In this document: positions 1 to 64,000 of the stretch, one piece after another | Position numbering within the stretch: the first letter of the stretch is position 1 | Layout: each line of letters starts with the position of its first letter | Source: Antedon mediterranea | Taxonomy: Eukaryota; Echinodermata; Crinoidea; Comatulida; Antedonidae | Assembly: GCF_964355755.1 (NCBI RefSeq) | Contig: NC_092675.1 | Span: forward strand, 25,708,412-25,772,411 | DNA: 64,000 nt | Direction of reading: 5' to 3' | Program-made: the position numbers and the translations under genes | The notes under the pieces: generated by a model | The model's input: only the letters and a program-made list of their open reading frames with translations | Told to the model about the DNA's origin: nothing | Databases searched by the model: none

Positions 1-251
1 TACACCCTTAGTAAAATGAATTCGTCCTTTAAAGTTGCAGGCGTAAAAATATGGAACAATTTACCAATTAATATTAAATCGGCACCAACAATTACGTCCT
101 TTAAGGCTAGATACAAATCTCATTTCTTTTCATAAAAAACTGACATGTATTATATTTAATTAAGTTTCTCTTTTGTATATTTTGATTAAGACAGGACCAC
201 AATGTAAAACAGATACACTGTTATCTGATTGTTTTATCCTGTATAAATATA

Positions 252-282
<31 letters not shown>
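1..282 (+). mobile_element. 3' end of a non-LTR retrotransposon (LINE) with (ATT)n tail
   Basis: Frame 1 is open from base 1 to a TAA at 133-135. Its peptide has the usual C-terminal look of LINE reverse-transcriptase ORFs: a 'VKIWNNLP' block, then 'SFKARYKSHF' before the stop. A short 3' UTR with 'ggaccacaatgtaaaac' follows and ends in an ATT microsatellite at about 249-280. The 5' part lies outside the window. The exact clade (CR1/L2-like) is inferred from the WN-LP ending only. Confidence 0.75.
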
Positions 283-283
<1 letters not shown>

Positions 284-1467
284 AATATTGTAAAACCAAG
301 GAGATAATAACATTTGATGTACTAGTTTAATTTGCTTACACCAACATTTGAAAAGTAACATTATTGATGCAGATTGTAAAAATAGTTCTGACCAAAGCAG
401 AAGCAGACAATAAATGATATGTAAATATATATTTGCAATATAATTTGTTGGTTTGGAATATAGATATTTAATTTAATCATCATTGTTCTGTCTTTTTTTG
501 CTGCTTTGGTCAGAAATATTTGACAATTTTATATTAATTTTAAGTACTCGCATCGATACGCTATTTACATAAATAATAAGTGTTACTTATTATTTATAAT
601 TTGAGAATATTTCAATGTGAAGAATCTCTCGACTGTTATTTCCATTAATTTACATTTTCATCAGGCGAAACCAATATAATATGATATAATAATATTAAGA
701 GACGAGTTGAACCAAGGCAATCTAACAACCGGACACTGAGCTCGCCTTGTCAAGATCGCAGCCACAGATAAACCATTTGATATCAGGAGCGCAGCATACT
801 GTTGTTAGATTTCCTTGGTTGAACAAATAGGCCTACGTTATATTATTTAAGTGAATCTCAGTTGTTGAAACATGCAGCTCTAAATATGCATTCCTATTAT
901 AATTATCATTTCACACATGTTTTTTATTACAACTTTATTTAGCAGTTATAACACGAGTGGAAATACTTTAAAACCACTATTTCGCATAACCTTTGTTTAA
1001 AGTATGCTGTAGGACTAACTAATGTACTTGCATACTATGCATGCATAATTCAACAGCCTATGACAATAATTTTTACAGGCAAAGTTGATGGATTAATGTT
1101 TTCGATTAATTTTTGGTATTATGTGACATTAAACATATTCAACCAAATTATTGTAAACAAATATTTTGTATATAGGCCTATCTTTAACAGAAAAACTCAA
1201 ATGATGTTATAAACATGTCGAATATAGAAGATTGGGTCAACCACTTCCCGTTGTACAATCATTAACCGAAGAGTAAAGAGATCAACACTCTCAATAATAG
1301 TAGACCTATTCTTAGAAAACAGATTAACACACGTTCTCACATTCCATCCAATCCTGCATAGTATGTCAATGAAAACGTACGTAAGGACAAATTTCGCGCC
1401 TAATTTGAGATATTTTACTCAACGATAGAAAGTTAAATACATACTTTCTGTACTAATTTTTAACACT
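283..1467. other. Intergenic, no gene seen
   Basis: AT-rich sequence with no long reading frame, no recognisable exon and no RNA gene. Two TAGGCCTA palindromes occur, near 832 and 1173. Confidence 0.5.
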
Positions 1468-2286
1468 TTTTTTTTTCTCTTTTGTGGCGTGAACCACCAC
1501 CTTTATTCTTTCATATCATAATTAAATACATTACAAATAAATCAGTAATATCTGTCTTCATATGTTCTTTCTTTAATTATATTGTTTTCCGTTAATATTC
1601 TACATTTTTCTTTATCTTTTTCTGCTCAAAAAAAAAATATCAGTAATTTTTGTAAATTTTAGTTTTTCACATATTGTTTCCAATATTATCCTCCTGCTTT
1701 CATGGTTTGTTATTATTCACATTGTACACAGACAATATACATACCATTTATATACATCTTATAGACATTATATACAAAGATATAAAACAACGTTTAATAA
1801 ATTTATTAGGTACCGGTAACTCTTTTAACATTATATGAGCGTTAGTTTGTTCAGATCTTTAACAATAGACTTAAATACAATCCAAGAGTTTTTACACACT
1901 GGTTTGTTTAATTCAGTTAAAATCTTAATGTTATATATTGAGAAGACAGCAATTGAATATAAGTCATTTTTGTATTCACAATCAGACCCTAAAAGAAGTT
2001 CTCTAAAAGAGCTTCTGCCATTGTCAATATTTTTAAAAATGTTATCTATGTTTGTCCATAAAGTTTTATTTCGTATGCATTCAAAAAACATGTGTTTTTC
2101 GTCTTCAATTACCCCACATAAGTCACATACATTATTCATTTTCACATGCCACTTATGAAGCCTTTGATTAGTCGGAACAATTTTGTTCAACAGCTTGTAA
2201 TTTAGTTGTGCATATTTTTTGTTTTTTTCATTTTTCACTTTTTTTATCCAAACGTCACTCCAATTTATTTTCTGAATTTTTAACAC
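1468..2286 (-). mobile_element. LINE remnant: C-terminal reverse-transcriptase ORF with zf-RVT finger
   Basis: An open frame on the minus strand (2286 to 1831, 151 codons) carries the pattern of the zinc-binding region found after reverse transcriptase in many LINEs: 'NQRLHKWHVK', then C-D-L-C, 15 residues further H, and F-F-E-C. About 350 bases of AT-rich 3' UTR follow, ending near 1468 in an A-rich tract (a run of T on the plus strand). The copy is 5'-truncated and is not a host gene. The nearby plus-strand 107-codon frame is its shadow. Confidence 0.75.
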
Positions 2287-3177
2287 TTAATGAAAACCAG
2301 TATAATAATTAGGTTAAGTTAGAAAATTAATTATTGACGATTAAAACAAATAAAGGTTAAACGACTCAAACAGGGTATTTTTCAAGTGTGGACTGGTACA
2401 TACCGTTTGTTGACGCTGAAAATTATCTACAAACAATACGTAATATTACGAGGATTCTTCTCCGTTTACAGTAATTGTTTTTAATTGCTGAATCACGGTA
2501 CACAACTATACATGCATTACTATAATTATTATCAATTACAACGTTAGGCCTAAACTATTAAAAAAAGTTATAAAAATATATAATGTTTTTTTTATACATA
2601 CGTTACTTTTATACATAGTATACGTTTATACATTAATTGCTTGACGGCTATGAATTTGGTTTTTTTCCCGCGAAAACTTTTTGTTTGTTTACTGAAGCCA
2701 CAAAACGGTCTCCTTAAAATTAAGCCCGAACTTTTTTACAAATTACCATAGTACGACACCGATCGGAACTATTATTTCCAAATAAAAAATCGTTATTCTT
2801 CCTCTATGGTTCAATATATACATGTATAAATATTATTCTAGTATGTCATAGTTAGTTGTTTTAATTAGTGTTCCATGACTTTCTCGTCAAAATTAATGTC
2901 TCTCATTGTTGTGCTATGTCAACATAATGTCAATGACGGCGAAATGTCCCCAATAATGGGGATAGATATGCAAACAAGTAACAAGTAAGTAATAGAGAAG
3001 AATATGATTCGAAGAAAATTGTGCGGAGAGATTGAGAGGGGAAAGATCTATACATTCTTTAAAACATTAATTTACACTATTATTCAAACAAGTTACAATG
3101 ATCTTAAATCTATTCCCCCCACCCCACATTATATTATCTAATTTTATCCATAAACTTTTGTAGTAATTATAATCATA

Positions 3178-3214
3178 CTAGATGGTACGCTCGCTTCGCT
3201 CGCGTACCATCTAG
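3178..3214. repeat. Perfect 13-bp hairpin
   Basis: Arms 3178-3190 and 3202-3214 are exact reverse complements around an 11-base loop. The loop 'tcgcttcgctc' is self-complementary in part, so the whole is a GC-rich island inside AT-rich DNA. It could be a transposon end or a small non-coding hairpin; nothing here decides between them. Confidence 0.8.
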
Positions 3215-3897
3215 GTCGTGCCCACAGATGGTTCTCGAATACACAGTAATTTCAGCGTAACAAAACTGGCGATTTCAAATGTACGTACCGCAGGACTATA
3301 ATACATTGTCGTTTACAGAATCGAATAAATAGACACGATGATTTATGTAGTCAACTAAAATTAGCACCCTGGGAATTACTTCCGAAGGAGAAACTTATCA
3401 CAAAATGAGTCCAAATTTTTGATTTGGACTCATTTAAAGAAACCCAATTTGTGTTTTGTATGTAACATTAGGGTTGAGGGATGGGAAAACGGATAGGTAC
3501 AAAGTGGAACAATTTTTAAATATATTCTTTATCCACTCAGTAACGAAATATTTTTTTCATGTTTTATAGGTCTATAAATAATATACCTCTAAATAAAGTA
3601 AAACATTAATACTTTGTTAAAACTGTCACTGTCATAATCGATTGAAATATCAAAGTACATGTCACGATACACCACTACGGCGTTTATCAGTAATAAAGTT
3701 TATTTGTATATATTTTTATATTACATCTAACAGTATGAACATTCACAGTAAGAAATGTTCGATTCAAATGACGACCAAAAATAGTTAATAGGTATTTACT
3801 GTATTGTCAAAGTATTGCAAGTTTATTCTCAAAGGGCCCATATATTTACCTCCGTATGTGTTAAACCAAGGGCTCATAAATTTACCTACTTGTGTTA

Positions 3898-3930
3898 AAC
3901 CATGGAGGTATATATTATACCTCCATGGTT
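3898..3930. repeat. Perfect 15-bp hairpin with 3-base loop
   Basis: Arm 3898-3912 pairs exactly with 3916-3930. Just upstream (about 3847-3895) there are two looser copies of the motif 'tttacctccgtatgtgttaaacca' type spacing, so the hairpin may have grown from a short tandem unit. Confidence 0.75.
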
Positions 3931-4532
3931 AAACCAAACTCTGGGATGTTCCATTCATCGCAAATCAATACATTAATTTGTATAATCGTATATTAAATCT
4001 ATCAAAATAGTATTTTTTTTAGAAAATCGGCCTTTCTTCAACATTATGATGCTGTACTTTAGCTGTTCAACCAGTTTTCAGCTATTAAAAACAATTATCG
4101 TAGGAGGAGATAGGAAAATGCGAAAAACACCCCTATTTGGGGCAAATCGTTGAACCTAAATTCGTTTTAATCGTCAATAACTAATTACCTAACTCAATTT
4201 AATTAGTAAACAGGGTTATGTCAGATGGTTAAAATCAGTACCGAAAGTATGAACCAACTTTATATACCATCGAGGAAAAATTCTATAAATTAACCGAGAT
4301 TTATCGAATTTTGCCCTTACGTAAATTTATATATAGATTATGATGATATTTGTAACGCTGACAAGATGAAATTTGATCAAATTGGAAAATTTTTGTTTAA
4401 CAGGTGTGTTTATTTTGGTTGAAATTTACACGTTACGTATTCCCTGATGAATACACATTCGCTTATTAAATTATGGAGCTATACATTCATGTTTAAAAGA
4501 ATGTCTTTCGCTGTTGCAAACATTCTTACACA

Positions 4533-7500
4533 ATGTTTGCGTTTGTATACACCATCGTCTGTTTTATGACATTTATGCATATATCGACATGTAGAGTCAT
4601 GTTAACATGCTTCGATACGTTCGAATTAGGTAAGTAATTTTTTTGTCTAACCTAATTTGTGTGCATATATACATAAATATTCGAGGAAATTGTGTAACTA
4701 AACAAAAAAAAATAAGTAATAATAAAATAAACTAGAGGGTACTCCGAGAGTACAAGGCTCCGCCTACTGTAAAATTCACCTACATAAAATGTCTCCGGAT
4801 ATATTTTTTTACAATTTGTTTATTAGCTCTAAATGTAAATAGGCTAACTGCACACTACAAAGTTGTGGATGAGAGTTTGGTATAATGGTTATGTACACAG
4901 CCTCTCACAGTTGAGATCGCTGGTTCAAGTCCGGACTGGACGAAGGGATGGAATTCCCAGACATCGGCGTTCCTATGGTGATTGTAATATCTGCCATTTT
5001 GGACGATATAGCAATATATCATCTCCTGTATGAGCTCAAGAAATGTTTACAATTGATGATATTTTAGGCTGTGTTTGTGGTGTATACCATCAAATAACCG
5101 TAATTTTAAACCTTAGTTTCTATTTTTAAAACTTTGTTTATAGTAGCATCTAGGCCTAATTTAATAATAATAGTGAATCTAATTATTAGTAGGCCGTATT
5201 GTCATAACCATCCCATCATACATTTCGTTTAATTTAAATGCAATTTTCTAGCAGCAATTATTCCACAAAATAATAAATAAATGAAAACAAAAAGCACCTT
5301 TAAAACGGTTGTCAAAATTGTTTAGTGTCAGAGTTGAAACCAGCTACACAAGTTTCAACAGCGTGGTCCGGTTCAGCCTCAAGGGCTGTGGACGGTGGAG
5401 ATTATTTCGGCAGCGGTTCATGCTCGCAAACGGGTAAGTCATATTGCGTATTGCATATTGTTGATGAATGTATTTTCTGTATGAAATAGGCTTAGAAATA
5501 CTTCTAACGTTGTTTTACCAGCATCCATTAAAATATTAACATATTCATATTTTTCAAACTTTTTAAAAATGAGTAAGCCTATATTTTTAAATTTTATAAT
5601 GAAAACTTTGGCTAAATATTTTTATAGGCCTAATCTTAGATTTTATAATCGTCCTTCTCGCCCCAGGTAAACTCTGCTTTCTTTACAACCCATGCAATAG
5701 TGTAAATACCATGCTTAGAAACGATGAGTCTTCAAATGACAATATTTTTCCATTGTCTACAATTCTTCTATTATCACGTTATTGCATGTAGGTTATTTTC
5801 TTTATTTTTCTTATTTTCGTTTGCCTATCTATTTCTTTTATTAAAGGTAGCCTATATACAACGTGGTGGTATGTTGACCTCGAAACGGAAATATTCATTT
5901 CGAAGATTGTTATATTTAACAGAGAAGATTGTTGTTGTAAGATTATATTAATAGTAATTTTAATGCAATTCTCTCTGGGCGGTTTCTTCCTTTTTAAATG
6001 AAATGAAATTAATTTTTCATCTTTTTCTCATTTTCAGATTGTTCAGCGGCGCTTAGAGGCACGCTATATTAAATTATGTTTAAAAGTAGGCCTATTCTAA
6101 GTATTGCATGTGTTTACTAGTCCACAATTGAGAGTGTTGAAAATCACTTAGACCACTGGGGCTTTCGTGGTATTGTTCAAATTCGATTTGATAGCGAGAC
6201 TCGACGTGGTACAGCAGAAGAGCTGAAATATGATTGTTAAGTCTTGTTTTGCATATTTTCAAATATTGCTAGTGCACCTTGGTATAGTAATATAATTGAG
6301 CTCTTTCTTATTTTTGTTTAAGTCGATTCGTTAGCCGGTCTTCGTGTTCTTGTTGGAAATAACAATGTTTCACCATTTTCCGGTAATTCGCAGTGTGGGC
6401 GGATGCTTTCACAATTTGATTCAATCGCAAGCAACCCTATATTAATAACATGCAGGCCACCTATTTCTGGGCGGTATGTTACTTTAATTAAATCAGGTCT
6501 ACGTGACCATCTTTCCTTATGTGAAGTAAAGGTTTACAAAGGTTTGTACATACTTGGTAATAGAACTTTTTTATTTTCTTTTTCGACATCATGAACTGCT
6601 TCATGGCACACATGTAAACTTAATTTGTCTAAAAAAAGCCATTAAAATCACATCTTTCCACCCAGTCAGAGAATCCTATTAATTTCTTAAAATAATAATA
6701 ATAATAGTCTGTTCTTATATAGCGCATATAAGCAGGCTCTCAATGCGCAAAAATAAAAGCAGGAAATATAATAATTGTGATAGTCTAAATTGCACCATGC
6801 AATTATTATTATTGTCATCAATATTGTTATAATAAAATAAACATGTGTATAAAAAATAATATATTTTCGAGAAAAAAAATATAATAAATATATATATTGT
6901 ATTTCTTTATAATAATCTTAATAAAACGAATGGTCGAACAAATGGATGTAAAGTTGTGTAACCAAAAAAATTGCATTAAATTACCGACTGTCGAACTTAA
7001 CAATATAAATAACATTGGTTTTGCAGATATCGGAAAACCTGAAGTTGTGTGTCCAGATGATATAGAAGTAAATGTTGAAAATAATCAGACTTTACATCAA
7101 GTTAATTGGAATCCTCCCGAAGTTTCTGATAATTTTCAGACGGATCTTTTGGCAACCTGTTTTCCATCATCAGGTTCTTTATTTCCAATCGGATTCACCC
7201 AAGTTACTTGTTCAGCAACTGACGCAACTGGCAACGAAGACTACTGTTCGTTTGTTGTAAATATTGCAGGTTGTAACAACATGGATAAAAAGTTTTTTTT
7301 TCAACCTTAATTACTCTCAGGACCCATGGGGAAGTCACATCCGAGCATTTACCTTCTTCAGATTTAAGTTTATTGTTCTGATTCTAATTGCTCATGTTAA
7401 TTGTTTAAGGGTTATTTTTAAAAGCAATTAAAGTTACATAAAACTCTTTGAGAACGTCAGCAACTCATGTTACAATTAGACACAACTGTTTCACTATTTT

Positions 7501-10445
7501 ACGCATGAAAGAAACTTGTACATCACAATTGCAATATATTTTTGTTCTATAGATAATAAAGAACCAGATCTAATTTGTCCTGAACATATCAAGGTAAACA
7601 ACCATACTGACCAGTACGAAAATCCAGTAACATGGAGTGACCCTACAGTGACCGATAATTTACATAAAAATATATCAGCAACTTGCACACCTGCCTCGGG
7701 GTCTATCTTTGACGTTGGATCAACTATTGTCACTTGTTCTGCAACAGATGGTACTGGAAATTTTGGAAGTTGTTCGTTCGTTGTCCATGTCGTAGGTGTA
7801 GTATTTATATCTGGTAAGCATAACCGTTGTAGGCCTACCTATGCTATCAGTACCTAGTTAAACGATCTGTTAAACTATAACTAGAGTGTTGCTTGTCTTA
7901 AAAAGGAAAAATGATAAACAGTTGGCATAACGTAATAAACATCTAATAAAGTAAAATCGAAACAAGTAAATGTTGCAATAGCTCTTACTGTTTTCCCCTG
8001 AACATTTTTTTTTAAACAAAAAATGTTGAATATGGCATTTTAATGTCGCTTAATGGTTATTCAATTTGACCAAACAGTGGATACACAAATAATAGTCAAT
8101 CGGAAGCCCATTTTGTCAGGCTGTAAAAAAGCTTTTATTTATAAGGCGCCTGTAAATAACATTATATTTATAGATGACGAACGGCCCGTTCTCATTTGCC
8201 CTGAGCACATTACGGTAAATAGTGATGATGAGACTAGAAAACCAGTTACTTGGAGTGACCCAATATTGACACTGGAAGGTATATCAGCAACGTGTACCCC
8301 TCCACCGGGGTCACTCTTTGACGATGGTTCAACCATTGTCACGTGTTCTGCTAGAGACAGCAATGGTGGCGTAATAAAATGTTCATTTGTTGTTAATGTT
8401 AAGGAGAGATTTATCTCAGGTAAGAGTGTTTAATATTGAACTAGCAATACAAAGAACAAAATAAACAGCTGGGCTAGTCAATAGAAATACTTCAAAAGAA
8501 TGACATATTTGCAGAGAACCAACAACTTAAACCTTAGCACCTGTTTGGTCTTTCCTTGCCTTATTGTTTTGTCTTCTTTGTATTTTGTATGGCAGAAAAT
8601 TGAATAAATAAATAAATAAATAAACCATTCTAAATAATTGAAAGTGGAAATATATGGTGTAAATTGTAGTACCAAAGTTTTAGAAGAATTTTAAAGTTTC
8701 CTTGAAATACTATGTTGTCTTTCAAAATCTGGGCTGCCATACGCCTACTAATTCTAAAAGTTTGGCAAATGTAAAACAAAAGGCAAGAGAAAGGTAGACG
8801 ATGTGGCTTTCAATTTGATTGTCCATTTGCAGTAGAATTTATATTTTTCTTGGAAGAATATTTAAGCTGTGGTGCTAATACAGAATTTTGGAACAAGTCA
8901 GAGTTAATATAGAATTGCTACCACTACAACAACTATTACCACAACAGATTACTATTACTATTAATACAGACAAAACTCACAATTACAACATTTTTTTTTC
9001 AGAATGTGTAGAATTGTTTTTGAATAATTAAAATTTGTTTATCAAATGTTCACGTTAAACATACATAATAATTAATATTGTGATCAACCTTTTTTTATTC
9101 AACAGATCATGATTGCTACTAATAACAAGTTGTAATAATAATAGTAGGCTACAGTAGCACATACACTTGATTACTTACAGTGTAAACATATGACAGTTCA
9201 GACCAAAACACAAATTGAATATTTTTAGTAATATTTTAAAATTATAAAATTGACTTTAAATGTACTGAATCAAAACAATTGTGTCAGTATTTGGTGAATC
9301 ACTCAACATAAACTACGTTTTATTTTTTGCATTGGTAGATCTTGTTATCGGTATTGTGTGTCCAAGAGACATTACGTTTAATACGGATCAGCCTGCAGTT
9401 GTATGGAATGATCCAGAGTTGACAGACAACGATGGTACTGACGTACAGCCAACTTGTAATCCACCATCTGGCTCTACGTTTGAAGTTGGATCAACCAGGG
9501 TTACTTGTTACGCAGTTTATCCTATTGTTAACATCAGCTGCTGGTTTAATGTTGAGAGTATAAAACGTTCTACGCCATTTGCAAGTTAGTACAGTCATTT
9601 TGGGGTTATTAAAATCTTGAAAATGTTCGGATAATAGCTATATCATTCACATTGACTTCATGAAAAAAAAAATTAAAAATTAATATTATTATCTCGAGTT
9701 AATAGGGCGCCCTCTGTCGGTGTGAAAGTATATTTTTCTGTTTCTATATTATATCTATTTCTATATAATTAAATCATGTATGCTATTAATATAAGTACTT
9801 AACATAATTATGTGTATATTATAATTGTTTTTAAACTGAAATTTAAAAAAAACCTGCATGATAAACATTAATTGTTAAGTTATTATTTTTGAAGATCATG
9901 CGCAAAGTGATATCGTGTCCAGTGACTCCGATAAGGGGTCCACCGACAACGGGTCTACTGACAGCGGGTATACATGCACAATTCCTTGGTTGATAGCAGG
10001 ACTCATGTTCTTCGTAGTGCTTGTACTTATTGCATCAGTAACAGTTGTGGTTGTCCGGTAATGTTTATATTATTTGTAATATTCCTAAATCTATGAATAT
10101 CATTGTTATATGTTATACAGTAGGAAGCCAAATATAATGTTTATTACGGAATTATGTGGAATTAATGACATACGAAAATATTGAAATTACAAAGGCAAAA
10201 TCACATTTATTAATACATTTTATCTCGAGTGTACATATTTGCTTTACCAAAACAATAGTTGAGTATATACATACAAACAAAGCAAGCACACGTTTTGGTT
10301 TTAATTTAATAGTCCTAGAAATAGAAAAATTGTTTTGTTGTCATGTTTCAGATATCGTAAATCAAAGCAGAGCACACTCGGAATCATTATGAAAACTGAA
10401 GAAGAATCAGTGTCCTGGGAAAAGGGAAATAATATAATATACTAA
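4533..10445 (+). CDS. Gene A: transmembrane F-type lectin with four HYR domains (588 aa)
   Basis: Ten exons join in frame: 4533-4629, 5326-5433, 5847-5936, 6323-6541, 7027-7269, 7553-7813, 8174-8419, 9339-9584, 9895-10057, 10352-10445, all with AG/GT borders. Residues 1-32 are a hydrophobic signal peptide exon starting MFAFVYTIVCFM. Residues 33-171 form the eel-fucolectin (FTP) domain with the WWYVDL block and NREDCC. Residues 172-503 are four HYR domains with the CP..I, TW and VTCSA motifs. About 504-557 hold a Ser/Thr/Asp-rich stalk and one membrane helix, and the rest is a basic-then-acidic tail ending NNIIY. All joins are phase 1 except TM/tail (phase 2). The lectin domain has Gln where paralogues have the fucose-binding His, and Ser where they have the last Arg, so canonical fucose binding is probably lost. 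Cell-surface location follows from the layout; function is inferred. Confidence 0.85.
4731..5000 (+). mobile_element. tRNA-derived SINE-like repeat, copy 1 (gene A intron 1)
   Basis: The sequence from 'actagagggtactccgagag' onward is repeated at 25701. It contains a pol III A-box-like block at 4878-4888 (tggtataatgg) and a B-box at 4922-4932 (ggttcaagtcc). The 3' border is uncertain, as the two copies diverge after the B-box. Confidence 0.6.
6140..6230 (-). mobile_element. Fragment of the SINE also present at 44528-44855
   Basis: The block 'gaccactggggctttcgtgg' and the following 'tattgttcaaattcgatttg' are near-copies of bases about 44681-44725. The copy lies in the intron between lectin exons 2 and 3 of gene A. 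Confidence 0.55.
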
Positions 10446-12456
10446 TGTGAAATTAATGTTTCCTATTTAGTGTTTTAATCTACTAAAGACGAAAATATAC
10501 ATTTACTGTTGTTTAAATTACACACTAAAATTCGACTGACATCTCCAAATTAACAGTGTAAACTGGTACTATGACCAAATTAGAAACAAGAAATGATTAA
10601 AGTGATTGTCTTACATTCTAAAAAAAGAAAGAAGAAGATTATATTTCTTTGAAACCTGTATGGAACGGACCACTTGGCAACGATCTTACGCATTTACATA
10701 ATAATTGTTGCTTATTATTTAGAGAAAGTACCAGAACGTCATCTTAAATGTATTTAGTTATTCTGAGTTGAGAACCATGATCATTTGTAAAAACCTAGAT
10801 CTAAAGATGGACGACATAGTCTAATTAGGCCTACCACTTTGTATGGAAAATGCTTAAGAAAATTGGAATAAGAAACTATCTCACATAACCTATGTTTTAA
10901 AAATAATATGCTCTCAATATATACATTAAGCAATTTTAATTAATCATTTAGAGACAAGTGTCATGATTTATATATCCTGATTACATAGTTACAGTACATA
11001 GATAGTAATTAAGAATTAGGAAACACGGTCTTTAAATAAAAATGTTATTTTGAAGAAGAAACATGGTACTAAATAATCAGTTCTTTCCTCTTTAACATGG
11101 GTTTGCAATCTATATACCGTACAGAGTTCTTTCTTTCTTTTCATAAGCATTATTTCCTCATTTGAAGGAGGAAATTATACGGCAGCATCTATTTACGTAA
11201 GGAGGGCAAGGTTTAGTTTTATATACTGTTTGGTACTATATAACTTGATTCACGATTTTTTCTGACAGCAGGTAACTCCCAGGTTGGACATTTTATTTGA
11301 ATACATAAATTACCATCGTTGCAATGCAATATTCATAGTATTTCTTGTACATTATCGTATACCCTTGCGTACATTTTCACCAAAAAAAAAGATGTTTGCG
11401 CCGAAACTTCATTACGGTATTCCAAAAAATCTGTGGGTACTAACTATTGTGCAACAATTCTTTAATAATAATGTCACTGTCCTATAATCATATTATAAAT
11501 ATTTCCGGGTGGAATCCAAAGTACTCTCTTATATCATAATAACATAATAAAAACAACTATGAGAAGAGTTGAGGCTGCATCAGTATGTCGTATTCAAATT
11601 TAATCTATCTTGATCAACTTTGTCGAAGCCGGTAGTTGCAGATGCACTCCTTATTGTGCAATTACTATTTCAAACATAGTGTCACACTGTTAGTATTAAC
11701 CAAGACTGGAAATACCTTCAATTACAGACATGGTATTTCTATACGGTTCCATAAATAAACATGAAAATAAACTACTCATATTGTAATAACAAAAAAAACT
11801 TTCACCAACACTTAATGCAGATTTCTGATCTTTGCAACGAATGTTCTTATTTGCTGTTAGGCAACACACAAGACAGTATATATCTATCTACCAGAAACAC
11901 ACAGACAGTTGCCTAAACACAGAATGCAAACAGTGTCTGTAACTAATTAATATATAGGCTTGTGAACTTTACCCTTTTTCAGTATTTTCTGTTTTTTTCC
12001 CTCATTAATATCATAATTTTAGCCTTTAGTATCATACCATTAGTAAACATTATTTTTGTTAAATATATCCATTTATATTTCATTTAGCATTTTTGTTTTC
12101 TGAATTAAACTGAAACTCAACATTAATACAAAGTATTTACTTCTTAACATTCTTGTTTAGTCCAATTGTATACTAATCAAAATTACAAACTTGTTTATTC
12201 ATTTTACTGTACTTTTATTTTATATTTTACAATTATTATTTATAGGGCTTTATAGTGAATGATTGGGGTTAATAATTAAGATTTGGGTAGGACATTATAG
12301 GTTAGGCCATGTAGGTCTGGTAATAATGGATTAGAGATTTTTTTAACAGATGTAAACATTTTCGTTGCTATGAAAACGAGTATCCTGGTGAGAACCCGAT
12401 ACACACAGTAGGCCTATATTTCGCATATTAAATTTCTGTTTTGCCATTCTTGCAAA
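10446..12456. other. Intergenic between genes A and B
   Basis: This holds the 3' UTR of gene A and the promoter of gene B. No exon-like or RNA-like sequence was recognised; short open frames here lack any domain signature. Confidence 0.5.
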
Positions 12457-15400
12457 ATGTTTGCGTCAGTGTACACTCTCGTCTGTTTTATGACTTTTCT
12501 GCATATATCGACATCCAGAATCATTCAGTCATGCTACGATACGTTTGAATTAGGTAAGTTATACTCTATTTTTTCAATCATTTAATTATTTTAGCATACC
12601 GGTAACGAGTCTTTGAAACCCCATGTTTAACGAAATAGCACAAGAGTTACACTAGGTAAGTTATTCTGGAATTTATTATGTAATGTAAATATATAATTAC
12701 TTTTATTTCAACGGTCTATTTACTATATATTATGATAGATAAGTTTCAAAGTTAGTATTTGCCATTGGTACCCAGATTTTTCAATTAAATTCAACTTGGT
12801 TTTATTTTCCGCACAAGGAAAACCACAGGCCTATATAATATGGATGATTCATATTTTAAGATAGTTCTATAACGTAATGTATATAATACTGTCGATGATA
12901 ATAATACTAATAAAGGCGAATCATATAATAGAAATAAATAGATCAGAGACGCTTTTACAGCAAATTTGAACCAATTATTATTGTAGATTTTGAAAACGTA
13001 CAATGCGTCGATTTTCTTTCCGTCACAAAAGCCAATATTATACTTTACGGAACACGACGGTTAGTGGGGAGGACGACGAATATCCTGAGTTCGCTAGAGC
13101 GTAAAATCATATACAGTCAGCATAGCCATAGTTTTATTAGGCAAGCTTGGTTCCCACTAGAACGTATCGCAAGGACGTAAACGCAACGCAAGCGTTTTAA
13201 CCAATGACAAGCGAAGTTATAGACAGTTATCAATCACAGGCGAATAAGCCATCGCTTGTGATTGGTCAATTCACTTGCGTTGCGTTACGTCCTTGCGTTG
13301 CGTTACGTCCTTGCGTTGCTAGTGGGAACCACGCTTTACGCACTTTTAGAGCCTTTAGGCGAAGACGTCGACCGACAGTCTCTCCCTCCCCTGTCTCGTG
13401 GCGCAAGCCCTTCTGAATAGCTTGGCTATGGGGATACCGAATAGGCCTATTATAGTCTTCCTAGCTAGGGCCTCGCATTCAACCGCCGCTTTTAAGACAG
13501 CCATTTTAACCTAATAAAAATGTTATTTCATTAAACAATTAAATTAGAAGTTCAAATATTATTTAGAGTTTTGAAAATTTGAATTGAATATAAAAGGTTA
13601 TATATACATTATTTCTAGTTGTTCTCCGTAAACGGGAAAATGGCAACTTTATCGTCCTCAAAAAGTTAAGACGACGGAATTTCACTCTAAGCTCCGCCCA
13701 CTTTGTTCAAGTTCATGCATAAAATTATTCATGGCTGTGGCTTCCCGTCGTGTTTCGTAAAGTCCCTATTATTATGTTTACGTATCTTTTACAAAGTTTA
13801 GAACTTTATATATATTCCTGCTTTACCTCAGTCACATAAGGTTCTGGATTATAAAAATAGGCATACGTCTACATCTCCAAAATCATCAAAACTATGCTCG
13901 TTATAAATATATAACTTTTAAAACCACTCTTCATTTTCTTCAGTATCAGAGTTTAAACAAGCTAGACAAAGTTCAATGAATGCAAATGGTGTTGCTTCAT
14001 ATGCTGTTGACGGTGGATTAAGTGGGCAATACAACAGGCGAACTTGCTCTCATACCAGTAGGTATACGAGCCTGAAGTCTTTTAAATACTATTAAAATGG
14101 TTAATATGTTTATATGCTCTAATTCTTGCCCACCCGCAAGGGGACTGGAGTGTAACTAAATGTGTTTATACTATTAGTAGTGAATGGCAATCAGTTGAAC
14201 GAGGAAGAGAAGAAGAATTATTTTACGAATTGAAAGATTTAATGTTTAACGATTTGCCGAGTTAAATTATCCAATAACGCTGGTAACCAGGATGGAAGGG
14301 GCGGGTGAATGTTCCCCTTTTGTAGAAAAACAACATCCTTTGCAAAAATCCTGGCTCGTTCGTTTCATAAATAACAAGAAATATTTCTTACAAAAAACGC
14401 CGCTTGACATTTTAACATCAATCATTGTTCTTTTGATTAATTTAAAATTAATTATTAAAAAAATGTCATTTAATCGCAAAAATACATACAAATCACAGAT
14501 AGTTCTTTAATTATGAATCACATGCCCATTTTTTCACTAGTTAATTGTATACACAGCATTTGAAAGAAGACATGTGTATTATTTGCCAACAAACATTAAT
14601 CTACTAATTTAGAAATGGAATTTAAAAATGGTCAATCTTGAACTTCAATGTGCTGTAGTCTGTTTGTTGTGACCTCAACCTGTACTGAAGGCATGTAATT
14701 AAAAACCCTCTAGAAACAACGTGACTTCACGGTGGTACAAGTGACAAAATTCTTCCACAATCTGTTGATTCGCGTCAACCACCAATCAAAGGGCGAGAAT
14801 CCATAATCGTTACCGTAAACCGTGGGCCCTCATACTCTCTTTTTCCTGACGTATTTTGGGTCCAGCAGCTGGGACCTATAAATTATAGTCGAGTTTACAA
14901 ATTCGCAAAACTGTCAGCCTTAGATACTAAAGCTACCGCTATGAAACAGCTTATTAATGAATATGTTCTTCTGGACATAGCTGGCTAGAGCCGTGGCGCA
15001 AAAATATTCTGCAAACAGGGATTTTTTATTTTTTTATTTAAAGCTCAACAGAATCGACCGTGGTGGTATGTTGATCTCGGAACGGAAACAGTAATTTCGA
15101 AGATTGTTATATATAACAGAGAAGATTGTTGTGGTAAGAGTACATTAATCATTGATAAAAAAAATATTGGGGCGTTTTTTTAGGGCATATCAATTTTTAC
15201 CTCTGTTGCATGCGTGTATTGCTATCGCTGTAGACGGTTAAGCAAGTCACTATCCGTGTTTATTATATCTTTTTAAAATGTTTGGGTCCAACCCATGATA
15301 ACATACAATGACAGCATTCAGTAGTCTAATGGTAATGTCAATCAATATTTCTCAGTTTAGTACATATTTAAAATTTATCATCGTTTATTTATCGTGCATT

Positions 15401-18400
15401 GTGGTAACATTCAATAACTTTATTTTTTAAGCGGAGAGGTTGGCAGGTATGGAAGTTCGTGTCGGCAATAACAATGTTTCGCCTTTTTCGGGTAATGCAC
15501 AATGTGGATCGACTATTTCACGAATTACTGCAATCGCAATAAACCCGATAGAAATATCATGCAACCCACCTATTTCTGGGCGGTATGTTACTGTATCTAC
15601 ACCGATTTTAGGAATTATCACATTATGTGAAGTAAAGGTTTTCAAAGGTGTGTATAAACATCAATATACGATAAACATTTTTAAGGTCTATTATGTGTTA
15701 TTATCTATTATTGGCAGAACGCTTGCAAAGTTACTACGTATATTTGTTTTATGTAAGTTTTTACACAATACACAGCAAAAAGTTACCGTCGACATATTGC
15801 TATCAAAATCTCATGTATCTTCAATAGGCGCCCATATCAAATAAAACGCCCTCTGTCGTTTTTATGCATTTGCCGAGTATTTTTCGCTCAGAGTTTTTAC
15901 AATAAACAAATTTTATTTTTAAAACAATATACCGACATTTTATAAGTCAAAGACATACTACATTAGGTTTTATAGATATTATAGATATATGTTATAGATG
16001 ACAACTTTATTTACCAAATGTTTAATAATATAATCAACTAAGCACTAACATTGGTTTTGTAGATATTGGAAAACCTGAAGTTGTGTGTCCAGATGATATA
16101 GAAGTAAATGTTGATAATAACCAGACTTTGCACCAAGTTACTTGGAATCCTCCTGAAGTTTCTGATAATTTTCATACGGATCTTTCGGCAACCTGTTCTC
16201 CGTTATCAGGTTCTTTATTTCCCATTGGTTTCACCCAAGTTACTTGTTCAGCAACTGACGCAACTGGAAACGAAAGAAACTGTTCTTTTGTTGTAACTAT
16301 TGCAGGTCAGGAAACTAATGATACTATGAAAATTACAAAGTTTTATTTTAAATCTTTATGTTTTGATATAGGAGAATTAATTTTAAAAATTAAGTCACTA
16401 ATTGTATGGTTAAATGTATTATTGAAAGACAACTATTAGACCTCCTTCAAACCCCCCCACCCCAAGATATCTAATTTAAATATTACATTGTTCGTTAAGC
16501 TCTGTCTACACTATCAATGACATCATCAAGTCCATATGCATAATATATAGGCACATTACATAAAATGTGATACTGTAGACAGAACTTTATATAACGAATA
16601 AACATGCCTATTTCTTAAATTATAATTTATATAATCATAATTGAAACATTTTGAACATATTGAACCAATATACTCTTGAACTAAGGCTCTGTCTACACTA
16701 TAACACTTTATGTGCCCATATATGGCCATGGTGATGTGAGATCACTGCCATATTTGAGCATATCACTACCAATTGGGCAAATTACACTTTTTTGTCAACT
16801 AGTTTGATAGTGTAGACAGAGCTCAAGATCAAAATACTTATTATGTTATTTTTTAAATGTTTTTTAGATAATAAGGAACCAGACCTCGTGTGTCCTGAAC
16901 CCATTATTGTTAACAACAGCACCGACCAATACGAAGACCCAGTTACCTGGAGTGACCCAACCGTAACTGATAATTTGCATAATGATATTTCCGCAACTTG
17001 TTCACCTGAATCGGGATCAATATTTGGTGTTGGTTCAACTATTGTCACGTGTTCTGCAACGGATGATACTGGAAATGTGGGAAGTTGTTCATTCGTTGTC
17101 CATGTCACGGGTCAAAAATTTATTTCTGGTAAGCATAGGCCTAACTTCTACTATTTTTCTTTATTATCTAAAGAACAGACAAATATACATATACATAATA
17201 TACAGTATAATTGCAATTGTCTCAAGAGGGTAAACTTTTGTCTTTAAAATTAGTATTGCTATATCTCTTTTAGCTATTCATCGTGTCCGTGGGTGGTTAT
17301 GGGTGCAGAATAAATCTCTTTCTAATTCATCAAAATATATTTATGACAATTCTATTCTATAAAAGTTTTCATGTGCTGCCCTACGAAGAACAGAGCACCT
17401 AACAATAATAGTATTTTAATTAAAATGAAGAAGTTTTAAGTTGACGTTTTCGCTCCTCTCAAATCGACAGGCACCGCGTTCCAGATCCCCGGAGCGGTGA
17501 CAGAAGAGACATTGTCACCAGCTTTCCGATTAGATCGTGGAACGAAAAGTCGAGTGGGACAATTGGAGGAGCTGATCAAAATTGGAATGCAGTATTTTAT
17601 TGTGTTCCTTAATGCATTAGTTTTAATTTGCATAATGAATATAGCCATACAGAGTTATTTTAACGAACACATTTACGTTTGAATATGCAACAACATTTTC
17701 AAAATGGTGCTTTTACTGTTTAATATTTTATAATAAAACACTTAAAACTTAAATGTACAGGTGACCAACGACCTTTCCTCACTTGTCCTGGGCATATTAC
17801 CGTGAATAGTGATCAATCTAGGAACCCAGTTACTTGGACTGACCCCATATTGACGCCGGGAGGTATATCAGCAACGTGTACACCTGCGTCGGAGTCAGTC
17901 TTTGACGATGGTTCAACCATTGTTACATGTTCTGCTAGAGACAGCAATGGTGACGTAATAAGATGTTCATTTGTAGTTTATGTTAAAGAGATATTAAAAT
18001 CAGGTAAGATAATATTATATTAGTATCACTTGACAACATTGAATTTTAGTGTAGTCATTAATTCATGCAGTTAAGACAGAAAACGGACACCCTTAAAACA
18101 TTCTAAATAAAAAGGGAAACCACATTATGGAACCCGTAGTGTCCAAAGTCGGATAACGGTCTCTAGAAGTGTGCTGTATGTCATGTTTCTTAACGTCTGT
18201 GCTTACAATTACAAGGATAGTTTCTAGAAGAAGTTTATGATATAATGTTTACAATTTATATGTAGGTGCTTTTTGGAACAATTTGAAAGTGTTGGCAAAT
18301 TATATTTTATTGTAGTACCGGTATGAAATTGGATGTTCTGAAAAATTTGAGTCTACGTAACAGTATTGCCAATTTGAATTGTATGTGTCAATTAGAGTAG

Positions 18401-19774
18401 ATTCCATTTACATTTTTTGTGGAGAAATATTAATTAAAATTAACTATTATTTTGAAACACTAAATCTAGAATTTAGGGACAAGTAAGCCCTGAGAGTAAC
18501 TTTGCTTGCTGATACTACCACAATTGCTTCCAAACACAAATTCAACATTTCTTTATGTTCAAATTGTTTACAAATGTTGATACTGGATTGAAATTGTATA
18601 CTTTATAGGCCTACATTGTAGGAAATTCACTTAAAATCGATTTGTTTTAATATATTATGGGTAGATCTCACTATCGGTATCGGTTGTCCAAGTGACATTA
18701 CGTTTAATACGGATCAGCCTGTAGTTGTATGGAATAAACCCAAGTTGACAGACAACGTTGGTACTGACGTACAGCCAACTTGTAATCCATCATCTGGCTC
18801 TACGTTTGAAGTTGGATCAACCAGGGTTACTTGTTACGCAGTTTATCCTATTGTTAACATCAGCTGCTGGTTTAATGTTGGGAGTATAGAAAGTTCTACG
18901 CCATTTACAGGTCAGTCTACAACCTTTTAATGAAACACTAGTAATAATTGGTGATGATACTCTCGTCCGTTGAAGTTTGACCGCCTCAGACATAATTGTG
19001 TGGTTCACCCATTGTTCCTATTTAAAAACTGGAATTCAATCACGATATCAATCTTTGTTTAAATGATTATTTTTTCAGATCGAAGTGACAGTGGGTCCAC
19101 CAACAGTAGGTCCACCAACAACGCGTCCACCGACAGCGAGTCCACCGATGCACAGTCTTGGCTAATTGGAGGACTCGTTATCATCATAACGCTTGCTCTT
19201 ATAGCAGCGGTAACAGTTTTGGTTGTCAGGTAATGTTCATAAATTTTGTTTATTTTTAAGATAGCCAGACCAAATGAAAGATCTTTCTGCTCAAACTATG
19301 TTACAAACATAGATTCCATTTGATATTCATTTCTGGCTGACTGATGAAAGATAACGGGTTCCGTTTTCGATCGTAAAAATCATGGAAAAGTGATATTTAT
19401 TGTTCGGCCGATACAATGATTTTTACAACTTAAAATAAAAAAGAAAACAACTTTTTATTTCCTTTTTAATTTTCGCTAAAAAAAGAACAAAAATGTCATT
19501 CTTAAATAACCATCGCTTTGCCGAAACATTATTCCAATTTTTAGAAACATACCGTGCATATAGGTCGCGTACAGGAATCAAGCGAAGAGAATGCATACTT
19601 TAGCTAATTTTAATTCAGCTAATTTTAATTTAACATAATAAATTCAATAGATTCAATAATTCAGGTAAAATTAACTTTGTTTATTGTTTCAGATATCGTA
19701 AATCTAAGCAGAGTACACTTGGAATCAATATGGAAACAGAAAAAGACTCCGTGACCTTGGGAATTGTTAATTAA
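12457..19774 (+). CDS. Gene B: transmembrane F-type lectin with four HYR domains (580 aa)
   Basis: Ten exons: 12457-12553, 13944-14057, 15044-15133, 15432-15647, 16063-16305, 16868-17128, 17761-18003, 18665-18910, 19079-19229, 19693-19774; the frame is continuous. Signal exon MFASVYTLVCFM is a close paralogue of gene A. The FTP domain (about 33-172) keeps the F-type lectin signature: the His of CSHT, 26 residues, then REDCCAER (family pattern HX26RXDX4R/K). Four HYR domains span 173-503. The stalk is four imperfect Ser-Thr-Asn/Asp repeats ('GSTNSRSTNNASTDSES' type), followed by one membrane helix and a tail ending SVTLGIVN. This is the best candidate in the A-C group for active fucose binding. 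The introns carry several transposon insertions that leave the exons intact. Confidence 0.87.
13042..13763. mobile_element. TIR element (about 720 bp) holding a nested MITE
   Basis: Terminal arms 13042-13060 and 13745-13763 are inverted copies with one mismatch in 19. No transposase frame is visible, so it is non-autonomous. It lies in gene B intron 1 and contains the MITE at 13143-13336. A second inverted pair sits inside it ('catagccatag' near 13120 and 'tggctatggg' near 13422). Confidence 0.65.
13143..13336. mobile_element. MITE family 1 (ggttcccactag ends), best copy
   Basis: The ends 'aagcttggttcccactag' and 'ctagtgggaaccacgctt' are inverted repeats. Subterminal 'gcaaggacgtaaacgcaacgcaagcg' is mirrored by repeated 'cttgcgttgcgttacgtc'. 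Related, more decayed copies lie at 27985-28106, 33281-33420 and about 62205-62265 (half copy). Confidence 0.8.
16497..16587. mobile_element. MITE family 2, short copy
   Basis: It starts 'aagctctgtctacactatca' and ends with an inverted near-copy 'gatactgtagacagaactt'. It lies in the HYR1-HYR2 intron of gene B. Confidence 0.7.
16684..16823. mobile_element. MITE family 2, second copy
   Basis: It starts 'aggctctgtctacactat' and ends 'gatagtgtagacagagct', the inverted counterpart. Only about 100 bases separate it from the first copy in the same intron. Confidence 0.72.
17340..17648 (-). mobile_element. LINE C-terminal fragment in gene B intron
   Basis: The minus-strand frame contains 'RLFVPRSNRKAGDNV', then 'APGIWNAVPVDLRGAKT', the typical ending of LINE reverse-transcriptase ORFs. 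A short 3' UTR follows toward 17340. It sits between the HYR2 and HYR3 exons. Confidence 0.65.
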
Positions 19775-20571
19775 TGTTATTCCAAAATATGTTATACATG
19801 TATATAGGCCCTACGGCCTTAGGCCAAGAATATATATATTGTCTGTACTGTAGTTCAAATTGCTTGCACTAAGATTCGACATAGCTAGTATAATACCATT
19901 CACGATAAACATTGTATGGCCTACAATTGTAGCAGATTGTATACAGAATATGATACCTGACCTCAACTGACCTAGCTTGACTACTTTTTTATGAGACATT
20001 GTTCAATACATTTTCAAAGAAAAGTAGGTAGTATAAAACTGTAGATAATTGTTGATATACCATGAAGATAAAGATGTGTTGAAGAATTTGGTAAATGTTT
20101 TAATATATGCCTTTCTATTATTATTTGTATGCAAACGATTTTTATACTTCGTAATTTTAACTATCTCCCCAATGATCAGAAAGTGCTTATCTAAACGCCC
20201 TGCCCCCTCTCCTACAAATAAAACATAGGGAAAACGTCAACCGTATTAAATTAACAAGTTTGTGGTTCAGTACGTTGTACAGTCAAATTATATAACAAAT
20301 AAAATAGTATTCAATTAATTTACAAGTGTATCCAAACTATTAAAAATCTAACTGCACAAATTTAAGGTATTTTTCTGTTCCATATAGACGTGACACAGGC
20401 TTCTGTGGATCAGCAACTTATAATACGATAACCATTAGGCCCTATGTAGGAAATTGTGGTTGCTACAATTTCCTTAAACTACTACTGTGTACAATTCCAA
20501 GTAAATAAAGGAACTGAAAGAGTCTCGCTTTACATTAATTTCTCTATTCTCTGGTTGAACATTCTTACAAA
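19775..20571. other. Intergenic between genes B and C
   Basis: Gene B 3' UTR and gene C promoter. An AATAAA-like signal occurs near 20217. A 10-bp hairpin 'aggaaattgt...acaatttcct' lies at about 20448-20474. No other gene is seen. Confidence 0.45.
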
Positions 20572-23500
20572 ATGTTTGCTCCAGTATATATCATTGTCTC
20601 TTCTATGACATTTCTGCACTTTTCAAAATCTCAAAAAAATTCATGCTACAATACTTTCGAATTAGGTAAGTAACAACCCTTCAATTTATTGTAATTTATA
20701 AATATTTAGTTGATTAGTTGAGTTAATATGTGTATCTATATAAAATGCGCATTCTGAACTGTCAGTTACTATTTACCAATTCAAAAAACGTTTGTCAAAA
20801 TTATTTAGTTTCGGAGTTCAAAGAAGCTAAACAAATTTCAACACATTCGTCCAATGCAGTTGCGGCATGGGCTGTTGATAGTGGAACAGATGGAATATTT
20901 GCCAAACATACGTGCTCTCACACTCGTAAGTGACATTACATAATTATGTAAGTTTGGGAGTCTTTTCACTTCTATATGTTATTTATTGACAACATAATAA
21001 TTAACATGGTTCACATTATGAGAAGCGACACCCAGGAGTGGACGCAGAGAGTCATTATCAATGTATTCCTTCTCTGTGTTTCGATTTAGAGTGAATTACC
21101 TACTGTTCGGACCGATGATATCGGCTAACCAACTGTAGAATGAAGTCAACTAACCATAACAGGCCCTAAATTCAATTGATAACAGAATGCAATCCACTAC
21201 TTTAATCGGTCGTAAACAGTAAAAGCATAAACTTCTTCAAAAACACCTTTTAAAAAACATATAGTATTTATAAGGTAAGATGCCCCTTATGAGTTTTACT
21301 AAATACCCTTTTTACTTTATTGTGGTAAGAATTTCATGTTTTCATAATTTTGTTTTTTAAAAGATCTCGGACCGAATAATCCATGGTGGTATGTTAACCT
21401 CGGAACGGAAACAGTTATTTCAAAGATTATCATATATAACAGAATAGACTGTTGTGGTAAGACTATTAATATGATATTCAACGGTTCAATAGGCTTATTA
21501 GTATAACATTGTTTAGTATTGTTAATATAATATTATAATAAATAAATGTCTGATTTAGTATCTAAGCTTGGTATGATACTGCTAGATCATTACCATTAAA
21601 TTAAAACAATCTGTCTTTATGTGCTTAATAGCGCATTTACATTAAAAAAAACATTTTACATTTTTTTCACACTTAAGCAACTAGATTAGCAGGTGCGGTT
21701 GTTCGTATCGGCAATAGCAATGCTTCACCATTTTCAGAAAATTCACCATGTGGCGAGAGAATTTTAAGAACAGATGCATTGACCAAAAACCCAATAGAAA
21801 TGTCTTGCAACCCACCAGTTTCTGGGCAATATGTTACCATATCGCTACCAGGAAGTCAACCACTTACTCTGTGTGAAGTAAAGGTATACAAAGGTACTGT
21901 GTACAGATTATATCAACAAATGCACTTACATGCTTAGATCTGTGACTTATATTGTCATTACCTACGGCGTTATTATTTACTCATATGTTATTCACATTTA
22001 TTTCGAAAATTCCAAAGATAACAAAGATATTATGAACTAGTTCAGGAATCGAATTTTAAAGTAGAAGACTATGACATTCCCTCAACGGAAAACAAATTCT
22101 AGCAAAAGGAACTTCCAATTTTAGATAGTTTAACATTTTATGCATGACATGCTTACATTTACAACAAATTATTTTCAAATGTCCTTAAAATAAAATAAGA
22201 AAATTTAAGGGAAGACAATTAATTATTTTTCAGATATTGGAAATCCTGAAGTAGTGTGCCCAGATGATATAACAGTAAGTGCTGGAATTAAACAATCTAT
22301 AAATCCAGTTACTTGGAATCCTCCTGAAGTTTCTGATAATTTTCATACGGATCTTTCGGCAACCTGTTCTCCGTCATCAGGTTCTTTATTTCCAGTCGGA
22401 TTCACCAAAGTTACTTGTTCAGCAAGTGACGCAACTGGAAACGAAGGAAACTGTTCGTTTGTTGTAAATATTGCAGGTCAGAAAACATATCTTTCTTTAA
22501 CGAATAAGCCGAATCGCAGAAATTAAACTAGTATGGACTATTAAAAATGCAAGATATTGTTGTTCTTTAGATGATAAGGAACCAGACCTTGTGTGCCCTA
22601 AACATATCACGGTTAAAAACAATACCGATCAGTACCAAGATCCAGTAACCTGGAATGACATCACAGCATCCGACTTGGTTGGGGGAAGCGGGGAAGTTTG
22701 GCTTCATGGTAAGGGCATCTGTATGCATTGTGATACAATTTTCTCAAACATCCATTTACTTTAAAAATCAGAATTTGCCACTAGCACCAGAAGTGGCTGA
22801 ACTTGTCTGCTGGGTAAAAATCAGACGACAGATTACCACGCAAGCTTGACAAAAAAAACTTGGTAATTTGTTATCGGGCCTAAATTAAACTTCCACAGTA
22901 GGCCTACTCCCTAACTGACCTCAGTTTGTTTCTCCTACGTTAGATATATCATCAACTTGTACACCTGAATCAGGATCAATATTTGATGTTGGTTCAACTA
23001 TTGTCACGTGTTCTGCAAGAGATGCTACTGGAAATGTAGGAAGTTGTTCGTTTGTTGTCCATGTCATAGGTCAGACATTTGAATCCAGTAAGAATAAGTT
23101 TTATATTCTAAAACAGGTATCATCAACAAATTAAAACAAAATACAGGAGGCTACTAAAATGTAATGATAAAAAACGTCGACATTCTTTAAAACACCATCT
23201 CCATTTGTTGTGAAATTGACTATATATATTATTTAAATAATATATTGTCAGAAATATCGTGCAAATAATTGTGAAGTTTTAATTGCAAGAGCCAATCAGA
23301 AAGCCTAAAATGTTGGGTTTTTAGACACGTATATTTGTTTCTGGTAAGGATACGTAAGCAAGATAAGCACTCAACCTAAATCTTTGAATGAAAACGACAA
23401 AGAATTAAAAAAAAATTTTTTATTATGCTATATAATATATCATTAATGTCCCATACAAATACTTTACCTTAGATGACGTACGATCTGTTCTTACTTGTCC

Positions 23501-25190
23501 TGAGCATATTAGTGTGGACAGTGATCAATCAAGGACAATAACTTGGAGTGACCTTACATTGACATCTATGTCAGCAACGTGTACACCACCGTCGGGGTCA
23601 GTCTTTGACGATGGTTCAACGATTGTCACGTGTTCGGCTAATGACGTTAACGGTGACATAATAAAATGTTCATTTGTTGTTCATCTTAAAGCGAGATCTA
23701 GTTCAGGTAAGTGTATGTCACTTGGAGGCCCCTCACAAGGTAGGCCTACAGTTTTTGTCGCGAGTAGCGTCTGCATAAGCTTAGCAACAGGAGGTTGAAA
23801 AATATACAACAATAATATAAACAAGGCCATATACATAGCTGCAGTCGAGTGCGCAAATTTGAGTTAGTAATCACTTAAACAGTAAACATGTTTGATATCT
23901 TTTTAAAAGTCTTTAGAGCTAGATTTAAAAAAAAATATCATTACATAATTTTATTCCAAGATATATTAGTGTAAACATAGACTGTCAATGACAGAATAAG
24001 CACATTTACATGATATGGCATGTCTGTGTGAAACGACGTCCAATAGGAACATTGCCATTCAAAATAATAATCAAACAAATAACAAACACAAGAAAGATCC
24101 AAGTATTCAAAACTTTAGTTTGGGTATGGGACATGCACATTGGAAATAAATCATACTACATCGTAACCAAACTTGTGCTGGAAAATACACTATAAGAGCA
24201 GAACTGAAAGACTAATTAGAATTTACAGCCTAACTACTTATTTTGGTTTGATGGCACTGTGGAATAAAAAATTATCATATAATTTAGAATTAAATTAAAA
24301 ATTATGCTAAACCGGACTTTTAAATGTACTGAATAATGGTTATTATGTTTTAATTATTATTGGAAGATTTTAGTATTGGTATTGTATGTCCACGTGACAT
24401 TACGTTTAATACGGAACAGCCTGTAGTTGTATGGAATAATCCAGAGTTGACAGACAACGTTGGTACTGACGTACAGCCAACTTGTAATCCACCATCTGGC
24501 TCTACGTTTTTAGTTGGATCAACCAGAGTTACTTGTTACGCAGTTTATTCTATTGTTAACATCAGCTGCTGGTTTAATGTTGGGAGTCTGATAAATGCTA
24601 CACAGTTACCGGGTTAGTAGCCTACACCTGATATCAACTATATAACACACAATAAATAGTGCAATGTTCTGCTCGCGTGCATTTTAAATATTCTTTTATT
24701 CTGTATGCTTTTAAAATCTTTCTTTAAATCAAATTTGTGATTTTCTTTATAGTTCCAAACCTATAAAAATCGGAAAAATCAATAACATTCTTAAATCTTT
24801 ATTTTCAAAGGGTATTCTCATAGTGACAACGAGTCTAAAGACACACATCACTATTTTGTAATAGGAATAGGCTGTGTAATGGTTGTTCTTATTGCATCAG
24901 TCATAATTGTGGTTATCAGGTAATGTTCATATTATTATTTACGATTACGAACCAACTTAGAGTTTCAAAAACTGTTCGATAAGATCAATTTCTATATATT
25001 TGACTCATACTTACCTAGCATTCTCAAGAAAATGTCAAGACATTATGTTTATTATTTCCTTTTGAAAACAAACCTAACTTTACTGAAATTAATTTGTTTC
25101 AGATATTACAATGCAAAGCGTAAGCAGATTACATTTGAAATCAATATGAAAGCACAAGAAGAAACAGTGACTTGGGACATAATAAAATAA
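20572..25190 (+). CDS. Gene C: transmembrane F-type lectin with four HYR domains (573 aa), HYR2 split by an extra intron
   Basis: Eleven exons: 20572-20665, 20809-20925, 21364-21456, 21678-21893, 22234-22476, 22571-22708, 22944-23087, 23473-23706, 24367-24612, 24811-24919, 25103-25190, in continuous frame. The signal exon starts MFAPVYIIVSSM. The FTP domain (about 32-173) has CSHT and RIDCCATR with 27 residues between His and Arg. HYR domains follow; HYR2 is encoded by two exons, unlike A and B, with an extra segment around 'ASDLVGGSGEVWLH' replacing the usual 'VTDNLHN'. The TM exon is shorter, with a brief stalk before the helix. The tail is Lys/Arg-rich, then 'EETVTWDIIK'. The split HYR2 join is predicted from AG/GT borders and frame, and could instead be a damaged exon. 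Confidence 0.82.
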
Positions 25191-27110
25191 TCTTAATTAT
25201 TCTACACTATCTTAAAAAATTCCATTAGTTAGTAATAATGTAATGCGTATGCTATATTGTAAAACTAAGAATTATATAATGGTAAACAAGGAATGCAAAT
25301 GACAAATCAGAAAACGTTCAGGGGGAACCAATTCTGATCATCATTATTATATTCGTAATGTTGAATTATTTAGGCTAGCACCTAGCCTATCGACGTAAAA
25401 TGTTATAATATTTTATTGATATATTGATGCACCAACATGTAATACAAGTGACATTCACACATTTGGATTTAGAGGGTTATCCCGAATACATAATTGTTAA
25501 CGTAATTCATTTTTATAATACCACAAAAATTACGTATAATCATAAATAGAAGGCATTTTATTACATTCACAACATTATTTAAGCTTAGGCATGCTTCGAG
25601 AACCATTTCTCATCATCAGTACAATAATAAGAAGTTATATACCCTCTTAACCACTGTATGTACATGTGACAATTAATTAGCATGATAAAAAAAGGAAAAA
25701 ACTAGAGGGTACTCCGAGAGTACAAACCTCCGCCTACTGTAAAATTCCCCTACATAAAATTCCCAAGAAAAATGTTTTTTTTTTTTTACATTTTTGTTAT
25801 TAATTCTAAGTGTAAATAGGTTAACTGCACACTACAAAGTTGTGGATGAGAGTGTGGTGTAATGGTTATGTATCCAGCCTCTTACAGTTGAGATTGCTGG
25901 TTGAAGTCCCACTGAGGTTTTGTTTTTTAAATTTTTTTTTGTGGACCTTGATCTTTGACCCTGACCCTTCAAAATTTAACCACAATTATATGATGAGTCA
26001 TTGTGGCTATGTTTCGTGGGAATCGGATAAAAACTGTGGTCTGTAGGCAGTAAAATAGTTTTTTGTTAGTTGTGACCTACACCTATAACCCTTTCCCTTC
26101 AAATTCGAACTCGTCCGAGCTTTTTGGCCATAGATCATTATTGTGGGCAAATTTGGTGAGAAGAGGATAAAAACTGTGGCCTCCAGGCTGTTCACAGACA
26201 CACACACAAACATACAGGGGTGAAAACATAACCTCCTTGGCGGAGGTAATAACATAACAATGAAATAGGCAGCAGAGATGATTTCACACGTGAATTAAAG
26301 GGCGTCCTTAAGTTTGTATGCGGAATCTGCAGAATATAGAACCGTTAAGCATTGGGCATTAGCAAGGTCCTTTTACAGCCAATCTTAATCTTCGATCAAT
26401 TTTCTAATGCTAATACTAGGCATACATTGCATCTATTTTATTCGATGCAACGGATCTAAAATGGATAACAAAAGTGCATAAACATAACTTACTTTCCGGT
26501 AATTACGCCAAATTATTCTGTTGTTCCGCCAACGGCATTGGTTTTTGCCCACTTGAGTTGATCATTCCATTGCAAATACATCTTCAGCCCGCGCCATATT
26601 TACCAGCTCATAATAAGACTAACGTGATAATAATACTAGTTGGAATATATATCAAAAACAATACGTTAAGGCATAGGTGTCGTTTTGGATTGTTTTATTT
26701 GATGTAAAATAGAATTAGCTATGCCAGACAACTAATACATTTAACATATTTTTTATATTAAAGTACACCCTATAGGTGAAATTTATTATTGTCTAATTAA
26801 TCATATTAATATGAATAAATAAAAACTAAAATGTATTTTTATTGTCTCCGTTTGTTTATTATTATGTCAAGAAGATATGTATTCATCGTGAATATCGTAA
26901 TGTTTTTTCTTTTTTTTAGAAGTGAATAATTGAACCTTAGCAGCATTTAGTTGAACCAGACAGTTGTATATAGTAAAGTTCACTAATAGTCAAATGGTTG
27001 AACAGAATTAAGGACAAGACATCATGAGAAAATCCATTACTTGTATGTGTTATTATTATTTGGTACCGGTATGAAATACTTCAGAAATTAAAATGCGTTA
27101 TTTAATGATG
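25191..27110. other. Intergenic between the A-C and D-F groups
   Basis: This contains gene C 3' UTR and the SINE-like repeat at 25701-26250. The remaining open frames have no domain signature. It marks the border between the four-HYR and three-HYR gene groups. Confidence 0.45.
25701..26250 (+). mobile_element. SINE-like repeat, copy 2 (3' of gene C)
   Basis: The first ~200 bases match 4731-4932, including 'actagagggtactccgagag' and the tRNA-like region with 'gtgtaatggttatg' (A-box) and 'ctggttgaagtccc' (degenerate B-box). The 3' part holds 'gataaaaactgtgg' twice and ends 'cctccttggcggaggtaat', a palindromic end that mirrors 'acctccgcc' near 25726. The minus-strand 82-codon frame inside it is not a gene. 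Confidence 0.6.
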
Positions 27111-27230
27111 GTGATTACGTAAGGCGGAAAATAAAAAGCTTTAATTGGATCGCTTCTATAAACTTTGTACGGAAGAATGAATGTCCGGAAGATGTATGTA
27201 TCCTGAAAGTTCAATAATTAATGTGTGTAA
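27111..27230 (+). promoter_or_regulatory. Proximal promoter block of gene D (degenerate copy)
   Basis: This block is collinear with those before E and F. It has 'gattacgtaaggcggaa' where E and F have 'gatgacgta', and 'gtgtgtaaaa' where E and F have 'gtgtataaaa', so both the CRE-like site and the TATA box carry changes. The signal exon starts about 120 bases further on. Confidence 0.5.
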
Positions 27231-27348
27231 AAAGACAAAGTATATGTAAACATAACAGCTTGTGTAACCACATTTGTGCATTATTTGTGGATGAAGTATG
27301 ACCTCACCTCAAACTCAAATTCAGACTTAAACATACCTATAATGAAAC

Positions 27349-30300
27349 ATGTTTTCTAGAATATATATTCCTGTATCTTTATTGACGCTTGTTGAATCTT
27401 ATAATCCATTTGTCGCCGAACGTTATGGTAAGTTCTGCACTCCATTATTTAAGTATCACATAATAAAATAAATAAATCATGAGAAAGTAGCAGACTTGGT
27501 GTGATGTTTTCTAAAAAAACATAAACTGTCGTGTGTTTGACAGTTTCTCCATCATGTTGACCAAAAAAATCATCAATAAATTACTCCGCCGGCCATACTG
27601 TAGACATTAGAGATATGCTGAATGTATAACAAGCTACAAAAGTTTGTGTTTTGAACAGATCTGGTTTCACGGGGAAAAACTGCAAATCAGAGTTCAACGC
27701 ATGGACCTAGTGTGGCAAACCAGCAGTTGATGGCCGTAAGGATGGAAACTATTGGGCTCATTCTTGTACCCATACAGGTAAGTAGGCCTAATCATGTCTT
27801 AAACGTAAGGTAACAGTTTAGGGACTACGATAAGTATGCAATGTACTTTCAACATCGTTTCCTTAATATGTAAAGTAAGACATTTGTAAACAATATCCCA
27901 GTATAATCTCTTATATTATTACGACCTATTATGCATTCGCAAAAGACGGGTTAATACAAACAGAACATAAGTTTTCCATCTTTTAAGCTCGGTTTCCATT
28001 AGCTAGGACATAACACAGGGAAGTAAGGGCAACGCCAGTGATATTACCAATCGCAAGCTGTCATTGGTCATTTCACTTGCACTGCGTCTACGTGGGGACC
28101 AAGCTTTCAAACATTATTTTACGTACTAGTGTAAATACTAATTATTTAAAAGTTTCTTTCACATTCGTTTACTTTATCTGCAATCAATTTAAGCAGCACA
28201 CGAGACAAACCCTTGGTGGTATGTTGATCTCGGATCATCAAGACTTATTGCAAAGATCATCATATATAACAGAGTTGATTGTTGCGGTAAGAGTTTTATC
28301 AGTACATTATTTTGCTAATTCCTGTATTTATTTAAACAGGCAAAAAGATAATTATAATACTATGGAATCGTAAAAATCAATTGGAAACGTTTATGAAAAA
28401 AAAACACCTTTTACAGCGTTGCAACTAGTAGTAGGCCTAAGGCAAAACTAAAACTTCAACTCTTAACTAGTTGTTCTATTTTTTGTTTTAAGGAGAACGG
28501 TTAGATGGAGCTATTTTGGGTGTAGGAAACGACAAGGTATCGCCGTTTAGAGGAAATTCACATTGCGGGACATTAGTTATAGCCGATAATAGCCGGCGCA
28601 TACAACGACTGTGCTTTTTAGAAGGCCAGTACATTAGTGTTTATATACCAAAAAAGGAGGCTCAGTCTTTTTCTATTTGTGAACTAGAAGCATACGTAGG
28701 TATGTACAGTATAATCTGAAATAATTAAATTCACAGAAAAATAATAATTAATTAATATTTTGTCACCGACATGGTTAATTTATGATTTGATTTAATTTCT
28801 GGTATTCTTCATTCGATGAAATTTGAAAAATTATTGGTTGCTTTACCGCTTTCCTGTTTATTGTAATAATAAAGGTCTTTGTGAATAATACACCAATAAC
28901 GACATAGAAACATCATAAATATATAATATCTCTTTATATAATGTATTTAGAAATCCTTCCAAACAAAAAAAAAGCTAATTATTTTTTATTATGTTACAGA
29001 TACACAGAAACCTTTTGTTATTTGTCCAGATGACATTGAGATAAATTCTGATGCTAATCAGAATTTAAATCCTATTACATGGCGAGATGCGGTGGCATTT
29101 GACAACACTGGTCATAAAAAGAATAGGCTTAAGTTACGCTTCCATGGTCATAATAGACTAGTAGCCACTTGCTCAAAGCCATCTGGTTCATTATTTGAAA
29201 TTGGGTTCACCAAGATTTCTTGTTCTGCAACTGACCGAAGTGGAAATGAAGGCAATTGTTCGTTTGTTGTTCATGTCAAGGGTTAGACATTGCGTTTTTG
29301 TTTCATTGTTTAGGCCTAATATCTTAGGTTACTGGGAGTATTGTAGGTGTCACTACCAGATTCTTAGCATGTATTCCGCAGTAGGCCTATCATGGGAAAA
29401 TTACGGCATCTCACGTGGTGCTTGTATTATGTAAGGTTATTACGGTCTATGATAACTACACTAGGTAAAACAACATCATATTAATATAGGGTATATATCT
29501 ATTGTTTTCAAAGTCAAACTGAAGTAATCGTTATTTCCAATGAAACTTACTTAGCAAAATAATCATTTCTTTCATTTCTAAAACCAACTAAATTAGACAT
29601 CAAAGAGCACGCTTTCACTTGTCCCGAACACATTACTGTGAAAAATGACGTTGACCAGTCTGAAGATCCTGTAACTTGGAATAAACCCACAGCGATCAAC
29701 AAAGAACATAAACCTATACCAATCACATGTACGCATGCATCTGGATCAATCTTTGACGTTGGTTCAACTATTGTCACGTGTTCCTCAACAAGAGGTACTG
29801 ACAAAGAAAGAAGTTGCTCATTTGTTGTACATGTCATAGGTCAGATATTTCTTTCAGGTAAGTCTCGTTGTTTTATTTACTCATAAGTGGTGTCCATTTA
29901 TACGGCTGTAACTTGTGAAAAGTTAAATCACATTTCTTGTTCTTACAATACCTTTTTTTTTGTAGATGTCCCTATCGTGATGTGTCCTCAAAGCATCTCA
30001 TTGTTCTCTGATAAATCTTTGCAACCAGTGACATGGAACAAGCCAAAGGTGGTGGACGATTTTGATAGCGATTTAGTGGCAACCTGCATACCTTTCTCTG
30101 GTGATTTCTTTGCACGTGGATCAACACAGGTTACATGTTCAGTGACCAATTCATTCGGAAACAATGGCAACTGTTCTTTTGTTGTTGATGTCACGAGTCT
30201 CAAGTCACCACAAGGTGAGAATTATTCTTGTCACTGCCTTCAATTATCGTATAAGAATTCCCTCTAAATTATATTACACGTGTAGGACTACAGTATAACA

Positions 30301-30949
30301 ATATTGGAGAGTATATTATGTAGCGTGACTTTTTTTACAATTTAAATTTGTTAAAGCTTTATCTCAAGATGACGATGCGTCTGACATCGCACATGGGTAC
30401 TTGGCAGCAGCTGTTACCGTTCTTAGTGTGATGGTGTTAGTATTGGTGCTAATACTTACCATCATAGCCAGGTTTGAGTAGACATACATAAAATAAATGA
30501 GTATTTGTATCGGCGGTAACATAAAAATGAAAACAATCCAAACCGATAGCCTATGCTAAAACACGTTTTTAACACCATGTCTCTTGCCGTGGCCCTTTGT
30601 GGGAAGTTGCAAATTAACTTGAAAATATCGTAAAAAAAAGATCAACAACGTACCCATATAATATAAATCGAATACGCCATATAATACACATATGATCTTT
30701 TGAATGGAATCACTGAATGGAGATAGCATAAATGCTGACGATGAAGAAAAAGAATGTTTGCCTTGCAAATTAAAATGAGTGGATAAAAGAAAGACAAAAA
30801 GAAAGAAAGAAAAATAGAGCACCATCAAATTAAAAAAAACCAAAATAACAAACAAAATCTTGTTGTTTTGCAGATACCATACACGTAAGAATAAAGCTGG
30901 AGGAATTAAAACGGAGGATAACAACGCTTCTTGGATTGTGTTGGAGTAA
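27349..30949 (+). CDS. Gene D: transmembrane F-type lectin with three HYR domains; one-base frameshift in lectin exon 1
   Basis: Nine exons: 27349-27427, 27659-27777, 28197-28286, 28493-28699, 29000-29281, 29597-29857, 29966-30214, 30357-30471, 30874-30949. Compared with gene F, the second exon is 119 instead of 120 bases: after 'gtggcaaac' one base is missing (near 27721), which throws the frame. Everything else is intact. A repaired frame would give about 492 residues with CTHT and RVDCCGER at the exact HX26RXDX4R spacing, three HYR domains (HYR1 with an extra His/Lys/Arg-rich loop), a 'DDDAS' stalk, one helix and a tail ending NNASWIVLE. The acceptor of exon 3 is a tandem aagcag (start 28194 or 28197). 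It is either a very young pseudogene, a sequencing error, or a gene that skips exon 2, which would keep the frame. Confidence 0.7.
27985..28106. mobile_element. MITE family 1, decayed copy
   Basis: It begins 'aagctcggtttccattag', holds 'caatcgcaagctgtcattggtca', and ends 'cgtggggaccaagctt', matching the ends of the 13143-13336 copy with many changes. It is in gene D's intron before lectin exon 2. Confidence 0.6.
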
Positions 30950-31178
30950 CAAAACATCATGCGAAACATGTTACGTTTATTAGATCCCAATGCTTCGGAG
31001 AAATTAATTCGGATTAAAAAAAGATACGTTATTATATAGGCTTATTATATTGATAGAAAACACCTAGGAACACTATTTCTGTATTGTAACGTTTATTAAT
31101 AGGCCATAACTTTTACAAAACAATAACTAAAAACTACTTTATTGCAACCAACTTATAAATGCTTTGGTTTTAATCGAA

Positions 31179-31184
31179 AATAAA
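31179..31184 (+). terminator. Possible poly(A) signal of gene D
   Basis: AATAAA lies 230 bases after the gene D stop codon. Only the hexamer and its position support it. Confidence 0.35.
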
Positions 31185-31472
31185 CATTACCTTATAAAAT
31201 ATTATGTCTTATTACATTTGATGTGCAATCATTGAGCGTGTTAGATTGATTCGTGAAAATGAAAGTGTTTTTTCTTTCTTAGAAATGACTTTATTATTAC
31301 GTTATTTGACAGTACTTGAAACATTAGGCCTAGTGATGCGGCGTTTGCTAATATTTCCTAGTCGATCATATAGATCAAGGTAATATAAATTAATTAAATT
31401 GGTATTTCATTAACCATACCCAACCCAACAGTTCCAGCACCATTTATGATATTACGCTACTTATTATACCTG

Positions 31473-31578
31473 GATGACGTAAGACGGAAAAATGAAAGCT
31501 TCAATTGGTTGGCACGGAAGTAATATACGTTCATTGTTATCTTATTGAAAGTTCAGTACCAAAAATGTGTGTATAAAA
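31473..31578 (+). promoter_or_regulatory. Relic promoter of pseudogene E
   Basis: 'gatgacgtaa' at 31473-31482, then 'cggaa', 'cacggaagtaatata', 'ttgaaagttca' and a TATA box 'gtataaaa' at 31571-31578, in the same order and spacing as before gene F. The promoter is better preserved than the gene it serves. Confidence 0.6.
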
Positions 31579-32524
31579 CAATAGGTAAGCCTGTAAATAA
31601 ACATTCCATATTGCTGAAACTATATTTGTTGATAATTACTTAATGAAATAATGTTGTTAAGAATATATATTATCTTAACTTTATTGAAGCTTGTTGAATC
31701 GTTCGTCGACGAATAATTATTCTTATGGTAAGTTGTGCACTTGTGCTATTGATTTATTAATAAAACTAGGAACTCCCTCCCTGGTTCTCGGAATGAAGGT
31801 TTTAGAAGGACATTCTGGCCTGGACGTTTTCGGGCGGTTACCATTATTGAAATGCTTGATATTCATAAAACTAAACCTACTACTAACCTGTTTCACAGTG
31901 TCTTAGATGATTAATAGTATTTTAACGTATAGTGTTTATTGTTTGGTAGGGCCATTATAGGGTGGAGGTGGGGATGCGGAGTTAATTTGAGGAAGGTGCT
32001 TATTCGAGGGATACGTTTATTTTTTTAGTTTTAATAATATGGTAATATTTATAAATAAAAGCCTCTAGATATAAAAAGTGGTAAAAAAGAATAACAAATG
32101 CTTGGTAAATTGTAGACAACAGTCCGATGAAATATACTACAAATAGTATAATTGTGTTATAAATATTATACAATATTGTGTCTATAAATGTGGATGGGCG
32201 TTTATAATATTTATCGGCGATTCTTATTTTAAGTGACGTTTTATTGGCGAGGTGTTCCGGGCCTTTTTTCAAATAAATACCATCCTAATTGGTATAATTA
32301 ATACATTATTCCGCGACACAGTGGGCCGTTTTGGCCAAAGATGGAAGATGTTTTAGACGGCTTGCAACATGGGCAGAAGTATCCCAGGGTCCTAATGGGA
32401 CACAGATAGCGCACAGTATATGCATAAATCCTGGCAGCTTACTCACCAACTCGCCTATTGGAGTTTTACTCTATTTCAAACAAAAGCTCCTATCATCAGT
32501 TCTCCCAATGTAATTGTATTTGTG

Positions 32525-32700
32525 AGGGCGTGTGGCGCAGTGTTTTGGACGTTCGACTACTGATCGTGAGATCGAGGTTCGAATCCAATTCTCGCCGCAT
32601 TGCTTGAATCCTTAGGCAAGATACTTTACTTACGTTTGCCTCTCCACCCAGGTGTATAAATATGAACCCGGTTAGATCAAAAAGACACAACTTTGCGCTG
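32525..32700 (+). mobile_element. tRNA-derived SINE
   Basis: It has a tRNA-like head 'gggcgtgtggcgcagtgttt' with an A-box region near 32532 and a perfect B-box ggttcgaatcc at 32576-32586. A body with 'ccttaggcaagatactttac' and 'ctccacccaggtgtataaat' follows, a form common in marine invertebrate SINEs. It lies in the first intron of pseudogene E. The tRNA head itself is too diverged to be a working tRNA gene. Confidence 0.75.
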
Positions 32701-33280
32701 ATTACTAGATGCATTATGACAGTATGTTTCCATACGTGTTTGATCCAAAAAATGACTGGGGTAATAATGTTCAGCGCTTAGAGGTTTCACAACATAAATC
32801 CAGGATATTATTATTATTATATACTTATTCCCCACAATATACTCCTATGCTTTATGAATATATTTACTTTGATCTTTATCAATGTACTCTACTGTACCGA
32901 AAATTAAAAAAAATAAATAAAATGGCTATCGCCACCAACGGCCAACTTAATTGAAACCAGGAAAGTTGCAAGGTGAACCCGAAAATTACTTACTACCGCT
33001 TAAAAATCTATGTTTAGCGGTATGTATCCAAGGCGAAGATTTGTCCTGAAACTTTTCCATTGTGCTCGCCTATGTCAGAATTAACCATAATTTATAATAT
33101 ATAAATATCAAATAAAAAAATTATGTGTTTACAGCGCTTTGACTGCTTCTTTTAGACGATATATTTCATTTCATTTATTTATTTCACTTTACAAATATAT
33201 AAATATAAAGTGGAAGAGCCTAAAAGAAAGCAAAGCTTGTGGTGAATAGGCTCCTCAAAATATATAAAAGAAATTGTTTT

Positions 33281-33420
33281 GTTACTAAAGACGCAACGCA
33301 AGGACGTAGACGCAACGCAAGCGAGTTGACCAATGGCAAGCGGCAGTTTAAATAATTCATCGCTTGTGATTGGGCAAATCACTTAAGTTTGGCTTACGTC
33401 ATTGCGTTGAGTCTTCAGAG
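33281..33420. mobile_element. MITE family 1, third copy
   Basis: It carries 'acgcaacgcaaggacgtaga', 'gacgcaacgcaagcgagttg', and 'catcgcttgtgattgggcaa', all matching 13143-13336. The outermost 'ggttcccactag' ends are missing or mutated. Confidence 0.65.
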
Positions 33421-36416
33421 GGATTTACATAACATCAATTCCATAATTATCAAAATAGCTGTCTCAACGACATGGCACTAAATATTTCGGTATAATAAGT
33501 AGAAAAAACTCAGTCTTCATTGTGTGGTGCTTGTGCCTCACAACCATTATTTGATTCAAGGTCCATTAAGCACACTTATGGATCCAATGTTAATGCCTGA
33601 TAATGTTGTACATTGACCAAAAGAAAAGATATTTTCACACAGAGCTGCTGGTTACAGGACTAAGAAATGCAACACAGAGTTCAACGCACGGACCAGGTGT
33701 TGCAAATCGAGCAGTTGATGGCGGCAAAAACGAAAACTATTTGCTCATTCCTGCTCCCATACAATTAAGTAGGCCTAATCATACCTTAAACTAAGTAAAA
33801 TTAGGTGATAATTATACAATGTAGGCCTACTTTCAAAATCATTCATTGAGACATACAGAAAGTAACAATACTGATGATAATAGGCCTAACACCTTTTAGC
33901 TTATTTGGATCCACTATATCAATGTACTCGTGTACGAAAAAGTATATTTCAAATGCGCTCAATGGCTGCACACCAAATGTACAATACGATACGATAGTAT
34001 TTATTGTCATTTATTACAAGAAGGTACAAATAAAATTTGGTTGGTTGATTTACATTTCATATAAATACAATAACAAAGAAATTACAGAACAAATGTAATA
34101 CGACATATTATTTTAAAACGATGTTTTAATTTTGGATTAAAACCAAAGGTTACATGATGTCTCTTTCAATTGCGTAAATATGCGACTTATGATTATTAAT
34201 GATTAAAAAGTTCAATCCATCTCTTTATTTGCATTTTTTTAGCACATGAGACAAACCCTTGGTGGTATGTTGATCTCGGATCATCAAGACTTATTGCAAA
34301 GATTGTCATATATAATAGGGATGATTGTTGTGGTAAAAGCTTTAGCATTTTATTTTACAAATGTAAATCCTGCACGCATTTCAGGTCGGCAGCTCAAATT
34401 TTAAAAAAAGGAGACGGGATCCACCCGATTCTCAGTACTGAGATAGATTTATTTTATTATACATATGAATTTAATACAACCCCACTAACTGTGTTTCACA
34501 TGTATATCCTAGTACCATACACCATAAACTAACATTTTATGATACAGTCACCGTGTGTGATACATATGCTGTATTACCAAAAATGATACAGGGCAAATAT
34601 TGTAGAATATACAGCATTGAGAATCCGATACAGGATCATATCAGCTTGGAATTTGTTATGATTTACAATTTACTATTCTGTCTTTTAGAAGGTCAGTACG
34701 TTAGTGTTTACATACCAAAAATGGAAGCTCAGTCTTTTACTATTTGCGAACTAGAAGCATACATAGGTATTTATATTTTTAGACAATTTAATATACAGCA
34801 CAGAAAAGTTCTTACTATAGGTCACTGACAATGTTAACCCGTAAAGCCGTCGATCCTATTAATATATAATTGCATAGAAGATGATGTGTAGGAAATTGTA
34901 AATAATTTTCTTGAAAAATAGTCATTAATCTCATATCGATAATTGGTTAACATCAAAATTCACTTATCAGATAAATTAAGGCAGTCTTTCAAAAATCCAT
35001 CTATCACATACAGATACAGGGAGCCCTTATGTTTTTTTGTCCAAACGACATTGAGGTGAGCTCTGAAGTGGACCAGAACGTGAATGCTGCTTCATGGTAT
35101 AGTCTTACGGTTATTGACAATTATTTCGTTGACAATCACATAGTAGCCACTTGCTCAAAGCCATCTGGTTCCATATTTGAAGTCGGGTTCACCAAGATTA
35201 ATTGTTTGGCAACTGACCAAAGTGGAAATGAAGGCAATTGTTCGTTTGTAGTTCATGTCAGAGGTTAGATTTTGAGTTTTCTTTATTGTTGATATTGGAA
35301 GATAGTAGACCCTGCGCATACAAAATGGTGGATTAATTTAAATTCTTGCTGTCATTTTATCTATATAAAACATACATATCATTATAATAAAGGTCGACCG
35401 GAATGTTTTCATTCAAATTCAGCATGTTAATACTAGCCAAGTACTACTAAACAAGTTAAAACAACAAAGTCGAATACGGTACTAGTATGTAAAACGTTGT
35501 TTTCTAAAATCAAACGTAAGTACACTACGTCTACGCATTATATCGACACTTGTTTGTTTATGGCGATGTTTTACACTAATTTAAATTTCTACAGTAAACT
35601 AAATTTAGATGACAAAGGGCCTACCCTCACTTGTCCCGAACACATTACCGTGAACAATGACGTTGACCAATCTGAAAATCCTGTAACTTGGAACGAACCC
35701 ACAGTAATCGAAAACGTACATAAAAATATATCAGCAACGTGTTCACATGCATCGGGATCAAATCTTTGACGTTGGTTCAACTAATTGTCACGTGTTCAGC
35801 AACAGACGGTACTGGAATGTAGGAAGTTGTTCGTTTGTTGTCCATGTCATAGGTCAGACATTCCGTTCAGGTAAACACTTAATTAAGATTGTTTAATTGA
35901 CTGAAGTGGTATTTCCATTTAGAACCGAAACAGTACTTCAATCTCCAAACTGTTTCTCAACCTACAATCAGAACGTTTGATGGCAAAATGTTATGGGAGA
36001 AACCTACTGGGGTCTACCTATATCTATTTTCTATTACTTATAATATACGGTGCCTAATATAACATAGTTACATACAGACTTAAGATATGTGTACCTTATA
36101 TTATTTTAAAATAAATGTTAGCAAGATCTTTTCTTCTGTAGATGTCCCTATCGTGATGTGTCCTCATAGCATCTCAACGTGCTCGGAAAAATCCTTGCAA
36201 CCAGTGACATGGAATGATCCAAAGGTGATGAACGATTTTATATCGATTTAGTAGCAACCTGCATACCTTCATCTGGTGATCTCTTTTCACGTGGATCAAC
36301 ATTCAACACAAGTCACATGTTCAGTAACCAATTCATTTGGAAACAAAGGCAACTGTTTCTTTGAGCGAGCATAGTCAATGTTAATGAGTTCAACTACAAT
36401 TATGCCTAAGCCTATG

Positions 36417-36447
36417 TCAGGGAAGAGTAAGATTAACTCTTCCCTGA
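36417..36447. repeat. 12-bp hairpin at the broken 3' end of pseudogene E
   Basis: Arms 36417-36428 and 36436-36447 are exact inverted copies around a 7-base loop. It lies about 55 bases after the last base with HYR3 homology, so it may mark the deletion or insertion junction that removed the last exons. Confidence 0.65.
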
Positions 36448-36616
36448 TTATGTAAACAAGATATCATGCTAACTTGTAAATAATAATAAGGTAAAAAGCC
36501 AATAGAAAAAGGTCAATGTAATAAGACACAATTCATTGTTATTTGGCACCGGAATAAAATCTCCAAACTGTGCCAGTACCAAGTATGTAATGACGTTGTT
36601 TAATAGATATACCGGT

Positions 36617-36724
36617 GATGACGTAACGCGGAATCTCCAATTGGAATTCTTTTACCTTGGCACGGAAGTAATATATATCTGACCATCTTGAAAGTTAAAT
36701 ATCAAGAAATGTGTGTATAAAAAA
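36617..36724 (+). promoter_or_regulatory. Proximal promoter of gene F (CRE-like site and TATA box)
   Basis: 'gatgacgtaacgcggaa' starts at 36617 (TGACGTAA resembles an ATF/CREB site), then 'cacggaagtaatatata' and 'ttgaaagtt', and 'gtgtataaaaaa' at 36713-36724, about 100 bases before the start codon. The same ordered blocks precede E and, mutated, D. Binding-protein identity is inference. Confidence 0.6.
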
Positions 36725-36819
36725 TTGTGAGCCTATAAATAAGCATTAAATATATGCTGAAGACACATTGGTGGATAATTGTTACTTCACTTTACTTGCT
36801 TTTACTAAATTAATGAAAC

Positions 36820-39800
36820 ATGAAGTTTAGAATATATATTCTTGTAACTTTATTGTCTCTGGTTGAGTCTTTCTTATCCAGAAGCGGCACAAGTTCTTTC
36901 GGTAAGTTGTGCATCCGATTATTTAATAAAAATTGCTTGACTTAACTTTCTTAACGTTTTTTTAGTATCTGATACTTAAGGTCAAGGTGTCACATCCATG
37001 TTGATACAAATCCATCAAGCAAACGCGTAAATCCGCCTAGTGTAATATTAAGTATGATATTGTCAACTTGTATTGCCTTTCGATGTCTTTTCCATACAAA
37101 AAGACAACAACCCTACACAATTTGTTGGTTATCCGCTCTTGGCGGATAATTGGTTATCCGCTCTTGGCGGATAACCCCTTGTTATTGTCAGGATCTTTTT
37201 TTTTTTTTTTTTTTTTTTCGATATTCTTCTTTCTTTCCCCGAATTTTGTTCGCAGCGTATCTCTAATTCTTGCTGACATAACATTGCATAACTTTGTCAT
37301 AAGATTGACCTATAACTTTAGATGTGCAGCCAAGCTTTTCGGTGATTTAGGAGTTGCGCAGCGTAAGTTACGCGCGATTTTATGAATTTCAATGATTGAT
37401 CATAGATTAAAAACCAAAAGTCATTTTCTATTGAAACTTGGTAAAAATTTAAGTCATATTATGCGCAAACTTTCTATGGATTAAAAATGGCATGTTTTAC
37501 ATAAAGTTACGCGCGCACGCGCTTTCAAAATTTCAAAATGCGCAAAATTCATTTCTAATCATTTTTCTACGCGTTTCATGTCATTTTGAGCATTTCAAAA
37601 TTTCCCACGCGTGCGCAAATTTTGTACGCGCGCGTGCGCACGTGGCGCAAAAACATCCCTTTTTTGCTTGATTTTTGTTTTTTCAGCCTTTTCTAGTAAA
37701 TTTATCAATTTTCAATCAATTTCGACTTAAAATCACGTCACACGAGCTCGTAGAATTGGATAATTTGCGCGCGTTTTTGATGAAAAACTTCAAAAATTTG
37801 TCAAAATTAGACCTTTTTTTAAACAGTCATAAATTCTAAACTACATTGTGAACTTTTTTTAAATTACATATTCTGGAAGTAGATGAGTTTTATTTCTTGA
37901 ATCATGCATTGATATGGCTAACCGGACATTGTGACGTCATCGTATGGGCACCCGAATATAAAATATAGGATTTTTTTCTCTTTCGTCATAGCTCGTCGAA
38001 TTTATTAGAGCGCATCTCTACTTATCCGTCTTCAATTTCCCCCATTTCTTTATATTGTCTAAGTTCATCAATTATCTTTCACATGATTTGCCATTTGCAA
38101 AATTGTGATGACGTCATCATGTCCAAAAGCGTCAATTACTTTGGTCACTTATTTTCATCTATTCTGAACTGTATGTAGTAGGTATGTATAGTGTTATTTT
38201 GTATATACTTAGACGTGACACAAAATAGAGGGCACACTAACATTTTTTCAATGGCATAATCGTTTTTCTGCGCGCAATATTCTAACGTATGACGTGCACG
38301 TGGCTTTTGCGCTGCGGATAACCTAACTCGTCCATAGTGACGAGTTCAAGTCTAGTTTTTATTTAGAGCTGGTTTCACGATTTAAAAATGCAAATCAGAG
38401 TTCAACGCATGGACCGGGTGTTGCAAATCGAGCAGTTGATGGCGGTACAAATGGAAACTATTTTGCTCATTCTTGTTCTCATACATGTAAGTACTATAGT
38501 GAACATTAATTTATGAACAATTGTGTGATACCGACCGGGCTCAATCTCTTAAAAGAACACATATTGGACAAAAATCTATCAGTTTTACAGGAGTTAAGTT
38601 ATGGAACAGCTTATTAAAAATTCTTTAAATTTATACTCATTTAAAAATTACTATCAAATATTTATTTGACGAAATGCCTAAAAAGATTTTATATTTTTAG
38701 ATTACTTCCGATTTGTGTTCTTGTAATGCTAATCTTTCACTGTATTAGTCCTATTAATGTGCCTTTTAGTTTTGTAATTATAGTTAAGTTCCATTAGTAA
38801 ATTGATCAACTTCAAACTTCAAACTTATTTCACTATTTACCATCTTCTTTTAAAGTAAATTATTCTTGTTGTTGTTATTGATAACTTCTTATTACTTACT
38901 GTTTTTAAGGGTCTCGGCTTAAAACTTTGTTTATTTAAGTTCCCTTTCCATAACTTTTTGATGACATATTTGTTCATAGTTTTATGGAATACATTGATTT
39001 TAATTGATTTGATTGATTGATTAAATGCGACTTTTATAATAAAATAACTTTAAAATTGCGTATTTTTTCTATTATATCATTAAGTACATGGACGGAAAAA
39101 CCCGTGGTGGTATGTTGATCTCGGATCATCGACAACTATTTCAAAGATTGTCATATATAACAGAGATGACTGTTGTGGTAAGAGTTTTAGAATTTAGTTT
39201 TACTCATGTAATTATTTCTGTATTTATTTAAACGAAAACTAATTCAAAGATTGACATTATATTACAGATATTATATATTGTTTGAAGGTATGTATGGCGA
39301 AATCAAATGTTAATATAACGTTTGCGGTACACCACGTAGGCCTACATTTTAGAATTTAGTTTTTAATAACAAGACTAGTATAGTCAGTAGGCCTACATCA
39401 ATTAAAAAAATAAGATCAACTAAACAAGTTGATGTACATGTTTTACTTGTAGAGGCAAAGGTCAAATTTCAGGTTTACCTTTACAATTATAACAAAACAA
39501 TTGTTCGTTCAATTTTAAGGAGACCGGTTAGATGGAGCCGTTGTGAGTGTAGGCAATGACAATGTTTCACCTTTTAGAGGAAATTCCCAATGTGGATCCA
39601 CAATACGTAGCAGCTCATTGTACAGCCGTCGCATAGAACTACGGTGCCAATCAGAAGGCCAGTACGTTAGTGTGTATGTACCAGGAACGGATGCCCTGTC
39701 TCTTTGTGAACTAGAAGCATACACAGGTGTGTACTATATAAAAACAAACAATTGATTGACAACACGAAAATAGTATTACAAACACAAGATCACAGATCAA

Positions 39801-42800
39801 AAAGATATATTAAAGAAGCTATTTGGATAAAAAAAACCATGACAACAACAAAGAAAGAATAAGGCACATACAAATGATAAAATATTTAACATCTGATAGT
39901 CCCTGAATTAGACTATTGGAGGGCAAACACAACACCCTTAGCAACCAACAACAAATAACCTGTCATTGCCCCAGCGAAACGTAACAATACGTCAAAATTT
40001 CGGCTTACTCAATTACAAGTAATTGATACTTATCTAATAATATTGAACTATTAGTGACGTGATTAACGGAAACATTTTATAGTAACTCATACATCTTTGC
40101 AGACATACAGGCTCCTGAGGTCTTGTGTCCAAGTGATATTGAGATAAGTTCTGATGTCAATCAGAATGTGCATCCTGTTAGGTGGCAACCTCCTATTGTT
40201 ATTGACAACACCGCCCGTGTAGCCATTTGCTCAAAGCCATCTGGTTCCTTATTTGAAGTTGGGTTCACCAAGATTACTTGTTCTGCAACTGACCCAAGTG
40301 GAAATGAAGGCAATTGTTCGTTTGTAGTTAATGTCAAAGGTTAGTATTTAAGAATATTAGTCGCTTTACACAAGCACTGAAAGTTACCGGTAATCATTTC
40401 CTCTGTAAATGTGTAATTTCACTCCTTCCTGGTAAAACACTGCAATGACAACGATTTTCCACTAGACGAATTTGTTCTCGCGAATTGAAAGCGTCAGCTT
40501 ATACGCATGCGTAGAGATGGATTTGGTAGATGGAAAATATATAGGCGTAAGGTTTTATAATTTTCGCACGTCATTACAATATTGGATACTCGACTAGACT
40601 GTTTTTTTTTAAAATTCAGATAAATAGCATCTAATCCTCTGGAGTGTGATTGCTAAACAATTATAATTATTATTAATTATTTTAAGAATGGTACTAATTC
40701 AGCATGCATTTATGACTATTTGGTTTTTTATATCTATAGGCCTACAGACAATTTGTTTGTGGCAAAAATGAGAAATATTAATATACCGTAAAAAAAATAA
40801 ATTAGTAGATGCGTAGTAAAAACACTAAAAACCAACGTAAGTATGGTACTTGCACTTGCACTTGCTTGTGACGTTTTACAATATATTTTAAAACAATGTT
40901 TACAACATACTAAATTTAGATGTCAAAGAGCCTACTCTCACTTGTCCCGAACACATTACCGTGAACAATGACGTTGACCAGTCTGAAAATCCTGTAACTT
41001 GGAATAAACCCACAGTAATTGACAACGTACATAAAGATATATCAGCAACGACGTGTACACATGCATCGGGATCGATCTTTGATGTTGGTTCAACTATTGT
41101 CACGTGTTCAGCAACAGACCGTACTGGGAATGTAGGAAGTTGTTCATTTGTTGTCCATGTCATAGCTCAGATATTCCTGTCAGGTAAATTTTTAATAAAG
41201 GGTTTCCTTTACTCTACTACTATGGAGTGAGTGCAGAATCTGTTTGGGCTTTAGCCTATTCTCATTCCTGGTTATTTTTTTACATTGATGACTGAATAAA
41301 TATTATTATTATTACAGTATTATTATTGTTATTACTCTATTATCATTGGTGTTACTTTTTAGAACCGGAACTGCACTCCATTCTACAAACTGTTTTTTAA
41401 CCTACAATCAGATTGTTTTAACGTGATGGAAGACAACTGTGGAAGTTCCACTCTAAATTATCTTTTATAATACACTTAATTAAATCATACGTCCACTACC
41501 TGATATTTAAATCAAAAACTTCCTTTCTTTTGTAGATATACCTACCGTTATGTGTCCTCACAGCATCTCAGCGTGCTCGGATAAATCTTTGCAACCTGTG
41601 ACATGGAACAATCCAACGGTGGTGGACGCCGTTGATATCGATTTAGTCGCAACCTGCATACCTTCATCTGGCGATCTCTTTGCACGTGGGTCAACACAGG
41701 TGATATGTTCAGTGACCAATTCATTTGGAAACAAAGGCAACTGTTCATTTTTAGTTGATGTTACAAGTCCCAAAGCACCACAGGGTATGTATACATATTT
41801 CTACATAAGTCCTTCTACGTCTACATCTAACCAACAGTCCGCTCTAAATTATAATCATACAGGACGTGTACAACATTCTTTGAGTGTATATATTTCATTT
41901 CATTTTTATTAATTACACTCTGTATGATACAAACAAAAATTGATAACAGAAAACGTGCATGTTCTATTCACTGCAATTAATATGTTTTTTTATTTATTAT
42001 TAAGTTTAATAAAACATATAAGCTCACTGTAGTAATTCTCGTTGAGCATAGGGTTGTTTTGGTTTTTTCTAATAAACCAATCCTTCACTTTATACAGCCC
42101 GAAGCAAACTTACGATATATGAATTTTATCTTTTTCGTTGGCATTATACATCTTAACTTGTTTATAAACTTATCTTTAAAGCTTTAACACAAGATGATAA
42201 TGCGTCTGACGTCACACGTGGCTACCTGATAGCAGCCGTTGCCGTTCTTAGTGTCATGGTATTAATCTTGGTATTAACAAACATCATCATAGCAAGGTTT
42301 GAGAAGTGATTTTCTTTCATTTACCAGAAATAAAAATATAGAGATAAATGACATGTAGATGTCAAAATCAATTATTAAAAAAAAAAAAAATTACGCAACT
42401 GAACTTGCAAGTAAAGGTAAATTATTTTACAGGAAATAAATTGAATGTATTAGAAAAAAAGACATTATTAAAGTAGACGTATGTAACTAAAAAAGCTATA
42501 TGATGAACTAACTTACTACAATTTGAGTGGGAGTAGGCGATATACTATACAGCGATCTTGGCAGTAATTGTGGAACGAACATGGCACAGATGGAAAACAT
42601 AAGAATGTTTTTTCTTGCAATTTCTAATGAATAATAAGTATTATCAAATTGAGCTGATTAAGCGGTAAAAGATACTGTTTTTGGTTCAACAAAAAAGTAA
42701 AACATTTCTAGATTTTTAATCAATACGCCTAAATATTTTATTTCAGATACTATAAACGCAAGTGTGACAGCTTAGCTGGAGGAATTATAATGAAAATGGA

Positions 42801-42825
42801 GGATAACAACGCTTCTTTTAATTAA
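36820..42825 (+). CDS. Gene F: transmembrane F-type lectin with three HYR domains (481 aa)
   Basis: Nine exons: 36820-36901, 38367-38486, 39085-39177, 39520-39726, 40103-40339, 40920-41183, 41536-41784, 42182-42296, 42747-42825, continuous frame. The signal exon starts MKFRIYILVTLL. The FTP domain (about 28-167) has CSHT, the PWWYVDLGS block and RDDCCGDR (27 residues between His and Arg). HYR1-3 span 168-417; HYR2 carries an extra Thr ('SATTC') from a duplicated codon. A short 'DDNASD' stalk and one helix follow, and the tail ends MKMEDNNASFN. It is the only fully intact member of the D-E-F group. The ATG chosen follows a TATA box by about 100 bases; an earlier ATG at 36813 closes after five codons. 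Confidence 0.86.
37125..38323. mobile_element. CpG-rich element bounded by ggttatccgc / gcggataacc
   Basis: The left end has two exact 25-base direct repeats (37125-37149 and 37150-37174). Each contains ggttatccgc, and together with the following gcggataacc they fold into 10-bp stems. The right end has gcggataacc at 38314-38323, inverted. Inside lie a poly-T tract (about 37197-37219) and a striking block of alternating CG/CA ('acgcgcgcacgcgc', 'gtacgcgcgcgtgcgcacg') near 37507-37640, unlike the AT-rich surroundings. No transposase is seen. It fills gene F intron 1. Confidence 0.55.
38520..39030 (+). mobile_element. LINE C-terminal fragment in gene F intron
   Basis: The frame 'RTHIGQKSISFTGVKLWNSL' followed, after one stop, by 'YLFDEMPKKILYF' is a LINE reverse-transcriptase ending. 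A 3' UTR ends in a ttga-type microsatellite near 39000-39025. It is already interrupted by a stop, so it is an old copy. Confidence 0.65.
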
Positions 42826-42879
42826 TAGAAGTACAAAAATACCACACATTTTACAAAACTATTATTTATGTAAACATTA

Positions 42880-42885
42880 AATAAA
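42880..42885 (+). terminator. Poly(A) signal of gene F
   Basis: AATAAA 55 bases after the stop codon of gene F, the closest such signal of any cluster member. Supported by hexamer and distance only. Confidence 0.5.
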
Positions 42886-43537
42886 AAAGGTTATTTAGGC
42901 CTACTAACAGTAAGCCCAGAGGTATTCCAACTAGTTTTATGCCATTTTTTTCAAGGGAGGAATTTCAGACATTTAAAAGTTAAAATTACACTTTAGGAGG
43001 AGGTAAGCTCACTTGATAAACTACAGTGACAAAACAGAACCCCAACAATTCATGATCAACTTTAATTAAAAGATTAGAAAAAATGTTAAACATATATCAT
43101 TATTATTGATAGATAGATAGATAGATCGACTAATGTACATTTAAGATAAGTGAGACAGTACACAAATGTAAAAATGTGTTCGACTTTTCAATCCTGTTTA
43201 AATATAGTTGTGAACAATGCTTTTTAAAATGTTACTATTATATTGTATATATTAAATTTAGGTAAAACTATAAATACATTTCTAAACCCTAACTAAATTG
43301 TTTTATTTAAACTATACAAATATACAATTTTAAAAAGTGCCTAAATTTAACCTTATTTTAGAATTTTAACACATATTTTGGTCCTTTTGTGTAGGCTTCA
43401 CCGATCGGGATAGAATTGCTTCTTCTTATGTTTTAGAGAGTTTGGTTATTCTATTTGTATGTGTATTCTAAAAATAGATATTTTTCAACATCAGCAGCGT
43501 TATTTAAATTACATTATAAACATATATGAAACTATTC
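42886..43537. other. Intergenic between gene F and caveolin (convergent 3' ends)
   Basis: No exon is visible. A (GATA)n microsatellite lies at about 43109-43126. The two flanking genes end toward each other. Confidence 0.5.
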
Positions 43538-43916
43538 TTATTCTGTAGGACTACTTGTTGATACTCGAATGTTTCCCAGAAATCGGCCAGCTGATTCAAA
43601 TACGGGGTCAGCAAATGTCCTTACACAGTGTGACCAACTCTTGCCTACCCAGTCAAGAGAAACTACCCACATCTTAAGACAAGGCATTACATACCAAATG
43701 TGACAAAACGTTAAAAATGCAAATTGAATTCCTGTAAGAACAACCAACAACAACATTCTATTAAAATTAAACTGTGTTGATTAGACATTGCACCAACCCG
43801 ACGTTGGGCTGCCTTATACAAGCTTCGCTTTTTAGGAATCTTGCCCCTCTTATTTTAATCATTTTTACTGTTAATTTTTAATTTCTATGAAAGAAAAGAA
43901 GAGAAATAAATGTTAC

Positions 43917-43949
<33 letters not shown>

Positions 43950-45298
43950 CGTAATTCTACCGAATATTTATTTAAAGAATGTTAGAAAATGTGTGGAATA
44001 AATTCGCAAATTGGGCTCGAATCTACTATACTTCACTCATGAAGCAACAGGTTATGCACATACGAGATACTTTTTAGTTTAGTTGATTCAGGGGATTCAA
44101 TTTAATTATTCAATTTTAATTATTCAATATTTAATTAAATAATTTCCCCGATTTTAAGAATTCACAAGTTGTTTTAGTATGGGGCTTAAACCTACTTCCT
44201 CTCAAAACTTTTAATTTCAACCAGTACATTAATATTTAAATGATACAGTACTTTACTCACTACTCACCCCAACACAATGAAAACGGTAAACTGCATACGG
44301 CTGTTATTATCTTATAACACCAAAGTTTTGACGAGGAAAATGTCAAGAAACTATATTCCCACACAAAATCAAATGAGTGCATGCCATCTGGTTCGGCAAA
44401 TACGTCATCAAATCCCACCTAAAAGTTAATGAAAAATAATTTTTTATAGAAACAATAATCATTTGGTTGGTTAGCTATCATCAGTTCATATACGGAACTT
44501 GGTGTTGCTATATGTCCGTTAATGTATCACATCAGGCACAGAACATTGATTCTAAACCGCTCGGTGATATACTGAAATTTAATTAATTAATTTGAAACGA
44601 TAAAGATGAGGAAATCTGTGAGAACCGAGATGCGAACCCGGAACCTTCTGCTTAATATGCAGATTTACTAACTATTAGACCACTGGGTCTTTCCTGGTAT
44701 TGTTCAAACCCGATTGGATAGCGACTCTTCTGTGTGCTACGGCGGAACAGCACTTCTAGTCCCTCAATTGTACGCACGCGCATCAGAGATCAAATTGATA
44801 CGCCCTCATCTTTCAGTATTTTATTCATGAAGCTGGATCTCCGAAGAGATACTTTTATATATATAAACACATCAGGCGCAGAACATTAATTCTAAACCGC
44901 CCGGTGATATACTGACATTTAATTGATTAATTTGAAACGATAATGATGAGGAAATCTGTGAGAATAAGAAAAAGTATATATTTATATTTAAAGTACAAGT
45001 ACAAGTAAATATATAATTATATTTATTTACTTGTACTTGTATTTGAAATATTTCATGTAGGCCTTAACACGTCACGTCGAATAGCGATTTCCTCAAACTA
45101 AGTTGTGCCATAATAACCTGATAAAATAATACTTACTCGAACGTCGTCATTAACTTGATAGGGATCTCTCTCTGTCATGGTTGCCATCACGTTTTGGTTG
45201 TGCTTCTTTGGGCCCGTATCTTCCGTGTACGGAACAGTTAAGTCATGTTGTGATAGTCTTCGCCCAATTTCGGAATCAATCTTTTCACCGTTTGACAT
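43538..45298 (-). CDS. Caveolin (168 aa, three exons)
   Basis: Exons in transcript order: 45298-45137, 44418-44268, 43731-43538; joins are phase 0 then phase 1. Caveolins are hairpin membrane proteins that coat caveolae. The translation has the family layout: 'RDPYQVNDDVR' before the signature segment, 'FDDVFAEPDGMHSFDFVW' where the family has FEDVIAEP..., a scaffolding-like stretch ending 'SKLWCYK', an intramembrane hairpin across the exon 2/3 join, then 'FCHIWYVMPCLK' and 'FADPVFESAGRFLGNIR' near the C-terminus. Length is close to the usual ~170-180. The scaffolding domain is unusually diverged ('EYSFLTFSSS'). It is the only minus-strand gene between the lectin cluster and REXO1. I cannot say which vertebrate caveolin it is closest to. 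Confidence 0.88.
43785..43949 (+). mobile_element. LINE 3' UTR with (TTGA)n tail
   Basis: 'gttgggctgccttatacaag' through 'gagaaataaatgttactttg' and then 'attgattgattgattgattg' to about 43949 is the common 3' end of CR1/L2-like LINEs, ending in its microsatellite. It lies in the second caveolin intron. No coding part remains. Confidence 0.5.
44528..44855 (-). mobile_element. tRNA-derived SINE in caveolin intron 1
   Basis: Read on the minus strand, a tRNA-like region occurs at about 44700-44620 with 'tggtctaatagttagtaaat' (A-box) and 'ggttccgggttcgcatctcg' (B-box region). It is followed by a tail with 'cgtttcaaattaattaatta'. The 97-base end piece 44528-44624 recurs at 44868-44964. Confidence 0.6.
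44868..44964 (-). repeat. Direct copy of SINE end (97 bp)
   Basis: Near-identical to 44528-44624, both running from 'cacatcaggc' to 'gaaatctgtgagaa' with only a handful of changes. It is followed by a 17-bp inverted repeat (44994-45010 with 45025-45041). Confidence 0.75.
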
Positions 45299-48200
45299 AA
45301 TTGTTGGCTTTTACAAAAATAATTAATTAAAAATTAATTAGTTAGTTATGACGCGTAACGTGTGTGATGTGACACCACATAGAATGAAAATCGTTTCTAG
45401 GACATACCCATTAGATGTGACGGATTCGAACTTCGTAATTGTGTTTGATCTGATATTCCCTTTTAATATTAAAACAAAAAAACAAAATAGCCGAAAGCTG
45501 TCCGCCCCAAATTATAGTAAGCTATCTGACTAAAATCCTCAGTTGGGTGAGTTAGCTGTTTTATTCTCATTGGTAAATTCTTTCAAGAAGTATTTCCCTG
45601 TGTTGGTTTGCCGAAGTCTTTAGATGTTCCAAGGAAAGGCGATAAACAACAAGTTGGAATTTGTTGCAAAGGAAGGAAATTATTTACGTTTGGTAGCATC
45701 TCTATTTCTAAATTATAAAACAGTATATAGTAAGACTATTAGACTCCTTAAAACCCCTTAGTACCGAATTCATAGAGAGAGAGCCATTTCCCCTATACCA
45801 TGTTCTTTTGTTCATCATACCATAATAATTTAATTCGAGTTCTCTATCCAAATGCTCATACTTATACGTGATACGTGTTTTTCAGTAGTAATTTCTAAAA
45901 CGCAAGAATGAAAATGGGAATACATTTTCTTGATCTCTTTTCATTATATAAAGTTACTATAAACCCTAGTGTTATTATATTCCATAAACTATAGGTTGAG
46001 TTGAATGATTCATCATTCAATAATTCTAAATTAGACTTTCCTTATTCTATTGTCACTTATCCTGTTACTCTTGCGTCAGGATTTATTCCTCAATTGGAAC
46101 TATTTATAATTGTACCTAATTAAGTTGTTATGATAATAATATCCTTACCTTTTTGCATTGTTCCCAAAAGTAATTAGACATATCCAAAATAATACATTTG
46201 TAAGCTATAACAACTTACACGAAACCTAAACATTTAAGCCTAACCTTGCAATGGCGGAACTGTATTATCCAATACTAAAACGACTTTGAATGTACATCTT
46301 GAACCCTGACCGTATGGTTATGGATATTCTTAGTAACATTTTTTTTGGTGCAACTAAAAAGAAACTTAATGAACCTCGTAATACCTCAGTGTAACTTCTG
46401 TAAGTACTTGCTGTATGCTTCATAATTTCGTTCAATTCACAAAACGCTGTTGAAATTATCCTATGCTGCGTTCGGTCGTATCTCCAGTCTACGCAGTTAA
46501 CGAGTATGAAATCCTCTTAAGCAGACTAATAAAGACATTTCTTAGCTTAGACTAGACATGTTTTCCGTTCAAAAGCACAACCAGTTTTTGCAAAACAATT
46601 TCTTGTAGGCCTACGTATGCATATTGTTAATTAGCCATGACAACAACATAGTCAAGTCAAATAAATGTACGTTATAAAAACTAAGAGAACCATATTGGTA
46701 TAGTTTGAAAATGTTAACAAGAAACGACACTTTTGGTCCAATTCCAGATTTAATTGATTCAGGAAATGAAACAATTGGCGGAAACGCACATATGCTAATG
46801 TTGATGGATTTTTAACTTTATTACATTTAGAAATATTTTTTTTAAAATTTACATTATTTAAAATTATTTATATTAAAATTATGTAATGATCTATGATTTA
46901 AGGTTGACCCTCATTTCTTCTAAACATCCTACTTCTCTTCTGAAATCGAAATTTTTCTTTCTAAAACCAAAATTGTCCTCTAAAATCGAAATTTTCTTCT
47001 AAAATCTAACCTTTAGGCCTAATCATCTATAATTAACCTAAGTTTCTTCTAATTGACAACATCTACATATTTTTATCGACCTATCCTGCTTTTTTTTTCT
47101 AAAATAGTCTTCATCTTCTTCAATCCGACATCATTCCTTCATTTCATTAATTTTAAATGAAGTTATAAAACTATTATTATGCCTATATTTATGTGTTTAA
47201 TTTGCATCTAAATTGTGTCCATACCGTATTATAATGAAGACATGCTTGTTCGTAGATAGGTCCTTCCTCCGTACGTTTAAAATCCATAAAATCTGCAAAT
47301 ACAATTTAACATCATAATTTAAAAATGGTGTGATCATTATAATGTTTATAGGCCTAGTTCAAATAGTAGTTTGACATTGAGTGAATGTGCTATTTTAAGA
47401 TATAGATATATCGCTAGATTCTCACTTCCTGTAGAAACTCATACAAATTACAAAAAAAAAAATCCTATTAAATCAGTTTGTACTGCAGTATTCTAGCACA
47501 CAAGGTAGGCAATCACTGCAGTAAAAGTATCACTGCTAAATACATTGTAAGCAAGTAACATGTCCATTTTTATGTTCTCAGAAAGTTCATTAGGCTTAAT
47601 TGTTGACAGTTATATCCGCCAAGTTCACTCTGTTTGAAATTAGTCATAATTAGTTTAATTACAGAATGCGGACATGAAACGTGAAAAAGTGAACAACTTC
47701 AACGTTAAAATCATATTATTATCATTAAATTCTAAAGCTCAGAACATGGAAATAAATAGTAAAAGTAAATAAAATAAAATTATCAGTCTCCCACCAAAAC
47801 AAACTAGTCTAGCATGAAACCCGCCGTACATGCAGTCTGTATGACTATACTTAATTGAAATTAATTAATCGTTTTAAAAATTACATAGAAATACAGAACA
47901 ATAGAAAGTGAACTTTGAATTTCCTTTTTAATATTAATAAATATTTATATTATATCAATTTTAAATAATTAAAATAATAAAAATGTTGATTGACAGTTAA
48001 AACAAAAATTGGCAAAGAAAAATAAAACTTGAATTAGTAAATCAAACTTAAAGAAATTAATAAAGAAAGAAAAGGAGAATTTAGGCATAAGATTTTGATA
48101 ACGAAGGAAGAAGGAAGGCAATTCTAAAGTTTACAAATTCTAGATATAGATCTAGAGATTGGAAACAGTTCAAGCAATACACTTACATTCACAGGAAAGC

Positions 48201-50844
48201 ACACTCAGTCTATTCTGAGCCACACCATACACATTATGATTAAGTTTCCACAAAATACAAACTAATTTAGGCCTATAAATAGAATATGGCAAAACGAAAA
48301 TTCTAGTATATGTGCATTCCTATAACCCAATTTATGTCCTTTAAATCGACTTAAAACGCCTTACTTACCTACCTATATTCTAGGCCTATTTCTCCCAAAA
48401 AGTTAGATGCTGCAAGCTTTTCTGTGTATACATTATTAACTATGCATAAATCGTAAGGCTTGGCATTACACATATATATCCAATTTAAATACCTTGGCCC
48501 TCTAACAGCAAAGATCACTGTACTATTTGACGCACTGATGACACTTCCTGAAATTTTTGAAGTAACCGAAAAATATTAATTCAATGTTACGGTGCCAACA
48601 ATTATGCATGCTAACGCGTCAATATAGATAATATTTAAACATAAAAGATACTGCAATTTTATTAGTATTATTGGCTTTTGGAATGAGTATTTATCGTGAA
48701 TAAATTATCAGGAAATCTTTGTGTGTGGGGAATTGTGGTTCAGGACTATCAATTAATTTTATGAAGCTCTACTTCCAACAAATATTTAAAACAGGACGGA
48801 TCGAGAGTACACACGTAGTGGTGCGCTAGCTCCCTTCACCCCTCCCCCAAATGAAATTAAACACCTTTTTCATAATATGTCTAGAGTATAGCATATTATC
48901 TGTACGGAATGTACAAGTGAAAACGGCAAAGGAAGTCTTCTAATATATAGTTTCAAAAATCCTGGATTCCTCCTGGAAAATACATTGGAATCTGGTCTAA
49001 AGATGACAACACATATTTTCATTTACTCCTTATAATTGTTATGATTATGTCATAATGAGATGGAAGTAGTTCTGCAACTGACATTTGTTATCATAGTACT
49101 GTACTACATTCTGACTCCTATCCTTGCGTAATTCAATTAATTAATAGTTTTGTTTGAACTTGAAATTAAACTGCATTCAGAATTACTGTTTTATAATTCT
49201 CATGTCTTATAAACATTTCAATGACTAGGTCTATTCAATATAAGGTCAGTTGATAATTAAATATATAGCTGATAGGTCATGTATAAGAATTAATATTGTA
49301 GGAATAACAAACGGAAAGACATTTATTAAAAAAATACATTTTAAAATGCACGATAGGGATCATCTAAACAAATTATTTTACTGCAGTTAGGCCTACTACA
49401 TTAAAAAAAACATCTATAGCGTAAAATTTGCGTCGTTCAGCAGTCACTGCAATAAACAAATTGTATGATCCCTCCACCCCGCCAGCGATATTTCTTTTCG
49501 TACACAAGTTGGGGACCCCTCATGAAACGTCACAAACTACACATGAATATTCATTAGTCATATCCAAAGTTATGGCGTAAGAATTGAGCTAACTACATTT
49601 CGCAAATGCAAACGCTTTCTGTCTAGCCGTCTGTGTAGTCGAGTGGATAAGACTATGAACTTTAAATGGGTTCAATTTCCATGAGCAACTTCTTTATTTA
49701 GAGGGTAAGGTTTAGTTATATTTAGGAAGTAGTTCGGCTATCTTTCACATAAGAGGTCTGCAACTTATGTACGAGAAAAAAAATAGCATCCCGCCAAAAC
49801 ATTACGCATCCCACAATAAGCTTTCTAAATAATTTAAATGTACTTGCTGCAATGACTGCAGTACAATAAATGTTGACATTTCCCCTTTAACTGTTGATTA
49901 TTTTAACATTAAAAATAAAGGCACATACAGTAAACAAAACATGCAATGTACAGTAATATATTTTTAACGAATATTTTTTTATTTCTTTTAAAAAAAAATA
50001 CTTTTTCTGAAAAACAACAAAACATAGCTGGATAATAAAAATATAAGTTATTTCTACAAATTAACAGTACAGGTCACATAACATAACACAAATAAACCTG
50101 TTTTACTTAATTGCACTGACAAAACTGATTATTGCTCAGTTATACATTATACTGGACGAATATATCTGGATACAAAAATAGAAAAAAATGATTTAAAAAC
50201 ATAACAAAATATAAATATATTATAAGCAGAGGAAACGTATTACAAATACTTTGACATTAAATACTACAAGTTTACAATGAAAGGACCTTCAATGTTAGGT
50301 AACGACATAGTGAATATATAAACGATCCTTATAGGAAATCCTTGATATAAAATGCTGACAACTTAGATATAAACATTTGTATGCAAGATTTTTATCTTAC
50401 AAAGTAGTAATAAAGAGCTTTCGATTTGCGAAGACTGACGACCAAAGATACAACAAGATACAAAATCATGTTTTTATGTCATTCAAGTTTAAAGCATCCA
50501 GTACAATTACAGTGTTAAATACATCAATAAATACATTTGGGGGTAACAAAGTCGTTACAAATTATATTTTCTTAGTGGTTGTTTTAATCAAATTAGTAAG
50601 CAGCATGATTGTGGAAAAACATCCAGTAATAAATACATATAAATAACTGTCATTATGTATTACATGATTTTAGACTGGCCACATGGAAAATCCAGGTGTC
50701 ATTATTCTTATTACAATAATAATAACAATCATGATTGATTGAGATTGGTACAGAAGTAATTATATATTTTTATATATTCTATAATTAGAATATTTCATTT
50801 GGGTTTGTTTTGTGAATTTACTAGTACTAGAATTAGTATTTTTG
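45299..50844. other. Long gene-free stretch between caveolin and REXO1
   Basis: AT-rich sequence without recognisable exons. A loose tandem of 'ctaaaatcgaaattttcttc'-type units occurs at about 46925-47025. A weak tRNA-like piece near 49630-49690 (gtcgagtggataaga ... gggttcaatttcc) looks like a SINE relic. It holds the caveolin promoter (near 45300-45600) and the REXO1 3' UTR (below 50845). Open frames here have no domain signature. Confidence 0.45.
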
Positions 50845-53800
50845 TTATGAATGTGCTTTGATTTTCGAATCTTCTTTTATTTTCCAGAACATAAGCTGTA
50901 GACATGATTTAGCATCTTCTGTACTGTCATGTCCATCCACTGAAAAAAAAAAATATAAAAAAATAAACATAATAATACTAACACCCTGGGCTGGCATTTA
51001 TCAACCTCTTTGAGCCCGTTCGGACTTTACAATTTACATGTGTAATGGTCACTTGTGATGTAATTTTGAGATAAACCAGCTGCTTCAAAACCCCAACTCA
51101 TGAGGTGGATTTTTCCATTACTCTACCCCTTAAACTGCAAGCTGATTAACCACAAGATAAGGAGCAATTTTACTAGTGTAAAAAGATGCATGAAATATGA
51201 CCTTGCTGGGTAAACATCTTTGTTTTGTAGAGGTTACCAAGTATAATGAAAACATTTAATTGCAACTCTTGTATTGGTAGTGTCTGGTTTTAGAAAGTTG
51301 AAAGTTCCAAATGAGCTGTTTAAGCCACAAGGTGAAGACAAACTTTAAAATAAAAGCACTCAGAAACTGAGTGAAGTACTTGGCAACATATGGCGCAGTT
51401 AAAAGAATTCAGATTGTTTTTTTTAATTTGTGAAGTTATTAATGGACCGATTTTCTTGAATTTCAATAAGCATATTTTGGAAATATTCAGAATGATAAAT
51501 TGAAATTGTAGATGCTATCGTGCTAAGAAACAAAGCAAGAACTATTTAGCAATATTATTTACTGTATTTTTACAACCAAATGATTTTTCTGATCTTACCA
51601 TTGTTTTGTATTATTGTGTTTAAGCAATCTGCCATCAAGGTTCTCAGAGCTTTCTTAAATGGTGGACCTCTTCTATGTGGAAATACTATTGCTGTATCAA
51701 TCACTGTACTGTGTATGAGCTGTATAGAAAGCCATGAAATCAACATTATTCACTGATTTCAGAGTTATGATTTGTCATTCAAATAAGCATCATGTTTGAA
51801 TTTGAACATTTGATAAAGTAGATTTAGAAAAAAAATCAATACTTTATATAGGTAACTACATCATAATTTAGTCCTTTGAATAAAATATCAAGTCATTGGT
51901 GTCTTGTGCATGGTAAATCAGTGTACTGATAATGATATGAGGTGTAGGGGATCATGTTCTAGGTCATAGTAGGAGAGGGTAGAAAGAGTAGAGGATCGTT
52001 TTCTATGTGCTGATAATAGCATGGGAAAGTGTAGGGGTTCATTGTGCTTATAATAGTATGAGAAAGAGTAGGGGATCATTGTGCTTATAATAGTATGAGA
52101 AAGAGTAGGGGATCATTGTGCTTATAATAGTATAGCCCCTTTCTCACAGAGCTGTGTGCCAGGAATATTGCGGGAATATACCATTACCATGCCGGTATGG
52201 TTTTCTGTGTCTTGGCATCATGCCGGCATCGACATGACCTGCTTTAGACCTAGTAATATTCTAGGGATATTCCCCGCAATGCCAGACGGGCATTCTGTGA
52301 GAACGTAACGCTGTTATATTCCGGGGTTCCCCGTCGAGGCTTTGACACCTTGCACGGTCAGGCAGGAGAAAGAGTAAAGGTCTATTTGTGCTGATAATGG
52401 TAGAACAAAGAGAAAGGAATCGTCCCTTATTGTGCTGATATGGCATTGTTATTGGTGTGGGCCCAATTTTCAGTTGACTTGAGGCCTATTTACATTTTAG
52501 ATGAAAAGAAAGCATGTGGAAATGTATACCTTGAGAGCTAATAAATCACTTTCTAAGCTGTGTCCTAATAAAATTGTGTCAGCACTGAATAAACTGAGTA
52601 ATACTGCTTGAACATCTCGTATTGATGTAGTCACTGACTTCATATCATTCTCTGTTATGCCACTGAATCTAAAAATAAACACACAATAGGCAATTACACA
52701 AACATCTGTTGGCAAAATATGAGAAAGTGCATGTCTAGCTACAAACAAAGACCAATACATACAACAATTGAACACGCATAGCATTGTTTATAAAAAGTGA
52801 AACCCTTTTCACCAATTTTCATAAATATTTAATATAAAGTTATGGGCTATGCTGTAATAGTTTATTTTCAATATACTACACTATAATGCCCAGTTCTAAA
52901 TGTTGTGACCACAAAGACCTTGAACTGTGATTGAAAGAAAAGCTTTGCACATACATTTTGTTTACATCACATGTCTACTGAGCTGTTTGATTCGCATGAG
53001 TGCTCATGAACATGTGACAACTCATTTCCTGAGCTCTGATTAGTTGCATATTAAAACTATTCAACTACTATTTCAAAGAAGCAAATGCATATGCATATAA
53101 GCTGATGCTTTTGATTCATGCACAACTTCACCTAGTGAAAAACAGGCTTATACCATATACTGTAAAGGCCAACATTTTCGCAGCCCTAAATTTTCGCGAT
53201 TTTACATTTTTAATTATTTCGCAACCTTTTATTTTCCAGATTTGAGTTTCTTGTGTAATTTGTTGAACCAAATTGGTGAATGTATTTCGCCTCCTTGATG
53301 AACGTCAAACAATTGAATAGCGTTGAGTAACATTACAGAATACACGATTGTAAATTTAGGGATGTAAATAAATAATGGCTAACTACAGTAAGCCTAGGTT
53401 ATGCCTGATCGACTGTAAACAACATTGTTGGGAATTTCGCACGCCCTTAATTTCGCGATCGTTATTCAAGCATTACAATACCTTGTGTTGTGATCTACAA
53501 TTGGATTAGGTGGTTTCACTAGACTATCATAAACCTTTTCCATAGATTCTCCAATCACTGTTACTCTTGTCAACTCTAAACCCTTGTTAGTGTAGCACTA
53601 CAAACAGAATAAATGAAAATAATACTGGTTATTAATGAAGAAACAAGGTATAAAATATATTTTAACGAAATCTGTTTGATTTAAAAAAATGAAGATGGTT
53701 TTAGTAAAAAATTGCTATTTTGGATCATGGAAAAAGATATTTGTGGCAGTGACATATATAGAAGATAGACAACTTCATCTCATTTTATTTAATATAAAAA

Positions 53801-56800
53801 GAAGTTATTTTAATGTGCACGTACAAATCACAAGTAATGAAAGTGAAATCAAACATATCACACAGGAAAAATATATATATAAACAAAAATATAACAACTA
53901 AAAATGTATGATTTACCATTCAAACTAGGCAATCTTAATACTAAAAAGAGTAATTAAAGAATTACCATTTCACAGTCAAGTGCAAATACTCCGGGGCTTT
54001 TATTTGGTAAAGGTGATTTAGCAATAGTTTTCATAAATCCATCAAAATTTTCACATTTTTCATCAGTAACATGATACTAAAATAAAAAAAAAACAGGAGA
54101 AGCAAATAAGTTCAGAACCTCAATAATTTTATGCTTTATCAAATTATATTTAAACTATGTATAATTGTACCTTGCCCACACAACATCCTGTGGCTTCTGC
54201 ATCACCAGAGCAACATGTGTATCGTGACTCAAAACTGCCCGCAACTAAAAATAAAGTTACAGCAATTAAATATTTAACATTAATATTATTCATTCATTTA
54301 GCATTGTAATGTTCTAATCTGCTAAACACAAACATATTTATTTCAAAATAAAATAATTTTTGTCTAATCTAAAAGTAAAAATGTACCTTTTACATACTCA
54401 ATTACCATTTATATAAAACTTTCAAACTATAAAATTGTTTCTGAATTCAATGATATATCAATTTTACGAGTTAAATTATTCAATGGACACATCAACATAT
54501 GAAAATATTCTCCTCATTCTACGTTTATTCAATTAATACACTGCTCCCTGTTTGAATCAATAACGAAAGCTATGCCATTAAAAAAATATTCTCAAAATGC
54601 TTACAAAAGTCTAAACGAGCAGTAGAACAACAAATCAAACTTATACTGAACAGCATGTGATGCAAAATTAACCAATGAAATGACAAGGATACATTCATGT
54701 GCATTCTAACAAACAAGTATTACTGTACTTTCTGATGTGCACCATCTTTAGTGATGCACAAATATGTGTTTATTAGGTAGCTTCTGATTAGTGACAACCA
54801 ATGACCTGAGTTAGGTCATGTTAACTCATTGTTTGCATGTGGGGAAGTTGGGACACTGTATATTCCTCAACACAGTTTTGATGGGGTATACATGTTTACA
54901 TACAAGTGGACAGCAGATATTTCAGAACATATAAAACTACCTTTCCTTTTCCATAACTTTCCCCAATGATACACACATTCTTCTTTTGTTATATATCGTC
55001 CATCAGGTCTGCGTAAAAAGGCTTTGCTACACCGAGTGCATATGTTGTGATTGGCTGCAAGAAAATGTTTGTTTATTTCAGCAAAACAAAAATTATTAGT
55101 AAATGATTAAAATAAATAAGTTTGAAGATAAAGGCCAAAATAAGTTTAAAAACTTTAAGTCAAGGTCACTGATTAAAATTGAACTTAAAATTAAAGACCA
55201 GTAAAATAAATAATATCTTATTATCCTTTTGTAGTGGCAAGGTATTACCTATCAGATCTCTCAACCACCAAGCCACAGGGCTCATCAAAACTCCGGAGTT
55301 TACACACAAACAGGGTATATGATACAAGGTAAATATAATACAAGTTTAAAACTAAAGACTTTACAGTTGTATACAGTACTTACGATCAGATGATTTTACT
55401 TTTTTCTTGACTTGCACATAGACAATGGCCTTACCCGATGTGTTTGAATCAGGCCGTGGGTAACCATTATCATTTAGTTCTTGTTCTGTCATTAAATATT
55501 TCTGCAACATGTTGTATAAATTCAAGCCTGTATAAAAAATGTCAATTAAATAGATTTTTTTTTCAATCCCACGATATGTTTAGTACTAGTAGTGCAACAA
55601 GAAATTATGGATTATTCGAACTAATGCATCTATCTTCTTGCGTTGTGCCTTTAAGGATATTAGATTAGCCTGTGAGAGGGTTCAAGACCCGTCTGTGTCA
55701 TGCTTATAACCTGTAATGGCAAGATACATTGTACTTTAAATGGGGTGTATAGCCATTGGTTCTGTGTACTTGCAGTATATTACCCATGTACACAATAAAG
55801 AACTTCGTACTATGTTGCCTCTATGTGTGCTTGTCATAATCAGTTTGTTATTTATATATTCCTGTCAGTGAAACATAAAAAGGGAGCACTGAGAAGATAC
55901 AAGAGCTGTCAAAGACAACTACCAATTAAAACAGTAAGTAGCCAGTATAGAGTAGAAATAAATTAAGATTTACTTTTAGGAAATCTACTCTGAAACTAAC
56001 CTCTAAGTTTTGAAAAATCCATCCCAATCTTCTCTTGTATACTAAAACTTGTTTGAGCTGCACGCTTCCCTCCAATGTTTGCCAAATGAGAAACAGATTT
56101 TACTGGAGTTGATGTCTTTTTAGTATTTCTATTGTCCATGGATCGAATTCTTTTCACAGTGTTTATACAAACATTTAGATAAACATTTTTCGAAGAAGCT
56201 TTTTCACAAGCGAGCTTCTCTTCTCCTAATGCCTAAAAAGTAAAAGGTTTTGTCAAATTGTTTGTTTACTAGTATAAATGAATATTTAATGAGTTCACTA
56301 GAGTGCTTACCCACAGATAACAAGATGCAACCCAAATGACTATACCAACAAAGATGACAGTTATTGTCACAAAAACGTGTGGTAAGTGAGGTAATAATAA
56401 TATTCATTTGGTTAAAAAAAACTATAATTTACAAATCTATAAACAAAAACAATAATTTTTCATTTTCATGGCCAGGCATCCAAGAACACACTCTCATTGT
56501 ACCCACTTCGGACTTATATTCATTTCATATGGAAATGACTTTATCTTAGTTTTCAAAATGTACCTTTGACTTAAACGGTAACACCAACTTTATCTAAGAA
56601 GGAAAATCCAATTTGCAAAAGTCTAAATCAATTATGCACTAGCTATTATAAGTTACCGTATCAAATGCTGTTTGCTCCTCTAGGCCAACTTTTATCAGCT
56701 CATCAATAAACATTGTCAGGTAACGTTGTCGTACAACATTTGGTATATTCTTACCGTATCCAAGTGGTATAACAGGTCTCTTGCTGGCCTAAAAAATAAG

Positions 56801-59800
56801 TGTTCTTAAAACATTTTGAAACTTTTAAATGATAAACAGCTAAAGTAGTTTAGAGATAATTGTACAGTATACAAGGGAAGATGCATTAAAAGAAACATTA
56901 CCTTTGTTTTTGGTACATGGGCTACTCTTTTGACACCTTTGTCTGCCGTTCCGGCAATAGTGACCCAGTCTACAGATTCTCTTGGTGTGGGTTTCGGGCT
57001 TTGTAAAACTTTTTTGCTGGAGACTACCGATCTGTCAACCGACGTCCTTGATGTATTGGAAGGAGTTGTTGATCTGTCAATTGATTTCCTTGATGCACTA
57101 GAAGGAGTTGCTGCAATTGAGTTGAAAGAGTTGGTCTGGGAAGGAGTTGTTGATCTTTCAGCTGACTTCTGTGATGTTCTGGAAGGAGTTGCTGTAATAC
57201 TTTTATTCCCTTTTGGTGTACTTGTCTTTGGAACAACTTTAGGTAGATGTGCTAATCTTCGTTTATCAAGAGATGACTTTTCTTCAGCAGGAACATTTAT
57301 TCTTCTGGCAAGCATCTCTTGTATTTTAAGATATCGATTGTGACATATTTGAGCAGGGCTCTGGGCTGGAATACGACGTTGGACTGGACGTCTAACCTAT
57401 ATATAAATTATATGCCATCATTATAATGCAAAGTCTTTCCCAAATATCCAACAGAAACATAAATATATAAATTTTATATTTTTTTTCTTCACATCATTTG
57501 CCTAATATTAATAATTTTTTAATATGATATGAATGCAATGTGTCCTTTTGTGCCTACCTCTCCATGTTTGGATACATGTGCTTGTCTTTTTCGCCCTGGG
57601 TGATTTGTATCTACATATTCTTCTTCAATATTCTGGAAGAAAAAATATTATAAATACACAATTAGTTATTGTATAACAACATTCCAAAAATTCCATTATT
57701 ATCTTATTTTAAGTAACAGTTTAATAAAATAATTCCCTTTGGCATTTTTCTACCAATTTCACAGTTTTTTTCTATCCTTAAGTGCTGCTTACATTGTAAT
57801 ATAAGCTCCACATTTACAATTTCCCTTTTTTTTTTAGAGTAAAATTTTATATTAATCATAAAACTGACCATTTTAACATCAGGAACTTCCTCAATTTTGA
57901 CTTTAGTTTCTTCGTTGAAAATCTTTAAGCATTCTTCATATGTATCTGTTTCAAAGTCAGTAAGATCACTTGAAATGTCATTGTAGGAAACACTGTCATA
58001 ATCATCACTGGTTGTAAAACTTTTCTTTTTAACGATTTTGCTGGTTTTGTGTTTTTTAAACACCTTGTTAGATGGTTTTTCTTCTTCAGAAAGTGTTCTG
58101 CTGGCTTCCCTTAAGTTTTTAGTACATTGTTGTTTTTTCGATGATGACACAATTTTCATTTTCTTAAAAATATTTCCACCTTCTTCCTCAGAATCTTCAC
58201 CAAACAGTTCTATGCTTATTTTTCTTTTCTTTGTCTTTTTTATTTCTTCACTACTGGAGGATGATATAATATAAATTTCTTTTTTAGGAGCTTGGTTTTC
58301 TGACTTTTCTTTCTTTATTTCAAGATCTTCTGTTGAATCTATTTCCTCTATATTTTTCCCACTATGCATAGTTGAACAATTTTTCCGCTTATTTTCTTCA
58401 TGTAAAAAAGGAGATTTAGATTTTGAAATACTTCTTTTTGATTTTTCAATCTTTAACCTTTTTAATTCAACAGACTTTCGTAAGAGTTGTTTAGATTTTT
58501 CTTTGGAACTTCCTTTTTCAATTTTCAATAAATTTGATTTATCACTTTCTCTTTTTAAAAGAAAACCATCTTTATTGTCAATTTCCGTACTGCTATTGTC
58601 TGTCTCAATTTTATTGGCTTTTTTGGTCAAGTTTGAATTTTCTTTAAACTTCTGCACAGATTTCTTCTTTTTCATTATCATTTCACCAAATGATTTATTG
58701 ACTTTACATTTCTTAGAATATGTTTTAACAGGTTTTTTAATGGTCTGTATTCTGCTAAAGAACTCTGCTAATTTTTCTTCTGAAATTTTAGGTTTAATAA
58801 CAACATGTTCTTGCACATGGTCAGTTTCCTCTTTTTCAGAATCCTCTTTGTCATGGTCATCACTTTCAATGATCTGCAAATCTCCAGTAGTATCAGAGCT
58901 ATAGTAATCATTATTTGGTTTGATTTTTTCCTCTTTCATTTCTTTATTGTTTACATCTTCAATGACTATTAGAGAAGCTTCATCTTTTTTAATTTTCTTA
59001 TTAGATACATTATCATCATCTACTTCTATCAGCCTTTTATTTTTAGTCTTTTGTGAATTTATTTTCTGATCAATTGGATTTTCTTTACTTTCTTTTGTAG
59101 AATAATTTTTGGCAGGATGATACTTTTGTTCATGGTCTTCTGAAGATGATGCTGTCGAGAGGTCATTATAGGTCAACTTTGTTGCATGATATACTAACTG
59201 TGTGCTACTTGGAGAATTGGCTGTATCTTCAGATGCATCTTCATTGGTTTGTAATTCTTGCACAGGATCATATACAAAATCATCGTCAGTAGGGAGTACG
59301 CTGTCAAATGAATATCTCTTTGAACCATGCAGATCATCACTGTTTTCAAGGTATTTATTAGAATTTGTTTTGTCTGTGATTTCATCAGGTTCGGTTTCGG
59401 AAAAAGCCAAGTCATTACTACCAAAATGACCATACATCGGTGTTGCCTTGTAGGAAAATTCAGCAGTAGTTGACTTCTCTTTCGGTATCGGTGTTGCCTT
59501 GTAGTGTAAAACACCACTAGATGTGTCTTTGCTGCCACTGGCTTCATCTTTAGGGCATTTAGCCAGAGGTGTCGCCACATAAGAGCAGCCATTCCCACCA
59601 ACACTTTCAACTGGATTTGAATTTTCACTTGTAACCACAGGAGATTCTGCTGAAGAAAAAAATGCCCAATTTGAAGGACCATTTTATAGAGGCTAGAATT
59701 AATTAACTGAACTTTTCCAGTTGACTCAACACAACCACAATCGTTAAAATTTACTTCCAATAAAACAATTATTAAGAAATTAAATATTTCTACATAATCT

Positions 59801-61333
59801 AATGATTGAAAACATTTCAATAGAAATAGGAGTGTGATTTAAAAAAAATTAGATTCAGGTTTTCATATTTATCAACTGTGGCGTGGTCTTTCAAAATTAG
59901 CTGTAAATGAGGGTGGTGAGGTCATTCAAGATGGGCATAATACTAGGCATAATATTTGGAAACCTGTTTGAACTTGCCGGTTGACTGAAACTAATAGTAG
60001 TGTTATTGTTGGGTAAAACGTCTGTGCAGATGGCATATGGTCTATTGTAAAAGTAAAGTTGTTCAACTCAAGAATACATAAGAAATGAGTGAGGCTACTG
60101 AAAAGGATTGTTCCTGGTACATACTACACATTGAATTTAATAATGTAAACAATTTTGATCATCTTTTTTACCTTCTTCCAAGATAAGATTTGTAATAAAG
60201 TTGGGACCTTCTGGCCAAATTGGTCCGGCAGACGAGTCCAGGATAGAATCATGTATGGAAAAAATCCTGACAGGATAGGCTAGGCCAACCATTAGTATAC
60301 TATCAGTATGCGAGCATTATTGATTGAAGATATATTTCAATTCAATTCAATTCAATAAACTTTATTGTCAAACTCATGAATGGCTTTAAATTTTGGCTGA
60401 AAGTACACACAATTGTCTAAAAACATTGTCGCACAAACAGTAAAAAAGAATAAAATCACATAAAACTGAGAACAAGATGTCATATAAAAAAAAAAATACA
60501 GATTGAGTTAAAAATACAGCTAAAATACTTATTGCGTTTATCTTTTCCACATTACATTAAAATGCCTCATAGCAGATGGGAGAAAGGATCTACGTAGGCG
60601 TTCAGTGTTCCAGCGAGGATACTGTATGTAGGGCCTAATGCGCCCAGACCGGCGTTACGTAATGTACTGGTTAAGGGGGTGGCTAACATCTGACATAATA
60701 ATAATAAGTTTATTTGTAAGTGCGTTGTTAAGAACTTCATCTGATTTCTTAATATCGTTTCCTATTATCCTTTTGGCAGATTTACTTATTCTTTGTACTT
60801 TTTTCATGCATTGCTGGTTTAAATTGTATATAATTATGTCTTTAAATAAATGTTTTACCGATGACATACATTAATTAATTACATTAATTTGATACAAGGG
60901 CTGATGGCTTGTTGATGTATTCTGCCCAGGGACAGTGCATCTTTATTGTGTATAGCCTAAACATAGGCCTAGCATGGAGTAAAGAATATTATTATTCTTT
61001 ACTCCATCATGGGCCTAGGTAGCCTGGCTAGGCATATACTAGGCCTAGCTAGGCTAGCTAGGCCGTAATTAATATAATGTGGAACCTTATTAATTTTGCC
61101 TAGGCCTAGATGACTAGCTAGGCTTAGATCCATTGGATAGATTTGCTTATATTCAATCCAAATGTTAGGAAAACTTGCTAGCTGGGCCTAGATAGACATA
61201 TCTTTTGAAACGATCGTTTACCTTTGGAAGTTCGAACATGCCTGAAATGACAGTACGGCCGACGACACATGCCGCGGCCTTGAACATAAAACGGGCAATT
61301 TACCCCTCGGAAATAACCAGAGGATGTAAACAT
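50845..61333 (-). CDS. REXO1: REXO1: RNA exonuclease 1 (DEDDh family), 1246 aa
   Basis: Fourteen exons in transcript order: 61333-61222, 59649-57869, 57632-57558, 57396-56902, 56788-56657, 56232-56001, 55527-55384, 55054-54941, 54244-54171, 54076-53966, 53597-53482, 52668-52530, 51719-51599, 50939-50845; all borders AG/GT and the frame is continuous. Residues 1-37 hold the CCCH finger ([11 protein letters not shown] ... [10 protein letters not shown]) typical of REXO1. Residues 38-631 are low-complexity Ser/Lys/Glu-rich, and 657-821 contain Ser/Thr-Pro repeats. '[13 protein letters not shown]' (about 840) and '[10 protein letters not shown]' with Cys pairs (about 990-1053) precede the exonuclease. 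Catalytic motifs are all present: FALDCEM (D,E), [28 protein letters not shown], and HDSTED near the C-terminus. Length is close to vertebrate REXO1. A nuclear 3'-5' RNA exonuclease role is by family. The second exon has a tandem cagcag acceptor that can drop one residue. Confidence 0.93.
52029..52135. repeat. 37-bp minisatellite, three tandem units
   Basis: Units at 52029-52065, 52066-52102 and 52103-52133 read 'gagtaggggatcattgtgct' then 'tataatagtatgagaaa'. Decayed units extend upstream to about 51945 and resume at about 52366. It lies in a REXO1 intron. Confidence 0.8.
52134..52365. mobile_element. Insertion inside the minisatellite, with inverted internal repeats
   Basis: The minisatellite breaks after '...aatagtat' and resumes with 'gagaaagagtaaagg'. 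The insert starts 'agcccctttctcacagag' and contains 'ttgcgggaatata' mirrored by 'atattccccgcaat' and 'ttctgtgagaa', so it is a MITE-like element or part of one. A clear terminal repeat at the right border was not found. Confidence 0.55.
53162..53462. repeat. Pair of direct repeats with 'ttaatttcgcgatc' cores
   Basis: 'aacattttcgcagccctaaa' + 'ttttcgcgattt' at about 53171-53202 is echoed by 'ggaatttcgcacgcccttaa' + 'tttcgcgatcgtt' at 53431-53463. The pair is probably the ends or two units of one dispersed element, immediately upstream (in transcript order, downstream) of the 53597-53482 exon. Confidence 0.45.
60340..60867 (-). mobile_element. LINE 3' part in REXO1 intron 1
   Basis: On the minus strand, a frame with '[17 protein letters not shown]' and '[12 protein letters not shown]' is followed, after a frame change, by '[20 protein letters not shown]' and a stop near 60540. 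This HPL ... R-SFLPSA ordering is the end of a known type of LINE reverse-transcriptase ORF. The 3' UTR ends in (ttgaa)n at about 60340-60355. It is in the same orientation as REXO1. Confidence 0.75.
60974..61007. repeat. Perfect 14-bp hairpin
   Basis: Arms 60974-60987 and 60994-61007 are exact inverted copies with loop attatt. It is flanked by aggcct/ggccta blocks that extend the symmetry. Further aggcctag/ctagct repeats follow to about 61125. Confidence 0.75.
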
Positions 61334-62342
61334 TATTATATTGTAAAAAAACCCTACGAATATCCTTTCGTTATCGCTCACATTGTTATCATATATAATT
61401 AACTATTAAAGTGAATTATATAACAGATACAAGCTGTAAAACAGTGTAGGCTAGTATAGGCTAGCCACCACTGTGTAGGCCTAGTAGCTTCTTTGTGGAC
61501 GACTACTCAGCAGGCTCCTGTCCTCGATCCTGTGCAGCTTTTTGTTGAGTTTATGCTGCTCACTACTATTAGTAGTACGGAGCGCCATTTATGCCTTTAT
61601 TAACTTCAATAATAGAAAATAGTACTACGGTAACTGCTCAAGTGGACCCAATTTAGCACCAGGGTAGCACAGTGATATAAAATAGAAATAAGTCACTACT
61701 TTTAATATCGTTTCGTATGTTAATACACTGTGCTCAAGTGGACACAATTTGGCACCAGTGGAGCACAGTAATATGAACTCCATTGGCTCCAGTGGACCCA
61801 ATTAAGTTTCAATATATGTTCGTATGTAATAATACACTGTGCTCCAGTGGATCCAAGTTGACGTCAGTTGTGGAGCACAGCGAAATATTCACATACAAAA
61901 ACATCGAGAAAAATGCTTCTGAAAAATGTTAAACTTGCTATAATGTTAAATATCGGTTACTCAATCCGTACTGCATAAGAAAATTTTGTTTCAATCCATC
62001 AGTGATTTTAATAACTTGCGTTTGTCTAAGATAAAAACTTATTCACTGTCCCCGTAAAGTGCACATATTCATCATTGAAATATCAAATTAAATATTAAGT
62101 ATGAAATAATAAAAAACTTGTGACTTTATTTCCATGTTATCTGTGTTCCACTGGCGCAAAATTGGGTCCACTTGAGCACAGTGTATAGAACACACAAAAG
62201 GATATTAAAGTTGTGATTGGTCAAATCACTTACGGTACGTCTCTATTGAGAACCAAGCATTAGTTTGGCCAAACCCAGACAAGACGGTCATGTGTTTTCT
62301 TTTTATATCAGATGTACGTTGATTACTACAAAATAAACAATA
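61334..62342. other. Intergenic between REXO1 and the 62343 gene (divergent)
   Basis: A shared 1-kb upstream region of two divergently transcribed genes. It is largely filled by the ctgtgctcaagtgg repeat array and ends with a half MITE of family 1 (about 62205-62265). No CpG-rich promoter is evident. Confidence 0.5.
61634..62186. repeat. Repeat array of 'ctgtgctcaagtggaccc' units with an inverted end copy
   Basis: Direct copies begin at 61634, 61727 and 61834, with a partial copy at about 61778-61803. Each unit runs from 'ctgtgctcaagtgg' to 'ccagtggagcacag', which are imperfect inverted copies of one another. One inverted unit sits at 62141-62186 ('ttgggtccacttgagcacag'). The outer pair could be the termini of one non-autonomous element of about 550 bp. 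Confidence 0.65.
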
Positions 62343-62409
62343 ATGGCTTTTACGTTGTTGAAATACACGAGTTTCCTATTTATGTGGTTTATATCAGAAT
62401 CTGCAGACG
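62343..62409 (+). CDS. Signal-peptide exon of a further gene (partial)
   Basis: ATG at 62343 opens 22 codons 'MAFTLLKYTSFLFMWFIS...' that end in a GT donor (acg|gtaaat) in phase 1, the same design as the first exons of genes A-F. It has a typical signal peptide: a Lys, a hydrophobic core, then SESAD. No second exon was recognised before 64000, so the gene is either cut by the window or its next exon is unlike the lectin family. Identity unknown. Confidence 0.5.
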
Positions 62410-64000
62410 GTAAATGTTTATTTTACATTCTTTCTAGATCTAACACATTCAGATAAGGCCTATGATTATCGTTATTATTATTAGTAGTAGTTTTAGTGCA
62501 TTATTTTCCATATAACATCTATTAAATCATTCATAATTAGTTATATTATTTGGACTAACTAATTTTAATTATTGTGAAACCTCATAAACTCAGAACAAAA
62601 ACATTAACATTAATTTTCTGTTCTGAAATTATGAGTTGTCACAATAATTAAAATATGTAATATGTAGGTAATTCTTTTTACGCATTCTTTTTAGGTAATT
62701 CTTCTTTTGTGGGAATTTTGTTCTATGAGATTTTATCGTGAAATAATAGTTTCACTTTATATTAGGATATATCGTATTTTGTATCTTCTTCCCAACTTTT
62801 TTATTATTTTTTTCTGGGAGGTGTAAAGTTTCGAACTTATATGGGTTTCCTTCCACACATACTGTACTATGTCTTTTATTTTGTTATTATCGTACGTGTT
62901 TATATAATTATAATTTTTTATTTATGTATTTTTAATACGTGTGTGGAGAACATTTAATGAATATTTATTGAATAAACGAATAAAAGTATAAAGTATATTT
63001 CGTCAGAAAAATACAATCATAACAAAAACAATTCAAAGAGCATAGGCCTAAAAAAAGATTTCAAAATCTCACAAAAATTTAATAAGATACAATATAATTC
63101 AAAATAGAGTAACATTCTTAATAAACAATTCCATTTATTAAAGTCTTAAGGCCCATTTATACTACGACGATAACCGATAAGACAAATACATTTTTCATAC
63201 ATAAAACAAAAGATATCTAAAAAGTTTTCATTCTAGAACTATAAAATAACCATCTGCTTCCTTTTATGAAAATATTTTCACACATGATTAGTAAGAGCAA
63301 TAATATCGTGACAATACAAAGATTTTATTGTTTTTATTGGATTAAAAGAAATTATATTTCTTTCAAAGACAGCATAAATGATTAACCTTTCTAATTTCTT
63401 TTGTTTTACGTAAGGAAATGCAGGCTTATTATTTATCGTCGATCGTTATCGTCCTATGTGTAAATGGGTGTATGAATGGATTTCTAAATCTATTTCATAA
63501 TAATATCCCTTGATTTATATTATAGCGCCTAATTTTGTGAAACCTCTAATCGCTGTACAAAAACTAATAGGCCTACGATAAAAGGGATTCCACCATGGCA
63601 TGGCCTTCGTCGCTAACCAGGGATCGGTCTAATTGAACCACCAGTTTTGTTTTTGGACTTCTTTGCTTTATCGGATTGATTTATAATGTTTGTTTGATAT
63701 TTAAACACAATTTTAATTTCTCTAATGTGTGGGTCACTGGGTAGTAAGTTTCTCAAGTTGACGGCAGACATTAAACCCAATTACTGTTTAAGCCATTTTC
63801 ACCATCCTATTCATTTTTAATTTGTCAAGTATATCTCCACATGTGAAAACAGATACCACTAATGTACATATAATAATAAATAATGTATATTTATAAATGT
63901 AAATAATATATTGTTTGAAGGTTTGCATGACGAAATCTAATGTTGATATAAAGTTGAGGACGATCAAAGCATATTGATCGAAATGTCAAGAAACTCTACA
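62410..64000. other. Presumed intron of the partial gene
   Basis: No exon seen. It contains the MITE at 63148-63470. A stretch at about 63897-63955 resembles 39272-39320 in the intron of gene F between lectin exons 2 and 3. Confidence 0.4.
63148..63470. mobile_element. MITE family 3 (cccatttayac ends)
   Basis: The left end 'aaggcccatttatactacga' + 'cgataaccgataa' is mirrored by the right end 'ttatcgtcgatcgttatcgt' + 'cctatgtgtaaatgggtg'. The interior is AT-rich without coding capacity. Ends of this form are common in hAT-like MITEs (inference). Confidence 0.72.

Follow-up and report, generated by a model that had tools for sequence, protein, structure and literature searches.

F-type lectins (FTLs) held at the membrane on a stalk of repeats have been described in Drosophila. 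The proteins furrowed and CG9095 are membrane FTLs with CCP repeats and a C-type lectin domain, according to the available excerpts of PMC5712786. Like the proteins predicted here, they combine an FTL domain with repeats in the ectodomain and with a predicted membrane helix; on the same partial account they differ in that their repeats are CCP, whereas those found here are HYR, and in having the C-type lectin domain. Neither CCP nor a C-type lectin domain appeared in the Pfam results for G1, G2 and G6, three of the proteins predicted here, at E up to 0.1. Since repeat-stalked membrane FTLs are known, the FTL-HYR family can be regarded as a variation on a known theme.

Other described systems share single features with it. 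The lectin domain can be aligned over its length, its CTH...NRxDCCxER motif included, with eel fucolectin AAA (1k12) and with FBP32 of striped bass (3cqo), but these two consist of one or two FTL domains, and neither an HYR domain nor a membrane helix is mentioned for either in the excerpted descriptions. The oyster sperm bindins resemble it in the clustering of change at the fucose pocket and in recombination between domains (PMC5712786, excerpts); in contrast to a single FTL domain with an HYR stalk and a helix, they are acrosomal with one to five FTL domains. In sea urchin, the same excerpts of PMC5712786 describe SpCRL, an echinoderm protein that pairs an FTL domain with other modules. No joint report of an F-type lectin with HYR or the hyalin repeat, or of a fucolectin with HYR, was found in the open-licence papers searched, subscription papers and protein databases lying outside the scope of that search. 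The statement of an earlier note on this DNA, that FTL and HYR on one membrane protein had not been described as a family, therefore holds for those papers. We consider that the locus is probably a tandem family whose products are type I membrane receptors for glycan recognition, their lectin head being the part that diversifies, a reading to which we give a probability of about 0.6.

Layout and extent of the FTL-HYR row

The window, which is the whole stretch of 64,000 nucleotides of Antedon mediterranea DNA that was analysed (C6:25708412-25772411; assembly of 354.4 Mb in 18 contigs), contains a row of six FTL-HYR units, G1 to G6, on the + strand at about 4533-42826. The common order in a unit begins with a signal exon and three exons for the FTL domain; three or four exons for HYR domains follow, and a membrane helix and short tail end it. 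Units were searched for by tblastn with exon peptides in the window together with the preceding 50 kb and the following 10 kb, and each of the six units in the window was found to have lectin exons A, B and C followed by HYR exons. Hydrophobic ATG exons were sought as signal exons and lie upstream of the lectin in G1, G2, G3, G4 and G6. Membrane exons, sought by hydropathy, were located in G1, G2, G3 and G6, and that of G4 was recognised by reading the sequence. A phase-1 GT-AG solution is available for every ectodomain exon of the intact G1, G2, G3 and G6; such junctions were imposed in the ectodomain and in the signal exon search, and hence this is not independent evidence. Two of the five complete units tested have a poly(A) signal no more than 400 bases from the stop.

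The spliced GT-AG models of G1, G2, G3 and G6 have open frames of 589, 580, 573 and 481 aa; of the four frames listed previously, three lengths stand and the first, given as 588, is corrected to 589. G1 (4533..10445) has 10 exons with four HYR domains, and two of its lectin pocket residues are lost. G2 (12457..19774) likewise has 10 exons and four HYR domains, and it keeps the fucose triad. Its lectin domain is encoded at 13944-14057, the exon that bears the loops CDR1 and CDR2, 15044-15133 and 15432-15647; the HYR stalk at 16063-16305, 16868-17128, 17761-18003 and 18665-18910; the membrane helix at 19079-19229; and the tail at 19693-19774. G6 (36820..42826) has nine exons and three HYR domains, with the triad kept. 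G3 (20572..25190) also keeps the triad and has four HYR domains, yet its second HYR exon is interrupted by an insertion of about 256 bp at 22685-22940. The 573-aa frame is therefore open in an 11-exon model and requires an extra intron. The insertion may be a new intron. It was also considered as a repeat element, a candidate that was rejected when a genome search, which skips very common words, matched the insertion to itself alone.

The two remaining units are damaged. G4 (27349..30481) is broken by a frameshift and a stop in its first lectin exon; its signal, lectin, three HYR and membrane exons are recognisable, and a tail exon was not found. G5 (33643..36362) is a pseudogene whose lectin and three HYR exons contain frameshifts and stops, and exon searches found neither a signal exon nor a membrane exon for it. 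The order recurs in six units as had been claimed, and the single pseudogene reported before becomes two broken units. The proteins predicted from the models have type I features by hydropathy, namely an N-terminal signal, a single C-terminal helix and a basic cytoplasmic start, and, to the extent that genomic sequence allows a judgement, the FTL-HYR-TM architecture is real.

The row begins upstream of the window. Five more units, U0 to U4, bring it to 11 units over ~103 kb, in agreement with the tandem family and copy-number change proposed earlier. U4 runs from signal to tail (568 aa), U3 reaches the membrane exon with no tail found, and U2 and U1 are partial. U0, at about C6:25647.9-25653.5 kb, has signal, lectin and three HYR matches, and the membrane and tail queries were unmatched in it. 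Signal-to-tail units therefore number five of 11 (U4, G1, G2, G3 and G6), the other six being partial or broken as far as examined. Over their longest shared stretches U1/U4 and U2/U3 are 96.7-98.5% identical, and therefore some of the duplication is recent. At C6:5.889-5.908 Mb, 20 Mb from the cluster, the - strand carries two further complete copies, B1 of 491 aa and B2 of 489 aa.

The joining of FTL and HYR as a general trait of the FTLs of this genome is unsupported, since eight other FTL places (C5, C7, C2, C11, C7b, C5b, C1a and C1b), a subset of the many FTL-like matches in the genome, gave no match to an HYR pattern. As positive controls, the cluster stretch gave 23 matches, the second locus 5 and the upstream stretch 2; the pattern is incomplete, tblastn giving more HYR exons in the cluster and the second locus. 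One weak tblastn HYR match at the C7 place (E=0.088, 27% identity) is taken as due to chance. Tandem FTL clusters with the lectin likewise split over three exons, and without any match to the HYR pattern, were seen at C5:25.42 Mb, C7:11.76 Mb and C2:18.30 Mb. Dense runs of HYR exons were seen on C1, C10, C4 and C3.

Other features were observed near the row and elsewhere in the genome. On the - strand at about 52497-61402 of the window, exons resemble an RNA exonuclease 1 type gene, which we take to be of the REXO1 type, with a 659-aa open frame at 57704-59683; a Pfam scan of these pieces gave no family over cut-off. Short tandem repeats with 37-bp and 42-bp units occupy 52006-52133 and 57029-57110. 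A zf-RVT match (2.1e-9) on the - strand at 1831-2283 is probably a non-LTR retroelement remnant. At about positions 1234-1857 of the DNA that directly follows the window, there are two open frames that match the Receptor L domain (E=6e-5 and 1.4e-6); they suggest that a receptor gene adjoins the cluster. At C2:7827794-8206132 there is a single Hox cluster of 12 boxes over about 380 kb, with one box inverted near the posterior end. From homeodomain signatures and gene order, the boxes are presumably Hox1-8, 9/10 and 11/13a-c, an ambulacrarian set that points to an animal of that group, likely an echinoderm. Names of this kind are given to echinoderm genes in the available excerpts of PMC11310086. 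A search for COX1 gave no match, and one for mir-2 gave 132004 candidates, of which 60 were scored, and was uninformative.

Fucose pocket, HYR stalk and tail

The Pfam scan covered three of the four intact spliced models. One F5_F8_type_C_2 domain was found above the curated cut-off in each of G1, G2 and G6, and HYR was matched at 2.5e-42, 1.1e-39 and 8.8e-39 in four, four and three stretches, respectively, all above curated cut-offs. The three or four HYR domains first noticed are thereby confirmed in these three models. With the lectin domain of G2 as query, six different PDB sequences matched at E of 0.01 or lower, led by FBP32 (6.9e-41) and the eel lectin 1k12 (8.3e-21), and as a sequence-based assignment the F-type lectin call is firm. 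The single eel-fucolectin domain per protein is thus retained from these Pfam and PDB matches, with the correction that it is split over three exons. A query of two HYR domains gave no match to PDB sequences at E up to 0.1.

In the eel lectin, the pocket residues His52, Arg79 and Arg86 define the numbering of the fucose triad (PMC5712786, excerpts). The His-Arg-Arg triad is intact in six of eight models (G2, G3, G6, U3, U4 and B2). In G1, Gln replaces His and Ser replaces the last Arg; in B1, Ala replaces His. G1 and B1 are without pocket residues, and therefore not all heads could bind fucose in the known manner. The triad motif is written His..Arg.Asp....Arg/Lys, and its Asp is replaced by Asn in both B1 and B2. 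The His-to-Arg spacing is 24–27 residues in the models and 26 in the aligned eel lectin, the published spacing in the FTL motif being 24. The cation motif is defined as two small hydrophobic residues, Asp-Gly and a small hydrophilic residue. At its site the aligned copies have AVDG or near forms, and in several of them the final residue is Gly; G3 reads AVDSG and U2 AADGG.

The short conserved tail of the earlier note can be followed in five U and G models, where it is 26-31 residues long and has a basic start and a common core around Ile-x-Met-Lys/Glu. None of seven tails matches an ITIM-type tyrosine motif. A loose Yxx-hydrophobic pattern occurs in one of the seven (B1), at the membrane edge, and no known signalling motif was recognised in them.

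Mosaic histories and loop change

The exons of one unit do not share one history. Pooled dS among U4, G1, G2 and G3 (95% interval) is low in HYR4 (0.06-0.19) and HYR1 (0.11-0.27) and high in HYR2 (0.48-0.96, G3 left out), HYR3 (0.37-0.70), lectin C (0.41-0.75) and lectin A (0.47-1.25); the interval of lectin B (0.10-0.65) reaches into both groups. Such exon-specific silent divergence would be explained most simply by gene conversion or by exchange exon by exon. Similarly, the heads and stalks of B1 and B2 differ in affinity. In lectin exon C, identity to G2 is 74% for B1 and 70% for B2, against 46% and 40% to G6, whereas in HYR1 identity to G6 is 82% for each of them, against 57% and 53% to G2. 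HYR2 goes in the same direction as HYR1 (87-88% to G6, 69-70% to G2). Lectin exon A is contrary, with B1 nearer to G6 (68%) than to G2 (49%) and B2 near-equal (56% and 59%), and lectin exon B does not separate the two affinities.

Trees of head and stalk, whose groups were picked after the alignments had been seen, place B1/B2 with the G2-type units in the head, apart from G6 and the FTL-only genes (90/88), and with G4 and G6 in the stalk (100/100). A head tree in which G6 is forced beside B is rejected (p-AU 0.020). The stalk-tree test (p-AU 0.289) asks solely whether G4 and G6 pair and has no bearing on head-stalk exchange. Rapid change of the G6 head could mimic part of the conflict. Nevertheless, parts have probably been exchanged between paralogs, because silent divergence varies several-fold among exons and the head and stalk trees conflict. 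When 23 lectin rows are put in one tree, 32% of bootstrap trees give the FTL-HYR-TM heads a single origin, and the G4 and G6 heads stand weakly beside FTL-only genes (58/81).

The finding that B1 and B2 have a head nearer G2 on a stalk nearer G6 raises a more specific proposal: a repertoire in which lectin heads are traded among HYR stalks while the pocket loops diversify, the products being fast-evolving surface glycan receptors for microbes or for self/non-self. We regard this proposal as tentative and rather unlikely.

Rates of change also vary along the coding sequence. Median pairwise dN/dS (NG86, pairs with dS outside 0.05-1.2 dropped) is 0.71 in lectin exon A (34 of 45 pairs usable), 0.23 in lectin exon B (50 of 55), 0.45 in lectin exon C (31 of 45), 0.52 in HYR1 (28 of 45), 0.21 in HYR2 (40 of 45), 0.31 in HYR3 and 0.29 in HYR3b (6 of 6 each), and 0.81 in HYR4 (5 of 6, at very low dS). 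The terminal partial codon was trimmed from the exon-A rows of U1 and U4. Loops were placed by the published eel numbering, their exact ends (23-34 and 40-48) being our choice, and within exon A they have a dN/dS of 1.13 (bootstrap 0.59-1.79) against 0.20 for the remainder; positive selection is not proven, because the interval includes 1. The mean amino-acid difference is 0.58 over 21 loop columns and 0.35 over 116 other lectin columns (permutation p=0.0013), and all these selection statistics are to be read with exon-exchanging paralogs as non-independent samples. In the lectin head, change clusters in the loops that surround the fucose pocket.

Function of the family

That concentration bears on a second explanation, in which the proteins are structural or developmental adhesion or matrix-linking molecules, their HYR stalks tethering cells to a fucose-rich matrix, and their diversification is drift after duplication. 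HYR domains abound in this genome, where a first look gave 1417 candidates and all of the 150 that were scored were listed, and the tails are without ITIM; both fit such a role. Drift, however, would spread change, and the change here is clustered in the pocket loops; we think this explanation unlikely. Alternatively, the family may act in gamete recognition at fertilisation, with egg-sperm coevolution driving the change of the loops. The oyster bindins, FTLs for which positive selection near the fucose pocket, recombination and alternative splicing are described in the excerpts of PMC5712786, show a loop pattern that the one seen here resembles. Their acrosomal location and one to five tandem FTL domains, set against one FTL domain with an HYR stalk, membrane helix and tail in a multi-copy row, make this role improbable in our judgement. 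It is very hard to sustain that secreted fucolectins are simply interleaved with separate HYR genes and form no joint receptor: the lectin-HYR joining does rest on genomic models, and FTL genes without HYR exons do occur elsewhere in the genome, but one order is repeated across units, signal exons precede lectin exons, introns of 340-485 bp separate the last lectin exon from HYR1 in G1, G2, G3 and G6, and the order recurs in the two copies 20 Mb away.

A tandem family of membrane glycan-recognition receptors thus remains the reading that we favour. The recognition role suggested in the earlier note is strengthened in that most copies retain the triad, the loops around it vary and the paralogs are mosaic, and it is weakened by the loss of pocket residues in G1, two of the three that bind fucose, and in B1. 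From the predicted proteins we infer glycan binding, surface display and use as recognition receptors. An N-terminal F-type lectin head would bind fucose-bearing glycans through the His-Arg-Arg pocket, and a stalk of three or four HYR domains would space it from the cell. The single helix would anchor the protein and leave the tail of 26-31 residues in the cytoplasm. Duplication, gene death, exon exchange and rapid change of the two pocket-rim loops may then have given each copy its own fine specificity. Because the tail is without ITIM, the receptors may act via a partner protein, or as adhesion or uptake receptors. Immune use of the family is plausible from its sequence features, and recognition receptors on immune cells would be the most likely form of it, with a chance slightly short of even.

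Membrane lectins that have kept the fucose contacts while their loops change are testable candidates for glycan recognition in an ambulacrarian. The loops mark the residues to test, the copies without the pocket provide natural controls, and the conserved tail offers a handle on a downstream partner.
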